Shown in pieces: positions 1 to 64,000 of a stretch of DNA of 64,000 nt. The position numbers and the translations under genes were made by a program. Positions within the stretch are counted from its first letter, which is position 1, and every line of letters starts with the position of its first letter. The DNA is from Catenuloplanes niger. GTDB taxonomy: Bacteria; Actinomycetota; Actinomycetes; Mycobacteriales; Micromonosporaceae. The DNA lies in contig NZ_JAVDYC010000001.1 of NCBI RefSeq assembly GCF_031458255.1, forward strand, positions 7,139,001-7,203,000, read 5' to 3'. The notes under the pieces were generated by a model. That model saw only the letters and a list, made by a program, of their open reading frames with translations, searched no databases and was not told the DNA's origin.

Positions 1-396
1 GACGGGCTGATCATCTGGACCTCACCGTCACTGCCCGGGCATATGCATGATCTCAGCTGCGCTCAGCAGCTGGGCGTCACCGCCGCGTTGAACTGGGCCG
101 CCGCCGAACTGCAGCTGCCGGCCCTCGCCGACGCCGGCTACGAAGGAGCAGGTCACGGCATCAAAACCCCCACCAAACAACCGGCCGGCGGCCGGCAACT
201 CGCGGTGGCGAACCGGACGGTGAACCGGCTGCTACGCGGCCTGCGCTGGCAAGGCGAACGCGGCTTCGCCATCCTCGTCGGCCGCTGGAAAACGCTACGC
301 CATACCACCGCCAGCCCACGACGAATCGGTGACATCGTCGCCGCCGCACTTCACCTCACCCACTTCGAATACCGAATCCTGCCCGAAACTCACTGA
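1..396 (+). CDS. IS5-type (DDE_Tnp_4-like) transposase, C-terminal part, cut by window edge
   Basis: The frame is open from the first base and ends with TGA at 394-396. It starts with DGLIIWTSPSLPGHMHDL, which matches the part of IS5/IS1182-like DDE transposases around the second catalytic aspartate (family pattern DG..LW.S...PG..HD). Further on, the NRLLRGLRWQGERGFAILVGRW and RRIGDIVAAALHLTHFEY stretches fit the C-terminal end of the same family. The N-terminal half and first catalytic Asp lie outside the window, so it cannot be said whether the element is intact. It is followed at once by remains of an unrelated IS630-type transposase, so this is the edge of a mobile-element cluster. No terminal inverted repeat was found between 397 and 420. 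Confidence 0.75.
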   Translation, partial: DGLIIWTSPSLPGHMHDLSCAQQLGVTAALNWAAAELQLPALADAGYEGAGHGIKTPTKQPAGGRQLAVANRTVNRLLRGLRWQGERGFAILVGRWKTLRHTTASPRRIGDIVAAALHLTHFEYRILPETH

Positions 397-626
397 GATC
401 ACCTCACTGAGCATCCACGAATCCGGCAGGTGTTCATTCCGAAGAACGCCTGCTGGCTCAACCTTCAGGAACCGTGGTGGCGAATGTTTCGCCGACAGGG
501 ACTCGCTGGACAGCAACTGGCCAGTGGCAACGACATTCGCCGTGTGACCGTGGTGGCAACCGCCCAGCTCAACGCGAAGGCCAAGCCCTGGATCTGGGGC
601 CGGCCACCACCACCGAAACGCGTCTA

Positions 627-1903
627 CTGGGCTGTCCACGAACGTTCACCGGGTCTGAGACACGCCGGGCGGCTTGCGCCGCCCGGCGGTGGTTCGGGGG
701 CAGTCTCGGCAGCGTTGTTCGCTGACGAGGGTGGGTGGTGTGGGGTGGCTGAGCCGGTACGGGCACGGCGGTTGACCCAGGACGAGGGCCGCAGGCTGCA
801 ACAACTCGTCCGGCGCGGGAAGCACGACTCGGTCCGGGTCCGCCGGGCGTTGATCATCATGGCGTCCGCGTCCGGGACCCCGGTCCCGGCGATCGCCCGG
901 CTGGTCGCCGCGCATGAGGACACGGTCCGGGACGTGATCCACATGTTCAATCAGATGGGGCTGGCCTGCCTAAACCCTCAGTGGGCGGGCGGCCGTCCCC
1001 GCCGGATCAGTGAAGACGACGAAGCGTTCATCGTCACGACGGCCACGCAACACCCGCGCCGGCTCGGGCAGCCCTTCACCCGGTGGAGCCTGCGGAAACT
1101 CGCCGACTACCTCGCCGGCCGTGATGCCGCCCGGCGGGTGGTCGTCAGCCCGGAGCGGCTGCGGCAACTTTTGCATGACAACGACGTGTCCTGGCAGCGC
1201 ACACGCACCTGGAAGGAATCGTCGGATCCGGACTTCGACGCGAAACTCGACCGGATAGAGCAGGTCACGAACGCGTTCCTGGACCGGTGTTTCGCCTTCG
1301 ACCAGTTCGGGCCGCTATCGATCCGCCCGCACCACGGCAGCACGTGGGCACCGCGATCCGATCCGGGCCGGCTGCCCGCGACCTACACCCGCACGCACGG
1401 CATCCGCTACTTCCACGGCTGCTACAGCCTCGGCGACGACCAGCTCTGGGGAGTCGTCCGCCGCCGCAAAGGCGCAGATCACAGCCTCGCCGCGCTGCAA
1501 TCGATCCGCGCGGCGCGGCCGGACGGGGCACCGATCTACGTCATCCTCGACAACCTGTCGGCGAACAAGACCGCGAAAATCCGCCGGTGGGCGGCCCTCA
1601 ACAAGGTCGAGTTGTGCCTGACCCCGACCAGCGCGTCCTGGGCCAACCCGATCGAGGCCCAGTTCGGACCACTCCGCACGTTCGTCATGGCCGGCTCGGA
1701 CCACCCGAACCACACCGTCCAGACCGGCGAGCTGCAGAAATACCTACGCTGGCGCAACGCCAACGCCCGCCACCCCGACGTCCTGGCCGCCCAACGACGC
1801 GAACGCGCCCGCATCCGCAGCGAACGCCAACACCGCTGGGGTCGACCACGCACCCAGACCGCCGCCTAACCCCGGACCCGGCAAACGTTCGTGGACAGCC
1901 CAC
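627..1903 (+). mobile_element. Complete IS630-family insertion sequence with TA duplication
   Basis: The terminal inverted repeats share TGGGCTGTCCACGAACGTT at 628-646 and its complement at 1884-1902. After a two-base mismatch they agree again over CCGGGT. The outermost base on each side is mismatched (C at 627; complement G at 1903). TA dinucleotides flank both ends (625-626 and 1904-1905), as expected for IS630/Tc1-mariner elements, which duplicate TA on insertion. One transposase gene (745-1869) fills the element. The left non-coding stretch 655-744 is about 90 bp. Both ends, the target duplication and the open frame are intact, so the insertion looks recent and possibly still mobile. Confidence 0.85.
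745..1869 (+). CDS. IS630-family transposase
   Basis: The protein is 374 residues from GTG 745, chosen because a purine-rich GAGGGTGGG lies just upstream and translation begins VAEPVRARRLTQDEG, the usual N-terminus of the family. The in-frame extension back to 430 belongs to the interrupted older transposase and was rejected. The N-terminal third holds paired helix-turn-helix segments (VRRALIIMASASGTPVPAIA...; SPERLRQLL). The catalytic DDE triad is visible in the motifs FDQFG, YVILDNLSANKT and NPIEAQFGPL. The length is normal for single-frame IS630 members. It catalyses cut-and-paste transposition at TA sites using the terminal repeats described for the element. Confidence 0.88.
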   Translation: MAEPVRARRLTQDEGRRLQQLVRRGKHDSVRVRRALIIMASASGTPVPAIARLVAAHEDTVRDVIHMFNQMGLACLNPQWAGGRPRRISEDDEAFIVTTATQHPRRLGQPFTRWSLRKLADYLAGRDAARRVVVSPERLRQLLHDNDVSWQRTRTWKESSDPDFDAKLDRIEQVTNAFLDRCFAFDQFGPLSIRPHHGSTWAPRSDPGRLPATYTRTHGIRYFHGCYSLGDDQLWGVVRRRKGADHSLAALQSIRAARPDGAPIYVILDNLSANKTAKIRRWAALNKVELCLTPTSASWANPIEAQFGPLRTFVMAGSDHPNHTVQTGELQKYLRWRNANARHPDVLAAQRRERARIRSERQHRWGRPRTQTAA

Positions 1904-2129
1904 TACCGACTGAAAATGACGTACAGGATTTAAGGAACGTCGCACTAGGTCCCGAGGTCGCCTCAGAGACTCCAGTCCAGTGCGGTGCCGACGTGGAGGA
2001 GGGCAGTGACTCGCCCGTTGCGCGCATCGCTCGATATGTTCAGGTATGGACCTTGCCGTTCAGATGATGCCGACACCAACATCCGTACGTACCTGTCACC
2101 ATCAACCACCCAAAAGATGACAAGCACTA

Positions 2130-3035
2130 CTAGGGTTTGACCGAACGGTAGTAACGGGCCGCGCCCGGGTGCAGCGGCAGCGGCATCGTCGCGATCGCGG
2201 AGCGCAGATCCAGAGCTTCGATCGCCGGGTACGAGGCGGCCAGCTCGTCGCGGTGTTCCAGCAGCAGCCGCGTCACGTCGAACGCCAGGTCGTCCGGCAT
2301 CGCGGCGGACGCGACCAGCAGCGTCGGGTCGGCGATCGTGGCGGCCGGTGGCGTGCGGTAGGCGGAACCCGGCACGTTCCACACCGTGCTGCCCAGCGTG
2401 CCGGCCCAGCCGGACAGGTCCAGCAGGCGGAACCGGAGCGTGTCGCTGAGCCGCCGCAGCCCGGCGACCGGCAGCCCGCCGGCGAAGAAGAACGCGTCCA
2501 GCTCGCCGCGGGACAGCGCGGCCGTGGCGTCGTCGAGTCCCAGCTCCCGCCGGTCGTAGGCGTCGCGCGGCATCCGGGCCGCGGCCAGCAGCCGGTCCGC
2601 CGCGACCGCGGTGCCCGAACCCGGCGCGCCGACCGACACCCGCCGGCCGCGCAGGTCCGCCACCGTCGTCATCGGACTGTCCGCCTGCACGACCAGATGC
2701 AGCAGGTCCTCGTAGACGCGGGCCAGCGCGGTCACCGACGACTCCGGCGACAGCACGCCGGCCTGCGCGAAACCGATCTCGGTCTCGCCGCGCTCGACCA
2801 GCGCCACGGCCGCGGCCGACGCGGTGGTGGTCACCACGGAGACCTCGACGCCGGGCAGCTGCCGGTCGATCAGCGCGGCCAGCTCGCGGCCGATGTCGTC
2901 GGCGCCGGTCGCGACCCGGATCCGGCGCGCGGCCGGCGCCCGGCTGGAGCATGCGGCGGTGCCGAGGAACAGGGCGAGCCCACCCAGGCCGGCCAGCAGG
3001 GTGCGGCGGGGGAGCGCAGTCACGGGAGCGTTCAT
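2130..3035 (-). CDS. TAXI-family TRAP transporter solute-binding protein (orphan lipoprotein)
   Basis: The protein is 301 residues. The N-terminus has a twin-arginine-like RR, a hydrophobic stretch and the lipobox GTAACSS, so it is probably anchored to the outer face of the membrane. The core follows the TAXI pattern: RIRVATGADDIGRELAAL, an ETEIGFAQAG segment, LHLVVQADS, DLRGRRVSVGAPGSG and a C-terminal ...HPGAARYYRSVKP tail. TAXI proteins normally capture small carboxylates for a TRAP permease with DctQ/DctM parts, but no permease gene is next to it. It either works with a distant permease or has a sensory role. It is transcribed divergently from the unknown gene at 3132. A direct repeat in the promoter (3042-3058) is its only visible regulatory signal. 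Confidence 0.85.
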   Translation of the reverse strand: MNAPVTALPRRTLLAGLGGLALFLGTAACSSRAPAARRIRVATGADDIGRELAALIDRQLPGVEVSVVTTTASAAAVALVERGETEIGFAQAGVLSPESSVTALARVYEDLLHLVVQADSPMTTVADLRGRRVSVGAPGSGTAVAADRLLAAARMPRDAYDRRELGLDDATAALSRGELDAFFFAGGLPVAGLRRLSDTLRFRLLDLSGWAGTLGSTVWNVPGSAYRTPPAATIADPTLLVASAAMPDDLAFDVTRLLLEHRDELAASYPAIEALDLRSAIATMPLPLHPGAARYYRSVKP

Positions 3036-3041
3036 GAGTTC

Positions 3042-3058
3042 GCACAAGTTTGGCACAA
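3042..3058. promoter_or_regulatory. Direct repeat GCACAA-N5-GCACAA in divergent promoter
   Basis: Two identical hexamers (3042-3047 and 3053-3058) are spaced 11 bp start to start, i.e. on one DNA face, a few bases upstream of the TAXI gene start at 3035 and in the gap to the gene at 3132. Eleven-bp direct repeats are typical of OmpR/PhoB-type regulators. That assignment is inference only. Confidence 0.3.
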
Positions 3059-3131
3059 ATCCCGGCCGTGAACGCCCTATGAACGGCCGCCCTCCGACAC
3101 CGTGTTCTGCAACGGAAGGAGGAGGACCACA

Positions 3132-3824
3132 ATGACTTTCCTCACCAGCACCTTCGTGACGGCTTTCGAGGCCGCCTGCCTGATCCGCTGCGCGCGTCCC
3201 GGCCGGCCGGCCGACACGCGCCGCCCCCGGCTCACCGACGTGCCCCGGATCGCCGCGCCGCAGACCGACGCCGTGGCCGAGTTCGACCGCGAGGAGGCGG
3301 CGGAGCGGCTGACCATGCTGCTCGCGGCGCTCGGATACCACGCGCGCAGCGCGGAGCGCGACGGCGGCGGCGTGCGCCGGTACGCGGTACAGCAGGTGAC
3401 GATCGCGGAGCCGGACCGCGTCGCGGCGGACCGGATGATGGTCACCTCCTGGCAGCGCGGCCGGCAGCGGCTCCTCGCCACCGACCCGCTCGGCTCCACC
3501 TCGCCGCAGGCCGCGCACCGGGTCGTGCTGGCCCGCGCGGCCTGGAACGCGGGCGTGCTGGTCGGCCGCCTCCGCCCCCGGCACAGCCAGCTGCGCATCG
3601 GCATCGCGGAACAGGACATGGTCGCGGTCCTGGTCCGCGCGGCCCGGCTGGCCGGCGTGACCAGCAGCGTGAGCAAGCGGTCCGGTTGCTTCGTGATCGC
3701 GGTTCCCGAGCAGGCCACGTCCTCGCTGGTCAGCTACGAACTCCCCGGCGCCGGCCGCCCGGCCCGCCGGCATGCCCTGAGCGCGCGGCAGGACCGCCCC
3801 ACACCCCGGCTGGCGGCCGCCTGA
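3132..3824 (+). CDS. Conserved actinobacterial protein of unknown function
   Basis: The protein is 230 residues starting at ATG 3132, behind a strong ribosome binding site (AAGGAGGAGG, 3117-3126). Function was not recognised. Visible features: no signal peptide beyond a short hydrophobic start (TFLTSTFVTAFEAACLI), a dense Arg content, an acidic helix DREEAAERLTMLLAALGYH, and a C-terminal proline/arginine-rich tail that looks disordered. Segments such as ARAAWNAGVLVGRLRPRHSQLRIGI and a paired LVRAARLAGV suggest an alpha/beta fold with two similar halves (each has a helix that begins a compact R/A-rich stretch). It is divergent from the TAXI lipoprotein and ends 15 bp before a strong terminator, so it is a single-gene unit. 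Confidence 0.65.
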   Translation: MTFLTSTFVTAFEAACLIRCARPGRPADTRRPRLTDVPRIAAPQTDAVAEFDREEAAERLTMLLAALGYHARSAERDGGGVRRYAVQQVTIAEPDRVAADRMMVTSWQRGRQRLLATDPLGSTSPQAAHRVVLARAAWNAGVLVGRLRPRHSQLRIGIAEQDMVAVLVRAARLAGVTSSVSKRSGCFVIAVPEQATSSLVSYELPGAGRPARRHALSARQDRPTPRLAAA

Positions 3825-3839
3825 CCGCGTGCTCCTCCC

Positions 3840-3879
3840 GGCGTGCCGGGCCCGCCGTGCCACGCGGGCCCGGCACGCC
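3840..3879 (+). terminator. Perfect 16-bp hairpin terminator
   Basis: GGCGTGCCGGGCCCGC (3840-3855) pairs without mismatch with 3864-3879 across an 8-base loop. It lies 15 bp after the stop of the gene at 3132-3824. There is no clear T-run, as is usual in high-GC actinomycetes. Confidence 0.75.
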
Positions 3880-4106
3880 TCCTTCGGTACGGCCTCCCCG
3901 GCCTGCCGCCCGACGCCCGGCCGAGGCGACCCGCCCCGAAGCGGGTGAACCCGGCCCTTTCGGATCGCCCGCGGTGGTATTCCTACCTACGGGATAGAGT
4001 TGAGCGTCACATCGAGCCATCTTCGCCTGGCTATGCGTCACCTTCGGGGGTTAGAGTCCCGCTGGCCCGATCGTCGGGCGGGTGGAACATCCGTGGGGAG
4101 GCGTCG

Positions 4107-4181
4107 ATGCATCAGCCGCTGACGCGTCGTCGCCACGTCGACCACATGCGGGTCTCCAGCGCTCTCTGTCCGGCTCGCTGA
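4107..4181 (+). CDS. 24-residue cysteine-containing leader peptide
   Basis: ATG 4107 follows GGGGAGG (4095-4101) at good spacing and is translated as a 24-residue peptide. The core RRRHVDHMRVSSALC followed by PAR-stop matches the actinobacterial putative-leader-peptide family (pattern RRHVDL.R..SA.C), which is known mainly from the front of sulfur and cysteine metabolism or transport genes. The single Cys codon (TGT 4167-4169) is four codons before the stop. A hairpin whose left arm begins at that Cys codon follows (4167-4197), then a short T-run, then the symporter gene at 4224. The arrangement suggests that translation of the Cys codon senses cysteinyl-tRNA and controls read-through into the symporter. 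The peptide family is established; the mechanism here is inference. Confidence 0.75.
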   Translation: MHQPLTRRRHVDHMRVSSALCPAR

Positions 4182-4206
4182 GCCTTCCGTCCGGACAGAC
4201 ACCCCT
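4167..4206 (+). promoter_or_regulatory. Candidate attenuator hairpin overlapping the leader Cys codon
   Basis: TGTCCGG (4167-4173, containing the Cys codon TGT) pairs perfectly with CCGGACA (4191-4197) over a 17-base loop. It is followed by ACACCCCTTTT with T at 4203-4206. A ribosome stalled at the Cys codon would cover the left arm and prevent pairing. Confidence 0.45.
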
Positions 4207-4223
4207 TTTCCCCTGGAGTTCCC

Positions 4224-5561
4224 GTGTTCGCGCGTATCCGAAAGATCCCGTTCTCCGCGCAGATATTGGCCGGCCTGGTGCTCGGCGTGGTCCTCGGGCT
4301 GGTCGCCCGGCAGCTCGGGCCGGTCGACGACGGCAGCCCGAACTGGCTGACCAGCACGCTGGACACCGTCGGCAGCTCGTTCGTCACGCTGCTGCGCGTG
4401 CTGGTGGTGCCGCTGGTGGTCACCGCGATCATCGCCAGCATCGCGAACCTGCGCGGCGTGACCGGCGCGGCCCGGCTCGCCGGTCAGACGCTGCTCTGGT
4501 TCGCGATCACCGCGCTGATCGCCGTCGTGATCGGCATCGGCCTCGGCGTGCTCCTGCAGCCCGGCAACCACACCTCGGTCGGCGAGGAGCTGGCAGAGGA
4601 GCCGAGCCGGGTCGGCGACTGGTGGGCGTTCCTCACCGGGCTGATCCCCAGCAACATCCTCGGCCTGTCCGCCAGCACCAGCAGCTCCGGCGGCGTCAGC
4701 CTGTCGTTCAACGTGCTGCAGCTCGTGGTGATCGCGATCGCGATCGGCATCGCGGCGCTGAAGACCGGCGAGAAGGCCGAGCCGTTCCTGGCGTTCAACC
4801 AGTCCGCGCTGTCCGTGGTGCAGACCGTGCTGTGGTGGGTCATCCGGCTCGCCCCGATCGGCACGGTCGGCCTGCTCGGCAACGCGGTCGCCAGCTACGG
4901 CTGGGACGCGATCGGCTCGCTCGGTGTCTTCACCGGCGCGGTCTACCTGGGCCTGGCGCTGGTCGTCCTCGTGGTCTACCCGGTGCTGCTGAAGGTGCAC
5001 GGGCTGTCCGTGCGCCGCTGGTTCGCCACCACCTGGCCGGCGCTCCAGCTGGCCTTCGTCTCGCGCAGCTCGCTCGGCACGCTGCCGGTCACCGAGCAGG
5101 TCACCGAGCGGCTGGGCGTGCCGCGCTCGTACGCCAGCTTCGCGATCCCGCTCGGCGCCACCACCAAGATGGACGGTTGCGCCGCGATCTACCCGGCGCT
5201 GGCCGCGATCTTCGTGGCGCAGTTCTTCGGCATCTCGCTCAGCGTCCCGGACTACCTGCTGATCGTGCTGGTCTCGGTGCTCGGCTCGGCCGCCACCGCG
5301 GGCACCACCGGCGCGACCGTGATGCTCACGCTGACGCTCTCCACGCTCGGCCTGCCGCTGGCCGGCGTCGGCCTGCTGCTGGCGATCGACCCGATCCTGG
5401 ACATGGGCCGCACCGCGGTGAACGTGGCCGGCCAGGCCCTGGTCCCGACGATCGTGGCCAAGCGCGAGGGCCTGCTCGACGAGGAGCAGTACGCGCGGGC
5501 CACCGCGATCCCGTCCGGCGACGCGACGCCCGCACCGCGCGAGGCCGTCGCCGCCGCCTGA
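4224..5561 (+). CDS. DAACS-family (dicarboxylate/amino acid:cation) symporter, probably cystine-type
   Basis: The protein is 445 residues from GTG 4224, with CTGGAG a few bases upstream. It has about eight hydrophobic helices, starting with a helix at residues 8-30 (AQILAGLVLGVVLGLVARQLG). The re-entrant loop region has the serine-rich SRSSLGTLPVTEQV motif and PLGATTKMDGCAAIYPALAA, which stands where glutamate transporters have NMDGT. The GCA-IYPA pattern resembles my recollection of TcyP-type L-cystine symporters more than glutamate or C4-dicarboxylate members, so cystine is the favoured substrate. It imports its substrate with Na+ or H+ across the inner membrane. The sulfur-type leader peptide 40 bp upstream supports a cysteine/cystine role. 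The C-terminus is a short cytoplasmic tail. Succinate or glutamate remain possible substrates. Confidence 0.8.
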   Translation: MFARIRKIPFSAQILAGLVLGVVLGLVARQLGPVDDGSPNWLTSTLDTVGSSFVTLLRVLVVPLVVTAIIASIANLRGVTGAARLAGQTLLWFAITALIAVVIGIGLGVLLQPGNHTSVGEELAEEPSRVGDWWAFLTGLIPSNILGLSASTSSSGGVSLSFNVLQLVVIAIAIGIAALKTGEKAEPFLAFNQSALSVVQTVLWWVIRLAPIGTVGLLGNAVASYGWDAIGSLGVFTGAVYLGLALVVLVVYPVLLKVHGLSVRRWFATTWPALQLAFVSRSSLGTLPVTEQVTERLGVPRSYASFAIPLGATTKMDGCAAIYPALAAIFVAQFFGISLSVPDYLLIVLVSVLGSAATAGTTGATVMLTLTLSTLGLPLAGVGLLLAIDPILDMGRTAVNVAGQALVPTIVAKREGLLDEEQYARATAIPSGDATPAPREAVAAA

Positions 5562-5570
5562 GCACCGTCC

Positions 5571-5615
5571 GCGTACTCCGCCCGGCCGTACGGGTCACGG
5601 CCGGGCGGAGTACGC
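5571..5615. terminator. Perfect 19-bp bidirectional terminator between convergent genes
   Basis: GCGTACTCCGCCCGGCCGT (5571-5589) pairs perfectly with 5597-5615 over a 7-base loop. It serves the symporter (+, ends 5561) and the GGDEF-EAL gene (-). The right arm contains the stop codon and last codons of the latter (5595-5615), so the coding end and terminator are fused. Confidence 0.8.
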
Positions 5616-7823
5616 CGCGTCCGGTACGAACACCGGCTGCGGCACCGGCTTGCCGAAGTGGTAGCCCTGCGCCAGCCGGTAGCCGAGCCGGTACAGCTCG
5701 TCCGCCTGTTCCGCCGTCTCCACGCCCTCCGCCACCGCCTGCAGGCCGAGGCCGTCGCTGACCTGGATCAGCGCGGTCGCGATCACGGCGTGCCGGCCGG
5801 CCATGGTGACCTTGTCGACGAACGACTTGTCCACCTTCAGCACGTCCACCGGCACGGTCTGCAGCAGCGTCAGCGACGAGTGACCGGTGCCGAAGTCGTC
5901 GAGCGCGATCCGCACCCCGCGGCGGTGCAGCGCCTCCACCGTGCGCAGCGCCTGACCGCCGTCGAAGACCGCGGTCTCGGTCAGCTCCACCACCAGCTGT
6001 TCCGGTCGCAGCCCGGTCTCGGACAGCACCGCGACGACCAGGCCGGCGAACCCGGGTTCGGCCAGCTGGCGGGCGGAGACGTTCACGCTGATCCGCTGCG
6101 GTGCGGCGGCACCGTACTCGGCGAACCAGGTCACCGCCTGCGCGCACGCCTGGCGGAGGATCCACTCGCCCAGCTCCACGATCAGGCCGGTCTCCTCCGC
6201 GATCGGCACGAACTCGGCCGGGCTGACGAACCCGCGCTCCGGGTGCGTCCACCGGACCAGCGCCTCCACCGAGACGATCCGGCCCTCCGGCAGTTCCACG
6301 ATCGGCTGGTAGACCAGGTGGAACTGGCCGCCCTCGAGCGCGGTCCGCAGGTCCGCGCCGGCCCGTGCCCGCACCGTGGCCTGCGCGTCCAGGTCCGCGG
6401 TGTAGCGCAGGTGCCGTCCGCCGCCGGCGCGCTTGGCCGCGTACATGGCGGCGTCCGCGCGGCGCAGCATCTCGTCCGAGTCGATCTCCTCGCCGGTCTC
6501 GTTGCCGGCCGTGCCCACGCTCGCGCTGACCAGCAGCTGCTGGCCGTTCGCGTCGACCGGGCGGCGCAGCGACGCGCCGATCCGCTCCGCGATCGCGGAC
6601 ATCGCTGCCGGCGACACCTCGCGGACCAGCACCGCGAACTCGTCACCGCCCATCCGCGCCACCACGTCGTCGTCCCGGACCGCCTCGCGCAGCCGCTGCG
6701 CCACCACGCTCAGCAGCTGGTCGCCGGCGGCGTGCCCGAACGTGTCGTTGACCTCCTTGAACCCGTTCAGGTCCAGCACCGCGACCTGCACCAGGCCGTC
6801 CCGCAGCGCCGCGGTCAGATCCTGCTCGAACAGCCGCCGATTCGCCAGCCCGGTCAGCTCGTCCGCCATCGCCAGCTGCTCCAGCTGTTCGGACTGTCGC
6901 TGCACGGTCGCGAAGAAACCGGACAGCCGGGCCAGCATCAGCGCGAACAGGATGACCGCGCCGACGCCGATCGCCCCGATGTCGACGTGCTCGGTGCCGC
7001 GCTTCGCCTCGGCGAACAGCACGGCCGGGACCAGCAGCGTGGACGCGGTCAGCATCGCGATCCGCTGCCAGCCGTCGTGCGGCGGCTGCCGGCGGGCGAC
7101 CGGGGAGTCGCTCGACGGGTGCAGCGCCGCGCCCGCGAAGCAGCAGTAGGAGAACAGGAACACGCCGAAGACGGCCCGGTCCAGCAGCGGGTGGACGCCC
7201 GGCAGCAGCGTGTAGCCGACGTTGCCGGCCAGCGCGGCCGTGCTGCCCAGCGTCAGCAGCCAGACGCTCGGGCTGCGCCGCCCCGGCCGGATCAGCAGCG
7301 GGCCGACCACCGCGAACAACAGCACACCCGCGGTCGGGTACGCCGCGGTCACCGCGCGGACCAGTATCGGCGTCGTGTCGTCCCGGACGATCGGCCCGAT
7401 CACGAAGACCCAGTAGACCAGGCCCAGCCCGGTCGCGATCATCGCCGTGTCGATCAACGCGGCCGGCTCGCGCAGCCGCCGTTCCCGCGTCAGCCGGAAG
7501 ATCGCCACCACGAACAGGGGGTACGCGCTGAGGTAGGCCGCGTCCGCCCACGACGGGTACGGGTGCGTGCCGCCGACGATCGCGTCGTAGGCGTAGAACT
7601 CGTCCCCGGCCACCCAGGCCACCAGCCCGGCCGCGAAGACCCACCACGGTCCCCGGTGCGCCGCCGCCTTCCGCCGCACACCGGCGATCAGCAGCACCAC
7701 CGACGCGAGCCCGACCACCGCGGACAGCACGGCCGAGAACCGCCCGTCCGGCAGCAGGACGTAGACCAGACAGGCGAGCACCCCGCACACCGGCCACCAC
7801 AGCCAGCCCCGCTTCGTCCCCAC
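5595..7823 (-). CDS. Membrane-bound GGDEF-EAL cyclic-di-GMP enzyme
   Basis: The protein is 742 residues. The N-terminal 330 residues hold about nine predicted membrane helices, the type of sensor found in many actinobacterial c-di-GMP proteins. The GGDEF domain follows a coiled linker (VQRQSEQLEQLAMADELTGLANRR) and has intact GGDEF at residues 392-396. An inhibitory RxxD site (RDDD) stands five residues before it, so product inhibition is likely. The EAL domain has EAL at 520-522 and the further metal and catalytic motifs ELTET, DDFGTG and KVDKSFV, so it looks active as a phosphodiesterase. Both activities may coexist, with one dominant. No cognate effector is adjacent. It is transcribed alone and shares a terminator with the symporter. 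The start (GTG 7823) is the only one that keeps the first helix. Confidence 0.9.
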   Translation of the reverse strand: MGTKRGWLWWPVCGVLACLVYVLLPDGRFSAVLSAVVGLASVVLLIAGVRRKAAAHRGPWWVFAAGLVAWVAGDEFYAYDAIVGGTHPYPSWADAAYLSAYPLFVVAIFRLTRERRLREPAALIDTAMIATGLGLVYWVFVIGPIVRDDTTPILVRAVTAAYPTAGVLLFAVVGPLLIRPGRRSPSVWLLTLGSTAALAGNVGYTLLPGVHPLLDRAVFGVFLFSYCCFAGAALHPSSDSPVARRQPPHDGWQRIAMLTASTLLVPAVLFAEAKRGTEHVDIGAIGVGAVILFALMLARLSGFFATVQRQSEQLEQLAMADELTGLANRRLFEQDLTAALRDGLVQVAVLDLNGFKEVNDTFGHAAGDQLLSVVAQRLREAVRDDDVVARMGGDEFAVLVREVSPAAMSAIAERIGASLRRPVDANGQQLLVSASVGTAGNETGEEIDSDEMLRRADAAMYAAKRAGGGRHLRYTADLDAQATVRARAGADLRTALEGGQFHLVYQPIVELPEGRIVSVEALVRWTHPERGFVSPAEFVPIAEETGLIVELGEWILRQACAQAVTWFAEYGAAAPQRISVNVSARQLAEPGFAGLVVAVLSETGLRPEQLVVELTETAVFDGGQALRTVEALHRRGVRIALDDFGTGHSSLTLLQTVPVDVLKVDKSFVDKVTMAGRHAVIATALIQVSDGLGLQAVAEGVETAEQADELYRLGYRLAQGYHFGKPVPQPVFVPDAAYSARP

Positions 7824-7880
7824 GCACCCTTCATCGGCGCGGCCCGCCCGGTTCTGAGCGCCCCGAATCGCGCGGCCCGA

Positions 7881-8618
7881 TCAGGCGGCGCGTTCGTGCG
7901 GGAGGAGGTGACGCCAGGAGACGACGGCCAGGCGCCCGGTGGGGAGGCGGTAGACGGTCCAGTCGGCGAGGTCGTCGCGCGGCAGGGCGCGCACGGCGGC
8001 ACGGGCGGCGGGGCCGTGCAGGTGGATGACGGACTGCCACTCGTCCCTGCCGGTGAACGACGGTGGGACGACCTGCCGGGGCCAGGGGCGGATCTCGCTC
8101 TCGGTGGTGTCCAGCGGGACCGCGACCAGCTTGATCGCGGCGGGCCGGAAGTGGTCGCCGTGCATGCGTACCCGGGTGGTGGCCTTCTCCAGGGCGTCGC
8201 GGAGCGCGTAGGTCGCTGCCGGGTAGGCGCCGTACTCGCGGTAGGTCTCCAGCGCGTAGGCGGTGAGCCGGCGGCCGCCGGCCTCGACGTAGGTGTCCAC
8301 GTCGTCGGCGACCTGCGGGTCGTCCGGGTCGAGCGTGGCCTTGCCGTTGGCCGGGTCACGGACGACCGCGACGGCGTGGCGGACCAGCCGGCCGGCGTCG
8401 CGCAGCCACCACCGGCGGGCCGCGTCCGCGATCGCGGTGCCGTCCCGGTAGACGACCAGCGTCGGGGGCCGCAGCGCGGTCCAGCCCGGCGGCACGAAAC
8501 CGCCGTCGAAGCCGTACTCCAGCACCGGCCGGGCCGGTGCGGCCGTCGCCGGGCCGGGCAGCCCGATCACCAGGCCGGCCGCGGCCACTCCGGTCAGAAG
8601 ACTCCTGCGTTCCATCAT
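7881..8618 (-). CDS. Secreted protein of unknown function
   Basis: The protein is 245 residues. It begins MMERRSLLTGVAAAGLVIG, a Tat-type (RR-x-LL) signal peptide, with a probable cleavage after ATA-APA near residue 28, so it is exported. No domain was recognised. The mature part is Trp-rich, with RRWWLRDAGRLVRHAVAVV, a TRVRMHGDHF segment and a C-terminal half (QSVIHLHGPAARAAVRALP...WTVYRLPTGRLAVVSWRHLLP) with beta-strand character. No metal-binding or catalytic signature stands out. The start could be either of two adjacent ATGs (8618 or 8615), both after a GGGGG ribosome binding site. The gap to its upstream neighbour at 8712 is only 93 bp, on the same strand, but the two products are unrelated, so linked function is not implied. 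Confidence 0.65.
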   Translation of the reverse strand: MMERRSLLTGVAAAGLVIGLPGPATAAPARPVLEYGFDGGFVPPGWTALRPPTLVVYRDGTAIADAARRWWLRDAGRLVRHAVAVVRDPANGKATLDPDDPQVADDVDTYVEAGGRRLTAYALETYREYGAYPAATYALRDALEKATTRVRMHGDHFRPAAIKLVAVPLDTTESEIRPWPRQVVPPSFTGRDEWQSVIHLHGPAARAAVRALPRDDLADWTVYRLPTGRLAVVSWRHLLPHERAA

Positions 8619-8711
8619 CGGCCCCCGTTCGCGTGCACCCGTGCCGGGTCAGACTGGCACCGTGGCCGGCGGGGTGCGGGGAGAACGCGGTAACTCCACC
8701 CGGAGGGACGA

Positions 8712-9179
8712 TCAGCGGCGGTCCCGGCGGGCCAGGGACGCCCAGTCGCCGAAGCGCGGGACCGGCTCCCAGTGCGCGGCGACGTCCGCCTCCCACTCGT
8801 CCTCGGTGACGTGCTCCGGCGCGTCGTCGTCGGTGACGATCCGGCGCACCTGGCCGTCCTCGCGGAAGCGCCGCTCGCAGACCCGGGTGGCGCTGTCCTG
8901 GTCGCCGTAGTCCCACTCCGTCACGGAGTGCAGGAACAGGCGGTCGTCGGTCCGGCGGAACTCGTACAGCAGCGTCTGCCGGCCCCGGTCGTCGAGGAAC
9001 CAGACGCCGGCGTGGTCCTGCCGCCAGGCGATCTCGATGACCGCGCCGGGCCGGTCGGGACCGGGCAGCGCCACGGCGTAGTGGTCGCCGCGCGCGTCCC
9101 GGGCGGCGGCCGCCGAGGCGGAGATCGGATAGACCGGCTCGTGCCGCCGGAAGTTCCACTTCCGCCCGTAGACCGTCAC
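8712..9179 (-). CDS. Hypothetical cytoplasmic protein
   Basis: The protein is 155 residues from GTG 9179. The frame stays open upstream to 9341, but the translation before 9179 has no protein-like character and the GTG begins VTVYGRKWNFRRHEP. No family was recognised. It has no signal peptide or membrane helix. It is rich in Arg, Asp and aromatics, with beta-hairpin-like pieces: RPGAVIEIAWRQDHAGVWFLDDRGRQ, then LLYEFRRTDDRLFLHSVTEWDY. This pattern resembles small beta-barrel proteins of a lipocalin-like or DUF-type fold found singly in actinomycetes. That reading is weak. The C-terminal end is acidic and then basic (DEWEADVAAHWEP... LARRDRR). Confidence 0.55.
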   Translation of the reverse strand: MTVYGRKWNFRRHEPVYPISASAAAARDARGDHYAVALPGPDRPGAVIEIAWRQDHAGVWFLDDRGRQTLLYEFRRTDDRLFLHSVTEWDYGDQDSATRVCERRFREDGQVRRIVTDDDAPEHVTEDEWEADVAAHWEPVPRFGDWASLARRDRR

Positions 9180-9326
9180 CCGCCGATCATGCCGGAGTCC
9201 AGGTGCTGGGAAGACCGAGCCCCGATCGAAGCCCGTGTTCCCGGCTCCGGCGCGGTGCCGCCCGGCGTGCGCGGCGCGGGCGCCGGCCGTGGGCGCCTCC
9301 CGGCCGGAGTCGTGGGTGGTGACGAA

Positions 9327-9362
9327 GGGCCCCGGCGGCACCCACGGGTGACGCCGGGGCCC
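9327..9362 (-). terminator. 11-bp perfect hairpin terminator
   Basis: GGGCCCCGGCG (9327-9337) pairs perfectly with 9352-9362 over a 14-base loop, 21 bp beyond the stop of the phytase/esterase-like gene at 9384. Read on the minus strand, the hairpin is followed by CTTCGTC. Confidence 0.65.
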
Positions 9363-9383
9363 TTACCCCTCGGAGGTGATGCT

Positions 9384-10607
9384 TCAGCGCCGCGCGAGGA
9401 CGCGCTTGTCCGCGTCCAGCGACCGCGGCAGGCGGATGGTGATGAACTCGTTGTTGTCGGCGACGCCCGCGGCGCGGCCGGCCGAGCCCGGGAAGTTGTT
9501 GTCGTTCAGCACGCCGATCGTCCGGTCGTCCAGGATGATCACGTCTTCGATCGTCTGGAACGGGAACGTGAACGTGGTGCCGAAACCGGCGATGCGCTTC
9601 GGGTTCGCCACGTTCATCAGGTCCACCAGCAGCGTCTTGTCCAGCACGCCGTCCCGGTCGCGATCCCGCTTGTCGGCCAGGTAGATCTTCTTGATCACGG
9701 CGGTGGCGCCCTGGCCGCCGTCGCGCTCGATCACCAGGAAGCGGTTCGCGTCCACCGAGATCGCGTCCCCGATCGCCAGGTTCGCCGCGTCCAGCCGGTA
9801 GCTGAGGTGCTTCCCGGTGTACGCGCCCCGGCGGACGTCGAACTCGTTGAAGCGCAGCGTGGCCGCCGGGTCGCCGGTGACGGTGCCCTCCAGCAGCGAG
9901 TAGAGGTAACGCCCGTCGGGCGACATGGCCAGCCCCTCGAAGCCCTTGCTCGAGCCGAGGTTGGCGCTGCCGCCGGTGCGCGCCGCGGTCTCCGGCGCGA
10001 CGACGCCGGGCAGCGGGACCGGGGCGGAGAGCAGCTTGCCGGTCCGGTCGAAGTGCAGCAGGTACGGCCCGAACTCCTCCCCGATCCAGTAGCCGCCGTC
10101 GGCGTCCCGGACGATCGACTCGACGTCGAAGTCGGCGCCGGTCAGCACCCGGTCGTCCCGGACCAGGTCCCAGGCGACGTGCCCGTCCGGGTCGGTCAGG
10201 TTGATGCCACCCAGCACGTCCACCTCGCCGGTGCCGAAGACCGGCGCGATCCGCTGGATGCGCAGCAGGAAGTCGGCGCTGTTGGCCTGGGTGCCGAAGC
10301 CGTTGTCGGACAGCACGTCGAAGCTGCCGTCCGCGTTGCGCAGCACGCCGGAGAAGCCCTGCACCGGCTGGTCGGCCCAGGGGGCGGCGATGCCGTTGAC
10401 CGGCGCGGTGCCGAGCGCGGCACCGGCCGGCTCGCTGCCGGGCACGAACGTCAGCGCCGGCAGTGACGCCCAGCCGGTGAGCGTCGGCGTCGTGACCTTG
10501 TCACCGTGCGCCTGGGTCGGCGCGCCGGCGAGAGCCAGAGTCAGGGCGAGTACGCCGGCGCCGGCGACCGCGCGCACGGCGTACCCGTTGGTCGTGATCT
10601 TTCCCAT
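9384..10607 (-). CDS. Secreted esterase-like phytase-family protein, copy 1
   Basis: The protein is 407 residues. A signal peptide covers residues 1 to about 32 (hydrophobic GAGVLALTLALAGAPTQA), so it is exported. The mature protein follows the family called esterase-like activity of phytase (beta-propeller): QGFSGVLRNADGSFDVLSDNGFG, DFDVESIVRDADGGYWIGEEFGPYLLHFD, SKGFEGLAMSPDGRYLY and a C-terminal VLNDNNFPGSAGR block. The acidic and Asn residues in these blocks usually bind Ca2+ and phosphate ester. A tandem paralogue lies 71 bp upstream on the same strand with the same layout. A TACGTT -10 box lies eight bases before the ATG and there is no ribosome binding site, so the message is probably leaderless. 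The likely role is release of phosphate from organic esters outside the cell. Confidence 0.83.
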   Translation of the reverse strand: MGKITTNGYAVRAVAGAGVLALTLALAGAPTQAHGDKVTTPTLTGWASLPALTFVPGSEPAGAALGTAPVNGIAAPWADQPVQGFSGVLRNADGSFDVLSDNGFGTQANSADFLLRIQRIAPVFGTGEVDVLGGINLTDPDGHVAWDLVRDDRVLTGADFDVESIVRDADGGYWIGEEFGPYLLHFDRTGKLLSAPVPLPGVVAPETAARTGGSANLGSSKGFEGLAMSPDGRYLYSLLEGTVTGDPAATLRFNEFDVRRGAYTGKHLSYRLDAANLAIGDAISVDANRFLVIERDGGQGATAVIKKIYLADKRDRDRDGVLDKTLLVDLMNVANPKRIAGFGTTFTFPFQTIEDVIILDDRTIGVLNDNNFPGSAGRAAGVADNNEFITIRLPRSLDADKRVLARR

Positions 10608-10615
10608 GACGGCTC

Positions 10616-10621
10616 AACGTA
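10616..10621 (-). promoter_or_regulatory. -10 box of copy 1, predicted leaderless transcript
   Basis: TACGTT on the minus strand (TAnnnT type) is eight bases before ATG 10607. The same arrangement (TACCCT, eight bases) precedes the paralogue at 11893. Upstream of both lie alignable blocks of the form GGTGA-GGCCACC and GTCAT-CACC. Confidence 0.5.
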
Positions 10622-10678
10622 GGCGCCGCCGGTGAATGACGGCCGACATCCCGGTGGCCGTCACCGGGCACGCACCGG

Positions 10679-11893
10679 TCAGCGGAGGACGCGCGGGTCG
10701 ATCTCCAGGAGGCCGGGGAGGCGGATCGTGATGAACTCGCTGTAGTCGGCGACGCCGTGGTAGCGGCCGGCCGAGCCGGGGAAGTTGTTGTCGTTCAGCA
10801 CCACGATCGTGCGGTCGTCCAGCACGATCAGGCCCTCCGGCTGCAGCGGGAACGTGAACGTGACCCGGAACCCGGCGATCTGCTCCGGGTTCGCCAGGTT
10901 CATCAGGTTCGTGACCACGGTCTTGTCCATCGCGCCGTCGCGGTTGCGGTCGCGGCGGTCCGCGACGTAGATCCGCTTGGTCTCGGCGTGCTCGCCCAGG
11001 AAGCCGTCGTGCTCGATCACCAGGAAGCGGTCCGCGTCCAGCGCGACCACGTCGCTGACCACCATGCCGGCCCGGTCCAGCCGGTACGTCCAGCGCTTGC
11101 CGGTGTACGCCCCGGTACGCGTGTCGAACTCGCTGAACCGCAGGTCACGTGCGCCGTCACCGGCGACCGGGCCCTCCAGCAGCGGGTAGAGGAAGCGGCC
11201 GTCGGGCGACGCGGCCAGACCCTCGACGCCCTTGCTGGTGTCCAGGTTGGCCTTCACGCCGGTGCGGTCCGCGGACTCCGGCGAGGTGACGCCGGGCATC
11301 GGGACCGGCGGCGCGAGCAGCCGGCCGGCCTCGTCGACGTGCAGCAGGTACGGGCCGAACTCGTCACCGATCCAGTAGCCGCCGGCGCCGTCCCGCGCGA
11401 TCGACTCCGGGTCGAAGTCGGCACCGGTCAGCGCGCGGTCCGCGCGGGTCAGCTCCCACGGCACGTGCCCGTCCGGGTCGGTCAGGTAGAAGCCGCCGAC
11501 CACGTCGATCGCGCCGGTGCCGACGTCCGGTGCGATCCGGTGCACGCGCAGCAGGAAGTCGGCGCTGTTCGCGGTGGTGCCGTAGCCGTTGTCGGAGAGC
11601 ACGTCATAGGTACCGTCCTTGTTGTGCAGGCCACCGGAGAACCCCTGCACCGGCTGGTTCGGGAACGGTACGGGTATCCCGTGCACCGGCGTGCTGCCGA
11701 GCGCACCGCCGGACGCCCGGCTGCCGGCCACATAGGTCTCCGGCGGCAGCGCGGCCCAGCCGGTGAGTGTGGGCGTGGTCACATATGTGTCGTCCGCCCG
11801 GGCGGGCGCGCCGGCGAACGCGAGGGCCATGGACACCGTACCGGCGCCGATGATCCCCTGAACTGCGTACCGGTAAATGTTGATCAAGTTCAT
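10679..11893 (-). CDS. Secreted esterase-like phytase-family protein, copy 2
   Basis: The protein is 404 residues and closely parallels the copy downstream, block by block: a signal peptide (GAGTVSMALAFAGAPARA), QGFSGGLHNKDGTYDVLSDNGYG, DFDPESIARDGAGGYWIGDEFGPYLLHVD, SKGVEGLAASPDGRFLYPLLEG and the VLNDNNFPGSAGRYHGVADYSEF ending. The two are a tandem duplication. Differences cluster in the surface loops, as expected after functional divergence. It ends 71 bp before copy 1 begins and each copy has its own promoter, so they are separately transcribed. The region upstream is shared with a divergent P450 gene (12002) and contains a 14-bp palindrome ATGACGCGCGTCAT at 11922-11935. Confidence 0.83.
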   Translation of the reverse strand: MNLINIYRYAVQGIIGAGTVSMALAFAGAPARADDTYVTTPTLTGWAALPPETYVAGSRASGGALGSTPVHGIPVPFPNQPVQGFSGGLHNKDGTYDVLSDNGYGTTANSADFLLRVHRIAPDVGTGAIDVVGGFYLTDPDGHVPWELTRADRALTGADFDPESIARDGAGGYWIGDEFGPYLLHVDEAGRLLAPPVPMPGVTSPESADRTGVKANLDTSKGVEGLAASPDGRFLYPLLEGPVAGDGARDLRFSEFDTRTGAYTGKRWTYRLDRAGMVVSDVVALDADRFLVIEHDGFLGEHAETKRIYVADRRDRNRDGAMDKTVVTNLMNLANPEQIAGFRVTFTFPLQPEGLIVLDDRTIVVLNDNNFPGSAGRYHGVADYSEFITIRLPGLLEIDPRVLR

Positions 11894-11901
11894 GGTCGCT
11901 C

Positions 11902-11935
11902 AGGGTAAGGGTCGAAGGTGTATGACGCGCGTCAT
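11902..11935 (-). promoter_or_regulatory. Promoter of copy 2 with palindrome
   Basis: TACCCT (minus strand of 11902-11907) is eight bases before the ATG at 11893. The perfect palindrome ATGACGCGCGTCAT (11922-11935) lies just upstream and aligns with ATGACGGCCGACAT before copy 1. It may be a site for a regulator acting on both copies, and possibly on the divergent P450. Confidence 0.45.
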
Positions 11936-12001
11936 TGTGGTGGCCTTCACCAGGCATGATAGGTCGGGGTCACTGGTCTATTGAGGAGGTTTCGGGGGCC
12001 G

Positions 12002-13180
12002 ATGGATTACCAGAGCGCATTGGCGTCACTGTTCCTGCCCGAGGGTCGTAACGATCCGTACCCGGCTTACGACGTGCTGCGTGCGCACGCGCCCGTTTTC
12101 GCGGCCGATGGGCGCTGGTGGGTGACCTCACACACGGTGACCAACCAGGTGCTGCGTCACCCGTCCATGCGCATCCTGGACGCGGCGGACTACGACACGT
12201 TCTGGCCCGACTGGCGGCAGAACCGCGGCGTCGCCTCGTTCGTGCTGTCCATGCTGCAGACCAATCCGCCGGACCACTCGCGGGTGCGCCGCGCGGCGGC
12301 GGCCACGTTCACCGCCCGGCGGGTCGCCGCGATGCGCGACGTCATCGCGGCGCTGTGCGAGGAGCTGATCACGTCGATGCCGGCGAAGGCGGACTTCATC
12401 GGCGCGTTCGCGTACCCGCTTCCGATCTCGGTGATCTGCGCGCTGCTCGGCGTGCCGGCCGCGGACCGGCCCTGGTTCCGGGAGCGGGTCGCGGACCTCA
12501 CCGTGGTGCTTGAGCCGATCAGCACGGAGCGGGAGATGCGGCTCGCGGACGTGGCCGGGCGCGCGGTGGAGGACTACTTCGTCGGCCTGATCGCGGAGCG
12601 CCGCCGCACCCCGCAGGAGGACCTGACCAGCGCGCTCGCCGCCAACGGCGACCTCACCGCGGAGGAGCTGCTGGCCAACCTGATCCTGCTGCTCATCGCG
12701 GGCTTCGAGACCACCACCAACCTGCTCGGCACCGGCGTCAAGATGCTGATGGACCGGCCGGAGCACGCGGCCCGGCTGCGCGCCGACCCCGGGCTCGCCC
12801 CCGCCTACGTGGAGGAGATCCTGCGGTACGACTCACCGGTGCAGATGACGAGCCGGCTCGCGGCCGAGCCCGTCGAGTTCGGCGGCGTGCGGATCGCGGC
12901 CGGTGAGTCGATCAACATGCTGCTCGGCGCCGCCAACCGCGACCCGGAACGGTACGCCGACCCGCACCGCTTCGACCCGGACCGGGAGAACGTCGCGCCG
13001 GTGTCGTTCGGCGGCGGCGCGCACTACTGCCTCGGCGCGCCACTGGCCCGGCTGGAGGCGCAGGTCGCGCTGCCGATGCTGGTCACCATGCTGCCCGCGC
13101 TCGCGCAGGACGGGCCGGAGGTCCGCCGGGACCGGCTGGTGCTGCGGGGCTACTCCGCGCTGCCGGTCACGATCGGGTGA
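12002..13180 (+). CDS. Cytochrome P450 (soluble bacterial type)
   Basis: The protein is 392 residues from ATG 12002, which sits 11 bases after GAGGAGGT. A longer TTG start at 11981 would overlap the ribosome binding site and was rejected. The I-helix oxygen-activation motif is LLIAGFETTTN, the ExxR motif is EEILRYDSP, and the heme-binding loop FGGGAHYCLG has the axial Cys at residue 343. There is no membrane anchor, so it is a cytoplasmic monooxygenase needing a ferredoxin and reductase; neither is adjacent. The sequence resembles secondary-metabolism and xenobiotic P450s (CYP107-like), but the substrate cannot be read. It stands in the place where many actinomycetes have other genes ahead of def-fmt, so it looks like an insertion at this locus. 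Confidence 0.87.
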   Translation: MDYQSALASLFLPEGRNDPYPAYDVLRAHAPVFAADGRWWVTSHTVTNQVLRHPSMRILDAADYDTFWPDWRQNRGVASFVLSMLQTNPPDHSRVRRAAAATFTARRVAAMRDVIAALCEELITSMPAKADFIGAFAYPLPISVICALLGVPAADRPWFRERVADLTVVLEPISTEREMRLADVAGRAVEDYFVGLIAERRRTPQEDLTSALAANGDLTAEELLANLILLLIAGFETTTNLLGTGVKMLMDRPEHAARLRADPGLAPAYVEEILRYDSPVQMTSRLAAEPVEFGGVRIAAGESINMLLGAANRDPERYADPHRFDPDRENVAPVSFGGGAHYCLGAPLARLEAQVALPMLVTMLPALAQDGPEVRRDRLVLRGYSALPVTIG

Positions 13181-13236
13181 CTCCGTAGACTGGACTGTCC
13201 AACCCGTGGTTTTGCAGTGAGCAAGGAGTGCGCAGC

Positions 13237-13791
13237 GTGACCGTCCAGCCCATCCGACTCTTCGGGGATCCGGTGCTGCGCTCACCGGCCGAGGCCGTCG
13301 TCGACTTCGACAAAGAGCTGCGCAAGCTCGTCGCGGACCTGACCGAGACGATGCAGGAGGCGGGCGGCGCCGGGCTGGCCGCGCCGCAGCTCGGCGTGGG
13401 CCTGCGGGTCTTCGCGTTCGACGTCGACGACGTGGTCGGTCACCTGGTCAACCCGGTGCTGGAGTTTCCCGACGCCGAGGAGCAGGACGGGCCGGAGGGC
13501 TGCCTGTCCATCCCGGGGCTCTACTACGACACCAAGCGGCGGCTCAACGTGGTGGCCAAGGGCTTCAACGAGTACGGCGACCCGCTGCAGATCGTCGGCA
13601 CCGGGCTGATGGCGCGCTGCGTGCAGCACGAGACCGACCACCTGGACGGCGTGCTGTTCCTGGACAAGCTGGACCCGGACGCGCGCAAGGCCGCGATGCG
13701 GGAGATCCGCCAGGCCGACTGGTACGACCGGGACAAGCCGCCCACCGTGAAGGTCAGCCCGCACGCGAACCCGTTCGGGCTGGGGCGGTAA
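13237..13791 (+). CDS. def: Peptide deformylase
   Basis: The protein is 184 residues from GTG 13237. The GTG at 13228 overlaps the ribosome binding site AAGGAG (13223-13228) and is rejected. All three deformylase motifs are present: GAGLAAPQLG, EGCLSIPG with the metal-binding Cys at residue 89, and QHETDHLDG with the HExxH (H131, E132, H135). It removes the formyl group from nascent proteins in the cytoplasm. The formyltransferase gene fmt begins three bases after its stop, so the pair is co-transcribed and catalyses opposite ends of the formylation cycle. Confidence 0.95.
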   Translation: MTVQPIRLFGDPVLRSPAEAVVDFDKELRKLVADLTETMQEAGGAGLAAPQLGVGLRVFAFDVDDVVGHLVNPVLEFPDAEEQDGPEGCLSIPGLYYDTKRRLNVVAKGFNEYGDPLQIVGTGLMARCVQHETDHLDGVLFLDKLDPDARKAAMREIRQADWYDRDKPPTVKVSPHANPFGLGR

Positions 13792-13794
13792 CCG

Positions 13795-14721
13795 GTGCGC
13801 ATCGTCTTCGCGGGCACGCCCGCGGTCACCCTGCCGGCGCTCGAGGCCCTGCGGCGTTCGGACCACGAGATCCTGGCCGTCGTCACCCGGCCGGACGCCC
13901 CCTCCGGGCGCGGCCGCCGGCTGGTCCGGTCGCCCGCCGGGGCCTGGGCGGACGAGCACGGCATCGAGGTGCTGACGCCGGCCCGGCCCCGGGAGCCCGA
14001 GTTCCTGGAGCGGCTGCGGTCGCTGGCGCCCGACTGCGTGCCGGTGGTGGCGTACGGCGCGCTGGTCCCGCCGGCCGCGCTGGAGATCCCGAAGCACGGC
14101 TGGATCAACCTGCACTTCTCGCTGCTGCCCGCGTGGCGCGGCGCCGCGCCCGTGCAGCACGCGGTGCTGCACGGCGACGAGGTGACCGGCGCCAGCGTGT
14201 TCCAGCTGGAGGCCGGCCTGGACACCGGCCCGGTGTTCGGCACGCTGACCGACGAGATCCGCCCCACCGACACCTCCGGTGACCTGCTGGACCGGCTCGC
14301 CGAGTCCGGCGCCGGGCTGCTGGTCGCGGTGCTGGACGCGATCGAGGCCGGCACCGCGCGGGCCGAGGCCCAGCCGGCCGACGGCGTCTCGCTCGCTCCG
14401 AAGATCACCGTCGAGGACGCGCAGGTCCGGTGGACCGACCCGGCGTTCGCGGTGGACCGGCGGATCCGGGCGTGCACGCCCGCGCCGGGTGCGTGGACCA
14501 CGTTCCGCGAGGAGCGGGTGAAACTCGGGCCGGTCGTGCCGGTGCCGGACGGGCCGCCGCTCGAGCCCGGCGACCTGCTGGTCGAGCGCAGGCGCGTGCT
14601 GGCCGGGACCGCGACCACTCCGGTCGCACTGGGTGAGGTACGCGCGGCCGGCAAGAAGCCGATGCCGGCCACCGACTGGGCGCGCGGCGTCCGGGTCGAG
14701 ACGGGGGAGTCGTTCACGTGA
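13795..14721 (+). CDS. fmt: Methionyl-tRNA formyltransferase
   Basis: The protein is 308 residues from GTG 13795. It begins [19 protein letters not shown], the standard N-terminus of the family. The formyl-THF binding and catalytic region is present: [21 protein letters not shown], with the Asn, His and Asp catalytic set (NLHFS..., then LDTGPVF). The C-terminal tRNA-binding domain follows ([15 protein letters not shown]). It transfers formyl from 10-formyl-tetrahydrofolate to Met-tRNA-fMet for initiation. It lies immediately downstream of def and upstream of rsmB, the usual actinobacterial order. Confidence 0.95.
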
Positions 14722-14791
14722 GCGAGCGTGCCAGCGAACCATGGGCTCAGCGCCGGGTACGGCGAATCCGCAGCGGAAAGGCAAATCCGGC

Positions 14792-16405
14792 ATGAGCAGT
14801 CCTGAGCAGAGGTCCGGCGATTCGGGTTCGCACCCGCGCACCGGCGGCAAGTCCGGTTTCGGGTCGTCCTACGTGCGGCGCCGGCCCGAGCCCGACACGA
14901 CCGGTCCCGGTTCCGCCGACGGCGCCCGGCACCAGGCGGACCGGCCGCACAACGCGGGCCGGCCGCGGCGCTCCGACGGTCCCGGCGACGGTCGTGGCCG
15001 GGACCGGGACTCGCACGGCGGCGGTCGTGCCCCGCGCGGTGGCCGGCCGCCGTCCGACCCGGCCCGGCAGGCCGCCTACGAGGCGGTCGCGGCCGTGCAC
15101 CGCGACGACGCGTACGCGAACCTGGTCCTGCCGCAGATCCTGACGGAGATGCGGCTGTTCGGCCGGGACGCCGCGTTCGCGACCGAGCTGACCTACGGCA
15201 CGCTGCGCCTGGTCGGCACGCTCGACCTGATCATCAAGGAGGCCGCGGGCCGCGACGTCGAGCGGATCGACCCGCCGGCCCGCGACGCGATGCGGCTCGG
15301 CGCCTACCAGCTGCTGCACACCCGGGTGCCCGCGCACGCCGCGGTCGCCACCACGGTCGACCTGGTCCGCTCCGTCGCGCCCGGCGCGGTCGGCTTCGCC
15401 AACGCGGTGCTGCGCCAGATCACCACGAAGAACTGGGACGAGTGGATCGCCGAGGTCGCGCCGAACCGGGACGAGGACCCGGTCGGGAACCTCTCGGTCA
15501 CGCACGCGCACCCGCCGTGGATCGTCCGCGCGTTCGCCGAGTCGCTCGGCGGTGACATGGCCGAGACCGCCCGCGCGCTCGCCGAGGACAACGAGCGCCC
15601 GCCGGTGCACCTGTGCGCCCGGCCCGGCCGCGCCGACGCGGTCACGCTCGCCGACGAGCTGGGCGGCGCGCCCGGCGCGTTCTCGCCGTACGCGGTCTAC
15701 CTGCCCGGCGGGTCCCCCGGTGACCTGTCCGCGCTGGCCGAGGGGCGGGTGCACGTCCAGGACGAGGGTTCCCAGCTGGTCGCCACGGCCCTTTCCCAGG
15801 CCCCGATCGAGGGTACGGACGCCAGCTGGCTGGACCTGTGCGCCGGCCCGGGCGGCAAGGCCGGCCTGCTCGGCGCGCTCGCGGCCGAGCGCGGCGCGCG
15901 GGTCACCGCGGTCGAGGTCGCGGAGCACCGTGCCCGCCTGGTCGCGAACGCCACCCGCGGCCTGCCGGTCACCACGATCGTCGCGGACGGCCGCACCGCC
16001 GGCACCGGCGAGCTGCCGGCCGCCTCGTTCGACCGGGTGCTGGTCGACGCGCCGTGCACCGGCCTCGGCTCGCTGCGCCGGCGTCCCGAGTCCCGCTGGC
16101 GCCGTCAGCCCACGGACCTGCCGCCGCTCACCAGCCTCCAGCGCGAGCTGCTGGTCGCGGCGCTGAAGGCGGTCCGGCCCGGTGGCGTCGTGGCCTACGT
16201 GACCTGCTCCCCGCACGTGGTGGAGACGCAGGTGACGGTGACCGAGGCGGCTCGCCGTTCCAAGCTGCCGATCGACTTCGTCGACGCCCGCCCGCTGATG
16301 CCCGCCGGCATGCCCGGCCTCGGCTCCGGCCCGACCGTGCAGCTCTGGCCGCACCGCCACGGCACCGACGCGATGTTCCTGGCGATACTCCGCCGCACGG
16401 CGTAA
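14792..16405 (+). CDS. rsmB: 16S rRNA cytosine-C5 methyltransferase RsmB/Sun family
   Basis: The protein is 537 residues if translation starts at ATG 14792. An alternative in-frame ATG at 14741 is also without a good ribosome binding site, so the start is uncertain by 17 codons. The first about 90 residues are a disordered Arg/Gly/Pro-rich extension. A NusB-like RNA-binding domain follows (RQAAYEAVAAVHRDDAYANLVLP... RDAMRLGAYQLLHTRVPAHAAV). The SAM-dependent methyltransferase domain shows the SAM loop LDLCAGPGGKAG, the catalytic DAPCTGLGSLRRRPESRWR and the second catalytic Cys motif VTCSPH. It methylates C967-equivalent 16S rRNA in the cytoplasm. It follows fmt by 70 bases and is probably in the same transcript. 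Confidence 0.9.
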   Translation: MSSPEQRSGDSGSHPRTGGKSGFGSSYVRRRPEPDTTGPGSADGARHQADRPHNAGRPRRSDGPGDGRGRDRDSHGGGRAPRGGRPPSDPARQAAYEAVAAVHRDDAYANLVLPQILTEMRLFGRDAAFATELTYGTLRLVGTLDLIIKEAAGRDVERIDPPARDAMRLGAYQLLHTRVPAHAAVATTVDLVRSVAPGAVGFANAVLRQITTKNWDEWIAEVAPNRDEDPVGNLSVTHAHPPWIVRAFAESLGGDMAETARALAEDNERPPVHLCARPGRADAVTLADELGGAPGAFSPYAVYLPGGSPGDLSALAEGRVHVQDEGSQLVATALSQAPIEGTDASWLDLCAGPGGKAGLLGALAAERGARVTAVEVAEHRARLVANATRGLPVTTIVADGRTAGTGELPAASFDRVLVDAPCTGLGSLRRRPESRWRRQPTDLPPLTSLQRELLVAALKAVRPGGVVAYVTCSPHVVETQVTVTEAARRSKLPIDFVDARPLMPAGMPGLGSGPTVQLWPHRHGTDAMFLAILRRTA

Positions 16406-16427
16406 GCCTGAACCCGCTGGTCGGAGG

Positions 16428-16467
16428 CCCCCTACCGTTGTACTTTATTACGTACAACGGTAGGGGG
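16428..16467. promoter_or_regulatory. 16-bp perfect inverted repeat: predicted toxin-antitoxin operator
   Basis: CCCCCTACCGTTGTAC (16428-16443) is mirrored by its exact complement at 16452-16467 around an 8-base AT-rich spacer. The arms end in TTGTAC/GTACAA, similar to the TGTACA boxes bound by YefM-YoeB complexes. It ends four bases before the antitoxin ATG, so binding would block both transcription and ribosome access. It may also stop readthrough from rsmB, which ends at 16405. Confidence 0.7.
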
Positions 16468-16471
16468 GCTC

Positions 16472-16729
16472 ATGAAGGTGATCAGCGCATCCGACCTGCG
16501 CGCCAACCTCGCGAATGTGCTGGACTCCATCGAGAACGATGCCGAGGATCTGGTCGTCACGCGGAGCGGTCATGAACCGATGGTCGTCATGTTGAAGAGC
16601 GATTATGACGCGTGGCGTGAGACGGAATACCTGTCCCGTGGGGCCAACGGCCGCGAGTTGCGCCGCCGTGCGGCGGATATGGAGGCAGGAGCCCGCGTCG
16701 GCGGTGATCTGGTCGATCCCGGGCGGTGA
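16472..16729 (+). CDS. yefM: YefM/Phd-type antitoxin
   Basis: The protein is 85 residues. The N-terminal DNA-binding half is the classic Phd/YefM fold: MKVISASDLRANLANVLDSI, then EDLVVTRSGHEPMVVMLKSDYDAWRETEYL. The C-terminal part (RRRAADMEAGARVGGDL) is the flexible toxin-binding arm. It neutralises the toxin encoded nine bases downstream and should autoregulate through the inverted repeat just upstream. The chromosomal pair sits between rsmB and a beta-lactamase-fold gene with no other mobile signs. Confidence 0.9.
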   Translation: MKVISASDLRANLANVLDSIENDAEDLVVTRSGHEPMVVMLKSDYDAWRETEYLSRGANGRELRRRAADMEAGARVGGDLVDPGR

Positions 16730-16738
16730 GGTACCCGC

Positions 16739-17008
16739 GTGAAACTCGTCTGGCACCCCAGCGCATGGGACGAGTACGTCTCCTGGCAGACCGGCGATCG
16801 CAGGATTCTCAGGCGGATCAACGCACTGATCCGGGACGTCCGGTGCGGAGACGACGGCGGCATCGGTAAGCCGGAGCTCCTCCGGGGTGACCTGTCCGGC
16901 TGGGCCTCGCGGCGCATCAACGACGAGCACCGTCTCGTGTACCGCGTCCTGGATGCCCGTGGTGAGCTGGAGATCCTCTCCTGCCGGTACCACTATGGTG
17001 ATCGATAG
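16739..17008 (+). CDS. yoeB: YoeB-type ribosome-dependent mRNA interferase toxin
   Basis: The protein is 89 residues from GTG 16739, with GAGGT upstream. It aligns over its full length with YoeB: the N-terminal KLVWHPSAWDEYVSWQ, the GKPELLRGDLSGWASRRINDEHRLVY core and the terminal CRYHYGD. The catalytic Glu (GKPE), Arg (SRRI) and C-terminal His (YHY) are all kept, so the toxin should be active. It cleaves mRNA in the ribosomal A site. Co-transcription with yefM is clear from the nine-base gap. Confidence 0.92.
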   Translation: MKLVWHPSAWDEYVSWQTGDRRILRRINALIRDVRCGDDGGIGKPELLRGDLSGWASRRINDEHRLVYRVLDARGELEILSCRYHYGDR

Positions 17009-17049
17009 GGCGGTGTGGGTGCACCGCGGTGTCGGAGGTCCGGGACCGG

Positions 17050-17970
17050 TCAGCACACGCCTCGGCCGCCGGCCGCGCCCTCCGCGCGCAGCAGGTCGCG
17101 CAGCAGCCGGGCGACGCGGCCCATCGCGGCCTCGGCGGCCGGCTGCACCACGGCCGGGACCCGCGACTCGGTGAGCGCCACGATCGCGAAGACCGCGCCG
17201 TCCGCGTGCTCGACCACGCCCATCTCGTGCCGCATGGTCAGCACCGTGCCGGTCTTCGACGACCAGCGGGACGCGTCCGAGGCCAGGTCCGGCGCGAGGC
17301 GCTGGCGGTGCACGGTGTCGCCGAGCAGCTCGCGCACGCGCGCGGCGGTGGCCGGCGTGATCGCGGCCGGCGTCCACAGTGCTTCCAGCAGGCCCGCGAA
17401 CGCGCGGGCGGATCCGGCGTTCGTCCGGCTCACGTCCAGCTGCGGGATCAGGTGTCCCTGCCCGGACGTGGCGGCGCCGATCGCCAGCGCGTGCGCGAGC
17501 GGCGGTGCCAGCTGTTCCGCCGGTGTCTCGGACAGGTCGCGGATCCGGTGCCGGACCGCGATCCCGTCCAGCCCGAGCCGGCGCAGTTCCGCCGTCACCC
17601 GGGCCGGCGGGACCAGCGCGAAGAGCGCGTCCGCGGCGGCGCCGTCGCTGATCGCCACCGCCTGGTAGAGCAGGTCCTCGACCGCGATCGTGGCCGGGTG
17701 CCGGAACTTCATCAGGCCCGGCGGTCCCGGCGCCTCCACTCGGTCCGGCGGCACCGTCACCGGCGCCGCGAGGTCGAGCTCGCCGCGCCCGGCCGCCTCC
17801 AGCACCGCGACCGCGAGCGGCACCTTGACCAGCGACGCGGCCGGGAACACCGCGTCCGGCTCGATTCCCAGCTCCTCGCCGGTGCGCAGGTCGCGGACCA
17901 GGAAGCCGCCGCGCAGCCCGGCGTCGTCGAGCGCCGCACGCGCCGCGCGGAACACCCGTGCGGTGCTCAC
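17050..17970 (-). CDS. Serine beta-lactamase-fold hydrolase lacking the omega-loop glutamate
   Basis: The protein is 306 residues from GTG 17970, whose GTGA overlaps the LysR stop by four bases. It has no signal peptide. The SxxK motif is AASLVKVPLAV, the second motif is SDG instead of SDN (AISDGAAAD), and KTG is present (SSKTGTVLTM). The ExxLN omega-loop signature with Glu166 is not recognisable, unlike in the gene at 18926. It is therefore a class-A-like serine hydrolase or penicillin-binding-type protein rather than an efficient beta-lactamase. Lacking an export signal it may act in the cytoplasm, or be exported by an unusual route. It is translationally coupled to the LysR regulator. Confidence 0.8.
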   Translation of the reverse strand: MSTARVFRAARAALDDAGLRGGFLVRDLRTGEELGIEPDAVFPAASLVKVPLAVAVLEAAGRGELDLAAPVTVPPDRVEAPGPPGLMKFRHPATIAVEDLLYQAVAISDGAAADALFALVPPARVTAELRRLGLDGIAVRHRIRDLSETPAEQLAPPLAHALAIGAATSGQGHLIPQLDVSRTNAGSARAFAGLLEALWTPAAITPATAARVRELLGDTVHRQRLAPDLASDASRWSSKTGTVLTMRHEMGVVEHADGAVFAIVALTESRVPAVVQPAAEAAMGRVARLLRDLLRAEGAAGGRGVC

Positions 17971-18812
17971 CGGCCGGCCCCCAGACAGTGGCCCACCGGT
18001 ACGCGCAGCACCGTGCGGAGCAGCGTCAGCTCCGCGCGCGGCCCGGCCGTCACGTCGTAGCCGCGCGCCACCTCCAGGTCGGCCGCGGGTGCCCAGGGCA
18101 GGCCCAGGTCCGCGGCCTGCGCGGCGGAGCAGAGCAGCAGGTCGGCGCCGGCCAGGGCCTCGGCGGCGGCCTCGACCAGCGAGCCGGCCAGCACGATCTG
18201 CGCCGGGCGCAGGCCGGTCGCGGCACCGGTCCGGATCACCCGGTCGCGTACGTGCGGGACGTCGTCCTCCGGCTGGATCCACAGTCGCCGTCCGGTGCTC
18301 CCGGCGTCGGCCTTCGCCGGCCGGAGACTGTCGACGTGCGCGACCGGGCCGGCGACCGAGGCCAGGCCCAGCGGCACCACCCACACCCCGACGTCCGGCG
18401 GCACGGCGATCACCGCGGCCCCGTCGGCGCCGTCGGCCCGCGAGCCCGTGGACAGGTCCAGGTGCAGGTCGTGCGCGCGGGCCGCGGCGACCAGGCGGGC
18501 CAGCGCGGCCGGTGGGCAGATCGCGGGCACGGCGAGCCGGAACGGGCGGCGGCGGGCGCGTTCCGCGTCGTGCTCGAGCGTGTCGGCGAGCCGGATCAGG
18601 CGCTGCGCGGCCGGCAGCAGCCCGGCGCCGAACGGGGTCAGCGTGACCGCGCGCGACGACCGGTCCAGCAGCGTGCCGCCGAGGTGCTCCTCCAGCGCGG
18701 AGACCCGCCGGGACGCGACGGACTGCGGGATGCGCAGCGCGGCCGCGCCGACCGTGAAGCTGCCGTGCCGGGCCACGGCCACGAACGCACGGCTGGCCGC
18801 CAGGAGGTCCAT
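17967..18812 (-). CDS. LysR-family transcriptional regulator
   Basis: The protein is 281 residues. The N-terminal winged helix is typical: MDLLAASRAFVAVARHGSFTVGAAALRIPQSVASRRVSALEEHLGGTLLDR. The effector domain follows but is short and rich in Ala, with no recognisable ligand. It is divergent from the class A beta-lactamase gene at 18926 and overlaps the beta-lactamase-fold gene downstream. This is the arrangement of AmpR-like regulators, in which the regulator and its target share a promoter region. A T-N11-A dyad (18824-18838) is in the intergenic region. The inferred role is control of both neighbouring hydrolases. Confidence 0.85.
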   Translation of the reverse strand: MDLLAASRAFVAVARHGSFTVGAAALRIPQSVASRRVSALEEHLGGTLLDRSSRAVTLTPFGAGLLPAAQRLIRLADTLEHDAERARRRPFRLAVPAICPPAALARLVAAARAHDLHLDLSTGSRADGADGAAVIAVPPDVGVWVVPLGLASVAGPVAHVDSLRPAKADAGSTGRRLWIQPEDDVPHVRDRVIRTGAATGLRPAQIVLAGSLVEAAAEALAGADLLLCSAAQAADLGLPWAPAADLEVARGYDVTAGPRAELTLLRTVLRVPVGHCLGAGR

Positions 18813-18823
18813 GACCGGTCACT

Positions 18824-18838
18824 ATGCCAGATCCGCAT
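18824..18838. promoter_or_regulatory. LysR-type T-N11-A dyad (ATGC-N7-GCAT)
   Basis: ATGCCAGATCCGCAT has an interrupted palindrome with T and A separated by 11 bases. It is centred 19 bp upstream of the LysR start codon (18812) and 95 bp upstream of the beta-lactamase start. It is a good candidate for the binding site of the LysR protein encoded at 17967-18812. Confidence 0.5.
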
Positions 18839-18925
18839 GGGACACGCCGAATTCGTCTTCGACAGCATGGAAGTGCTCTGTCAGGGTCGAGCAGTCCGTT
18901 TCGTACCCACGAAAAGGGGTTGGGT

Positions 18926-19771
18926 GTGCAGATCCTGAAGATCGTGACCGCGGCGGTCGCGGTGGTCGCGCTGACGCCGGCGACGGCGTCCGCGACCGGC
19001 GTCTACCAGCGGCTGGAGCAGGAGTACGACGCGCGCCTCGGCGTCTACGCGGTGGACACCGGCACCGGCCGGACCGTCACGTTCCGGCCGGACGAACGGT
19101 TCGCGTACGCGTCCACGTTCAAGGCGCTGGCCGCGGCCGCGGTGCTGGACCGCACCACGGACGCGGAGCTGCGGCGGGTGGTCCGGTACACGGCCGCGGA
19201 CCTGGTCGACTACTCGCCGGTCACCGAGCTGCACGTGGACGAGGGCATGACGCTCGCCGCGATCGCCGAGGCCGCGATCACGGTCAGCGACAACACGGCC
19301 GGCAACCTGCTCTTCCGCGAGCTGGGCGGCCCGGACGGCCTGGAGCGGGCGCTGCGCGCGATCGGCGACCGCACCACCTCGGTCGACCGGATCGAGACCG
19401 AGCTGAACACCGCGATCCCGGGTGACCGGCGGGACACCAGCACGCCCCGCGCGCTCGCCACCGACCTGCGCGCCTACGCGCTCGGCGGCGAGCTGTGCCG
19501 CAGCGACCGGGAGCGGCTCACCGCGTGGCTGCGGGCGAACACCACCGGCGCGGAGACGATCCGTGCGGGCGTGCCGGCCGGCTGGGTGGTCGGCGACAAG
19601 ACCGGCTCCGGCGGGTACGGCACGCGCAACGACATCGCGGTCCTCTGGCCACCGGCCGGCGCGCCGATCGTGCTCGCGGTGCTGTCCACCCGCGACACCG
19701 CGGACGCGAAGTACGACAACGCGCTGCTGGCGGACGCGGCCGCCGCGGTCGTGGACCGCCTGGGCCACTGA
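18926..19771 (+). CDS. Class A beta-lactamase
   Basis: The protein is 281 residues from GTG 18926, with AAAAGGGG at 18912-18919 as the ribosome binding site. The signal peptide is short ([21 protein letters not shown]), so the mature enzyme is secreted. All catalytic motifs are complete: STFK with the nucleophile Ser at residue 63, [13 protein letters not shown] in the omega loop (Glu166 equivalent) and [12 protein letters not shown]. It hydrolyses penicillins and probably some cephalosporins outside the membrane. It is transcribed away from the LysR gene and closed by a perfect terminator 15 bp after the stop. Confidence 0.92.
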
Positions 19772-19785
19772 CACCGGGGGGTGCA

Positions 19786-19815
19786 CCGCCCGGCCCTCAC
19801 ACGAGGGCCGGGCGG
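19786..19815. terminator. Perfect 13-bp bidirectional terminator
   Basis: CCGCCCGGCCCTC (19786-19798) pairs perfectly with 19803-19815 over an ACAC loop. It lies between the convergent beta-lactamase (ends 19771) and P450 (ends 19844) genes. Confidence 0.75.
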
Positions 19816-19843
19816 GTGGCCGGCGGCACGGGACGGGACGACC

Positions 19844-21034
19844 TCAGCCGGCCAGCCGGTAGCGGATCGGCAGCGTGCGCAGGCCGCCGATGAACGTGGT
19901 GTCGGTCAGCGCGGGCTCGCCGTCCAGCGTGACGTACTCCAGCCGGGGCAGCAGCCGGCGAAACAGCGTGCGCATCTCCATCCGGGCCAGCGCCGCGCCC
20001 ATGCAGTGGTGCGGGCCGAAACCGAACGCCAGATGGTTCGCCGCGTTCGGGCGGGCGACGTCGAACGCGTCCGGGTCGGGGAACTTCTTCGGGTCGCGGT
20101 TCGCGCCCACGAAGGACAGCAGCAGCCAGTCGCCGGCCGCGATGTCCACGCCGCCGACCCGGGTGTCCGCGGCCGCGGTACGCATCATGTGCCGCACCGG
20201 TGCGGAGTAGCGGATCATCTCGTCGACCGCGCCGTCGATCAGGTCGGGGTTGCGCCGCAGCCGGACCAGCTGCTCCGGGTTCGTGGCCAGCGCCCACATG
20301 CCGCCGGTCAGCGCCTTCGCGGTGGACTCGTAGCCGGAGGTCGCCACCATCATGTGATAGCTGACCGCCTCCACGTCACCGATCGGCGCGCCGTCGATCG
20401 TGCCGTTCGAGACCGCGCTGGCCAGGTCGCCGGTCGGGTTCTCCCGCCGGGCCGCGGTCAGCGCGAGCATGTACCCGAACAGGTTCTGAAGCGCCGCGGC
20501 GTCGCCGTCCCGGGCGAAGAAGTCCTGGGTCAGCGCGATGACCCGCGGATACTCCGCCTCCGGCAGGCCCATCAACTCCAGGATCACCTTCAGCGGGTAC
20601 GGCTGCGCGACGTCGGCCGCGAAGTCGCAGCGCCCGTCCATCATGGACATCCGGTCGAGCGCCGCACCGGCCAGCTCGTCCAGGCGCACCTGCAGCGCGG
20701 CCAGGCTGGCCGGCCGGAACCAGTCGTTGCCGAGGCGGCGGTACGCGGCGTGCTCGTCACCGTTCATGTGGATCAGCGTGCGCGGCGCCGGTCCGGCCGC
20801 CCGCTGCGCGTCCAGGTCGGTCCGGCTCATCACCCACGGCTGCGCCGCGTTCGGGAAGAGCTCCGGCCGGCGCTCGATCTCCAGCACCTCGGCGTGCCCG
20901 ACGACCGCCCAGAACGGGTCGAACCCGTCCGCGGTCACCCGGTGGATCGGCGCGCGGGTGCGCAGCTCCGCGACCTCGCGGTGCCAGGCGGCCATGTCGG
21001 TGTATCTGTCCGGATCGGTGAAGACGTCGGTCAT
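19844..21034 (-). CDS. Cytochrome P450
   Basis: The protein is 396 residues. It starts at ATG 21034 with GGGGGCGGG upstream. The I-helix motif is VATSGYESTAKAL, with Gly, Glu and Ser/Thr in the usual order. The ExxR motif is DEMIRYSAPV and the heme loop is FGFGPHHCMGAALARME, with the axial Cys at residue 344. The layout of the first 100 residues (VAELRTRAPIHRV...GFDPFWAVVGHAEVLEIERRP, then IHMNGDEHAAYRRLGNDWFRP) resembles steroid- or terpene-type P450 families such as CYP125/CYP142 or linalool-type. The family level is uncertain. No redox partner is adjacent and the substrate is unknown. Confidence 0.87.
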   Translation of the reverse strand: MTDVFTDPDRYTDMAAWHREVAELRTRAPIHRVTADGFDPFWAVVGHAEVLEIERRPELFPNAAQPWVMSRTDLDAQRAAGPAPRTLIHMNGDEHAAYRRLGNDWFRPASLAALQVRLDELAGAALDRMSMMDGRCDFAADVAQPYPLKVILELMGLPEAEYPRVIALTQDFFARDGDAAALQNLFGYMLALTAARRENPTGDLASAVSNGTIDGAPIGDVEAVSYHMMVATSGYESTAKALTGGMWALATNPEQLVRLRRNPDLIDGAVDEMIRYSAPVRHMMRTAAADTRVGGVDIAAGDWLLLSFVGANRDPKKFPDPDAFDVARPNAANHLAFGFGPHHCMGAALARMEMRTLFRRLLPRLEYVTLDGEPALTDTTFIGGLRTLPIRYRLAG

Positions 21035-21131
21035 CCCGCCCCCAAAGGCTGTGTCGCGGTCCGGAAGAGATCCTCACGGACGCGATGACCGAGATCAATC
21101 CTGTCCCTCCGAAGAGGACGGATCTAGAATC

Positions 21132-21174
21132 GCGCGCGTGGTACCGGCGGTCCGGCGACCGGTACCACGCGCGC
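21132..21174 (-). terminator. Perfect 16-bp hairpin terminator
   Basis: GCGCGCGTGGTACCGG (21132-21147) pairs perfectly with 21159-21174. It follows the metalloprotease stop (21178, minus strand) by three bases and separates it from the P450 promoter region. Confidence 0.75.
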
Positions 21175-21177
21175 CGT

Positions 21178-22149
21178 TCAGCGGGTGATCGAGTAGAGGT
21201 TGGCGAGCAGCGTCGCGTTCTCGCCGCCGATGTCCTCCCGCTTGTGCGCGGCTGCGGCCATGACGTCGCCGCTGTAGAGGTTGTGCCCGAGCCCGAGCAC
21301 GTGCCCGATCTCATGGGTGGTCACCATGTTCCGGGTGAAGCCGCCGGTCTTCGGGTCGTGGTAGTCGTTGAGCTGCAGCATGGTGCCCTGCTCCGGCAGC
21401 GGGCCGCCCGCGCCGGTGGTCCACCGGAAGGTCACCTTGCCGATCCACGCGCCGTCCTGGTCGCCGGGACCGTAGTTGCCGGAGAGCACGTCGACACAGC
21501 GCGCGCCGGCCATGAACGGGCACTGGTTCCAGTAGTACCAGCTGTCGATGTTCGGCACCTGGTTCCACTTGGACACCGCGTTCGACACCGGCCAACTCGC
21601 GCCGGAGTGGTCGTTGAACCGCACGATCGGATCCTCGTGCCCGTTGTTCTGCCAGAACGACACCGGATACCGGCATTCGTACAGCGTGCGGGCCTGGCCG
21701 TAGGCGCAGTCGTTCGGGCCCGCCGGCGCGGCCCGGCCCGGCGCGATCGCCCGCGTGTGCGGGCGCCCGTGCGCGCGCAGGGACGCCGCCAGCCGCTCCG
21801 CCGTGACGCCCGGCGCCGGCAGGAAGATCTCCACCTTCGTGCCGTCGACGTTCACCACCGTTGCCGGCGCGTCGCCGGTGACCACCGGCGACGCGCCGAG
21901 CCCGGCACGGACGGCGAGCTTGGGATGGGTGCTCAGCGACGTGACCGGGCTCTTCGCCTTGCCGCCCGGATCGGGCGCGCCCGCCCAGCTGCCGTCCGCC
22001 CCCCGGGTCGCCAGAAAGTCCGCGTACTGCCGGTCCGGGTCGATGATCGGTTCCGCTGCCGGCCCCGCCGCGTGCGCGGTGCCGGTCATGGCCACCGAGG
22101 CCAGTAGTACCGCGACCGCCGCGCCCGCCGGCCCTCGTGTTCTCCGCAT
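21178..22149 (-). CDS. Secreted matrixin-like zinc metalloprotease
   Basis: The protein is 323 residues from ATG 22149, behind GGAGGCG. The longer in-frame start at 22218 lacks a ribosome binding site and would bury the signal peptide. Residues 1-28 are a typical signal peptide (AAVAVLLASVAMTGTAHA), so it is secreted. A pro-like region follows, then the catalytic zinc motif HEIGHVLGLGHN (HExxHxxGxxH), with the third His and a Met-turn in SGDVM a few residues later, as in metzincins. Cys pairs in the mature part (GPNDCAYGQARTLYECRYP; NQCPFMAGARCVDVL) suggest disulfides. Its substrate is not known. It has its own terminator and no close partner. Confidence 0.85.
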   Translation of the reverse strand: MRRTRGPAGAAVAVLLASVAMTGTAHAAGPAAEPIIDPDRQYADFLATRGADGSWAGAPDPGGKAKSPVTSLSTHPKLAVRAGLGASPVVTGDAPATVVNVDGTKVEIFLPAPGVTAERLAASLRAHGRPHTRAIAPGRAAPAGPNDCAYGQARTLYECRYPVSFWQNNGHEDPIVRFNDHSGASWPVSNAVSKWNQVPNIDSWYYWNQCPFMAGARCVDVLSGNYGPGDQDGAWIGKVTFRWTTGAGGPLPEQGTMLQLNDYHDPKTGGFTRNMVTTHEIGHVLGLGHNLYSGDVMAAAAHKREDIGGENATLLANLYSITR

Positions 22150-22245
22150 GCCGCGCCTCCATGTACGCCAGTCGATATCGTCGTCCGTCAGGCCAGGAAG
22201 AGCGCGGCCGAGGAGCACGACCCTTGTTGGGGGAACACGGATCGC

Positions 22246-22827
22246 TCACGGGCGCAGACCGGCCGTCAGCGTGTCGACGAGCGTGGCGGCGAACGCCTCC
22301 GGGTCGCCGGGGTCGGTGAAGTTGCCGAGGAACGCGCGCTGGAACGCGGCGCCGAGCAGCAACGCGGCCCCGGCCGCCGGGTCGGCGTCGGCGCGCACCC
22401 GGCCGAGCTCCCGTTCCGCCTCCAGATAGGCGGCCAGCGCCGCGAGCGGGACCTGCGGGCCGGAGTCGCGCTCGCGCAGCCGGGCCCGGTGCGCCGCGAA
22501 CAGCGCCGGGTCGGAGAAGAGCGAGCCGGCCATCGGGAAACCGTGCTCGTAGAAGTCGACGGCCGCGAGCACGACCTCGCGCAGCACGTCCGCCACCGGC
22601 TCCGCGCCGACCCGGCCGGGCAGCCCGCCGAGGAGCGCGACCAGCGTGGTCGGGCCGCGCTCGCCGAGCACCGCCAGGAAGATGTCGGTCTTGTCGCGGA
22701 AGTGCTTGTAGAGCGCGGCCTCGGACAGCCCGGCGGCCAGCGCGATCTCCTTCGTGGTGGCGCGGGCCAGCCCGCGGTCCCGGATGACGCCGGCGGCGGC
22801 GGTGACGATGCGGTCGCGCGTGCTCAC
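22246..22827 (-). CDS. TetR-family transcriptional repressor
   Basis: The protein is 193 residues from GTG 22827, with AAGGAG at ideal spacing. The helix-turn-helix is canonical: RDRIVTAAAGVIRDRGLARATTKEIALAAGLSEAALYKHFRDKTDIF. The C-terminal ligand domain is unremarkable. The gene is divergent from an NmrA-like gene (22906) with a 78-bp gap packed with two overlapping dyads. It therefore probably represses both itself and that gene. The inducer is unknown. Confidence 0.9.
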   Translation of the reverse strand: MSTRDRIVTAAAGVIRDRGLARATTKEIALAAGLSEAALYKHFRDKTDIFLAVLGERGPTTLVALLGGLPGRVGAEPVADVLREVVLAAVDFYEHGFPMAGSLFSDPALFAAHRARLRERDSGPQVPLAALAAYLEAERELGRVRADADPAAGAALLLGAAFQRAFLGNFTDPGDPEAFAATLVDTLTAGLRP

Positions 22828-22858
22828 GAATTCTGCTCCTTGACGCGGGGGTGAGTGT

Positions 22859-22893
22859 TCACTGACCATAGTGGTTAGTGAGTACTTACTAAC
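22859..22893. promoter_or_regulatory. Two overlapping dyads: predicted TetR operators
   Basis: Dyad one is TCACTGACCA-TAG-TGGTTAGTGA (22859-22881, nine of ten pairs). Dyad two is GTTAGTGAGTACTTACTAAC (22874-22893, nine of ten pairs). They share GTTAGTGA, suggesting two dimers bound side by side. Both lie in the 78-bp gap between the tetR start and the NmrA-like gene. Confidence 0.6.
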
Positions 22894-22905
22894 TAGGGAG
22901 TCGCC

Positions 22906-23541
22906 ATGAAACTGGCCGTCCTCGGCGCGACCGGTGGCACCGGCGTCCAGGTGCTGCGGCGCGCGTGCGCCGCCGGGCACGACGTCACCGCCGTGGTCCG
23001 CGACCCGGCCCGCCTGCCCGCGGGCCTGCCCGGCCTGACCGTCGTCACCGCGAACGCGATGGATCCGGACGCGATCGGCGGCGCCGTCTCCGGACGGGAC
23101 GCGGTCATATCCGCGATCGGCCCGCGCGACGGCCGCGCGCCGACCACCGTGTGCGCGGACAGCGCGGCCGCGATCGTCACCGCGATGCGCCGCGCCGGCG
23201 TGCGCCGCCTGGCCGTGGTCAGCAACAGCGGCATGCACGTCGACGACCGGGACGGACCCCTCACGCGGTACGTGGTGAAGCCGATCCTGAAGCGCGTGCT
23301 CGCCCATGCGTACGCGGACATGCGGCGGATGGAGGACCTGGTCGCGGCGACCGAGCTGGACTGGACGATCGTCCGCCCGCCGATGCTCACGAACGGCGCG
23401 CACACCGGCCGCTACCGCACCGAGCTGGGCCGCAACGTCCGCGGCGGCAACCGGATCGCCCGCGCCGACCTCGCGGACGCGCTGCTGCGCTGCCTCGCCG
23501 ACCCACGCACCGTGCGTGTCGCGGTGACGGTCGCGAATTGA
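22906..23541 (+). CDS. NmrA-like / atypical SDR NAD(P)-binding protein
   Basis: The protein is 211 residues. The N-terminal Rossmann motif is MKLAVLGATGGTGVQVLRRA (GxxGxxG), followed by VTAVVRDPARLP and NAMDPDAIGGAVSGRDAVISAIGP, the pattern of the SDR-a5 group (NmrA/biliverdin-reductase-B-like). The C-terminal part has ELDWTIVRPPMLTNG, diagnostic for this group. Its activity may be as a flavin or quinone reductase or as a redox sensor. The product lacks the YxxxK catalytic pair of classical SDRs. AGGGAG precedes ATG 22906. It is the likely target of the divergent TetR repressor. Confidence 0.85.
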   Translation: MKLAVLGATGGTGVQVLRRACAAGHDVTAVVRDPARLPAGLPGLTVVTANAMDPDAIGGAVSGRDAVISAIGPRDGRAPTTVCADSAAAIVTAMRRAGVRRLAVVSNSGMHVDDRDGPLTRYVVKPILKRVLAHAYADMRRMEDLVAATELDWTIVRPPMLTNGAHTGRYRTELGRNVRGGNRIARADLADALLRCLADPRTVRVAVTVAN

Positions 23542-23585
23542 CCCGGCCGTCACCACCGGTTCACGTGGCCGGGAATCACGGCATC

Positions 23586-23762
23586 ATGTTGGTCTATCTC
23601 TGCTGTGCCCTGGCGCTCAGCGGCGGCGCGACCTGGACCGTGCTCAACGGTTCGGTCTCCGCCACGCCGCGCCGCCACCATCGCCTGGCCGGCCGGCTGC
23701 TGGCCGCGACCGCCGCGGTCTGGCTGGCCGGCCTGATCCCGGTCCTGCTCCGCCTCACCTGA
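23586..23762 (+). CDS. Small two-helix membrane protein (hypothetical)
   Basis: The product is a 58-residue protein (ATG 23586; an alternative GTG at 23565 adds seven codons). Two hydrophobic segments, MLVYLCCALALSGGATWTVL and LAGRLLAATAAVWLAGLIPVLL, are joined by a basic loop (SATPRRHHR), consistent with an integral hairpin. No ribosome binding site is evident. It follows the NmrA-like gene by 44 bp and ends at a hairpin. Function is unknown. It is called on reading-frame quality and amino-acid character alone. Confidence 0.45.
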   Translation: MLVYLCCALALSGGATWTVLNGSVSATPRRHHRLAGRLLAATAAVWLAGLIPVLLRLT

Positions 23763-23766
23763 CGTT

Positions 23767-23797
23767 CCCGCCACGCCGCCGGCGATCCCGTGGCGGG
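23767..23797. terminator. 9-bp hairpin between convergent genes
   Basis: CCCGCCACG (23767-23775) pairs perfectly with CGTGGCGGG (23789-23797). It separates the small membrane protein (ends 23762) from the PLP enzyme (ends 23819). Confidence 0.5.
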
Positions 23798-23818
23798 GCG
23801 GGGCGCGGACCGGGCCGG

Positions 23819-24970
23819 TCAGCGCCGGCGGGCCAGGGCCGGCACACAGCGCTCGGCGAACTCCTCGAAGTCGGCGAGCGTGCTGTAGGCGTGGGCGGAC
23901 AACCTCAGGTAGCCCACGCCGCCGAACTGGCCGAACGCGCACTCCGCGGCCAGCTCGTCCAGGGTCCGGGCGCGCAGCGCGTCCGGTGCGCCCGGGCCGG
24001 TGCCGAGCGTGCCGGGCAGCCGGACCAGGCGCATCGGCCCGGCCGGCATGCCGACCGGGACCGCGTGATCCTCGCCGGTGATCGCGGTGAAGGCCGCCGC
24101 GACCACCGCGGCGCCCGCGCCGGCCAGCTCCGTGGCCCGGGACCGGATCGTGGACCAGCCCCACCGCGCCTCGATCCCGGTCAGCGTCGCGGGTGCGGCC
24201 AGCGTCGCGGTCACGTCCAGCGTGCCCTGGACGTCGAAGCGCTCCGGGTACGGCAGCGGCGCGCCCCACGAGTCGACCAGCGGGTGCAGCGCCCGCGTGT
24301 GCGGGCCGCGCGCGACCAGCACGCCGGTGCTGCGCGGCGCACAGCCGAACTTGTGCAGGTTGCCGACCCAGGCGTCGCAATCCAGGCCCGCGAGGGGATC
24401 CCCCAGCAGTGCGGGTACGTGCGCCGCGTCCACCAGGAACGGGATCCCGCGCTCCCGGGCGGCGCGGCCGATCAGGTCCACCGGCAGGAACCGGGCGGTC
24501 GGCGAGGTGAGGTGGTCGACCACGATCAGCGCGGTGCGGGCGGTGATCGCGCCGAGCACCGCGGCGGCCGCCTCGTCCGGGCCCGCGTCCAGCGGCACGT
24601 GCACGGTGCGGACCGTGCCGCGACGGCGGCGGGCCAGGCGTTCCGCGCCCATCACCACGGCGCCGTACCCGTGGTCGGTCACGATGATCTCGCCGCCGTG
24701 CGGGAACGGCAGTCCGGCCAGGACCGCGCTGACCCCGGCGCTCGCGTTCGGCACCAGCGCGAGCGTGTCCGGCGCGGTGCGCAGGAACCGGGCGATCTCG
24801 GTGCGCGCGGCCGCGAGCCGGCGCGGCAGGCCGGCGAACCAGCGGACCGGGGCGGACTCCATCTCCGCGCGCAGCGCCGCCTGGACCTCCAGCGCGAAGC
24901 GCGGGACCGCGCCGAACGAGCCGTGGTTGAGGTGGAGCATGTCGGCGGACAGCGGCCAATCGGCGTTCAT
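23819..24970 (-). CDS. Aminotransferase class V / isopenicillin-N-epimerase-like PLP enzyme
   Basis: The protein is 383 residues from ATG 24970. A GTG at 24982 gives four more residues and cannot be excluded. The fold-type I signature is clear: the N-terminal LHLNHGSFGAVPR, the cofactor-ring LVPNASAGVSAVL, the Asp of FLVDAAHVPALL, and the Schiff-base lysine in WVGNLHKFGCAP. The C-terminal domain ends with FGQFGGVGYLRLSAHAYSTLADFEEFAERCVPAL. This subgroup includes isopenicillin N epimerase, EgtE-type C-S lyases and other PLP enzymes, so the reaction is uncertain. It is cytoplasmic and is divergent from the hydroxyproline operon with a 139-bp gap. A role in that pathway is possible but not supported. 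Confidence 0.82.
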   Translation of the reverse strand: MNADWPLSADMLHLNHGSFGAVPRFALEVQAALRAEMESAPVRWFAGLPRRLAAARTEIARFLRTAPDTLALVPNASAGVSAVLAGLPFPHGGEIIVTDHGYGAVVMGAERLARRRRGTVRTVHVPLDAGPDEAAAAVLGAITARTALIVVDHLTSPTARFLPVDLIGRAARERGIPFLVDAAHVPALLGDPLAGLDCDAWVGNLHKFGCAPRSTGVLVARGPHTRALHPLVDSWGAPLPYPERFDVQGTLDVTATLAAPATLTGIEARWGWSTIRSRATELAGAGAAVVAAAFTAITGEDHAVPVGMPAGPMRLVRLPGTLGTGPGAPDALRARTLDELAAECAFGQFGGVGYLRLSAHAYSTLADFEEFAERCVPALARRR

Positions 24971-25092
24971 CGGCTCCCGCACTCAGTAGAATGTTACAAG
25001 TCCGATCATGCTTAGGCGGCGTATCCTCGTGGTGTCAAGGTGCTGGCGCTTCGAACTTCTCTCCGCCGAACCTGTTCTGCCGAGCGGCAGCA

Positions 25093-25107
25093 TGTGACAT
25101 ATTACTG
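25093..25107 (+). promoter_or_regulatory. Shared motif TGTGACAT-NN-TA-Y-TG, site A
   Basis: TGTGACATATTACTG ends two bases before the GTG of the first hydroxyproline-operon gene. The same 15-bp pattern occurs before gntR (32747) and before the transporter operon (33556). A CATATT within it could be a -10 box giving a leaderless message, or the whole block may be an operator. Confidence 0.55.
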
Positions 25108-25109
25108 GC

Positions 25110-26558
25110 GTGTCCCAGCGTCAGAAGGTCGTCATCGTCGGAGCCGGCATCGTCGGCGCCGCGACCGCGCGCGTGCTCGCCCGCTCCGGCGCCGACGTGG
25201 TCGTGGTCGACCGCGGCCCGAGCGCCGGCGGCACGTCGTCCGGCGGCGAGGGCAACATCCTGGTGTCCGACAAGGGTCCCGGCGCGGAACTGCGCCTCAC
25301 CCAGCGCTCGCTGGCCGCGTGGGCGCGGGTGCGCGCCGAGCTGCGCGACGAACTGCCAGCCGGCTTCCCGGACCTGGAGTTCGAGGCGAAGGGCGGCCTG
25401 GTCGCCGCGACCACCGAGGCCGGCGCGACCGCGCTGCTCGAGTTCGCCGCGACCCAGCGCGCCGCCGGCGTGATCGCCGAGGTGCTCGACGGCGATCGCG
25501 CACACGAACTGGAGCCGGACCTCACCCGCGCGCTGACCGCCGCGGTGCACTATCCGCAGGACGCCCAGGTCCAGCCCGTGATCGCGACCGAGGCGCTGCT
25601 CGCGGCCGCCCGCCGGCACGGCGCCCGGATCATCCAGGGGGTCGAGGTCCTCGGCCCGGTCCTGTCCGGACCGGCCGTCACCGGCGTACGGACCGCGGGC
25701 GGCACGCTGCCCGCGGACGCCGTGGTGATCGCGGCCGGGCCGTGGTCCGGCGAGGTCGCCGCGCGCTTCGGCGTGCCGCTGCCGGTCCGCCCGCGCCGCG
25801 GCACCGTGCTGGTCACGTCGCGGATGCGGCAGCGCGTGTTCCACAAGGTCTACGACGCGGACTACGTCGGCGCGGTCGGCTCCGGCGCGGCCGACCTGAT
25901 GGTCTCCAGCGTGGTCGAGTCCACCGCGGCCGGGACCGTGCTGATCGGCTCCTCCCGCGAGCGCCGCGGGTTCGACGACCGCATCGAGGCCCGCGTGCTG
26001 GCCGCGCTCGCCGCGAAGGCGATGCTGCTGTTCCCGTTCCTGGCGGACGTGCCGGTGATCCGCGCGTACGGTGGCTTCCGCCCGTTCGTCCCGGACCACC
26101 TCCCGGTGATCGGTGCGGACCCGCGCCGCCCCGGACTGTGGCACGCCACCGGCCATGAGGGCGCCGGCATCGGCCTCAGCCTCGCCACCGCCGACCTGCT
26201 CCACGACGCGATGCTCGGCGTCGCCGTCCCCGGCTTCCCCGGGTCCTCCGGTTCGTCCGGTTCGGCCGGTGGTTCCGCCGGTCCGGTCGTCGCCGGTGGT
26301 CCCGGTGGCCCGGTCGACCGCGACGGTTCGGGTGGCCCGGTCGACCGCGACGGACCCGGTGGCCCGGTAGGCGCCGGTGGCCCGGCAGGCCTCGATGGCG
26401 CGATGGGCCTCGGTGGCGCGGCAGGCCTCGGTAGCCCGGCACGCCTCGGTGGCGCGATGGGCCTCGCCGGCCCGGGTGGTGCCGGTGACGATCTCGCCGC
26501 CGAGTTCCGCCCGGACCGCCCGAGCCTGATGCCGTACCTGGAAGGATCCGCCGCATGA
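25110..26558 (+). CDS. FAD-dependent D-hydroxyproline dehydrogenase subunit (DadA/HcnC-like), with repeat insertion
   Basis: The protein is 482 residues from GTG 25110. The Rossmann FAD motif GAGIVGAATARVLA is at residues 10-23, followed by the DAO-family FAD-binding core. The central and C-terminal parts carry VQPVIATEALLAAARRHGARI, AAGPWSGEVAARFGVPLPVRPRRG and PFLADVPVIRAYGGFRPFVPDHLPVIG. The enzyme oxidises a D-amino acid, here by context cis-4-hydroxy-D-proline. About 85 residues of Gly-rich repeats (for example GGPVDRDGSGGPVDRDGPGG) are inserted after the conserved ATADLLHDAMLG and before the usual end FRPDRP (about residues 375-465; DNA 26235-26490). The insertion looks recent. The next gene overlaps by four bases (ATGA), so translation is coupled. 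Confidence 0.82.
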   Translation: MSQRQKVVIVGAGIVGAATARVLARSGADVVVVDRGPSAGGTSSGGEGNILVSDKGPGAELRLTQRSLAAWARVRAELRDELPAGFPDLEFEAKGGLVAATTEAGATALLEFAATQRAAGVIAEVLDGDRAHELEPDLTRALTAAVHYPQDAQVQPVIATEALLAAARRHGARIIQGVEVLGPVLSGPAVTGVRTAGGTLPADAVVIAAGPWSGEVAARFGVPLPVRPRRGTVLVTSRMRQRVFHKVYDADYVGAVGSGAADLMVSSVVESTAAGTVLIGSSRERRGFDDRIEARVLAALAAKAMLLFPFLADVPVIRAYGGFRPFVPDHLPVIGADPRRPGLWHATGHEGAGIGLSLATADLLHDAMLGVAVPGFPGSSGSSGSAGGSAGPVVAGGPGGPVDRDGSGGPVDRDGPGGPVGAGGPAGLDGAMGLGGAAGLGSPARLGGAMGLAGPGGAGDDLAAEFRPDRPSLMPYLEGSAA

Positions 26559-27184
26559 CCGGTCCATACCGCGTGGCACCCGCGCACGATCCGGTCGCAC
26601 CCGCGGACGGCGGCGCGATCGAACTGACCGTGGACGGCGAGCCCGTCGCCGGCCGCGCCGGCCAGACGATCGCCGGCGTGCTGCTGGCGTCCGGCCGCGT
26701 CTCCTGGCGGACCAGCCCGCGCGGTGGCCGCCCGCGCGGCGTCTTCTGCGGCATCGGCGTCTGCTTCGACTGCCTGGTCGTCGTCAACGGCCTCCGCGAC
26801 GTCCGCGCCTGCCAGCGCCGCGCCGCCGACGGCGACGTGATCACCCGCCAGGACGACGCCGGGCCACCGGACACTGTCCGCGCCGGCCGGGGCCGCGCCG
26901 ACGGCGACGTGAACACCCGCCAGGACGACGCCGGGCCACCGGACACTGTCCGCGCCGGCCGGGGCCGCGCCGACGGCGACGTGAACACCCGCCAGGACGA
27001 CGCCGGGCCACGGGGCACTCACCCATCCGCGCCGCAGGACGGCGGCGACCCCGGACATCCGGCGGCGGCGCGGCCGGGTGACGGTGACCGGCCGCCCGGC
27101 CGCCCGGCCGCGTCACGGCCCGGCGGCGACGCGGTGGTGCCACGGCACCACCGCGATCAGCCGGGTGCGGAAGGCGGCCGGTGA
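26555..27184 (+). CDS. [2Fe-2S] small subunit of D-hydroxyproline dehydrogenase (HcnA-like), with 72-bp repeats
   Basis: The protein is 209 residues, more than twice the about 90-110 usual for this family. Residues 25-95 form the ferredoxin-like core: IELTVDGEPVAGRAGQTIAG, then GVFCGIGVCFDC and a later Cys in VRACQR, which hold the [2Fe-2S] cluster. It transfers electrons between the two flavoprotein subunits. From about residue 90 the sequence repeats a 24-residue unit (ADGDVITRQDDAGPPDTVRAG...) encoded by 72-bp tandem repeats. The remaining tail is Pro/Gly/Arg-rich and probably disordered. It overlaps the preceding gene by four bases and the next starts at its stop (TGATG), so the three subunits are translationally coupled. 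Confidence 0.8.
   Translation: MTGPYRVAPAHDPVAPADGGAIELTVDGEPVAGRAGQTIAGVLLASGRVSWRTSPRGGRPRGVFCGIGVCFDCLVVVNGLRDVRACQRRAADGDVITRQDDAGPPDTVRAGRGRADGDVNTRQDDAGPPDTVRAGRGRADGDVNTRQDDAGPRGTHPSAPQDGGDPGHPAAARPGDGDRPPGRPAASRPGGDAVVPRHHRDQPGAEGGR
26825..27011. repeat. 72-bp tandem repeat, 2.6 copies, inside the [2Fe-2S] subunit gene
   Basis: Copies start at 26825, 26897 and 26969 (the last incomplete). Copies 2 and 3 differ from copy 1 by ATC to AAC. The unit length is a multiple of three, so the frame is kept. Near-identity at the DNA level implies recent duplication. Confidence 0.9.
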
Positions 27185-29385
27185 TGGAGGGCGTGCCGGT
27201 GCTGGTGGTCGGCGGCGGGCCGGCCGGGATGGCCGCGGCGCTGGCCGCGCGGCGGCACGGGGTGCGCGTGGTGCTGGTCGAGGCCGGTGACGACCTCGGT
27301 GGGCAGTACTGGCGGCACCTGCCGGCCGAGCGTGCGGGTGCGCGCGAGGAACTGCTGCATCACGGCTGGCGGCGGTTCCTGCGGATGCGGGCGGCGCTGC
27401 TGGCGGACGACGGCTGCGAGATCGTGCTCAACGGGCACGTCTGGTCGGCCGACCGGCGGGACGGCGCGCCACCGCTGATCCACGTCGTGGTCGGCCCGCC
27501 GGACGGGAACGGGCGCCCGCCGCGCACGTTCGACCCGGCGACGCTGATCCTCGCGACCGGCGCGCAGGAACGCACGCTGCCGTTCCCCGGCTGGGACCTG
27601 CCGGGCGTGTTCACCGCCGGTGCCGCGCAGGCGCTCGCCAAGGGGGAACGCGTCGCGGTCGGCCGCCGGGTCCTGGTCGCCGGCGCCGGACCGTTCCTGC
27701 TGCCGGTGGTGACGAGCCTGCTCCGTACCGGTGCGGAGGTCGTGGGTGTGGTCGAGGCCGCCGGATGGCGGCAGCTGGCCACGGGCTGGGGCGCGCGGCC
27801 CTGGCGGCTGATCGCCGCGAGCGCGAAGGCCGCGGAGCTGGGCGGGTACGTGCGGGACCTGGCCGCGAAGCGGATTCCCTACCGGACCGGCGCGGCCGTG
27901 ACCGCCGCGCACGGCACCGGCCGGGTCGAGGCCGTCACCGTCGCCGGCCTCGGCCCGGACTGGTCGCCGCGGTCCGGCACCGCACGCCGCGTCGAGGTCG
28001 ACGCGGTCTGCGTCAGCCACGGTTTCGTGCCGCGCACCGAACTCGCGGTGGCGGCGGGCTGCGCCACCGGCCCGGACGGAGCGGTGACCGTCGACGACGG
28101 CCAGCGCACGTCCGTGCCGGGCGTGTTCACCGCGGGCGAGCTGACCGGCATCGGCGGCGTCGACCTGGCGCTCGCCGAGGGCGAGATCGCCGGTGCCGTC
28201 GCCGCGGGCGGCCACCCGGCCGGCCGGGCGGTCCGGGCGCGCCGGGTGTTCCGCGAGTTCGCCGGCCGGCTGGCCGCCGCGCACCGGATCGGCCCCGGCT
28301 GGCAGGCCTGGCTGGACGACACCACCACGGTCTGCCGCTGCGAGGACGTCACCGCCGGTGACCTGCGCCGCGCCGCCCGCCTGACCGAGGCGCGCGGCCT
28401 GCGCTCACTCAAGCTCACCACCCGCGCCGGTCTCGGCATCTGCCAGGGCCGCACCTGCGGCCGCGCGGTCGAGGACATCCTCGCCGCCGCCGGCCCCGGC
28501 CTGCTCGACACCGGCCGGACCGCGCAGCGCCCGATCGCCGTCCCGATCCGCCTCGCCGAACTCGCCGCCACCACGAACCCACCCACGTCGACCGCCGTGC
28601 CGTCGTCGACCGCGGTGCCGTCGTCGACCGCGGTGCCGTCGTCGGCCGCGGTGCCGTCGTCGGCCGCGGTGCCGTCGTCGGCCGCGGTGCCGTCGTCGGC
28701 CGCGGTGCCGTCGTCGGCCGCGGTGCCGTCGTCGGCCGCGGTGCCGTCGTCGGCCGCGGTGCCGTCGTCGGCCGCCCCGGTGGCGGCAGCGGGGGTTGTC
28801 GTCCGGGTTGCCGGAACGGCGCGGGGGGAACCCGCCGCCACCACGAACTCGCCCACGGCGGCCGCCGTGCCGCCGTCGGTCGCCCCGGCGGCGGCAGCGG
28901 AGCCTGCCGGGGTTGCCGGAACGGCGCGGGGCGAACTCGCCACCACCACGAACCCGCCCACGCCGGCCGCCGTGCCGGAGGTGGCGACGCCGGCCGTCCC
29001 GGCGGCGGCAGCGGAGCCTGCCGGAGTTGCCGGAACGGTGCGGGACGAACTCGCCACCACCACGAACCCGCGCGCGGCAAGCGCCGTGCCGACGGCAAGC
29101 GCCGTGCCGACGGCAAGCGCCGTGCCGACGGCAAGCGCCGTGCCGACGGCAAGCGCCGTGCCGACGGCAAGCGCCGTGCCGACGGCAAGCGCCGTGCCGA
29201 CGGCAAGCGCCGTGCCGGCGCCGGCCGCGTCGGCGGGGTCTGCCGCGGTGGCCGGAGCGGAACCGGTGGCACCCACCGCCGGCGGCGACGGGGCCGTCGC
29301 CGCGCGGGACACGCGCATCGAAACCGACCGAGACGGCAGCGTTGCCGGGAATGTCCGTATGGGACCACAGGAGGACCGTTCATGA
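27184..29385 (+). CDS. NAD/FAD oxidoreductase with BFD [2Fe-2S] domain (HcnB-like), repeat-extended
   Basis: The protein is 733 residues from ATG 27184 (TGATG overlap; GTG 27181 is also possible). The first about 460 residues form the standard HcnB-like subunit: GGGPAGMAAALAARRHGV near residue 7, LILATGAQERTLPFPGW, VLVAGAGPF, and GVFTAGELTGIGGVDLALAEG. A BFD-type [2Fe-2S] domain follows, with CRCEDVTAGDLRRAAR and GICQGRTCG. It accepts electrons from D-hydroxyproline oxidation via the small subunit. About 270 further residues, not usual for the family, are low complexity: ten copies of a six-residue [TA]AVPSS unit, three imperfect repeats of about 110 bp, and eight copies of TASAVP. The C-terminus ends RMGPQEDRS. 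The next gene overlaps by four bases. Confidence 0.8.
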   Translation: MEGVPVLVVGGGPAGMAAALAARRHGVRVVLVEAGDDLGGQYWRHLPAERAGAREELLHHGWRRFLRMRAALLADDGCEIVLNGHVWSADRRDGAPPLIHVVVGPPDGNGRPPRTFDPATLILATGAQERTLPFPGWDLPGVFTAGAAQALAKGERVAVGRRVLVAGAGPFLLPVVTSLLRTGAEVVGVVEAAGWRQLATGWGARPWRLIAASAKAAELGGYVRDLAAKRIPYRTGAAVTAAHGTGRVEAVTVAGLGPDWSPRSGTARRVEVDAVCVSHGFVPRTELAVAAGCATGPDGAVTVDDGQRTSVPGVFTAGELTGIGGVDLALAEGEIAGAVAAGGHPAGRAVRARRVFREFAGRLAAAHRIGPGWQAWLDDTTTVCRCEDVTAGDLRRAARLTEARGLRSLKLTTRAGLGICQGRTCGRAVEDILAAAGPGLLDTGRTAQRPIAVPIRLAELAATTNPPTSTAVPSSTAVPSSTAVPSSAAVPSSAAVPSSAAVPSSAAVPSSAAVPSSAAVPSSAAVPSSAAPVAAAGVVVRVAGTARGEPAATTNSPTAAAVPPSVAPAAAAEPAGVAGTARGELATTTNPPTPAAVPEVATPAVPAAAAEPAGVAGTVRDELATTTNPRAASAVPTASAVPTASAVPTASAVPTASAVPTASAVPTASAVPTASAVPAPAASAGSAAVAGAEPVAPTAGGDGAVAARDTRIETDRDGSVAGNVRMGPQEDRS
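28591..28770. repeat. 18-bp tandem repeat, 10 copies
   Basis: The unit GCCGCGGTGCCGTCGTCG (first three copies begin ACC) is repeated ten times without length change, encoding (T/A)AVPSS. Exact DNA identity in most copies points to slippage or recombination, not ancient coding constraint. Confidence 0.92.
29074..29217. repeat. 18-bp tandem repeat, 8 copies
   Basis: The unit ACGGCAAGCGCCGTGCCG (first copy GCG...) is repeated eight times, encoding TASAVP. It lies 300 bp downstream of the other 18-bp array in the same gene, but the two units have unrelated sequences. Confidence 0.92.
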
Positions 29386-30305
29386 GTTCCGCACCGACCG
29401 ATCTGCGCGGCGTCATCGTCGCGACCGCGTTGCCGTTCAAGGAGAACGCGTCCGCGCCGGCCGGGCTGGAGGTGGACTACGACCGCTTCGCGGAGCACTG
29501 TGACTGGCTGATCAGCAACGGTTGCCGGGGCGTCGGGCCGAACGGGTCGCTGGGCGAGTACTCCGCGCTCACCGACGCGGAGCGGCGCCGGGTGGTGCAG
29601 GTCGCGGTGGAGGCCGTGGCGGGACGCGGCGTCGTGGTCGCCGGCGTGCACGGGCCGGGCTGGCACCAGGCGAGGCACTGGGCGGAGCTGGCGGCGGAGG
29701 ACGGCGCGGACGGCGTGCTGGCGCTGCCGCCGACCATGTACCGGGCCAGTGACGCGCAGGTGGTCGAGCACTTCAGCAAGATCGACGAGGTCGGCCTGCC
29801 GATCATGATCTACAACAACCCGATCGACACCAAGGTGGACCTGGTGCCGAGCCTGGTCGCGGAGATCGCGCAGCTGCCGAACGTCACCGCGATCAAGGAG
29901 TTCAGCGGTGACGTCCGCCGGCTCTTCGAGATCCGGGAACTGTGCGACATCGACGTGGTCGCCGGCGCGGACGACGTGCTGTTCGAGCTGATGGTGGACG
30001 GCGCGGTCGGCTGGTTCGCCGGCTTCCCGAACGCGTTCCCGGCCGAGTCCGTGGAGATCTACGACCTGATGATCGAGGGCCGGGTCGCCGAGGCGCGCGA
30101 GCTCTACAAGCAGCTGGTCGCGGTGTTCCGCTGGGACTCGCGCACCGAGTTCGTGCAGGCGATCAAGCTGAGCATGGAGATGGTCGGCCGGTACGGCGGC
30201 CCGTGCCGCCCGCCACGCGGCGCGCTCACGCCGCGGCACGACGCCCAGGTGCGCGCGGACATGGACCGTGCGATCAAGGGCCTCGAAGAGTACCGGGCAC
30301 GCTGA
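29382..30305 (+). CDS. Delta1-pyrroline-4-hydroxy-2-carboxylate deaminase (DapA superfamily)
   Basis: The protein is 307 residues. It belongs to the N-acetylneuraminate lyase/DHDPS fold: GPNGSLGEYSALTDAER stands for the GxxGE loop, the catalytic Tyr is in MIYNNP, and the Schiff-base lysine is K172 in AIKEFSGD. The family alone does not fix the substrate, since DapA-like enzymes include dihydrodipicolinate synthase, 2-keto-3-deoxy sugar aldolases and the hydroxyproline pathway deaminase. The flanking D-hydroxyproline dehydrogenase and hydroxyproline epimerase genes make the deaminase the best call. It would convert pyrroline-4-hydroxy-2-carboxylate to alpha-ketoglutarate semialdehyde and ammonia in the cytoplasm. 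It overlaps the upstream gene by ATGA and the downstream by TGATG. Confidence 0.85.
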   Translation: MSSAPTDLRGVIVATALPFKENASAPAGLEVDYDRFAEHCDWLISNGCRGVGPNGSLGEYSALTDAERRRVVQVAVEAVAGRGVVVAGVHGPGWHQARHWAELAAEDGADGVLALPPTMYRASDAQVVEHFSKIDEVGLPIMIYNNPIDTKVDLVPSLVAEIAQLPNVTAIKEFSGDVRRLFEIRELCDIDVVAGADDVLFELMVDGAVGWFAGFPNAFPAESVEIYDLMIEGRVAEARELYKQLVAVFRWDSRTEFVQAIKLSMEMVGRYGGPCRPPRGALTPRHDAQVRADMDRAIKGLEEYRAR

Positions 30306-31309
30306 TGCGCGCGAAGCGGATGTTCTCCGCGGTCGACTCGCACACCGAGGGCATGCCCACCCGGGTCGTCACCGGCGGGATGGGCGTGATCCCGGGCGCG
30401 ACCATGAACGAGCGCCGGCTGCACTTCGTCGCGCACCTCGACCACATCCGCAAGCTGCTGGTGAACGAGCCGCGCGGGCACTCCGCGATGAGCGGCGCGA
30501 TCCTGCAGCCGCCGACCCGGCCGGACGCGGACTTCGGCGTGCTCTACATCGAGGTCTCCGGCTGCCTGCCGATGTGCGGGCACGGCACGATCGGCGTGGC
30601 CACCGTGCTGGTCGAGACCGGCATGGTCGAGGTGGTCGAGCCGGTCACCACGATCCGGCTGGACACCCCGGCCGGCCTGGTGATCGCGAACGTCGCGGTG
30701 GCGGACGGCCGGGCGCGGCACGTGACGCTGGAGAACGTGCCGTCCTACTGCGACCGGCTGGACGAGACGATCACCGTGCCCGCGCTCGGCAGGGAGATCA
30801 CCTACAGTCTCGCGTTCGGCGGCAACTTCTACGCCATGGTCGATCTGGAGCAGCTCCGGCTGCCGTTCGACCGGGCGTACAAGCAGGAGATCCTGACCGC
30901 CGGCCTGGCGATCATGGAGGCGATCAACACGCAGGCGCCGCCGTCGCACCCGACCATCGACGGCGTCGACCACTGCCACCACGTCGAGTTCATCGCGCCC
31001 GGCTCGGACGCCACGCTGTCCCGGCACGCGATGGCGATCCACCCGGGGTGGTTCGACCGGTCGCCGTGCGGCACCGGCACCTCCGCCCGGATGGCGGAGC
31101 TGCACGCGCGCGGCGAGCTGCCGCTGCACCGCGACTTCGTCAACGAGTCGTTCATCGGCAGCCGGTTCACCGGCAGACTGATCGGGGAAACCGACGTCGA
31201 CGGCAGGAGAGCGGTGCTGCCGACGATCACCGGGCGGGCCTGGATCACCGGCTTCGGCCAGTACGTGCTGGACCCGACCGACCCGTACCCGCACGGCTTC
31301 GAATTCTGA
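30305..31309 (+). CDS. 4-hydroxyproline 2-epimerase (proline racemase family)
   Basis: The protein is 334 residues, starting with MRAKRMFSAVDSHTEGMPTRVV, the typical family start. The two catalytic Cys are present: C91 in LPMCGHGTIG and C255 in SPCGTGTSAR, the latter in the GTG context that distinguishes racemases/epimerases from trans-3-hydroxyproline dehydratases, which have Thr there. The substrate-binding region VDHCHHVEF is also present. It interconverts trans-4-hydroxy-L-proline and cis-4-hydroxy-D-proline, feeding the dehydrogenase encoded upstream. It is cytoplasmic. Confidence 0.9.
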   Translation: MRAKRMFSAVDSHTEGMPTRVVTGGMGVIPGATMNERRLHFVAHLDHIRKLLVNEPRGHSAMSGAILQPPTRPDADFGVLYIEVSGCLPMCGHGTIGVATVLVETGMVEVVEPVTTIRLDTPAGLVIANVAVADGRARHVTLENVPSYCDRLDETITVPALGREITYSLAFGGNFYAMVDLEQLRLPFDRAYKQEILTAGLAIMEAINTQAPPSHPTIDGVDHCHHVEFIAPGSDATLSRHAMAIHPGWFDRSPCGTGTSARMAELHARGELPLHRDFVNESFIGSRFTGRLIGETDVDGRRAVLPTITGRAWITGFGQYVLDPTDPYPHGFEF

Positions 31310-31324
31310 CGAGGGGACTCTCAC

Positions 31325-32704
31325 GTGACTGACGTGGAACCGCTGCTCGCGGCCGCCGACGCGGCCCGGCCCGCGATGCGCAGGGCGAGCGCCGCCACCC
31401 GGGCGGACTGGCTGGACGCGGTCGCGGACGCGCTCGACAAGGCCCGGGACGAGCTGGTCGCGCTCGCCGGTGAGGAGACGCACCTGCCCGAGGCGCGGCT
31501 GACCGGCGAGCTGGGCCGGACCACGTTCCAGGCCCGGTTGTTCGCCGAGGGCCTGCGCGGTGGTGAACTGACGCCGGTCCGGGTCGACCCGGAGGATCCC
31601 GGCTGGGGCATGGGGCCGCGTCCGGAGCTGCGCCGCACGGTGGTGCCGATCGGGCCGGTGCTGGTCTTCGCGGCCAGCAACTTCCCGTTCGCGTTCAGTG
31701 TGTTCGGCGGCGACACCGTCTCCGCGCTGGCCGCCGGCTGCCCGGTGGTGCTCAAGGCGCATCCCGGGCATCCGCGCCTGTCCCGCCGTACCGCCGAGGT
31801 GGTGGTCGACGCGCTGCGCGCCGCGGGCGCGCCGGACGGCGCGTTCGGGCTGCTGGAGGGCGTCGAGGAGTCGATCACCGCGCTGCGCGACCCGCGGATC
31901 CGGGCGGCCGGGTTCACCGGGTCGACGGCCGGCGGGCGGGCGCTGTTCGACATCGCGGCGTCGCGCCCGGACCCGATCCCGTTCTACGGCGAGCTGGGCA
32001 GCGTCAACCCGGTCGTGGTCACGCCGGCCGGCTGGGCCGAGCGCGGCGCCGCGATCGCGGGGGAGTGGGTCGGTTCGCTGACGCTCGGCGCCGGCCAGTT
32101 CTGCACGAATCCGGGCGTGATCCTGGTGCCGGACGCGGACGCGTTCGTCGCCGCGGTGCGGCCGCCGGTGCCCGGCCGCATGCTCTCCGAGTCGATGGAG
32201 AAGAACCTCGCGGCCCGGGTCGCCGAGGTCGCCGCGCTGCCCGCGGTGCACCGGGTGGCCGAGAGCGAACCCAACGACCAGGGGGTACGGACGACCGTGC
32301 TGGCCGTCTCGGCCCCCGAGGTGATGGCGGACCCGCGCGCGCTCGACGTCGAGATGTTCGGCCCGGCCGGCCTGGTCGTCGGCTACGCCTCGCAGGACGA
32401 GCTGGACGCGGTGCTGCGGCTGGTCCCCGGGCAGCTCACCGGCACGATCCAGGCGCACAGCACGGACGACGACCCGGTGGCCCGGCACGTGGTGGGCGCG
32501 CTGGAGGACCGGGCCGGGCGGATCGTCTACAACGCGTGGCCGACCGGCGTGACCGTCTCCGGCGCGCAGCACCACGGCGGTCCCTGGCCGTCCACCACGG
32601 CGCCGACCAGCACGTCGGTGGGGCTGGCCGCGATCGGCCGGTGGCAGCGGCCGGTCACCTACCAGGGTGCCCCCGCGTCGGTGCTGCCGCCGGAGCTGCG
32701 ATAG
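31325..32704 (+). CDS. Alpha-ketoglutarate semialdehyde dehydrogenase (ALDH family)
   Basis: The protein is 459 residues from GTG 31325, with GAGGGGA upstream. The ALDH core is clear: LVFAASNFPFAFSVFGGDT, the Rossmann Lys motif VVLKAHPGHP, GFTGSTAGGRALFD, the general base E223 in YGELGSVNP and the nucleophile C260 in GAGQFCTNPG. This subgroup (KGSADH type III, hydroxyproline-linked) has the GQFCTNPG pattern. It would oxidise alpha-ketoglutarate semialdehyde to 2-oxoglutarate with NAD(P)+, so the operon drains into the TCA cycle. Spacing from the epimerase is 15 bases. The operon closes with a perfect terminator 12 bases after its stop. Confidence 0.88.
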   Translation: MTDVEPLLAAADAARPAMRRASAATRADWLDAVADALDKARDELVALAGEETHLPEARLTGELGRTTFQARLFAEGLRGGELTPVRVDPEDPGWGMGPRPELRRTVVPIGPVLVFAASNFPFAFSVFGGDTVSALAAGCPVVLKAHPGHPRLSRRTAEVVVDALRAAGAPDGAFGLLEGVEESITALRDPRIRAAGFTGSTAGGRALFDIAASRPDPIPFYGELGSVNPVVVTPAGWAERGAAIAGEWVGSLTLGAGQFCTNPGVILVPDADAFVAAVRPPVPGRMLSESMEKNLAARVAEVAALPAVHRVAESEPNDQGVRTTVLAVSAPEVMADPRALDVEMFGPAGLVVGYASQDELDAVLRLVPGQLTGTIQAHSTDDDPVARHVVGALEDRAGRIVYNAWPTGVTVSGAQHHGGPWPSTTAPTSTSVGLAAIGRWQRPVTYQGAPASVLPPELR

Positions 32705-32716
32705 TCCTGGTCTAGT

Positions 32717-32745
32717 CGTGCCGGCCGGGACACCCGGCCGGCACG
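32717..32745 (+). terminator. Perfect 13-bp hairpin terminator of the hydroxyproline operon
   Basis: CGTGCCGGCCGGG (32717-32729) pairs perfectly with 32733-32745 over an ACA loop. It is followed immediately by the motif in front of gntR, so the regulator has its own promoter. Confidence 0.75.
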
Positions 32746-32746
32746 A

Positions 32747-32761
32747 TGTGACATTGTATTG
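32747..32761 (+). promoter_or_regulatory. Shared motif, site B (gntR promoter)
   Basis: TGTGACATTGTATTG matches sites A and C at 12 of 15 positions. It lies 23 bp before the gntR start codon, leaving room for the ribosome binding site GGAGGTGG (32773-32780). Autoregulation of the repressor is likely. Confidence 0.55.
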
Positions 32762-32784
32762 TCTCCAGACATGGAGGTGGTCAG

Positions 32785-33453
32785 GTGAGTGCATCGGTCA
32801 TCGGCCCGGTGGCCGTCGGGGCGAGCCTGCGCGGCACCGTGGAGGACGCGGTCGCGGCCGCGATCGTCTCCGGCGAGCTGGCCCCCGGCACGCTGGTCAC
32901 CGCGCCCACGCTGGCCGCCCGGTTCGGCGTCTCCGCCACGCCGGTCCGCGAGGCGATGCTCAACCTGCAGAAACGTGGCTTCGTCGACGCGGTGCGGAAC
33001 AAGGGTTTCCGGATCACCGACGTCAGCGAGCAGGACCTGTGGGAGATCGTCCGGATCCGGCAGGACCTGGAGGGCCCGCCGATGCGGGACGTCGCGCGCA
33101 CGCTGCAGCCGGCGGCCGCGGCCGAGCTGCGGGTCAAGGCGCAGGCGATCGTGGACGCGGCCGCGGCGCCCGACCTGGCCGGCTACCTCGCCGCGGACAT
33201 GGCATTTCACCTGCGGCTGCTGGAGCTGCACGGCAACCGCCGGCTGATCGAGATCGTCAAGGACCTGCGGCAGCAGACGCGCATGGTGGGGCTGGCCGAC
33301 ATGGTCGGCACGGCCGAGCTGGCCCGGTCCGCGGCCGAGCACCACAGCCTGGTCGACCTGCTCGAGGCGCGCGACGGCCGGGGCGCGGAGACGCTGCTCA
33401 GGGCGCACATCGGCCACGTGCTCGGCTGGTGGAACGGCCGCGCCGAGGACTGA
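32785..33453 (+). CDS. GntR-family (FCD) transcriptional regulator
   Basis: The protein is 222 residues from GTG 32785. The winged-helix domain is VEDAVAAAIVSGELAPGTLVTAPTLAARFGVSATPVREAML, with the family pattern SxTPVREAL-like. The C-terminal FCD-type all-helical domain has DMAFHLRLLELHGNRRL and EHHSLVDLLEARD, with the metal/ligand His residues typical of FadR subgroup members. It lies between the hydroxyproline and peptide-import operons and has the shared motif at its own promoter, so it probably controls both. The inducer may be hydroxyproline or a pathway intermediate; that is inference. Confidence 0.85.
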   Translation: MSASVIGPVAVGASLRGTVEDAVAAAIVSGELAPGTLVTAPTLAARFGVSATPVREAMLNLQKRGFVDAVRNKGFRITDVSEQDLWEIVRIRQDLEGPPMRDVARTLQPAAAAELRVKAQAIVDAAAAPDLAGYLAADMAFHLRLLELHGNRRLIEIVKDLRQQTRMVGLADMVGTAELARSAAEHHSLVDLLEARDGRGAETLLRAHIGHVLGWWNGRAED

Positions 33454-33475
33454 TTCACGCACGGTTCGTGGTCGA

Positions 33476-33501
33476 GGCGTCACCCCGGGCGGGGTGGCGC
33501 C
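33476..33501 (+). terminator. 11-bp hairpin terminator of gntR
   Basis: GGCGTCACCCC (33476-33486) pairs with 33491-33501 over a GGGC loop, with one G-U pair. It is followed by TCTGCTGTGTTCC. Confidence 0.6.
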
Positions 33502-33555
33502 TCTGCTGTGTTCCCGGCCGGTAAATAGTTGCTCGCCATCTCTTCACCTGCGCTG

Positions 33556-33570
33556 TGTGACATACTACTG
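33556..33570 (+). promoter_or_regulatory. Shared motif, site C (transporter operon promoter)
   Basis: TGTGACATACTACTG is 14 of 15 identical to site A. It lies 168 bp before the binding-protein start at 33738, implying a long 5' leader if it is near the transcription start. Confidence 0.6.
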
Positions 33571-33604
33571 TCCTCCCTAAGCGACCGGGGTCACCCGGCG
33601 TGAC

Positions 33605-33622
33605 CGGGCCTCGAAAGGCCCG
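33605..33622 (+). other. Hairpin in the 5' leader of the transporter operon
   Basis: CGGGCCT pairs with AGGCCCG around a CGAA tetraloop, 35 bp after site C. It is stable and could be an RNA-stability element or part of a leader control. No riboswitch class was recognised in 33571-33737. Confidence 0.35.
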
Positions 33623-33737
33623 CACCACTCAGCTTTCCCCCTCGCGGAGTCGTTCGATCGACCAGCGCAGGGGCCGCCTCCCCGATGACACGGGTGATCG
33701 TGTGCGGCCCGCGCGTACCCGGAAGGCAGGACCCCAG

Positions 33738-35426
33738 ATGAGAACACGCACCCCGGTGGTCATAGCCGGACTCCTCGCCACCGCGCTCGCGGCACAGGGC
33801 TGTACCGGTGGCGGTGGCACGCCGAACGGCGGCGGCGGCGACGGCACGCCCCGGAAGGGCGGCACGGTGCAGGTCCTGCAGAACGCCGACTTCTCCTACC
33901 TGGACCCGGCACGCGGCTTCGACGGCGGCGTCAACGCGTTCTACCGGCTCGTCTACCGCACGCTGATCACCAAGGCGCCGGCGAACGCGGCCGACCCGAA
34001 CGCGATGGTCCCGGATCTCGCCGAGTCGCTGGGCCAGGTCTCCGAGGACGGACTGACCTGGACGTACAAGCTGAAGGCCGGCGTCCGGTTCGACACCGGC
34101 GCGCCGATCACGTCCAAGGATGTCAAGTTCGGCATCTCCCGCGGCTGGGACCCGGAGATCGGCATCGGCGCGCCCTACCTGAAGCAGTTCCTGGCGGCGC
34201 CGGAGGGCTACCAGGGGCCGTACCGGTCCGGTGACCTGAGCACGATCCGGACGCCGGACGACCGGACCATCGTCTTCACGCTCAAGGCGCCGTTCCCGGA
34301 GTTCGACGCGGTGCTGTCGATGCCGAGCGCGGTGCCGTTCCCGGTGGGCACCGGCGGCGGGTCCGCGTTCATCAACGACATCGTCGCGTCCGGGCCGTAC
34401 GACCTGGCGACGTTCACGCCGGGCAGCACGATCGAGCTGAAGCGCAACCCGAACTGGGACGCGGCCACCGACACCGTACGCACCGCGCTGCCGGACGCCT
34501 GGAAATTCACCATCGGCGTCGAGGGCGCGACGATCGACGAGCGCCTGATCGCCGGGCAGGGCGCGGACATCAACGCGATCGCCGGCACCGTGCAGACCGC
34601 CACGATCGCGCGGCTGCAGGACCCGCGCTACCAGGAGCGGGTGATCAAGGCGCCGTCGACGTGCACCACCTACATGTCGCTGAACACCACCAAGGGCCCG
34701 CTGGGCGACGTGCGGGTGCGGCAGGCGATCAACTACGCGGTGGACAAGAGCTCGGTGCTGAACGCGACCGGCGGCACCCAGTTCGCCACCGTGGCCACCA
34801 CGATCATCCCGACCAGCGTGGCCGGGCACGCCGACCACGACCGCTACCCGAGCCCGGACCACACCGGTGACGTCGCCGAGGCGCAGCGGCTGCTCACCGA
34901 GGCCGGGCAGGGCAACGGCTTCACGCTGACGCTGGACGTCCGGTCGAACCCGGTCGCGCAGCGGCAGGCCGAGGCGATCCAGCAGGCACTCCAGCGCGTC
35001 AAGATCGACGTCAAGCTGAACGTCATCGACGTCTCCACCTACTACGAGACCATCGGTACGCCGTCCCAGCAGCACGACGCCGCGATCACCGGCTGGTGCC
35101 CGGACTGGTCGTCCAGCGCGTCCACGTTCCTGCCGCCGCTGTTCGACGGCCGGGTGGTCACGGAGAAGGGCAACCAGAACCTCGCGCAGATCAACGACGC
35201 GGCGGTGAACGCGGAGATCGACCGGATCCGCGCGCTGACCGACCTGGCCGCCGCGAACGCCGCGTGGGGCGAACTGGACAAGAAGATCATGGAGCTGGCG
35301 CCGATCGTGCCGCTCAATGTGGAGAACCGGATCTTCCTCCCGGGTGAGAACGTGGCCGGCATCGTCGCACCGCAGGGCGACATCGACTACGCGATCCTGG
35401 GCCTCGAGGACCCGTCGAGGGGCTGA
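33738..35426 (+). CDS. ABC transporter substrate-binding lipoprotein (peptide/DppA-OppA family)
   Basis: The protein is 562 residues from ATG 33738, with GGAAGG upstream. It is a lipoprotein: the hydrophobic signal ends at a lipobox with Cys at residue 22 (LAAQGCTGG), followed by a Gly-rich linker. The SBP_bac_5 fold is clear: KGGTVQVLQNADFSYLDPARGF, PDLAESLGQVSEDGLTWTYKLKAGVRFDTGAPITSKDV, LKAPFPEFDAVL, and GDVRVRQAINYAVDKSSVLN. The family binds oligopeptides and some oligosaccharides or glycopeptides outside the membrane. The ligand here cannot be read. The operon context (peptidases, arabinofuranosidase, hydroxyproline catabolism) suggests glycosylated Pro/Hyp-rich peptides. It starts a chain of eight closely spaced genes. 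Confidence 0.88.
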   Translation: MRTRTPVVIAGLLATALAAQGCTGGGGTPNGGGGDGTPRKGGTVQVLQNADFSYLDPARGFDGGVNAFYRLVYRTLITKAPANAADPNAMVPDLAESLGQVSEDGLTWTYKLKAGVRFDTGAPITSKDVKFGISRGWDPEIGIGAPYLKQFLAAPEGYQGPYRSGDLSTIRTPDDRTIVFTLKAPFPEFDAVLSMPSAVPFPVGTGGGSAFINDIVASGPYDLATFTPGSTIELKRNPNWDAATDTVRTALPDAWKFTIGVEGATIDERLIAGQGADINAIAGTVQTATIARLQDPRYQERVIKAPSTCTTYMSLNTTKGPLGDVRVRQAINYAVDKSSVLNATGGTQFATVATTIIPTSVAGHADHDRYPSPDHTGDVAEAQRLLTEAGQGNGFTLTLDVRSNPVAQRQAEAIQQALQRVKIDVKLNVIDVSTYYETIGTPSQQHDAAITGWCPDWSSSASTFLPPLFDGRVVTEKGNQNLAQINDAAVNAEIDRIRALTDLAAANAAWGELDKKIMELAPIVPLNVENRIFLPGENVAGIVAPQGDIDYAILGLEDPSRG

Positions 35427-35428
35427 CG

Positions 35429-36388
35429 GTGACCATCGCACCCACCGGGTTGCAGGTCTCGGCGGCGTCCCTCGACCAGGGCGCCGCCGTGACCCCGGCA
35501 GACCCCCGCAGACATCCCGCCCGCATGATCCTGCGCGATCCCGCGGCGGTGGCCTGCCTGGCCTACATCGGCCTGGTAGTGCTGATGGCGGTGTGCGCAC
35601 CGCTCGTCGTCCGGATCAGCGGCTGGGGACCGTACGAGTTCGACCAGAGCGCGATCGACCCGAACCTCGGCGGCATCCCGCTGGGCGGCGCGGGCGGGAT
35701 CTCCGGCGAGCACTGGCTCGGCGTGGAGCCGGGCAGCGGGCGGGACATCTTCGCCCGGATCGTCTACGGCGCGCGTTCGTCGCTGCTGATCGCGCTGGCC
35801 GCGACCGCGCTGACCACCGTGCTCGGCGTGACGTTCGGGCTGCTGGCCGGCTACTTCGGCGGTCGCACCGACATGCTGATCTCGCGGGTGATGGAGTTCC
35901 TGATGGCGTTCCCCGCGCTGATCTTCATGATCGCGGTGCTGTCCGCGATGCCCGCGGACAACCGCCAGTACCTGCTGGTCCTGGTGATCTCCGTGTTCGG
36001 CTGGCCGTACCTGGCCCGGCTGATCCGCGCGCAGACCATGTCGCTGAAGGAGCGTGAGTTCGTCGAGGCGGCGCGCGCGTCCGGCGCGTCCCGCACGCAG
36101 ATCGTCTTCGTGGAGATCCTGCCGAACCTGCGCTCCACCATCCTGGTCGTGGTGACCATGGCGGTGCCCGGCTACATCGGCACCGAGGCCGGGCTGTCGT
36201 TCCTCGGCGTGGGCCTGGTCCCGCCGGCCCCGTCCTGGGGGCAGATGATCGCCAGTTCGGTCAGCTGGTACGCGGTCGTCCCCACCTACTTCCTCGTGCC
36301 GGGCACGTTCCTGGCCCTGCTCGTCCTCGCGTTCATGGTCCTCGGTGATCGGGTCCGCGCGGCGGTGGACCCGGGAGGCCTGCGATGA
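35429..36388 (+). CDS. ABC transporter permease (DppC-like)
   Basis: The protein is 319 residues from GTG 35429, two bases after the upstream stop. The N-terminal about 40 residues are a cytoplasmic extension, then six membrane helices are expected. The EAA loop that docks the ATPase is EAARASGASRTQIVFVEILP, and the conserved LSFLGVGLVPPAPSWGQMI follows near the C-terminus. A soluble insert between helices 1 and 2 (GPYEFDQSAIDPNLGGIPLGG...SGEHWLGVEPGSGRDIFAR) is typical of DppC-type permeases. It forms the translocation pore with the next gene product. Confidence 0.9.
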   Translation: MTIAPTGLQVSAASLDQGAAVTPADPRRHPARMILRDPAAVACLAYIGLVVLMAVCAPLVVRISGWGPYEFDQSAIDPNLGGIPLGGAGGISGEHWLGVEPGSGRDIFARIVYGARSSLLIALAATALTTVLGVTFGLLAGYFGGRTDMLISRVMEFLMAFPALIFMIAVLSAMPADNRQYLLVLVISVFGWPYLARLIRAQTMSLKEREFVEAARASGASRTQIVFVEILPNLRSTILVVVTMAVPGYIGTEAGLSFLGVGLVPPAPSWGQMIASSVSWYAVVPTYFLVPGTFLALLVLAFMVLGDRVRAAVDPGGLR

Positions 36389-37383
36389 CCCGGTACGCCG
36401 TGCACCGCGTCGGCGGGATGCTGCTCGTCCTGTTCCTCGTCGCGTTCTTCACCTACGTCATCTTCTTCGCGCTGTCGCCGGACCCGGCCGTGCAGATCTG
36501 CGGCAAGAACTGCACGCCGGAGCGGATCGACCAGATCCGGCAGAACCTGGGCCTGGACGCGCCGTTCCTCACGCAGTTCCTCGGGTTCCTCGGCGGGCTG
36601 TTCGCCGGCCGGACGTACGGCGGCGGCACCTCGGTCATCGAGTGCCCGGCGCCGTGCCTCGGCTACTCGTTCCAGACGTCGCAGATCGTCACCGACATGA
36701 TCGTGCAGCGGTTGCCGGTCACCGCGGTCGTCGCGATCGGCGCGGCCGTGCTCTGGCTGACCGCCGGCGTGATCGGTGGCCTGGTCAGCGCGGTCCGCGA
36801 GGGCCGGTTCGCCGACCGGTTCATCGCGGCGCTGACGCTCGGCGGCATGTCGGTCCCGAACTACGTGCTGGCGCTGGGCCTGCAGTACGTCCTCGTGGTC
36901 CAGCTGCGGTGGCTGCCGTTCCCGCAGGCCGTGCCGTTCGCGGACGACCCGGGCCGGTGGTTCGCCAACTTCATCCTGCCGTGGACCGTGCTCGCGATCG
37001 GCTACGCGTCCTCGTACTCCCGGCTGACCAGGGCGAACGTCATCGATACGCTGGGCGAGAACTTCGTCCGCACCGCGCGGGCGAAGGGGCTGCAGCCGGC
37101 GCTGGTGTGGCGGCGGCACGCGCTGCGGCCGGCGCTGACGCCGGTGGTCACGATCGCCGGGATGGACTTCGCCGGGCTGCTCGGCGGCGCGCTGATCACG
37201 GAGACGGTGTTCGGCATCAACGGTGTCGGGAAGCTGGCGGCGGACTCGATCACCAAGAACGACCAACCGGTGATCATGGCGGTGACGCTGCTCGCCGCGT
37301 TCTTCGTGGTGGTCGGCAACATGATCGTCGACCTGCTCTACTCCGCGATCGACCCCCGGGTCCGGATGGGAGCGGGCGCATGA
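36385..37383 (+). CDS. ABC transporter permease (DppB-like)
   Basis: The protein is 332 residues, with the ATGA start overlapping the upstream stop. The DppB signature is present: MTRYAVHRVGGMLLVLFLVAFFTYVIFFALSPDPA with the first membrane helix and the QIRQNLGLDAPFLTQFLGFLGGL segment. The external loop contains four Cys in two close pairs (VQICGKNCTP; IECPAPC), which may form disulfides. The EAA-like loop is RTARAKGLQPALVWRRHALRPALTPVV, and the C-terminal GALITETVFGINGVG is typical. It pairs with the DppC-like permease. Confidence 0.9.
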   Translation: MTRYAVHRVGGMLLVLFLVAFFTYVIFFALSPDPAVQICGKNCTPERIDQIRQNLGLDAPFLTQFLGFLGGLFAGRTYGGGTSVIECPAPCLGYSFQTSQIVTDMIVQRLPVTAVVAIGAAVLWLTAGVIGGLVSAVREGRFADRFIAALTLGGMSVPNYVLALGLQYVLVVQLRWLPFPQAVPFADDPGRWFANFILPWTVLAIGYASSYSRLTRANVIDTLGENFVRTARAKGLQPALVWRRHALRPALTPVVTIAGMDFAGLLGGALITETVFGINGVGKLAADSITKNDQPVIMAVTLLAAFFVVVGNMIVDLLYSAIDPRVRMGAGA

Positions 37384-38192
37384 GCCTTCTGACGGTACGA
37401 GGACTGAGTGTCTCGTTCGCGGCGATCAATCACGACGTACCCGTGGTGAAGGATCTGGCCTTCGACCTTCCGCGCGGCGGTGCGCTCGGCATCGTGGGCG
37501 AGTCCGGGTCCGGCAAGTCGATGACCAGCCTGGCGATCATGGGGCTGCTGCCGGCCGGCGCGACCCGGACCGGCAGCATCGTCTTCGACGGCACCGACCT
37601 GACCGAGCTGCCGGAGCGCCGCATGCGGGCGTTCCGTGGCGACCGGATCGCCATGATCTTCCAGGACCCGCTGTCGTCGCTGAACCCGTACTACCCGGTC
37701 GGCACGCAGATCGCCGAGGCCTACCGCGCGCACCGTTCCGGCGTCAGCCGCCGGGCCGCGCGCGCGGTCGCGATCGAGGCGATGGAACGCGTGCACATCC
37801 GGGAGGCCGGGCGGCGCGTCGACGACTACCCGCACCAGTTCTCCGGCGGCATGCGGCAGCGCGTGATGATCGCGATGGCGCTCAGCACCGAACCCGAACT
37901 GATCATCGCGGACGAACCGACCACCGCGCTGGACGTGACCGTGCAGGCGCAGATCCTGGACCTGCTCGCGGAGGTCCGGCGGGACACCGGTGCCGCGCTG
38001 ATCCTGATCACCCACGACCTGGCCGTGGTCAGCGAGGTCGCGGACCACCTGCTGGTGATGCGCCGCGGCGAGGTGGTCGAGTCCGGCACCGCGGAGCAGA
38101 TCTTCTCCGACCCGCGGCACACGTACACGCGGGCGCTGCTGGACGCGGTCCCGCGCATCGACGACGAGATCGGGGAGCTACGCGCGCCATGA
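37380..38192 (+). CDS. ABC transporter ATPase (DppD-like)
   Basis: The protein is 270 residues from ATG 37380, overlapping the upstream stop by four bases. It has Walker A GESGSGKSM, Q-loop FQDPLSSLNP, signature QFSGGMRQR, Walker B LIIADEPTTALD and the H-loop His in THDLAVV. The C-terminal tail (HTYTRALLDAVP) is the oligopeptide-ABC type. It is one of the paired nucleotide-binding subunits that power import. Confidence 0.93.
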   Translation: MSLLTVRGLSVSFAAINHDVPVVKDLAFDLPRGGALGIVGESGSGKSMTSLAIMGLLPAGATRTGSIVFDGTDLTELPERRMRAFRGDRIAMIFQDPLSSLNPYYPVGTQIAEAYRAHRSGVSRRAARAVAIEAMERVHIREAGRRVDDYPHQFSGGMRQRVMIAMALSTEPELIIADEPTTALDVTVQAQILDLLAEVRRDTGAALILITHDLAVVSEVADHLLVMRRGEVVESGTAEQIFSDPRHTYTRALLDAVPRIDDEIGELRAP

Positions 38193-39046
38193 CAGCTCTG
38201 CTCACCGCCACCGATCTGGTCAAGGAGTTCCCGGTCGCGGGCACCCAGGGGCTCCTCACGCCCGCGAAGCGGTTCACCGCGGTCAACCGGGTGTCCTTCG
38301 AGCTGCACGCGGGGGAGACGCTGGCGCTGGTCGGCGAGTCCGGGTCGGGGAAGTCCACGACCGCGCGCCTGGCCGCCCGGCTGATCGACGTCACGTCCGG
38401 CACCGTGCACCTGGACGGCACGGACGTCACCGCGCTGCACGGCGACGCGCTCCGTGACGTACGCCGGCAGATCCAGATGGTCTTCCAGGACCCGTTCTCG
38501 TCACTCAACCCGCGGCACACGGTGGAGCGGATCGTCACCGCGCCGCTGCGCTACCAGAGACGCGAGATCCCCGGCGGTACGCGGGCCTTCGCCGAGCGGC
38601 TGCTGGAGCGCGTCGGCCTCGACCCGGCGCACGCCGGCCGTTACCCGTCGCAGTTCTCCGGCGGGCAGGCGCAGCGGATCGGGATCGCCCGCGCGCTCGC
38701 GGCCGGCCCGCGCGTGCTGGTCTGCGACGAGGCGGTCTCCGCGCTCGACGTGTCCGTCCAGGCGCAGATCATCAACCTGCTCCGGGACCTGCAGCGCGAG
38801 GAGGGCTTCGGCTGCCTGTTCATCGCGCACGACCTGGCCGTGGTCCGGCAGATCGCGACCCGGGTGGCGGTGATGACGAACGGCACCGTAGTCGAGACCG
38901 GCGACCGGGACACCGTGTTCGGTGAACCTCGCCACGAGTACACGAAGCGCCTGCTCGCGGCCGTCCCGAGGATAAATCCTGAGTGGGAGGCCGCGCGGCG
39001 GAGGAACGCGGCGGCCCGCGCCGCCACGGAAGAGGCCGCTTCATGA
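38189..39046 (+). CDS. ABC transporter ATPase (DppF-like)
   Basis: The protein is 285 residues. Walker A is GESGSGKST, the signature QFSGGQAQR, Walker B VLVCDEAVSALD, and the H-loop AHDLAVV. The C-terminal HEYTKRLLAAVPRINPEWEAARR closes the domain. Together with the DppD-like subunit it forms the heterodimeric ATPase. ATGA overlaps bind it to both neighbours. Confidence 0.93.
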   Translation: MTALLTATDLVKEFPVAGTQGLLTPAKRFTAVNRVSFELHAGETLALVGESGSGKSTTARLAARLIDVTSGTVHLDGTDVTALHGDALRDVRRQIQMVFQDPFSSLNPRHTVERIVTAPLRYQRREIPGGTRAFAERLLERVGLDPAHAGRYPSQFSGGQAQRIGIARALAAGPRVLVCDEAVSALDVSVQAQIINLLRDLQREEGFGCLFIAHDLAVVRQIATRVAVMTNGTVVETGDRDTVFGEPRHEYTKRLLAAVPRINPEWEAARRRNAAARAATEEAAS

Positions 39047-40313
39047 TCGAATATCCGATGCCCGGTGCCTGGGTCCGGGAGTTCACCGTCGACGTGCCGC
39101 TGGACTGGGACGCCCCGGACGCCGGGACGATCGAGCTGTTCGTGCGCGAGTTCGCCGACCCGGAGCGGCGGCACGACGACCTGCCGCTGCTCACCTACCT
39201 GCAGGGCGGGCCCGGCGGCGCGAACCCGCGGTTCACCGGCGTCGACGGGTGGCTGGCCGAGGCGCTGCCGCACTACCGGGTGGTGCTGGTCGACCAGCGC
39301 GGCACCGGCCGCAGCTCACCGATCGACGGCCAGGTCATCTCGTCGGTCGCCGACCCGGGCGCCTACCTGCTGAGGTTCCGGGCCGACTCGATCGTGCGGG
39401 ACCTGGAGCACGTGCGCCGCACCCGGTACGCCGGCCGGCGCTGGGCCACGCTCGCGCAGAGCTTCGGCGGCTGGATCACGCTGACCTACCTCTCCACCGC
39501 GCCCGAGGCGCTGACCGCCTGCTACGTCTGCGGCGGCATCCCCGGCATCCCGGCCGACCCGGACGAGGTCTACCGCCGCACGTTCGACCGGGCCGCCGCG
39601 AAGACCGCGGACCTCTACCGCCGCTATCCGCAGGACGTGGCGGCCGTCACCGCGATCGCGGACCTGCTGGCCGACGGCGGGACCGTGCTGCCGGACGGCT
39701 CGCCGCTGTCCGTGCGGCGCTTCCAGACGCTCGGTGGCGACCTCGGCTTCGGCCGCGGCCACCTGCGCCTGCACTGGCTGGTCTCGGAGGCGTTCACCCG
39801 CGACGGCCGGCTGACGAACGGTTTCCTGGAGAACGTGCTGGTCCGGACGTCCAACGCGACGAACCCGCTGTTCTGGACACTGCAGGAGACGATCTACGGC
39901 GACGGTACGAACGGGCCGTTCCGCTGGTCCGCGCAGCGCGAACGGGACCGCCGGCCCGAGTTCGCCGAGGACCGCCGGCCGCTGCTGTTCACCTCCGAGA
40001 TGGCGTTCCCGTGGCTGTTCGAGGAGGTCCGCGCGCTGCGCCCGTTCGCGGCCGCGATGGAGCAACTGGCCGCCGTGGAGACGTGGACGCCGCTCTACGA
40101 CCCGGACCGGCTCGCGGCCAACCCGGTGCCGCTCGCCGCCGTGGTCTACCACGACGACCTCTTCGTGGACGAGGGCTTGCAGCGGCGGACGCTCGCGCGG
40201 CTCGGCAACGCGACCGCGTGGGTCACCAACGAGTTCGAGCACGACGGCATCGGCAGCGGCCACACGTTCACCCGCCTGCGGGAGATGGTCCGCGACCGAG
40301 GAGGAGAACTGAG

Positions 40314-40317
<4 letters not shown>
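39043..40317 (+). CDS. Alpha/beta hydrolase, prolyl-iminopeptidase-like (S33)
   Basis: The protein is 424 residues from ATG 39043, overlapping the upstream stop. It has no signal peptide. The S33 hallmark oxyanion motif GGPGGANP is followed by VVLVDQRGTGRSSPID, and the nucleophile is S140 in AQSFGGWITL. Asp and His of the triad are probably in VYHDDLFVDE and GSGHTF. The family releases N-terminal proline (and hydroxyproline) from peptides or amides. Its place in the operon with a peptide importer and an M24 peptidase suggests cytoplasmic cleavage of Pro/Hyp-rich peptides. A Gly-X-Ser-X-Gly motif is present only as AQSFGG, with Ala before Gln. Confidence 0.82.
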
Positions 40318-41687
<1,370 letters not shown>

Positions 41688-41694
41688 GACACCG

Positions 41695-44292
41695 GTGTTC
41701 CCCCCTCTCTCCGATGTGGACCTGCTCGACGGCGTCCACTCCCGTACCCGGGACCGCATGCTGCACCTGGCCCGCGTCTTCCCGGTCGACCGGGTGCTCG
41801 CCGTGTTCCGGGCGAACGCCGGGCTCGACACCCGCGGCGCGCTGCCGCCCGGAACCTGGGAGGACTTCGGCCACCCGGACGAGAAGCCGTGGTCGGAGTC
41901 CGACTACCCGGGCGCGGGCGCGGCCCCGACCGCGAGCCTGCTGCGCGGGCACTACGCCGGGCACTTCCTGTCCATGCTGTCACTGGCCCACGCGTCCACC
42001 GGCGACCCGGTGTTCCGCGACCGGGCGCACGAGGTGGTCGCGGGGCTGGCCGAGGTGCAGGCCGCGCTCGCCGCCACCGGGCGCTACAGCCACCCCGGAT
42101 TCCTCGCGGCGTACGGCGAATGGCAGTTCTCCCGGCTCGAGGAGCTCGCGCCGTACGGGGAGATCTGGGCGCCGTACTACACCTGCCACAAGATCATGGC
42201 GGGGCTGCTGGACGCGTACACGCTGACCGGCTCGGACCCGGCGCTGGACGTGGTCACCGGGATGGGGCACTGGGTCGCGGGGCGGATCCTCGCGGTCGCG
42301 CCGGAGCAGCGGCAGCGGATGTGGTCGCTGTACATCGCGGGCGAGTTCGGCGGCATGAACGAGAGCCTGACCACGCTGCACCGGATCACCGGCGAGCCGG
42401 TGTTCCTGGCGGCCGCGGCCGCGTTCGAGATGGACGCGTTGCTGGACGCGGCGGCCGCGGGCCGGGACGTGCTGGACGGCATGCACGCGAACCAGCACCT
42501 GCCGATGCTGGTCGGCCACCTCGCGCAGTACGAGGTCACCGGCGACCGTCGCTACCTGGACGCGGTGGTCGCGCTGTTCGGTCAGGTGGTGCCGGGCCGG
42601 ACGTTCGCGCACGGCGGCACCGGCGAGGGCGAGCTGTGGGGGCCGGCCGGGCACGTGGCGCGCGGCATCGGCCGGCGCAACGCGGAGACGTGCGCGACGT
42701 ACAACCTGCTGAAGATCGCGCGCGGGCTGTTCACGCACACCCGGGACGTGCGGTACGCGGACTACGCCGAGCGGGCCACGCTGAACCACATCGCCGGCTC
42801 ACGCGCGGACGTGGACTCGGACGTCAGCCCCGAGGTGCTGTACATGTACCCGGTCGACGCGGGCGCGGTCCGGGAGTACGGCAACGCCGGCACCTGCTGC
42901 GGCGGCACCGGGCTGGAGAGCCACGTCAAGGCGCAGGAGTCGGTCTGGTTCCGCGACGACGAGAGCCTCTACGTGCTGCAGTACGTGCCGTCGCGGCTGC
43001 GGTGGGCGGAGCGCGGCGGCACCGTCGCGCTGCGCACGGCGTACCCCCGGGACGGCCTGGTCGCCCTCGACTTCGATCTGGACGGCCCGGTCGACCTGCG
43101 CCTCCGGGTGCCGGAGTGGGTGCCGGAGCGGCGGGCGCTGGTCGACGGCGTGCTCACCGCCGCGAAGGACGGCTTCCTCCGGATCCGGCGGGACGTGCGC
43201 CGCGGCGACACGGTGACCGTGGAGTTCCCGATGCCGCTGCGGCTGGTGCCCGCGCCGGACGACCCGGCGCTGGTGTCGGTGGAGTTGGGGCCGACCGTGC
43301 TGCTGGCCCGCGACGACGCGACCACCACGCTGGAGGTGGCCCCGGCCGCGCACCGTGAGCTGGACTGCTCGATCGGGTTCCGCGCACTCGGCGGCGACCT
43401 GGTGTCCGCGCTCGGGCTGGAGTTCGAACCGGCCTGGTCCGGCGGGGATCGTCGCTACCACATGTACCTGCGGGTCGCGGACCCGGTGATCGCGTTCCCG
43501 GGCGCGGTGACCGAGGTGCCGGACCGGCACGACGCGCACGGCTGGTCGTTCCTGACCGGGCTGTGGGCGTCCGGCGGGTTCCCGACGCACACGTCGTTCC
43601 TGGAGTCGGTGCACCGGAACGCGCGGCGGGCCGCGACGGCCGGACTGCTCGGCCGGGACGAGGTGATCACGGTGCTGGCGGCCGCGGCGGCCAGCACCGT
43701 CTCCGGCGCCGAGCCGCGGCGCAGCGAGATCCTGCCGTCCGGCGACCTGACCGTGACCGGTGACCTGGTCACCTGGCCGCTGTCCGCCGCGATCGGCGCG
43801 GGCGAGCCGATGCCGGCGGTGCGGATCGAGGTGGCGGGGGAGCGGGCACCGTCCGGGTGGTACACCGGCGCGCCGGCCGTCTCCGTGGTCACCCACGGCG
43901 CGGTCACGTCGGTCGCGCTGACCGGGGGCGTGGTCGCCGGGCGGCCGCTGCCGGACGGACGGCACGTGGTGCGCGCGGAGGCGACCGACCCGGCCGGGCG
44001 CGTGGTGCACGCGACGCGCGAGGTCGCGGTCGACACCACGCCGCCGTCCGTGCGGGCCCGGGTGCGCGCGCTCGGCCCGCACAACGTCGAGGTGACGCTG
44101 CACGCGGACGACGAGGTGTCCGGGGTGGACCGGATCCGGTGGCGGACCGGCGAGACGTTCTGGGGCGTCTACCAGGAGCCGTTCACCCGGGCGCTGCACG
44201 CCGCGCCGCAGATCCTGGAGTTCACCGCGACCGACCGGGCCGGCAACACGTCCCCGGTGCAGCGGGTCGCACTCCCCGCGGCCGGAACCTGA
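41695..44292 (+). CDS. GH127-type beta-L-arabinofuranosidase (DUF1680), cytoplasmic
   Basis: The protein is 865 residues from GTG 41695, seven bases after the M24 stop. No signal peptide. The alpha/alpha-barrel domain is recognised by WAPYYTCHKIMAGLLDAY, the long ETCATYNLLKIARGLFT and the GTCCGGTGLESHVKAQESVWF motifs. The Zn-Cys active site is complete: E331 and C333 (ExC), and C401-C402 (CC), equivalent to E338/C340/C417/C418 of Bifidobacterium HypBA1, with the first Cys of the pair as nucleophile. Beta-sandwich domains follow (about residues 420-640), then an Ig-like C-terminal domain (TPPSVRARVRALGPHNVEVTLH...). HypBA1 releases L-arabinose from Hyp-linked oligoarabinosides. A related GH127/GH146 specificity cannot be excluded. 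Confidence 0.85.
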   Translation: MFPPLSDVDLLDGVHSRTRDRMLHLARVFPVDRVLAVFRANAGLDTRGALPPGTWEDFGHPDEKPWSESDYPGAGAAPTASLLRGHYAGHFLSMLSLAHASTGDPVFRDRAHEVVAGLAEVQAALAATGRYSHPGFLAAYGEWQFSRLEELAPYGEIWAPYYTCHKIMAGLLDAYTLTGSDPALDVVTGMGHWVAGRILAVAPEQRQRMWSLYIAGEFGGMNESLTTLHRITGEPVFLAAAAAFEMDALLDAAAAGRDVLDGMHANQHLPMLVGHLAQYEVTGDRRYLDAVVALFGQVVPGRTFAHGGTGEGELWGPAGHVARGIGRRNAETCATYNLLKIARGLFTHTRDVRYADYAERATLNHIAGSRADVDSDVSPEVLYMYPVDAGAVREYGNAGTCCGGTGLESHVKAQESVWFRDDESLYVLQYVPSRLRWAERGGTVALRTAYPRDGLVALDFDLDGPVDLRLRVPEWVPERRALVDGVLTAAKDGFLRIRRDVRRGDTVTVEFPMPLRLVPAPDDPALVSVELGPTVLLARDDATTTLEVAPAAHRELDCSIGFRALGGDLVSALGLEFEPAWSGGDRRYHMYLRVADPVIAFPGAVTEVPDRHDAHGWSFLTGLWASGGFPTHTSFLESVHRNARRAATAGLLGRDEVITVLAAAAASTVSGAEPRRSEILPSGDLTVTGDLVTWPLSAAIGAGEPMPAVRIEVAGERAPSGWYTGAPAVSVVTHGAVTSVALTGGVVAGRPLPDGRHVVRAEATDPAGRVVHATREVAVDTTPPSVRARVRALGPHNVEVTLHADDEVSGVDRIRWRTGETFWGVYQEPFTRALHAAPQILEFTATDRAGNTSPVQRVALPAAGT

Positions 44293-44309
44293 CGCGGCGG
44301 CCGGAACCG

Positions 44310-44520
44310 GGCGCGGCAACCAGGTCGCCAGGTCCGGCGGGGCCAGGGCGGCGACGCGGCGGTGGACGTGGGCGGGATTCGTCTCGCCCACAGCGCCACC
44401 CCCTCGCCGGACCGGCCCGACCGGAAGAACGCGGATGCCGCGCACCGACCAGGTACGTCACGTCGGCGCGCGGCGGCAGCCCGTCCAGCGGCGCGTGCGT
44501 CTTCAGCACCCGGCGGCCCG
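44310..44520 (-). pseudogene. Decayed sulfotransferase fragment (frameshifted)
   Basis: On the minus strand, 44517 down to about 44430 reads RRVLKTHAPLDGLPPRADVTYLVGARHPR, the PAPS/substrate-binding block of sulfotransferases (KTH.PL..LP...VTY...RHPRD). After a frameshift, 44384 to 44320 reads NPAHVHRRVAALAPPDLATWLPRP, the next conserved stretch. No single frame joins the parts and both protein ends are missing, so it is a pseudogene. The rest of 44521-44849 has only short, frame-shifting pieces on the minus strand (such as RNEMWSATAGDPGRYHWPYDN) of unrecognised origin, plus a hairpin at 44809-44829 in front of the phospholipase-like gene. I see no intact gene in 44293-44849. Confidence 0.6.
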
Positions 44521-44849
44521 CCTGCCGGTCCGGTGCGGACGGTCCGGATACAGGCGCAGCGGCCACGGCCGATCTCCTCGGCGGGGTCGCCGATCCGGAA
44601 CGAGGCAGCGGCCAGGTTGTCGTACGGCCAGTGGTAGCGGCCCGGGTCGCCGGCGGTCGCGGACCACATCTCGTTCCGGTGCACCGGCGTCCGGTCCGCG
44701 GCGAACACGGCCACCGGCAGGTCCCGGTCGCACGTGCGGCTCCGGTCCGCTTGCGGCTCGTTTGTCCTCGAGGGATAGCGAGAAGGATTCGCATGTGTCA
44801 TGCTGCCGAACCGAAGATCCATTTCGGTTTGTGTTCAGAGGGGAGTCAC

Positions 44850-46055
44850 ATGCCGTTCACTCGTCTCATCGCGGCGGGCGCTGCCGCGATCGTCGGTGCC
44901 ATGACCGGTGCGGTGGTCATCGCCGGTCCGGCGTCGGCGGCGGTCACGGAGGGTGCGGTGTTCAACAACCCGCACGTCGCGGGCGAGCAGTACCGGGTAC
45001 GGGACCACATACGTGGGCTGATAGACGGCGCCGCGGCCGGATCCACGATCCACGTGGCGATCTACAACTTCAACGAGCAGACCGTTGCGAACAACCTGAT
45101 CGCCGCCAAGGACCGCGGCGTCAACATCAAGTTCGTGGTGAACTACGACGCGTCGCTGACCGACGCGGTCGTGTCACTGAAGAACAAGCTCGGCACGAAC
45201 GTCGCCGCGGCCTCCTACGTCTCGGTCTGCACGCAGAACGCGGCCTGCGTGGGCACCGCGGGCACGCCGATCATGCACAACAAGTTCTGGCTGTTCTCCA
45301 GCACGAACGGCTCCAGCAACGTGGTCGTCCAGTCCTCGGCGAACATCACGCCGTCGAACTCCACGAAGTACTGGAACAACGCGGTCACGCTGGTCGGCAA
45401 CACCGGGCTGTACAACGCGTACGTCAAGTACCACGGTGACCTGGCCAACAAGCGCAAGAACAGCAACTACTACCACACCGAGCTCAACGGGAACGTGCGC
45501 AGCTACTTCTTCCCGCGGGCCGGCGACAGCACCAGCACCGACCTGATCTACAACATGCTCAACGAGAACGTGACCTGCGAGGGCAACACCACGGTCGGCA
45601 CCTCGGTCGAGCACCGCACCATCATCCGGGTCGGCATGTTCTACTTCAGCCGCGTCGAGGTCGCCGAGAAGCTGCGCGACCTGGCCGACAAGAAGTGCTG
45701 GATCGACGTCATCTACACCGAGACCGGCGCCAGCGGCAACGTGCCGGCCGCGCTGCGCAACCACCCCCGGATCGCGCTCTACCAGGTCCCGGACAGCACC
45801 GCCCACCCGTACGTGCTGCACTCCAAGTACCTGCTGATCGAGGGCACCTACCTCGACCAGAAGGACAGCAAGTGGGTGCTGACCGGCAGCCACAACTACA
45901 CGTACCCGGCGCTGCGCGAGAACGACGAGGCGATGCTCCGCATCGAGTCCAACGCCATCCACGACCAGTACCGCGCCAACTTCCGCACCATCCGCGACAC
46001 CGCGATCGCCGACCCGGCCTCCCCGCCGGCCGTCGATTTCAAGAACGGCAACTGA
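44850..46055 (+). CDS. Secreted phospholipase-D-like (HKD) protein
   Basis: The protein is 401 residues from ATG 44850, behind GAGGGGAG. The signal peptide is LIAAGAAAIVGAMTGAVVIAGPASAA, cleaved near residue 30, so the enzyme is secreted. Two PLD motifs are visible: H143-x-K145 in MHNKFWLF, with NVVVQSSANIT after it, and H324-x-K326 in LHSKYLLIEG, followed by LTGSHNYTYPAL. Four or more Cys occur, at least two closely spaced (SVCTQNAACVG), suggesting a disulfide. Substrates of this family are phosphodiesters (phospholipid or nucleic acid). The gene is preceded by a 7-bp hairpin (AACCGAA/TTCGGTT, 44809-44829) that may shape the leader. Confidence 0.88.
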   Translation: MPFTRLIAAGAAAIVGAMTGAVVIAGPASAAVTEGAVFNNPHVAGEQYRVRDHIRGLIDGAAAGSTIHVAIYNFNEQTVANNLIAAKDRGVNIKFVVNYDASLTDAVVSLKNKLGTNVAAASYVSVCTQNAACVGTAGTPIMHNKFWLFSSTNGSSNVVVQSSANITPSNSTKYWNNAVTLVGNTGLYNAYVKYHGDLANKRKNSNYYHTELNGNVRSYFFPRAGDSTSTDLIYNMLNENVTCEGNTTVGTSVEHRTIIRVGMFYFSRVEVAEKLRDLADKKCWIDVIYTETGASGNVPAALRNHPRIALYQVPDSTAHPYVLHSKYLLIEGTYLDQKDSKWVLTGSHNYTYPALRENDEAMLRIESNAIHDQYRANFRTIRDTAIADPASPPAVDFKNGN

Positions 46056-46060
46056 GCACC

Positions 46061-46090
46061 GGAAGGCGGCCCCACCCGGGGCCGCCTTCC
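46061..46090. terminator. Strong bidirectional hairpin terminator
   Basis: GGAAGGCGGCCCC (46061-46073) pairs with 46078-46090 over a 4-base loop. It lies six bases beyond the phospholipase-like stop (46055) and before the convergent LLM gene stop (46122). Confidence 0.75.
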
Positions 46091-46121
46091 CCCGCCGCGC
46101 CGGATGGCTCGGAACCGCCGG

Positions 46122-47231
46122 TCAGGCGAGCCCTCGGCGGAGCGCGGGGAGGACCGACTCGCCGAACGGCACCAGGTCGGCGTGGTAGTCCGGGAAGACC
46201 AGCATCAGGCCGTCCAGCTCGGCGGCCGTCATGATGTGCGCGATGTGTTCGATGATCGTCTCCGGGCCCCCGGTCACATAGGCCGTCTGGAACGCTTCCT
46301 CCCCGGTGGCACCCTCGGCCCAGTCGCGGGCGGTGTCAGCCGGGATGCCCCACGACGCGCGCATGCCGGCCAGCGCCACCCTGTCGAGGCCCGCGGCGTA
46401 GCGGGCCGCCTTGGCCGCCGCGGCCGCGTCCGTCTCGTCCAGGACGACCGTGAGCATCGAGTACGTCCTCACCGTGCGCCCGAGATCGGCGGCCCGGTCG
46501 TGGACCGAGCGGGAGTAGTCGCGCATCTGGTGAAGGTTGTCGGCGCTCAGGAACGCGCCGTCGGCGTACCTGGCCTGGAACTCGCGCCCCTTCTCGGACC
46601 GGCCGGCGCTGATCAGGGTCGGCCGGACCGCCGGATGCGGGCGTGACTCGCACGCCCGGAGGGTGAAGAAGTCCCCGGTCATCGTCACCGTGTCCTCGGT
46701 CCACAGCCGGGTGACCGCGACCAGCCATTCCTCCGTCATCCGATAGCGCTCGTCGTGCGACAGGGCCGGGTCCCAGAGGCCCATCTGGGCGAACTCGGCG
46801 GCGTAGGAGCCGTTGACGATGTTCATCCCGGCCCGGCCGCCCGAGACGTCCTGCAGCGTGGTGAACATCTTGGCGGCGAGCGCGGGATGGAAGACGTTCG
46901 CGTGCACGGTGGCCCAGATCTTGACCGTGCTGGTCGCCTCGGCCAGCGCCGACATCATCGTCATCGACTCCAGCGTGCGGCCCCAGTGGTCGGTGCTGCC
47001 GCCGAAGCCCTTCCATTTCGCCATCGACATGATGAAGTCGAGTCCGATCACCTCGGCGTCGAGCGCGACCCGGCGGTTGTAGGCGTAGGTCGCCTCGGGA
47101 TGCGGCGCCGATCGGGAGATCATCCAGCCGCCGTTGCCGATCGGGAGGAAGACGCCGAACTCCTTGCCCGCGGGGCTCATGGCGCGGGCCACGGGCACGT
47201 CGACGGCGGTTTCGGCATTACCATCGCTCAT
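46122..47231 (-). CDS. LLM-class FMN monooxygenase, RutA-like
   Basis: The protein is 369 residues from ATG 47231, with GGGGGAG upstream. The first 30 residues are variable; then the bacterial-luciferase-like fold matches RutA (pyrimidine oxygenase) block by block: EFGVFLPIGNGGWMIS, LDFIMSMAKWKGFGG, NIVNGSYAAEFAQMGLWD, YRMTEEWL, FFTLRACESRPHPAVRP, ISAGRSEKG..FQARYAD, and a C-terminal DGLMLVFPDYHADLVPFGESVLPAL. RutA opens the uracil ring using FMNH2 and O2. Sulfur- and chlorinated-ring monooxygenases of this class share the pattern, so the substrate is not fixed. It is divergent from the P450/BMP-transporter operon. No RutB-F genes are adjacent. A partner flavin reductase is needed and is not adjacent. 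Confidence 0.82.
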   Translation of the reverse strand: MSDGNAETAVDVPVARAMSPAGKEFGVFLPIGNGGWMISRSAPHPEATYAYNRRVALDAEVIGLDFIMSMAKWKGFGGSTDHWGRTLESMTMMSALAEATSTVKIWATVHANVFHPALAAKMFTTLQDVSGGRAGMNIVNGSYAAEFAQMGLWDPALSHDERYRMTEEWLVAVTRLWTEDTVTMTGDFFTLRACESRPHPAVRPTLISAGRSEKGREFQARYADGAFLSADNLHQMRDYSRSVHDRAADLGRTVRTYSMLTVVLDETDAAAAAKAARYAAGLDRVALAGMRASWGIPADTARDWAEGATGEEAFQTAYVTGGPETIIEHIAHIMTAAELDGLMLVFPDYHADLVPFGESVLPALRRGLA

Positions 47232-47342
47232 CGACTCCCCCGAATGCGAGTGGTTGCAGGCAAGTAAATTACCGTCGCGCTCGGCCGTTGTCTGCCGCCC
47301 GCGACGGAATCGGCACAACTGTTGCCCGGCGCACCGGTGATA

Positions 47343-47359
47343 GTCCATTCTCGATGGAC
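47343..47359. promoter_or_regulatory. Inverted repeat GTCCAT-N5-ATGGAC in divergent promoter
   Basis: This 6-bp perfect dyad lies 13 bp upstream of the P450 ribosome binding site, in the 153-bp gap between the RutA-like and P450 genes. It could be the operator of an unlinked regulator of both. No regulator gene is next to it. Confidence 0.35.
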
Positions 47360-47384
47360 CGGCAGCCACTCGAGGAGCCACCAG

Positions 47385-48614
47385 GTGGTCAGTGATCTCG
47401 CGAAGAGCTACGACCCGCTCGGTGCGCATGCCGAGGATCCATATCCGTTCTACGCCGAGGCGCGCCGCCGGGAGCCGGTGTTCTACTCGCCGCGGGTCGA
47501 CGCCTGGCTGGTGACCCGGTTCGCCGACGTCGAGGCGGTGCTCAAGGACTGGGCCGGTTTCTCCTCGGTCAACAGCCTGCGGCCCGTCCGCCCGCTGCAC
47601 CCGGCGACGTCGGCCGTGCTGGCCGAGGGGTTCCCGCAGCGGCCGGACCACGTCACGTCCGACGGTGAGGTGCACCGCCGGTTGCGGTTGCCGTACACGA
47701 GGCATCTGACCGCACCCGGCCGGATCAGGGGCCTGGAGCCGGGCGTACGGACGTGGGCCGAGACCCTCGTGGACGGGTTCGCCGGCGCCGGGGGCGCCGA
47801 TCTGATCACACGGTTCGCGAAGCCGCTGCCGCTGCGGGCCGCGGTCGCGATGTTCGGGTTCGCGCCGGACGACGTGCCGACCGTGCGGGACGGCAGCGAG
47901 GCGTCGTTCCGGCTCGGCGGCGTCGACCTGACCGAGGCCGACGAGGTGACCGCCGCCCGGGCCGTCGTCACGTTCCAGCGGCTCGTCGCACGCCACGCGC
48001 ACCGGCGTCGCGCGGCGCCGAACGGCGACCTGATCAGTGACGTCACGGCCGCGCTGGCGGACGGCGACGGGCCGCTGACGGCGGACCAGGAGGCCGAGCT
48101 GGTCACCACGATCACGAGTACCTTCGGCGCGGCGCACGTCACCACCGCGGACCTGATCGGCAGCGCCCTGAAGCTGCTGGCCGGCCACCCGGAGCAGTGG
48201 GAGTCGCTGTGCCGCCGGCCGGAGCTGATCGCCGGGGCGGTCGAGGAGGTGCTGCGGTTCGAGGCGCCGATCCCCACCATGTTCCGCCGGGCCACCCGCG
48301 CCGCCACGATCGGCGGCGTGGAGATACCGCCGGGGGCGGACGTCCTGGTGGTGTTCGCGTCCGCGAACCGGGACGAGGAGCGCTACCCGGACGCCGGGCG
48401 CTTCGACGTGACCCGCAAGCCGGCCCGGCACTTCGCGTTCGGCGCCGGGGTGCACACCTGCGTGGGCGCGGCACCGGCCCGGGCGCAGGCGCGGGTGGCA
48501 CTGCGGGTGCTCACCGAGCGGCTGCCGGGGCTGAGCCCGGTGGCGGGCCGGGCGGCGCCGAGCCGCCGCTCGATCAACGTCCGCGGGCCGCTCAGGCTCG
48601 AACTGAGCTGGTGA
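47385..48614 (+). CDS. Cytochrome P450, atypical I-helix
   Basis: The protein is 409 residues from GTG 47385, with GAGGAG at 47372-47377. It has the ExxR motif EEVLRFEAP and the heme loop FGAGVHTCVGAAPAR with Cys at residue 359. The I-helix reads FGAAHVTTADL: Val stands where the acidic residue (Glu/Asp) of the A-G-x-E/D-T-T motif is expected. This proton-relay residue is often lost in P450s that use peroxide or a substrate carboxylate. The gene is followed four bases later by the BMP lipoprotein gene, so it is the first gene of the transporter operon. Its substrate may be the imported compound. Confidence 0.85.
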   Translation: MVSDLAKSYDPLGAHAEDPYPFYAEARRREPVFYSPRVDAWLVTRFADVEAVLKDWAGFSSVNSLRPVRPLHPATSAVLAEGFPQRPDHVTSDGEVHRRLRLPYTRHLTAPGRIRGLEPGVRTWAETLVDGFAGAGGADLITRFAKPLPLRAAVAMFGFAPDDVPTVRDGSEASFRLGGVDLTEADEVTAARAVVTFQRLVARHAHRRRAAPNGDLISDVTAALADGDGPLTADQEAELVTTITSTFGAAHVTTADLIGSALKLLAGHPEQWESLCRRPELIAGAVEEVLRFEAPIPTMFRRATRAATIGGVEIPPGADVLVVFASANRDEERYPDAGRFDVTRKPARHFAFGAGVHTCVGAAPARAQARVALRVLTERLPGLSPVAGRAAPSRRSINVRGPLRLELSW

Positions 48615-48618
48615 GCTC

Positions 48619-49749
48619 ATGGACATCAACGGCAGACCTAGCGGATCGATGGTGATGAGCTTGACCGGCTTCGTGCGGAAAGCGCTCGCGGTGATCACCG
48701 CCGGTGCCGCGGTCGCGGCGCTCGCCGCGTGCGTCAGCAACGACGAGACCGCGGCCCCGGCACCGTCCGCGGCGCCCGGCGGGAGCACCGGCACCCTGCT
48801 GCCCGGCGCGCCGGACGTCAACGGTGACGGCAAGGTGGTCATCGGGGTGCTCAGCCCCGGCGACATCAACGACAACGGCTACTACGAGAGTTTCGTGGTC
48901 AAGGCCGAGGCGTTCGCCCAGGCCCAGGACTGGACGGTCATCAAACGCGGCAGCGTGCCGGTCTCCGAGGCGCTCACCGCCGCCCGGGCCCTGTGCCGGC
49001 AGCGGGCCGACATGGTGGCGATCGGCGCCAGCGAGCTCAAGGACGCCATACCGGCATCCGAGGAGGCCGTCTGCGCGAGGACCGCCTGGTACGTGCCGTC
49101 GTCGGCGAACGTCCCGCAGACCCCGAGGATCATGCTGTCCAGCGACGACCCGAACCAGTCGATGCTGGTCGCCGGGTACGCCGCCGGCCTGCTCATGCGG
49201 GCGCGGAACACCACCAGGGCCGGCTTCGTCACCGGTCCGGAGGCCGACTTCACGAAGATCGCCTCGACGGCGTTCCTGGCCGGCATCCGCGAGCTCATCC
49301 CGGGCGCCACGCTGGTCACCACGTACACCGGCGACTTCGACGACTCCGGCAAGGCCCGGGAAGCGACGCAGGCACAGCTCAGCCAGGGGGTCGGAGCGAT
49401 CTATCCGTACCTGGGCGGTGCGACCGACGTGGCGACCGCGCTGGCCAACTCCGCCGGCGCGATCACGCTGACGCCCGGGACCGACCGGTGCGCTTCCACC
49501 AGCCCCACCTTCGACGTCTCGGTGCTGTTCGACCCCGGCGACTACTTCGCCGCGGCGCTGCAGCTGTACGCCGCCGGCAGGCTGGAGATGGGCATCACCA
49601 AGACGTGGCAGCTGGGCGTCGACCCGTATCCGACCGTCAAGCTCTGCAAGGGCACCCCGGAGCAGAACGCCGACCTGGCGGCCTTCATCGCGGACATCGG
49701 CCGCGGCACCATCGACCCGGCGGCCGAGGTGCGCAGGCTTGGCTCCTGA
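48619..49749 (+). CDS. BMP-family substrate-binding lipoprotein (nucleoside-type)
   Basis: The protein is 376 residues. The signal peptide ends at a lipobox with Cys 38 (AALAACVSND). The BMP (Med/PnrA-like) fold is seen in VIGVLSPGDINDNGYYESFVVKAEAFAQAQ, ALCRQRADMVAIGASELKDAI, TRAGFVTGPEADFTKIASTAFLAGIRELIPGA, and YPYLGGATDVATALA. This family captures purine nucleosides or related bases. It overlaps the ATPase gene by 11 bases. The sensor or transport role is fixed by the ATPase and two permease genes. Confidence 0.87.
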   Translation: MDINGRPSGSMVMSLTGFVRKALAVITAGAAVAALAACVSNDETAAPAPSAAPGGSTGTLLPGAPDVNGDGKVVIGVLSPGDINDNGYYESFVVKAEAFAQAQDWTVIKRGSVPVSEALTAARALCRQRADMVAIGASELKDAIPASEEAVCARTAWYVPSSANVPQTPRIMLSSDDPNQSMLVAGYAAGLLMRARNTTRAGFVTGPEADFTKIASTAFLAGIRELIPGATLVTTYTGDFDDSGKAREATQAQLSQGVGAIYPYLGGATDVATALANSAGAITLTPGTDRCASTSPTFDVSVLFDPGDYFAAALQLYAAGRLEMGITKTWQLGVDPYPTVKLCKGTPEQNADLAAFIADIGRGTIDPAAEVRRLGS

Positions 49750-51247
49750 ACCGGCACTGCGCCTGCGTGGGATCACCAAGAGGTACGGCGCCGTGGTGGC
49801 CTGCGACCGCGTCGACCTGACCGTCGAACGCGGCGAGATCCACGGCCTGCTCGGCGAGAACGGCGCCGGCAAGTCCACCCTGATGCGCATCCTGCTCGGG
49901 CTCGAGGCGCGGGACTCCGGCACCGTCGAGCGCGACGGTCGCGCCGTCACGGTCGCGGGGCCGCGGGAGGCGGCGGCCCTCGGCATCGGCATGGTGCATC
50001 AGCACCTCAGCCTCGTCGACCCGCTGACGGTGTGGGAGAACGTCGTGCTCGGCTCCGCCGGGCCGGTCCGGCGGGCGGCGGCGCGGGCCGAGGTGCGTGC
50101 GGTGGCGGAACGCTACGGGCTGGTGATCGACCCGGACGCCCGCGTCGGCACGCTGTCGGCGGGCGAGCGGCAACGCGTGGAGCTGCTCAAGTGCCTGCGA
50201 CGCGATCCGGCCGTACTGATCATGGACGAACCCACCTCCGTGCTGACGGCGGCCGAGTCGGCCGAGTTGTTCACCGTGCTGCGCCGGGTCGTAGCCGCCG
50301 AACACCGCGCGGTCGTCCTGATCAGCCACAAGCTCACGGAGATCACCACGGCGACCGACCGGGTGACCGTCATGCGCGCCGGGCGGGTCGTCCTGCGCCG
50401 GGCGACGGCCGCCACGACCGAGGCCGAACTGGCCCGGGAGATGGTGGGCCGCGAGGTGACGCTCGGCGCGGCGGTCGGTGTACTCCCGAACGCCACGGCC
50501 CCGGCGGCGTCGGCGGCGTCGGCGGAGGCACTGCGGCTGGCCGGACTGACCGTGCGGCCCGGCCTGGACGACCTGAGCCTCACCGTGCGTTCGGGGGAGA
50601 TCGTCGGGCTGTACGGCGCCGAGGGCAACGGCCAGAAGACGCTCGGTGACGTCCTCAGCGGACTGACCGTCCCGGACGCCGGCACGGTGGAGGTGGCCGG
50701 TGCCCCCGTCGACCTCCGCCGGCCGGGCGCGCTGTCCGCCGCCGGCCTCGGCATCGTCCCCGAGGACCGGCACCACGCCGGCGTCGTGCTCGACCTGAGC
50801 GTGGCGGAGAATCTCGTCCTGACCCGGCTCGGCGACGTCAGCGGCCGCGTGTTCGTCGACCGGCGTCGCCTGCGCCGGCGGGTGCGGGCGCTCGTGGACG
50901 AGTACGGCATCACCGCCGCCTCGCTGGACGCGCCGTTGCGCAGTCTCTCCGGCGGCAACCAGCAGCGGGTGGTGCTGGCCCGCGAGCTCTCCGGCCGGCC
51001 GCGGGTGCTGGTCGCCGCCCAACCCTCCCGCGGTCTCGACGTCGGCGCGGTCGAGGACCTGTACGCACGCCTGCGCCGCTGCGCGGACGACGGCATCGCC
51101 GTGCTGGTGATCTCCACGGAGCCGGCGGAGATCCTCACGCTCACCACCCGGCTCGCCGTGATCTTCCGCGGCCGGATCGTGGGTGAGCTGCCCACGGCAC
51201 GGGCCGACCCGGAACGTCTCGGCCTGCTCGTCGGCGGCGCGGCGTGA
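49739..51247 (+). CDS. ABC transporter ATPase with two fused domains (BMP/sugar type)
   Basis: The protein is 502 residues from a TTG start at 49739, inside the end of the lipoprotein gene. The first nucleotide-binding domain is complete: Walker A GENGAGKST, signature LSAGERQRV, Walker B LIMDEPTSVL. The second is degenerate at Walker A (GAEGNGQKTL) with signature LSGGNQQRVVLAREL, as usual for RbsA/NupO-like fused ATPases. It energises uptake through the two permeases. The upstream overlap and downstream GTGA overlap show a single transcript. Confidence 0.9.
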   Translation: MAPEPALRLRGITKRYGAVVACDRVDLTVERGEIHGLLGENGAGKSTLMRILLGLEARDSGTVERDGRAVTVAGPREAAALGIGMVHQHLSLVDPLTVWENVVLGSAGPVRRAAARAEVRAVAERYGLVIDPDARVGTLSAGERQRVELLKCLRRDPAVLIMDEPTSVLTAAESAELFTVLRRVVAAEHRAVVLISHKLTEITTATDRVTVMRAGRVVLRRATAATTEAELAREMVGREVTLGAAVGVLPNATAPAASAASAEALRLAGLTVRPGLDDLSLTVRSGEIVGLYGAEGNGQKTLGDVLSGLTVPDAGTVEVAGAPVDLRRPGALSAAGLGIVPEDRHHAGVVLDLSVAENLVLTRLGDVSGRVFVDRRRLRRRVRALVDEYGITAASLDAPLRSLSGGNQQRVVLARELSGRPRVLVAAQPSRGLDVGAVEDLYARLRRCADDGIAVLVISTEPAEILTLTTRLAVIFRGRIVGELPTARADPERLGLLVGGAA

Positions 51248-52284
51248 CCCGTACCGGCCCCTGGCTGTCCGCCGCGATCGTCGCCGCGGCGCTGGTCCTC
51301 TCCGGCCTGCTCATCGCCGTCACCGGCGGATCCCCCGCCGCGGCGCTGCGCGCGCTGGTCGAGGGCAGCCTCGGCGACGCGGCGGCCGTCAGCCAGACCC
51401 TGCTGTACGCCGCGCCGCTCATGCTCGTCGCGGTCGGGACCTGTTGCAGCGCGCGGTCCGGCGCGTTCAACATCGGTCAGGAGGGCCAGGTCCTGATCGG
51501 CGCGCTCGCCGGCGCCGCCGCCGGGCTGCGCCTGGCGGTGCCCGGACCCGCCCTGGCGCTCGTCGTCCTGTTCGCCGCGGCGCTGGCCGCCGGGGCGTGG
51601 GCGTGGCTCAGCGCGCTGATGAACCGGTTGCGCGGGGTGGACATCGCGGTGAGCACGCTGCTGATGACGTTCCTCGCGCAACAGGTGGTCGCGTTCGCGG
51701 TCACCACGCCGTGGCTGCTGCAGGAGTCGCGGTGGGGCGCGGCGGCCGCGCTGCCGCAGTCGAACAGGCTGCCCGCGGGCGCGCTGCTCGGCTCGCTCGG
51801 CGACCACCCCGGGCCGCAGCTGAACCTCGGGCTCGGGGTGGGTCTCGTCGCCGCGCTGCTGATGGCGGTGGCGCTCGGCCGGACCCGGTGGGGATTCCGG
51901 CTGACGGTGGCCGGCCTCAATCCGGCGGCGGCCCGGCATGCCGGCATCCCCGTCACGGCCGTCGGCGGCGTCGCCCTGGCCGTCTCCGGTGCCCTCGCCG
52001 GCATGGCCGGCGCCGTGCTGCTGGCCAGCCCGCTGAGCACCAACCGGCTGCAACCCGACATCTCGATCAACATCGGCTGGGACGGCCTGCTGGTCGCGCT
52101 CATCGCCCGCGACCGGCCGCTGCTCACGATCCCGGTCGCCGGACTGTTCGCGGTGCTGCGCGCCGGTGGTAGCTTCCTGGCCGCGACCGGCGTGCCGCCG
52201 TACCTGGTCGACGTGGTGAAGGCGCTGCTGACGCTGGCGTTCGTCGCGCCCGCCGTCCTGCGCCGCCGGCCGGGGGCCGCATGA
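51244..52284 (+). CDS. ABC transporter permease (BMP/nucleoside type, subunit 1)
   Basis: The protein is 346 residues from GTG 51244, overlapping the ATPase stop. It has eight to ten hydrophobic helices, a GAFNIGQEGQVLIGALAGA signature at the position used by BMP-type permeases (family pattern G..NIG.EGQ), and a loop LNPAAARHAGIPVTAVGGVALAVSGALAGMAGAVLLA near the C-terminus. It forms the translocation channel with the next gene. Confidence 0.88.
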   Translation: MTRTGPWLSAAIVAAALVLSGLLIAVTGGSPAAALRALVEGSLGDAAAVSQTLLYAAPLMLVAVGTCCSARSGAFNIGQEGQVLIGALAGAAAGLRLAVPGPALALVVLFAAALAAGAWAWLSALMNRLRGVDIAVSTLLMTFLAQQVVAFAVTTPWLLQESRWGAAAALPQSNRLPAGALLGSLGDHPGPQLNLGLGVGLVAALLMAVALGRTRWGFRLTVAGLNPAAARHAGIPVTAVGGVALAVSGALAGMAGAVLLASPLSTNRLQPDISINIGWDGLLVALIARDRPLLTIPVAGLFAVLRAGGSFLAATGVPPYLVDVVKALLTLAFVAPAVLRRRPGAA

Positions 52285-53195
52285 GCGGCGTCGCGGAGGA
52301 CCTGGCGACCATCCTGTCCAGCGGGATCCGGTTGACCGCGCCGCTCGTGTTCGCGGCCTGCGGGGAGTACGTCGCCGAACGCGCCGGCACGCTGAACGTC
52401 TCCGTCGAGGCGATGATGCTCGGCGCGGCCTTCGGCGCGATCGCCGTCGCCGGCCTCACCGGCAGCGCCACGGTCGGCCTGCTCGCCGGCGTGCTGCTCG
52501 GCGCGCTCGTGGGCGCGGTGCACGGCGCCCTGTCGCATCGGTGGCACGTCAACACCTTCGTCGTCGGTCTCGTGCTCAACGCGCTCGTGCTCGGCCTGAC
52601 CAGCTACCTGGTCACCGTCGGCGAGCTGGGCCGGCACCAGGTCGCCCAGGTCAGCGTGCCGGTGCTGCGCGACCTGCCGGTGCTGGGCGCCCCGCTGTTC
52701 GTCGAACGCTGGCCGGTCTACCTGCTCCTCGCGCTGGTGCCGCTGACGTGGTGGCTGGTGGAACGCAGCCGCTGGGGCCTGGAACTGCGCGCGGCCGGCG
52801 AGAACCCGGAGGCGGCGGACATGACCGGGATCCGCGTCAACCTGCGGCGGCGGCAGGCGCTGCTGTGGTGCGGTGCCCTCGCCGGGCTCGGCGGCGCCTA
52901 CCTCGCGGTCGGTGAGGTCGGTTCCTTCAACCAGAACATGACCGCGGGCCGCGGCTACCTCGTCATCGCCGCGGTCATCTTCGGCGGGTGGCGCCTCGGC
53001 CGTACGCTCGCCGGCTGCGCCGTGTTCGGCCTCGCCGACGCGCTGCGCCTGGCTCTGCCCGCGCTCGGGTACACGGTCAACTCGCAGCTGCTCGTCTCCG
53101 CGCCGTACCTGCTCGCCCTCCTCGCGATGCTGCTGTTCACCACCCGGCAGCGGCGGCCGGGCGCGCTGGCACGGCCCTTCCGGCGCACCTCCTGA
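52281..53195 (+). CDS. ABC transporter permease (BMP/nucleoside type, subunit 2)
   Basis: The protein is 304 residues; its ATG overlaps the upstream stop by four bases. It has GTLNVSVEAMMLGAAFGAIAV, the subunit-2 version of the NIG-EG motif, and the paired GLELRAAGENPEAADMTGI...LLWCGALAGLGGAYLAVGEVGSF of the family. About eight helices. It is the last gene of the P450-transporter operon. Bases 53196-53371 after it contain no convincing gene. Confidence 0.88.
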   Translation: MSGVAEDLATILSSGIRLTAPLVFAACGEYVAERAGTLNVSVEAMMLGAAFGAIAVAGLTGSATVGLLAGVLLGALVGAVHGALSHRWHVNTFVVGLVLNALVLGLTSYLVTVGELGRHQVAQVSVPVLRDLPVLGAPLFVERWPVYLLLALVPLTWWLVERSRWGLELRAAGENPEAADMTGIRVNLRRRQALLWCGALAGLGGAYLAVGEVGSFNQNMTAGRGYLVIAAVIFGGWRLGRTLAGCAVFGLADALRLALPALGYTVNSQLLVSAPYLLALLAMLLFTTRQRRPGALARPFRRTS

Positions 53196-53371
53196 CGGAA
53201 TGAGCAGGACCGGGGTGCCGCTGCGCTGCGTGCCGCGGGCCACCTCGGCGGGGGCCCTGCTCGTCCTGCTCCGGCGGGTCCGTCGCGCCCTCGGCGGTGG
53301 CGGCAGCGCGTCCAGGTCGAAGCCGGCCAGGCCGCCGTCGCCACGGCGAGCAGCACCGGATCGCACCGGCG

Positions 53372-54040
53372 TCAGCCGAGCAGCGGGAAGAGGCCGGCGG
53401 TGGCGCCGAGGGCGGTGCGGTCGGTGGTGCTGAGCGCGAGGCGGCCGGCGCCCTTCAGCAGGTAGTCCTCGACGTCCCAGTCGGGTGGGCGGACACCGCC
53501 GTGCCGGGCCAGCAGGCCGTCCAGCGTGGCCACCGCGGGCTCGGGCGTCGCCGGCAGGCCGAGCAGCAGGTCCAGGTGGTGGATGACGGCCTCGGTGGCC
53601 AGCGTGGTGAGCAGGTCGGGCACGGTCAGCACGTGGCCCTGGGTGGCGACGAACGCATGGCGTGCGTCCAGCGCCGCGTGCACCGCCGCGGCCGAGGTCG
53701 ACCGCCACAGCTCGACCAGCAGGCCCGGCTCGCGGGCCACGGAGGCGGCGCGGCGGGCGGCCCAGGCGGACGCGGCCGCGGCGCGCTCGGCGCTCTCCCA
53801 GTCCGGTGCCGGGGCCGGCCCCGGCGACCAGTAGGTGACGAACGTGCGGGTGGCCGGGCCGTCCGCGGGCGTGGCGAGCGCGACCAGTGCCCGCCGCGCG
53901 TCCTCGGTGAGGTGATGCACCACGTCCGCGACCGTCCAGCCGTGGCACCGGGTCGGTGCCAGCAACTCCATCGGGCTCAGCGGGGACAGCACCGCCGTCA
54001 CCCCGTCGTACGCAGCCCGCAGCGCCTCCGCCTCCCGCAT
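53372..54040 (-). CDS. Mycothiol-dependent maleylpyruvate-isomerase-family protein (DinB-like)
   Basis: The protein is 222 residues from ATG 54040. The frame is open to 54100 but the extension is not protein-like. The four-helix DinB/MDMPI fold is recognised by RCHGWTVADVVHHLTEDARRAL and by TEAVIHHLDLLLGLP, giving the metal-binding His, Glu and His. Actinobacterial members use mycothiol in isomerisation or transfer reactions; many have unknown substrates. The C-terminal part (LDGLLARHGG...LLKGAGRLALSTTDRTALG) is usual for the family. No neighbour suggests a substrate. Confidence 0.8.
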   Translation of the reverse strand: MREAEALRAAYDGVTAVLSPLSPMELLAPTRCHGWTVADVVHHLTEDARRALVALATPADGPATRTFVTYWSPGPAPAPDWESAERAAAASAWAARRAASVAREPGLLVELWRSTSAAAVHAALDARHAFVATQGHVLTVPDLLTTLATEAVIHHLDLLLGLPATPEPAVATLDGLLARHGGVRPPDWDVEDYLLKGAGRLALSTTDRTALGATAGLFPLLG

Positions 54041-54179
54041 GGGGACGATGCTGTCAGACTCCGGCCCTCGGCAGCAGTCCCCGAACGGATGCGCCCGCAC
54101 GTTCCACAGTGGTTCCGCAGACCCGCGGGACGGCCGGAACGTTCAAGACAGCGCACGGCGGACTGGCTAGCGTCGGGGC

Positions 54180-55094
54180 ATGACACGAGCGGACGCGGAG
54201 ACGATCGCCCGGGCCGGGCACTTCATCCGGCTCACCGGGCGGGTCCTGGAACAGCGGTTGTACGGCCACCACTTCGAGGGCGCGGACCCGGCCGGGGTGC
54301 GGGCCGCGCTGGAGGCCTACCGGGCACCGGACGGCGGGTTCGCGTTCGGCCTGGAGCCGGACGTGCGCGGGCCGGCCGGTCAGCCGCTGGCCGTGCCGTC
54401 CGCGCTGCGCGTCCTCGCGGCGGCCGGGCAGCTCGACGCCGGCACCGGCGGTGCGCTCTGCGACTGGCTGGCGAGCGTGTCCGGGCCGGCCGGCGGTGCG
54501 CCGTCCGTGCTGCCCAGCCTGGCCGCGTACCCGCATCCGCCGTTCCTGCCGGTGCCGGCCGCGGACACGGACGTGCCCGGTGATCTGCTCGCCACCGGCC
54601 AGATCGCCGGACCGCTGCTGGCGCACGGCATCGCGCACCCCTGGCTGGACGGCGCGGTCGCGTTCTGCTGGGCGGCGATCGACGCGCTCGACCGCACCCA
54701 CCCGTACGAGGTACGTGCCGCGCTGGACTTCCTCGACCACGCGCCGGACCGCCACCGGGCGGTCCGGGCCGCGGACCGGCTCGGCCGGCTGGTCCGGGAG
54801 CAGGGGCTGGTGCCGTCCGACCCGTCCGACCCGACGGCGGACGCGGCCATCGCGCCGGGATACGCGGCCGGCGAGTGGACCTACGCGCACGACTACGCGC
54901 CCGCGCCGGACAGCCTGGCCGCGCGCTGGTTCACCGACCGGGAACTGACCCGCAGCCTGGACTTCCTGGCCGGCCGGCAGGGCGACGACGGCGGCTGGCC
55001 GATCACCTACGTCCAGTGGGCGCCGAACACCGCCATGGAGGCCCGCCCGGCGATCACGCTGCACGCGCTGCACACCCTCACGGCCTGGGACTGA
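54180..55094 (+). CDS. Terpenoid-cyclase/prenyltransferase-toroid-like protein
   Basis: The protein is 304 residues. It carries repeats of the alpha/alpha-toroid type: AYRAPDGGFAFGLEPDVRG near residue 50 and LAGRQGDDGGWPITYVQWAP near residue 265, each with a GG-F/W QW-like core. These match prenyltransferase/squalene-oxidase repeat proteins that lack the DxDD catalytic motif. It is probably not a cyclase itself. No signal peptide. Function is unknown. Its last 17 bases overlap the end of the convergent AraC gene. Confidence 0.7.
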   Translation: MTRADAETIARAGHFIRLTGRVLEQRLYGHHFEGADPAGVRAALEAYRAPDGGFAFGLEPDVRGPAGQPLAVPSALRVLAAAGQLDAGTGGALCDWLASVSGPAGGAPSVLPSLAAYPHPPFLPVPAADTDVPGDLLATGQIAGPLLAHGIAHPWLDGAVAFCWAAIDALDRTHPYEVRAALDFLDHAPDRHRAVRAADRLGRLVREQGLVPSDPSDPTADAAIAPGYAAGEWTYAHDYAPAPDSLAARWFTDRELTRSLDFLAGRQGDDGGWPITYVQWAPNTAMEARPAITLHALHTLTAWD

Positions 55095-56163
55095 CCGCGT
55101 CCCGACGCGGCGCCGTGTGCATGGTGCCGACCGCGTCCTGGCGCGCTCCGGTGCGGGTGTGACCGCCCGTGTCCCCGCGTGGCGCGGTGGGCGGGAGGGC
55201 GACCGAGTCACGGCGTGGCGCGGTGGGCGCGGGGCTGCCGGCGTGCCGGTGCGGCGCGGTGGGCGTGGGCGTGACCGCGGCCCGGTGCGGCGCGGTGGGC
55301 GTGGGCGTGGGCGTGGCCCGGCGCAGCGCGGTGGGCGTGCGGCCGGACCAGCGGCGGAACTCGCGGGTCAGGTGCGGCTGGTCGCTGTATCCGGCGCGCA
55401 TCGCCACCTCCGGCCAGGCGGCGCCGGTGCGGGCCTCGGCGAGTGCGCGCCGGAAGCGGAGCACACCGTGCAGCGTGCGCGGGCCGTAACCGACCGCGTC
55501 CGTGATCCGCCTCCGCACCTGCCGCTCGGACAGCCCCAGGCCGGCCGCGAGCGCGGCGAGCGAGGGCGGACGCGGGCCGTCCAGCGCCGCGACGACGCGC
55601 AGCACGGCCGGGTCCGGCACGAAGCCGCGCAGCCGTGCGGCGAGCGCCCGCTCCAGCACCGCCGCGACCGCCCAGCCACCATCGGCCTCGCTCCCGGCCC
55701 CTGCGGTGGTCCCGGCCCCTGCGGTGGTCCCGGCCCCTGCGGTGGTCCCGGCCCCTGCGGTGGTCCCAGCCCCTGCGGTGGTCGCGGCCCGTGCGGTCTC
55801 CTCGTCCGGCGTCGCGGCCCGTGCGGTGTCCTCGGCCAGCGTCGCGGCCCGCGCCGGGCTCCAGAGCCGGGGCAGGTCCGGCTGGGTGTCGCGGATCGCG
55901 GTGGCCGGCACGTCGCCGAGCAGCAACGCGGACGCGCCCGGGCGCAGCCGCACCCCGGCGATCACCGTCCCGGGCGCGAACGCCGCCATGCGCGCGGACG
56001 TGTCCGGTCCGGCGACCGACAGCCGGCCGTTCGCGTGGTAGAGGTCCACGCAGCCGTCCGGCGTGATCAGCGCGGCCCCGGGCGCCGCGACCCGAACCCA
56101 GACACACGGCGCCCACGCCACCAGAGCCCGGATGCCGGGCGGCCGCTCGCGGTATGCGCCCAT
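55078..56163 (-). CDS. AraC-family regulator with DUF6597-like N-terminus and repeat insertions
   Basis: The protein is 361 residues from ATG 56163, with GGGGGG upstream (GTG at 56193 is possible). The N-terminal domain (GIRALVAWAPCVWVRVAAPGAALITPDGCVDLYHANGRL..., PDTSARMAAFAPGTVIAGVRLRPGASALLLG) is the DUF6597-type sensory domain. The HTH domain is clear: LAALAAGLGLSERQVRRRITDAVGYGPRTLHGVLRFRRAL...EVAMRAGYSDQPHLTREFRRWSGRTP. Between them is a repeat insertion (TTAGAG five times, encoded by an 18-bp array). The C-terminal 80 residues are a degenerate PTAPHR-like repeat tail. The target genes are not evident. Confidence 0.85.
   Translation of the reverse strand: MGAYRERPPGIRALVAWAPCVWVRVAAPGAALITPDGCVDLYHANGRLSVAGPDTSARMAAFAPGTVIAGVRLRPGASALLLGDVPATAIRDTQPDLPRLWSPARAATLAEDTARAATPDEETARAATTAGAGTTAGAGTTAGAGTTAGAGTTAGAGSEADGGWAVAAVLERALAARLRGFVPDPAVLRVVAALDGPRPPSLAALAAGLGLSERQVRRRITDAVGYGPRTLHGVLRFRRALAEARTGAAWPEVAMRAGYSDQPHLTREFRRWSGRTPTALRRATPTPTPTAPHRAAVTPTPTAPHRHAGSPAPTAPRRDSVALPPTAPRGDTGGHTRTGARQDAVGTMHTAPRRDAVSPRP
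55696..55785. repeat. 18-bp tandem repeat, 5 copies, in the AraC gene
   Basis: The unit GGCCCCTGCGGTGGTCCC is repeated from 55696 with one or two changes in the last copy. Two imperfect copies of a longer unit continue to about 55855. This is the third 18-bp array in the window. Confidence 0.88.
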
Positions 56164-56336
56164 CCCCCCACGGTATTCGTTCCACCCGCCCACAACCGCC
56201 CCACCCTGCGGCCGCCCGCCGCGCGTGGTGGTCGCCCGCCCCGCGCGCGGCGGGGTTTCCGGCGCCCGGTCCGCGCGGCGGGTACGGGACCCGGCTGACC
56301 GGACCGGCGACGGTGGCCGCCGCCGGGCCCGTGGGT

Positions 56337-59300
56337 TCAGCAGTTGGCCAGCAGGTCGGTGGCGGTGCGGAGCAGGTCGGCGCGGCGGGCGTCGGCCGGG
56401 TCGCCGGTGGCCCGCCAGCGCGCGGTGTGGTCGTCGAAGCGGCCGATCCAGGCCGTCCGGTCGACCGGGTCGACGCAGTCCGCGTACGAGCCGGCCGTGC
56501 CCCGGGTCACCCGGCCGATCCGTTCCATGATCTCCACCAGTTCCGGGTGCGTCATCGGGTTCTCGCCGAGCAGCCGTTCGGGCAGGTCGCGCAGCGCCAG
56601 GAAGACCTCGACGACCGCGATGCTCGCCCGGTCCGGCGCGGTGACCGCGGTGGCCCGCATCAGCGCCAGCAGCTGACCACCGGTCAGCTCACCGGCCAGC
56701 AGCAGCTGGAACAGCAGACCCTCCCAGGCGTACCGCTCCCGCCGGCCGCCGGTCACCGCCAGGTAGTCGTAGACGGCCGTGACCGGTGGCCCGTCGGCCG
56801 GCCGGTACGCGGGCTCGACGGCCAGGATCGAGGTCGCGGACGGCCGCAGCCGCTTCGCACCGGCGTCCGGCACGCCGCCGGCCCGCCGGGCCAGTTCCAG
56901 CGCGATCCGGTACGCGGCCAGCTCCGCGTCGTCCGGTTCCGCCTCGGCCAGCCGGGCCAGCACGGCCGCCGTCTCCGGCGTGTGCAGCGCCGCCGCGTGC
57001 GCGCGATGATGCGCCTCGGCCTCGGCCGGCCCGTCCGCCAGCAGCCACCCGGCGAGCGCGTCCGGCAGCGCGCCGGCCGCGCCGGGCAGTAATGCGCCGG
57101 CCGCGCCGGGCGGCGTGGCGACCCGCTGGAAGGCGTCCGCGTCCAGCGCGGCCGAGTCGGTGAGCGGCGTGCCGTTCGGGCCGCGGAGCCGCCACACCGT
57201 CGGGTCGAACCCGGCCGTCTCCTGGGTCAGCGAGATCATCGGCCGCCGCGCGCGCGTCTCGTCCAGCCGTTTCCGGCCGGTCGCGGTCGCCTCGGGCGCC
57301 ACCACCAGCGGGGTCAGCCCGGTCCGCGCGTACCGGCGGAGCAGCTTGTCGAGCCGGCCGGCCACGGACTCCACCACCTCGGGCGGCCCGGCCAGGCTGA
57401 CCGCGATCACCGGGCGCCCGGCCAGGTGGCCGTGCGCGCGGACGTCGTCCAGCACACCGGCGGCGCCCTTGAAGTCCCCCAGCACCCGCACCGGCCACCC
57501 GCCCGGCGCCGGCGACCCGTCCACGCCCGGCGCGGCCCGTACCTCGGCGGCGGGTGCCCCGGACACCGGTGCGCCACCGGCCGGCCGGTCCGCCGGAGTC
57601 CCGGTGACGGGCTGCCGGCCGGTCGCCGGGAGCGGGAACGTCTCCGTGGTCAGCCGGTCCGTCGCCGTCAGCGCGGCCGAGCCCGGCGCGGTCGCGGCCG
57701 CGCGCCGGGTCTCCACCGTGACGTGCCGCAGCGCGCCGTCCGCGTCCGTGACCAGCCGCACCGGTCCGTGCAGCGCCGCCGGCAGGCGTACCGTGTCGCC
57801 CTCGACCAGCGCGGACAGCGGAACCGGGGTGAACCGCGCGTCGCCGTCCGCCGCCGGGTCGGCCAGCACGAACCGGGTGCGCGAGGCCCGCTGCACCAGC
57901 AGCACGCGCTCCCCGGCCCGGACCGGGGTCACGCCGCCCACCGGCAGCGCGGTCAGCCGGCCGGCGCCGCCCGGTGGCCCGAACCAGCCGCCGAGCCGCG
58001 CCGCGACCGTGTCCGGGCCGCGCAGCCCGTCCGTGTCGGTGGTGCGTGCGGTCCGGCCGAGCAGCGGCAGCAGGCGGCCGGCGTCCGGTGTGGACAGCAC
58101 GTCCATGGCCGCGCGCACCCGCCGCTCGGCCGGGGTGAGCGCGGGCGGCGCCGGCACCGGCCAGGCGCCGCCGGGGAACCGGCGCGTGCCGAGCAGCGCG
58201 TCCAGCCGCAGCAGTACGTCGGCGACCGGGTGGTCGCGGTCCGGGACCAGCTCACCGACCAGTGCCATCGCCCGGTCGGCGGCGAACGCGAGGTCGCGGA
58301 ACCGCCCGCGCAGCTCCGGCTCGGTCAGCCCGGCGAAGTCGGCTCGCAGCCCGGCGAGCCCGTCGGCCGCGAGGGTCCAGGCGAGCGCGGCGTCCGGGGT
58401 GCCGCGGACCAGCCTCCGTACCGGCGGATCGGCTGTGGTCATGGCGCGCAGCGCCGGGTCGAGCGTGGCGAGCAGCCCGTCCTTGCCCGGTGCGAGCACC
58501 GCGGCCGGGGTGGGTGGCGCGGCGTCGTAGCGGATGCCGGCGACCCGGTAGACGTGCAGGTCGCGCATCCGGTCGGCGGTGTGCAGCGCCGTGTACTCCG
58601 CGCCCACCCGGGCGACGAAGCCGTCCGCGAACTCGCCGTCGATCGCCCGCAACGCGAACCGGAGGCCGATGTTCTGCGCGTAGAGCAGCGCCGCGAACTG
58701 TTCCGCGGTCAGCCACGCCTCGGCGGTCCGGCCGTCGCGCTGCACCGGGACCCGGACCAGGTGCCCGAGCGGCCGGGCCACCACGAGGTACGCCGAGGAG
58801 CGCTCCAGCTGTTCCTCCCGCCGCCACCGGGACCACCGGCTGCGGGACAGCAGCGCCAGCACCGGCCGGCGGGACCCGCGCAGCCGGCCGGTCTCGTGCT
58901 GCACGATCGGCCGCGCACCGTCCAGCCGCCCGGACGTGCCGACCTCGCGCACGAGCTGCGCCGGGTGGTCCCAGACGCCGTTGCGCTTCTCCCACAGCGC
59001 GCCGCTGGGATCGTGGAAGACCTTGCCGTGCCAGGGGGTCAGCGCACCGTGCGCGGCGCTGAGCCGGGCCGCCACGTCCCGGGCCGGACCGTTGGCGGCG
59101 GTCCACGCCCGGGCCTCGCTCGCCACCCGTTCCGCGTCGCGGGAGACGTCCAGCGAGTGCCGCAGGTACGCGTCCGTGCCGTCCAGCGTGGTCATGCTCT
59201 CGGCCGGCTCGTACGCGTTCCGGTCCGGCAGGTGCAGGCGCAGCTCGAACGGGATCCGCTTGGGTTGTCCGGGCAACGGATCGAAGACGTCGATCTTCGT

Positions 59301-61874
59301 CAGGGCGCCGACGATGTCCTCGAGGGGAACCAGCCGGTCCGGGTCGCCGAGCAGCGCGCCGCGCAGCACGTGCTTGTACCGCGGCGCGCGGGCCGTGCCG
59401 AAGGTCCGCGGCATGCGTTTCTCGGTCCACCGTTCACCGCGCCGGGCCAGGCCGGGCAGCCGGCGGGCCAGCGTCCGGTCCAGGTCGCGGACCAGGCCGT
59501 CGAAGTTGCGGGTGAGGAAGTCCTTGACGTCGTCGGGCAGGTACTCGCTGATGTCGTCCAGGTCGTACCGGCTCAGCGCGAGCGTGCCGTTCTTGAACAG
59601 CCCGACCTTCTTCAGCCGGCTCTCGTACGCCTTCGTCATCAGGTGCGTGAGCACCACGTGCAGGACCCCGCGCAGCTCGTGCGCCTCGGCTCCGCGCATC
59701 AGTTCGGTGACGTCGCGTGCGTCCAGTGGCCCGTCGACGAGCTGCCGGAGGAACAGCCGGGCGACGCCGGAGGCGTGCTCGGCGACGACCTCGTCGACCA
59801 TGACGAGGTCGTCGTAGTACCGGTCGCGCCCGCGCACCCACTGCCGCCGCAGCGCGTGCAGCGCCGGGATGCCGGCCAGCGACACGTCCACGGTCGAGTG
59901 GTAGAGGTTGCCGGGCGCGGTGTGCTCCGGGTGGAACAGCACCTGCTCGCGCGCGACCTTCGGCAGGTCCGCCGGCTCGATCTCGACGAGTGCGTCGCGG
60001 ATCAGCCGGGCGGCCGCCCGTTCGTGCCGGGGCAGGCCGGCGGCCCACCGGTCGAAGTACTCCGCCATCGCGGGCGTCAGGCTGAGCGTGTTCTGCAGCG
60101 AGTACCCGTGCCGGCCCATGTTCTGCAGCCAGCGGATCATCACCTTGGCGCGGGTGTGAAACGTCTCCGCGCTGACGACGTCGGCCGGTTCGCCGGGCAG
60201 CGCGGTGCCGACGTACGTGGCGACCTCGATGATCCGCCACTCCTCGACGCGCTTGACCCGGTCCTCCGCCGCCTCGGCCTGCCGTTCGGAGCTGTACCAG
60301 CGGCCGGACCGGCCCAGCGCGGCCACCTTCTTGTCGCCCTTGAGCACCAGCCCGACCTGCGGCAGCTCGACGAACGTCAGGTTCTCGAACGAGTGCGTGA
60401 ACGCCGGCGCCGGCTTCTTGAGGCCCAGCTCCCGGCCCCGGCCGATGCGGACCATCGGCTCGAACTCCGCGCCGACGCCCTCCGGGTCCGCCCGGCCGGT
60501 GGCCGGGTCGAGCAGCGCGGCCGTCCCGCGGCCGTCCGGGACCGGTGCCGGGGCGGACACGGTGCGCCGCCCGTCCACCTCGGTCTGCCGCAGGTGCCCG
60601 GCGGCGTCCTGGACGAGCCGGAGCGTGCCGGTCAGCGCGCCCGGCAGCACCCGGTCGCGCAGCGTGAACGGCCGGAGCCGCGCCTCGCCGTCGAGCTGCG
60701 TCTCCAGCAGCGTGAACCGCCCGCCGCCACGGTGGTGGACGAGCACCATGTGCGCGGCCCGGCCGGGCTCGAGGCGACCGTCGGCGAGCGGGACCGGCCG
60801 CACCCAGACCGGCGCGACCGTACCCGGGCTCAGGCCGGTCAGCAGCGCGGGCCCGCCCTCCGGGCCGAAGAAGCCGCCCATCCGCGCGGCCAGCACCTCG
60901 CGCGGGCGCAGGCCGTCGGTGCCGGGCGCGTAGGTCAGGCCGCCGAGGCCGCCGATCACCCGCGCGACCCGGTCCACACAGTCCGGGTCGCCGTCCCAGG
61001 GCCCGAGCGCGTCCAGCGCGGCCCGCACCGGCGACAGGTCGTCCGGCGGCCCGAACCGGACGACCGTGGTGCCCGGCGCCCGCGTCCGGTCCGGGGAGGC
61101 CGGCGCGATCCCGTGCGCGGACACCGCGAGGAGCGTGCCGTCGTCGCCGGTGACCAGCCAGGTCAGCCGCTCGCCGGTGCCGCCGGACGCGTGCACCAGC
61201 GCGGGGGAGCCGGGCAGCGGGACCGTGCCGCCGCCGGCGAACGCGCGGTGCACCTCGGCCGGCGTCGGCGGGGTCACCCGCCGGTGGTCCCAGGCGTCCG
61301 GGCGCCCGGTGAGGATCATGCCGACGGCCATCAGGTACGCGGGCGAGCCGGACGGTGTCAGCGCGCGGATCCGGTCGACCGGGTGCCGGGTGAGGTCGCG
61401 GGCCAGGTCGGCGGCGGTGCGCAGCAGTTCGCGCGCGTCCGCGTCGGCGCGCGGCAGGACCCGCACCGCGACCGGGGTGTCCGCGTTCTCCCGGCCGGCC
61501 GCGTCGACCGGCACCACGCGCGGTGAGAGGACCGTCCCCGGCAGGTACGGCGCGTGCGCCTGCGCGCCGGTCGCGTCCGTCGCGGCCAGCCAGTCGTCGG
61601 TGCCGGTCCGGCTGCCGTCCGGCGCGGTGAGCACGACGCCGGCCGGCATCCCGTCCAGTGCGATCCGCACCGCGTGCAGCGCGGCGGGGCGGTCCAGCGC
61701 CGCCTCCGGTACGACGATCGCGCCGCCGTCCGCGCGGCGGACCGCGTTCATCGCCCTGGTCAGCGCGAGCACGTCGACCGGCTCGGCCATCGTGCCCGGG
61801 TGGAAGTACGCGCCACCGGGAATCGGGATGAACCGGCCGTCCCGGCAGACGTCGGACAGGGAAAACGTGGGCAC
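56337..61874 (-). CDS. Giant 1845-residue protein of unknown function with duplicated module
   Basis: The start is GTG 61874, six bases after GAGGA; GTG 61880 is adjacent to that site and less likely. No signal peptide or membrane helix. Two similar modules lie at about residues 325-435 and 1285-1390, each with AARMGGFFGPEGG / AARLGGWFGPPGG, a run of small hydrophobic strands, and RLVQDAAGHLRQTEV / RLVTDADGALRHVTV. Each is preceded by a region rich in Pro and Gly. The middle (residues about 470-960) is helical and basic. DPDCVDRVARVIGGLGG near residue 300 resembles the lonely-Cys/papain-like segments of very large actinobacterial proteins, and a second Cys motif (YADCVDPVDRTAW) is at the C-terminus. 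A polymorphic-toxin, secretion or surface-assembly role is speculative. Confidence 0.6.
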   Translation of the reverse strand: MPTFSLSDVCRDGRFIPIPGGAYFHPGTMAEPVDVLALTRAMNAVRRADGGAIVVPEAALDRPAALHAVRIALDGMPAGVVLTAPDGSRTGTDDWLAATDATGAQAHAPYLPGTVLSPRVVPVDAAGRENADTPVAVRVLPRADADARELLRTAADLARDLTRHPVDRIRALTPSGSPAYLMAVGMILTGRPDAWDHRRVTPPTPAEVHRAFAGGGTVPLPGSPALVHASGGTGERLTWLVTGDDGTLLAVSAHGIAPASPDRTRAPGTTVVRFGPPDDLSPVRAALDALGPWDGDPDCVDRVARVIGGLGGLTYAPGTDGLRPREVLAARMGGFFGPEGGPALLTGLSPGTVAPVWVRPVPLADGRLEPGRAAHMVLVHHRGGGRFTLLETQLDGEARLRPFTLRDRVLPGALTGTLRLVQDAAGHLRQTEVDGRRTVSAPAPVPDGRGTAALLDPATGRADPEGVGAEFEPMVRIGRGRELGLKKPAPAFTHSFENLTFVELPQVGLVLKGDKKVAALGRSGRWYSSERQAEAAEDRVKRVEEWRIIEVATYVGTALPGEPADVVSAETFHTRAKVMIRWLQNMGRHGYSLQNTLSLTPAMAEYFDRWAAGLPRHERAAARLIRDALVEIEPADLPKVAREQVLFHPEHTAPGNLYHSTVDVSLAGIPALHALRRQWVRGRDRYYDDLVMVDEVVAEHASGVARLFLRQLVDGPLDARDVTELMRGAEAHELRGVLHVVLTHLMTKAYESRLKKVGLFKNGTLALSRYDLDDISEYLPDDVKDFLTRNFDGLVRDLDRTLARRLPGLARRGERWTEKRMPRTFGTARAPRYKHVLRGALLGDPDRLVPLEDIVGALTKIDVFDPLPGQPKRIPFELRLHLPDRNAYEPAESMTTLDGTDAYLRHSLDVSRDAERVASEARAWTAANGPARDVAARLSAAHGALTPWHGKVFHDPSGALWEKRNGVWDHPAQLVREVGTSGRLDGARPIVQHETGRLRGSRRPVLALLSRSRWSRWRREEQLERSSAYLVVARPLGHLVRVPVQRDGRTAEAWLTAEQFAALLYAQNIGLRFALRAIDGEFADGFVARVGAEYTALHTADRMRDLHVYRVAGIRYDAAPPTPAAVLAPGKDGLLATLDPALRAMTTADPPVRRLVRGTPDAALAWTLAADGLAGLRADFAGLTEPELRGRFRDLAFAADRAMALVGELVPDRDHPVADVLLRLDALLGTRRFPGGAWPVPAPPALTPAERRVRAAMDVLSTPDAGRLLPLLGRTARTTDTDGLRGPDTVAARLGGWFGPPGGAGRLTALPVGGVTPVRAGERVLLVQRASRTRFVLADPAADGDARFTPVPLSALVEGDTVRLPAALHGPVRLVTDADGALRHVTVETRRAAATAPGSAALTATDRLTTETFPLPATGRQPVTGTPADRPAGGAPVSGAPAAEVRAAPGVDGSPAPGGWPVRVLGDFKGAAGVLDDVRAHGHLAGRPVIAVSLAGPPEVVESVAGRLDKLLRRYARTGLTPLVVAPEATATGRKRLDETRARRPMISLTQETAGFDPTVWRLRGPNGTPLTDSAALDADAFQRVATPPGAAGALLPGAAGALPDALAGWLLADGPAEAEAHHRAHAAALHTPETAAVLARLAEAEPDDAELAAYRIALELARRAGGVPDAGAKRLRPSATSILAVEPAYRPADGPPVTAVYDYLAVTGGRRERYAWEGLLFQLLLAGELTGGQLLALMRATAVTAPDRASIAVVEVFLALRDLPERLLGENPMTHPELVEIMERIGRVTRGTAGSYADCVDPVDRTAWIGRFDDHTARWRATGDPADARRADLLRTATDLLANC

Positions 61875-61967
61875 GGTCACTCCTCGGTGCGTCGTGGCCC
61901 TGATAACGGGACACCGCTACCTTCGGTTCAACCGGCATTGACGCCCACCCGATGGGATGATCGGCGG

Positions 61968-63539
61968 ATGACGGAGAGCGGGCCCTGGTGGCGCGACGCG
62001 GTGATCTACCAGGTGTATCCGCGCAGCTTCGCGGACGCCGACGGCGACGGCATCGGTGACCTGCCCGGCGTGCTCTCCCGCCTGCCGTACCTGGCCGGGC
62101 TGGGCGTGGACGCGATCTGGCTGAACCCGTTCTACCCGTCCCCGCAGGCCGACGCCGGCTACGACGTCGCCGACCACCGCGACGTGGACCCGCTGTTCGG
62201 CACGCTGGCCGACGCGGACGCGCTGATCGCCGGTGCGCACGCGGCCGGCCTGCGGATCATCGTGGACGTCGTCCCGAACCACACCTCGTCGGCGCACGCC
62301 TGGTTCCGGGCCGCGCTCGCCGGTGACCGGGCCGCCCGGGCCCGCTACATCTTCCGGCCCGGCCGCGGCGACGCGCCGCCGAACGGGTGGCGGTCCGTGT
62401 TCGGCGGCCCGGCCTGGACCCGGGTCGAGGACGGCAGCTGGTACCTGCACCTGTTCGACACCGCGCAGCCGGACCTGGACTGGACGAACCCGGAGGTGGT
62501 CGCGGAGTTCGAGGACGTGCTGCGGTTCTGGCTGAACCGGGGCGTCGACGGGTTCCGCATCGACGTCGCGCACGGCCTGCGCAAGGACCCGGCGCTCCCG
62601 GAGCTGCCGGACACGCTCGACCCGGCGGTGCCGGTGCACATCGCGCAGCCGGGGCACCCGTTCTGGGACCGGGACGAGGTGCACGAGATCTGGCGCGGCT
62701 GGCGGCGGGTCGTGGACGCGTACCCGGGCGACCGGACCATGGTCGCGGAGGCCTGGGTGCTCGACTTCGCGCGCCTCGGCCGGTATCTCGCCGCGGACGA
62801 GCTGCACACCGCGTTCAACTTCGCGTTCCTGGTCGCGCCGTGGGACGCGGCCGCGTTCCGGACCGCGATCGACGACACGCTGGCCGGTCTCGCCCCGGTC
62901 GGCGCGCCCGCGACCTGGGTGCTCTCCAACCACGACGTGATCCGGCACGCGACCCGCTACGGCGGCGGCGCGACCGGCCGGGCCCGGGCCCGCGCGGCCG
63001 CGCTGCTGATGCTCGCGCTGCCCGGCGGCGTCTACCTCTACCAGGGCGAGGAACTGGGCCTGGAGGAGGCGACCGACATCCCGGACGAGCTCCGTCAGGA
63101 CCCGAACTTCATCCGTACGAACGGCGCCGACCGCGGCCGGGACGGCTGCCGGGTGCCGATCCCGTGGTCCGGCGCGGCGCCGCCGTTCGGGTTCTCCCCG
63201 GACCCGGCGGCGGGCACGCCGTGGCTGCCCCAGCCGCCGGCCTGGGCCGAGCTGACCGTGGAGGCGCAGCAGTCCGACCCGGACTCGACGCTCACGCTCT
63301 ACCGGGCCGCGCTGGAGATCCGTCGCGAGCGGCTGGGCGAGGGCGAGCTGGAGTGGCTGTCCGAGCCGGGCGATCCGGTGCTCTGCTTCCGCCGTACCCC
63401 CGGGGAACTGATCTGTGTGGTCAACATGGGCGACGAACCGGCCGAGGTCGACCCGCGCGCGACCCCGCTGCTGGCCAGCGCGCCGCTCGGCGCCGGTGGG
63501 CTGCTCCCGCCCGGCGCCGCGGCGTGGTTCGCGGACTGA
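61968..63539 (+). CDS. GH13 alpha-glucosidase (oligo-1,6-/alpha-1,4-glucosidase type)
   Basis: The protein is 523 residues from ATG 61968. The GH13 core is intact: [36 protein letters not shown] (region I), the nucleophile Asp in [10 protein letters not shown] (region II), the acid/base Glu in VAEAWV (region III), and the transition-state Asp in LSNHDVIRH (region IV). No signal peptide, so it acts on imported oligosaccharides such as maltose, isomaltose or trehalose-like compounds. It follows the giant gene in the opposite orientation; the gap contains CGGTT-C-AACCG (61924-61934), a small palindrome that could be an operator. Its specificity is not readable from these motifs. Confidence 0.88.
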
Positions 63540-63567
63540 TCACCGGTTCGCCGGCGCCACCCGGTCC

Positions 63568-64000
63568 TCAGTCGTCGGCGAGGCGGGGCGGGAAGCCGCC
63601 GGTCGCGATCGGGCCCCAGGAGTCGATCGTGACGCGGATCAGCGACTTGCCCTGGGCGACCATGGCCGCGCGGTACTCGTCCCAGTCCGGGTGCTCGCCG
63701 GAGATGCAACGGAAGTAGTCGACCAGCGGCTCCAGCGCGTCCGGCAGGTCCAGCACCTCCGCGGTGCCGTCGACCTGCACCCACGCGCCGTTGAACTCGT
63801 CCGACAGGACGCACACCGAGACCAGCGGGTTCCGCCGGGCGTTGGTGGACTTGGCGCGCTCGGGATAGGTGGAGATCACGATGCGGCCCTCGGTGTCGAC
63901 GCCCATGGTCACCGGCGACGCCTGCGGGCGGCCGTCGGCGCGCGTGGTCATCAGGATCCCGTGGTGCCGCGGCCGGACGAAGTCGAGCAACCCGTCCCGG
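63568..64000 (-). CDS. PPOX-class (F420-dependent-type) FMN-binding-fold protein, 5' end cut
   Basis: The frame is open to the window edge, so the start lies outside. The visible 144 residues begin RDGLLDFVRPRHHGILMTTRADGRPQASPVTMGVDTEGRIVISTYPERAKSTNARRNPLVSV, the split beta-barrel of PPOX/F420 proteins, with a final SWGPIATGGFPPRLADD. The basic cluster AKSTNARRN is usual for cofactor phosphate contacts. These proteins bind F420 or FMN and reduce small substrates, or bind biliverdin. Neither substrate nor partner is visible here. Confidence 0.78.
   Translation of the reverse strand, partial: RDGLLDFVRPRHHGILMTTRADGRPQASPVTMGVDTEGRIVISTYPERAKSTNARRNPLVSVCVLSDEFNGAWVQVDGTAEVLDLPDALEPLVDYFRCISGEHPDWDEYRAAMVAQGKSLIRVTIDSWGPIATGGFPPRLADD

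What the first reader, a model, noticed from the sequence alone, without database searches (positions are those of the whole stretch)
25110..44292. A linked system for importing and using arabinosylated hydroxyproline-rich peptides
Seen: two operons side by side, each with near-continuous ATGA/TGATG overlaps. One carries all enzymes of the trans-4-hydroxy-L-proline pathway (epimerase with both catalytic Cys; three-part D-Hyp dehydrogenase; DapA-type deaminase; KGSA dehydrogenase). The other carries a peptide-type ABC importer, an S33 prolyl-iminopeptidase-like hydrolase, an M24 Xaa-Pro-type peptidase and a GH127 enzyme with the ExC...CC zinc-cysteine site. None of the three hydrolases has an export signal. 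Established: GH127 HypBA1 cleaves beta-L-arabinofuranosides on hydroxyproline of extensin. Inference: import of Hyp-O-arabinosylated peptides or amino acids, cytoplasmic deglycosylation, Pro/Hyp-specific peptide cleavage, then conversion of Hyp to 2-oxoglutarate. I know of the parts separately but not of this joined layout.
Basis: partly seen in the sequence, partly recalled or inferred. Interest (0 to 1): 0.86.

Follow-up and report, generated by a model that had tools for sequence, protein, structure and literature searches.

The report
Arabinosylated-hydroxyproline peptide utilization locus
Two neighbouring bacterial gene sets, one taking in and trimming peptides and one burning hydroxyproline, share the same control site and travel together through several groups of soil bacteria, which points to a pathway for eating the sugar-coated hydroxyproline proteins of plant cell walls.

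Summary
Observation confirmed, one label corrected. The window (genus inferred: Catenuloplanes) holds a trans-4-hydroxyproline (Hyp) operon and, 1 kb on, an operon for a peptide-type ABC importer, an S33 prolyl aminopeptidase, an M24 aminopeptidase P and a beta-L-arabinofuranosidase. The last belongs with GH146, not GH127; some published GH146 enzymes cleave Araf-beta-Hyp itself. Between the operons lies a GntR/FCD gene whose promoter contains the published Streptomyces HypR site letter for letter; close variants stand at both operon promoters, and the pattern has no other exact match in the 9.74-Mb genome. In Microbacterium, sampled from the GH146 side, 12 of 12 genomes with this GH146 type carry the S33 gene 1.4-1.6 kb away, against 0 of 30 other genomes checked. 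The blocks stay linked in several gene orders; in 3 of 80 loci L-arabinose genes adjoin; rhizobial S33 loci, one on symbiosis plasmid pRL10, often carry a GH127 instead. Best reading: import of arabinosylated Hyp peptides, cytoplasmic removal of arabinose, peptide trimming, Hyp to 2-oxoglutarate. Substrate binding and enzyme specificity are untested; the operator was not found in Microbacterium; the glycosidase is an optional module. Ten searches of the held open-licence library found no description of this joined system.

The parts
25110..26558 (+). D-Hyp dehydrogenase FAD subunit (DAO family), first gene of the Hyp operon
   Evidence: Pfam PF01266 7e-69; same gene set as SCO6289-6291 described in PMC6608401
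26555..27184 (+). D-Hyp dehydrogenase 2Fe-2S subunit (Fer2_4)
   Evidence: PF13510 3.5e-24; ATGA overlap
27181..29385 (+). D-Hyp dehydrogenase NAD/Fer2_BFD subunit, C-terminal part expanded by repeats
   Evidence: PF07992 and PF04324; repeats
29382..30305 (+). DapA-type deaminase (probable Pyr4H2C deaminase)
   Evidence: PF00701 9.5e-46
30305..31309 (+). 4-hydroxyproline epimerase / proline racemase family, both Cys motifs present
   Evidence: PF05544 1.9e-122; motifs; PDB proline racemases
31325..32704 (+). aldehyde dehydrogenase, candidate 2-oxoglutarate semialdehyde dehydrogenase
   Evidence: PF00171 6.6e-33; no equivalog cut-off met among those listed
32785..33453 (+). GntR/FCD regulator, HypR-like
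   Evidence: PF07729, PF00392; own promoter holds the HypR footprint sequence (PMC6608401)
33738..35426 (+). peptide-type substrate-binding lipoprotein (SBP family 5)
   Evidence: PF00496 5e-74; best solved relative 2wok, clavulanic acid cluster oligopeptide-binding protein 2
35429..36388 (+). ABC permease (OppC/DppC type)
   Evidence: PF00528, weak PF12911
36385..37383 (+). ABC permease (OppB/DppB type)
   Evidence: PF19300, PF00528
37380..38192 (+). ABC ATPase (OppD/DppD type)
   Evidence: PF00005, PF08352
38189..39046 (+). ABC ATPase (OppF/DppF type)
   Evidence: PF00005, PF08352
39043..40317 (+). S33 prolyl aminopeptidase of a long (DM3-like) type, apparently cytoplasmic
   Evidence: phmmer 4.3e-83 to AT3g61540; AF2 pLDDT 91.5, Foldseek best 8jgn TMq 0.93
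40314..41687 (+). M24 aminopeptidase P (Xaa-Pro aminopeptidase), apparently cytoplasmic
   Evidence: PF00557, PF05195; best PDB match aminopeptidase P II
41695..44292 (+). GH146-like beta-L-arabinofuranosidase without visible signal peptide, C-terminal OmpL47-like domain (ORF opens at GTG 41629; GTG 41695 likelier by comparison with C. japonicus)
   Evidence: profile v PDB: GH146 BT0349 8.5e-85, best GH127 5.3e-25; Foldseek ranks 1-6 GH146; start; domain
25093..25107 (+). HypR-like operator TGTGACATATTACTG, Hyp operon promoter
   Evidence: same site in C. japonicus
32747..32761 (+). HypR-like operator TGTGACATTGTATTG (contains the reverse complement of the published TACAATGTCAC), gntR promoter
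   Evidence: PMC6608401
33556..33570 (+). HypR-like operator TGTGACATACTACTG, importer/peptidase/GH146 operon promoter
   Evidence: found in other genera
24984..24998 (-). HypR-like site TGTAACATTCTACTG before the class-V PLP gene
   Evidence: identical in C. japonicus
23819..24982 (-). class-V aminotransferase-fold PLP enzyme, probable regulon member, role unknown (an ATG at 24970 is a likelier start)
   Evidence: PF00266 1e-14; PDB best: Cys/cystine C-S lyase; sequence

Best explanation
The locus is one HypR-controlled unit for using hydroxyproline-containing peptides that carry beta-L-arabinofuranose, such as fragments of plant extensins and related Hyp-rich glycoproteins. Steps: an Opp/Dpp-type ABC importer takes in short peptides or Hyp-arabinosides (inferred); the cytoplasmic GH146 enzyme removes beta-L-Araf by the Cys-nucleophile, zinc-bound mechanism (residues shown, substrate inferred); the S33 enzyme removes N-terminal Pro/Hyp and the M24 enzyme cleaves Xaa-Pro/Hyp bonds (family-level inference); freed Hyp is epimerised, oxidised, deaminated and oxidised to 2-oxoglutarate (gene set shown, pathway established elsewhere); L-arabinose goes to L-arabinose catabolism (an AraA gene lies elsewhere in this genome; ara genes lie beside the block in three relatives). 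The GntR protein represses both operons through the shared operator until Hyp or a product induces them (sites shown; action inferred from S. coelicolor HypR).
For: Operator: three exact matches to TGTGACATDNTAYTG in 9.74 Mb, all at this locus (the pattern was drawn from these sites, so the telling part is that there is no fourth). In 80 related loci (1.63 Mb) 36 matches with at most one mismatch, 31 of them -60 to 350 bp before a system gene; reversed pattern 0. HypR footprint in the gntR promoter (PMC6608401). Linkage: of 38 loci with S33 at 60% identity or more, 32 have the GH146, 33 a GH146 or GH127, 32 the M24, 31 the ABC set, 28 at least one Hyp gene, all within the stretch held; several block orders. 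GH146-anchored sample of 149 Microbacterium genomes: 12 of 12 with this GH146 type (60% identity or more) have S33 at 1.4-1.6 kb, 0 of 30 others checked do; epimerase 11/12 v 2/30. L-arabinose genes beside the block in 3 of 80 loci: Humibacillus L079, M. arabinogalactanolyticum L072 and, in part, Leucobacter L067. GH146 members XeHypBA1 and Bll4HypBA1 act on Araf-beta-Hyp (PMC10850190, passages). Of the 42 loci with S33 below 60%, 22 have a GH127, 21 of them alphaproteobacterial by title; pRL10 also has DHDPS, GntR and Xaa-Pro peptidase genes.
Against: No ligand or activity data exist for these proteins. The nearest solved SBP is an oligopeptide-binding protein, so unglycosylated peptides may be the main cargo. 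No operator match was found in any of the 12 Microbacterium loci with this GH146 (L068-L075, L077, L078, L081, L082), nor in L067, L079, L083, L084 or the rhizobial loci, so shared control is not shown there. Part of the pattern may be a -10 box. Without GH146 or GH127 in the stretch held there are still S33+M24+Hyp genes (Leifsonia L088, Arthrobacter L091), S33+M24 (Arthrobacter L092) and S33+Hyp (Sporosarcina L096), so the glycosidase is optional. Six GH146 loci show no Hyp gene in the stretch held (L061, L067, L072, L073, L083, L086); in L072 the epimerase is 190 kb away, in L086 the Hyp genes lie about 20 kb on along the same contig. Five S33 loci of 60% or more have neither glycosidase; three of those genomes lack the epimerase too. 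The GH146 clade has a long stem (0.88), and a characterised GH146, Bll3HypBA1, hardly acts on Hyp forms, so GH146 membership does not prove the substrate.
Confidence: 0.72

Rival explanations
1. It is a general Hyp/Pro-peptide (collagen- or gelatin-like) utilization locus; the glycosidase serves only a sugar-bearing minority of the peptides or another arabinoside.
For: S33 with M24 and/or Hyp genes occurs without a GH127/146 in the stretch held in several genera; the S. coelicolor HypR regulon includes a putative collagenase (PMC6608401).
Against: In the Microbacterium sample this GH146 type and S33 were not found apart (12/12 v 0/30 checked); a different GH127 sits near S33 in 21 alphaproteobacterial loci; L-arabinose genes join the block in three loci. 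No M9 collagenase hit in this genome, but no control genome rang either, so that says little.
Confidence: 0.17
2. It is a beta-arabinooligosaccharide salvage system like that of Bifidobacterium: the sugar is the main substrate and the Hyp genes are only neighbours.
For: LacI plus ara genes occur beside the block in three loci; rhizobial loci L104 and pRL10 carry a sugar-type importer next to the GH127.
Against: In the window the importer is of the peptide type, two peptidases sit in the same operon, and the operator is that of a Hyp regulator. No search for GH121 was made.
Confidence: 0.07
3. The two operons are neighbours by chance or hitch-hiking and have no joint function.
For: Separate promoters; in L072 the epimerase lies 190 kb from the GH146 and in some other genomes on another contig.
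Against: Shared operator without other exact match in the genome; linkage in several block orders in six families (Micromonosporaceae, Kineosporiaceae, Glycomycetaceae, Microbacteriaceae, Ruaniaceae; Dermabacteraceae).
Confidence: 0.04

Closest known systems
HypR regulon of Streptomyces coelicolor (SCO6289-SCO6294; PMC6608401)
   Same: Same catabolic gene set (three-part dehydrogenase, DapA-type deaminase, epimerase), a GntR/FadR-type repressor gene, same operator core.
   Different: Table 2 of that paper lists a collagenase and no peptide importer, S33, M24 or arabinofuranosidase. Identity of the window regulator to SCO6294 was not computed.
Bifidobacterium longum HypBA1-HypBA2-HypAA beta-arabinooligosaccharide system (PMC7263609, PMC5928203; passages)
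   Same: Acts on arabinose chains of Hyp-rich glycoproteins; cytoplasmic beta-L-arabinofuranosidase; ABC importer.
   Different: There two enzymes work outside the cell and a sugar importer takes up beta-Ara2; no Hyp catabolism or peptidase in the passages read. Here the importer is peptide-type and Hyp itself is burned.
GH146 Araf-beta-Hyp hydrolases XeHypBA1 and Bll4HypBA1 (as described in PMC10850190)
   Same: Same GH family by profile and fold, same E-x-C/CC zinc site.
In-silico prediction of extensin use by Latescibacteria (PMC4454575, passages)
   Same: A GH127 gene read as removing arabinose from Hyp of extensins, with oligopeptide transporters in the same genomes.
   Different: No linked locus, Hyp catabolism or shared control in the passages read.
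S. meliloti and Pseudomonas Hyp catabolic loci (as cited in PMC6608401, and recalled)
   Same: Epimerase, D-Hyp dehydrogenase, deaminase, KGSA dehydrogenase.
   Different: Not known to me with GH146, S33 and M24 genes (recall, no call).

Membership tests
trans-4-hydroxy-L-proline catabolic pathway | epimerase of the proline racemase family with both Cys | tested here: met
   PF05544 1.9e-122; MCGHG and SPCGTG
trans-4-hydroxy-L-proline catabolic pathway | D-Hyp dehydrogenase, three-subunit type | tested here: met
   DAO, Fer2_4 and Pyr_redox/Fer2_BFD genes in a row, as in SCO6289-6291; family level
trans-4-hydroxy-L-proline catabolic pathway | DapA-type deaminase | tested here: met
   PF00701; family level only
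trans-4-hydroxy-L-proline catabolic pathway | 2-oxoglutarate semialdehyde dehydrogenase | tested here: inconclusive
   Aldedh family met; KGSA model 60.7 bits against cut-off 770
HypR regulon | GntR/FCD regulator gene with TACAATGTCAC in its own promoter | tested here: met
   PMC6608401
HypR regulon | binding by the regulator and induction by Hyp | not testable with these tools
   needs EMSA and RT-qPCR
GH127 | closest to GH127 members by profile and fold; Glyco_hydro127C domain | tested here: not met
   best GH127 5.3e-25, HypBA1 2.4e-13, v GH146 8.5e-85; PF20737 absent from the window protein, present in GH127s beside related loci
GH146 | closest to GH146 members by profile and fold | tested here: met
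GH146 | E-x-C and CC zinc/nucleophile residues | tested here: met
   E353, C355, C423, C424 invariant in 26 sequences (numbering from 41629)
GH146 | hydrolysis of beta-L-arabinofuranosides | not testable with these tools
   no assay
S33 prolyl aminopeptidase (long, DM3-like type) | fold, Ser/Asp/His and QGGPGG motif | tested here: met
   S140, D372, H400 and Q54-G59 invariant in 27 sequences; Foldseek 8jgn. That these three form the triad is assumed
M24 aminopeptidase P | M24 plus AMP_N domains, nearest to aminopeptidase P | tested here: met
Bifidobacterial beta-arabinooligosaccharide system | sugar importer | tested here: not met
   importer SBP is family 5, peptide type
Bifidobacterial beta-arabinooligosaccharide system | extracellular GH121 | not tested
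   none among the operon genes scanned; the genome was not searched for it

The most novel reading that the evidence does not exclude
This is an undescribed kind of locus in which whole arabinosylated Hyp peptides enter the cell and are stripped there, built at least twice around the same S33 peptidase with different glycosidases (GH146 in actinomycetes, GH127 in rhizobia, including the symbiosis plasmid pRL10). Its substrates could include the arabinosylated peptide hormones of plants (CLE, PSY and the like; recalled), so that root bacteria could erase such signals.
Probability: 0.12. Interest if true: 0.9.

Novelty: new variant of a known kind. Interest (0 to 1): 0.72.

Why it matters
Extensins and other Hyp-rich glycoproteins are an abundant and hard-to-digest part of plant walls, and how soil bacteria use both their sugar and their amino acid is little known. 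A conserved, co-regulated gene set gives named genes to test, ties the known Hyp pathway to plant glycoproteins rather than to collagen alone, offers a distinct GH146 clade as candidate Araf-Hyp hydrolases, and points to a comparable set in legume symbionts.

Tried and rejected
Aceric-acid hydrolase for the GH: NCBIfam NF049879 34.9 bits against a cut-off of 950; rejected. Chance neighbourhood: rejected. Sigma-70 promoter scan: none found, 0.2 expected. A class-wide draw of 394 genomes gave, at E<=1e-140, only the window and three enzymes at 46-48% identity, too few to test linkage. M9 collagenase in the own genome: no hit, but no control genome rang, so not usable. The class-V PLP gene near a Microbacterium locus is not a relative of the window one (E 0.85). 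In Kineosporia mesophila the S33 gene lies alone in L052, while the Hyp and importer genes sit at the end of another contig (L150-L151); not resolved. Chance of a GH127/146 gene near S33 was judged only roughly: 67 matches at E<=1e-40 in 101 genomes. GH146 v GH127 in the locus counts was by HMM score (over 200 bits = GH146); 6 of the low-scoring ones were checked by Pfam and have the GH127 C-terminal domain. Tree rows: fragments under 500 aa and second copies of the same locus were left out, 60 rows kept.

Literature: ten searches; no listed paper described the joined system, but only open-licence PMC papers are held. PMC6608401: outline with abstract, part 1 of 3 of Results, and two further sections. 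PMC10850190, PMC7263609, PMC5928203, PMC4113996, PMC4454575, PMC9147577, PMC3333776: passages only. Others: listings only. AT3g61540 is named DM3 in the PDB titles; that DM3 is annotated as a prolyl aminopeptidase is recalled.

Full report
WHAT IS THERE. The window lies in a 9.74-Mb, single-contig genome. Gene by gene its locus is 76-96% identical, over the aligned parts, to one in genome G002, listed as same genus. G002's contig has the length (220,112) of the Catenuloplanes japonicus NRRL B-16061 contig, so the genus is inferred. Two plus-strand operons flank a GntR/FCD regulator gene. Operon 1 (25110-32704): three D-Hyp dehydrogenase subunits, DapA-type deaminase, epimerase, aldehyde dehydrogenase. 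Operon 2 (33738-44292): SBP family 5 lipoprotein, two permeases, two ATPases, S33 hydrolase, M24 peptidase, PF07944 glycosidase.

THE GLYCOSIDASE IS GH146-LIKE. A profile of 26 operon glycosidases matches GH146 BT0349 at 8.5e-85 and Bll3HypBA1 at 4e-69; the best GH127 is at 5.3e-25 and HypBA1 at 2.4e-13. The AlphaFold model (mean pLDDT 82.6) has GH146 structures in Foldseek ranks 1-6 (TMq 0.56-0.58) and GH127 structures in ranks 7-21 (0.45-0.51). E-x-C and CC residues are invariant in all 26. PMC10850190 (passages) reports that GH146 XeHypBA1 and Bll4HypBA1 act on Araf-beta-Hyp, while Bll3HypBA1 prefers beta-1,3-Araf and hardly touches Hyp forms; membership allows but does not prove Hyp specificity. 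In a tree of 60 rows the 31 operon enzymes form one clade (support 100, stem 0.88); the program warns of long branches meeting. By eye their N-termini lack an export signal; no predictor was run.

SHARED CONTROL. The GntR gene's promoter holds TGTGACATTGTA; its reverse complement contains TACAATGTCAC, the HypR sequence of S. coelicolor (PMC6608401; window). Both operon promoters hold TGTGACATAYTACTG. In the whole genome that pattern has two exact matches, both here; the next best, two mismatches, stands before the divergent class-V PLP gene (with up to three mismatches 13 matches against 29 for the reversed-pattern control, so weak matches mean nothing). The wider TGTGACATDNTAYTG has three exact matches, all here, and two with one mismatch, one of them here (with up to two mismatches 17, control 7). 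The patterns were drawn from these sites. All four sites recur in C. japonicus. In the 80 S33-anchored loci (1.63 Mb) 36 matches with at most one mismatch were found, 31 just upstream of a system gene; the reversed pattern gave none. They lie in Symbioplanes, Actinoplanes, Kineosporia, Catenuloplanes, Glycomyces, Brachybacterium, Leifsonia, Arthrobacter and Sporosarcina loci, and in none of the 12 Microbacterium loci with this GH146, nor in L067, L079, L083, L084 or the rhizobial loci. The site may overlap the -10 region (the S. coelicolor footprint does), so part of its conservation may be promoter sequence. At the Hyp operon only 2 bp separate it from the GTG at 25110, so that start, or a leaderless transcript, needs checking.

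LINKAGE. One genome-contig scan with an S33 alignment kept the best 80 of 427 confirmed loci; all 80 are counted here. In the 38 with S33 at 60% identity or more: M24 32, ABC set 31, GH146 32, GH127 5, either 33, at least one Hyp gene 28, at least two 25, glycosidase plus a Hyp gene 27. Five have neither glycosidase (L052, L063, L076, L080, L085). In the 42 below 60%: GH146 0, GH127 22, window-type M24 4, Hyp genes 4. Stretches reach 10 kb either side and some are cut by contig ends. Block orders among GH146 loci: Hyp block, regulator, importer block (Catenuloplanes, Actinoplanes, Symbioplanes, Kineosporia); the same without the regulator (Ruaniaceae L084); importer block, regulator, Hyp block (Glycomyces); importer block, DapA-epimerase, regulator, dehydrogenase (Microbacterium). 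Of 42 genomes asked for, 40 were held and 37 had the epimerase at E<=1e-60; the three without are those of L076, L080 and L085.

TEST FROM THE OTHER SIDE. Since that scan was anchored on S33, I drew 149 Microbacterium genomes and searched with the GH146 of L068. 22 matched at E<=1e-150. Twelve had the operon type (60% identity or more; one, G506, is a fragment at a contig edge, 72%); ten had only another type at 48-51%, which G556 has besides. S33 (E<=1e-80) and epimerase (E<=1e-100) were then sought in 42 of the 149: those 22 and the 20 matchless genomes whose handles were listed; 107 matchless genomes were not checked. S33: 12 of 12, at 1.4-1.6 kb, against 0 of 30; G556 has a second, 52% S33 elsewhere. 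Epimerase: 11 of 12 against 2 of 30; from the GH146 it lies about 1 kb away in nine, 9.9 kb in one, 190 kb in one, and was not found in one. Fisher p 9e-11 and 2e-7 ignore relatedness and are only a guide.

ARABINOSE. Humibacillus L079: GH127, SBP, permeases, ATPases, S33, M24, LacI, FGGY kinase, class II aldolase, AraA, then aldehyde dehydrogenase (reverse) and Hyp dehydrogenase genes. M. arabinogalactanolyticum L072: GH146, GntR, LacI, class II aldolase, FGGY kinase, AraA. Leucobacter L067: GH146, LacI, aldolase, FGGY kinase, end of stretch. Ara genes were found in these 3 of 80 loci. The window genome has one AraA, unlinked.

RHIZOBIA. S33 genes of 52-55% identity have a GH127 within the stretch held in 21 alphaproteobacterial loci; many are close kin, so few independent events. 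On pRL10 of Rhizobium johnstonii 3841 the annotated order is sugar-type SBP and permeases, beta-L-arabinofuranosidase, ATPase, DHDPS family, GntR, S33 hydrolase, Xaa-Pro peptidase. Martelella L105: S33, GH127, DHDPS family, peptide importer. Mesorhizobium L097: peptide importer, S33, M24, no glycosidase found. [quoted passage not shown] its relation to this system was not tested.

THE PEPTIDASES. S33: 4.3e-83 to Arabidopsis AT3g61540, titled DANGEROUS MIX 3 (TMq 0.93, 37% identity), far ahead of the short prolyl iminopeptidases. PMC9147577 (passages) cites work on high activity of Serratia prolyl aminopeptidase on acetylated Hyp; that enzyme is of the short type. M24: best match aminopeptidase P II.

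VERDICT. The parts are known; the joined, HypR-controlled import-and-deglycosylate system was not found in ten searches of the held library. Shown: gene content, operator sites, linkage. Inferred: substrate, order of steps, induction.

Noticed in passing
window 26265-26487, 26824-27024, 28586-29217: Tandem repeats (units of 18 to 114 bp, one array 100% identical) lie in the 3' parts of all three D-Hyp dehydrogenase genes and give low-complexity protein tails.
   Followed up: partly
window 23819-24982 (-), site 24984-24998: A class-V aminotransferase-fold PLP enzyme, divergent from the Hyp operon, has a HypR-like site before it, identical in C. japonicus; its part in Hyp use is unknown.
   Followed up: partly
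L162 (pRL10 266553-287836): Rhizobium johnstonii symbiosis plasmid carries GH127, DHDPS-family, GntR, S33 and Xaa-Pro peptidase genes side by side, plus an alpha-L-fucosidase and a second ABC importer.
   Followed up: partly
window 41695-44292, C-terminal part: The apparently cytoplasmic GH146 ends in an OmpL47-type domain (NCBIfam NF047446), a kind named after a surface protein.
   Followed up: no
window 56337-61880 (-): 1847-aa open frame with high third-position GC and no Pfam match at E<=1e-5.
   Followed up: no
window 43857-46055 (+): PLD-like (PLDc_2) protein gene just downstream of the GH146; the true start is probably near 44.85 kb.
   Followed up: no
window 18824-19771 (+) and 17967-18812 (-): A beta-lactamase-family gene divergent from a LysR-type regulator gene.
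   Followed up: no
L052 and L150-L151: Kineosporia mesophila: S33 gene alone among unrelated genes, while the Hyp and importer genes lie at the end of another contig.
   Followed up: partly
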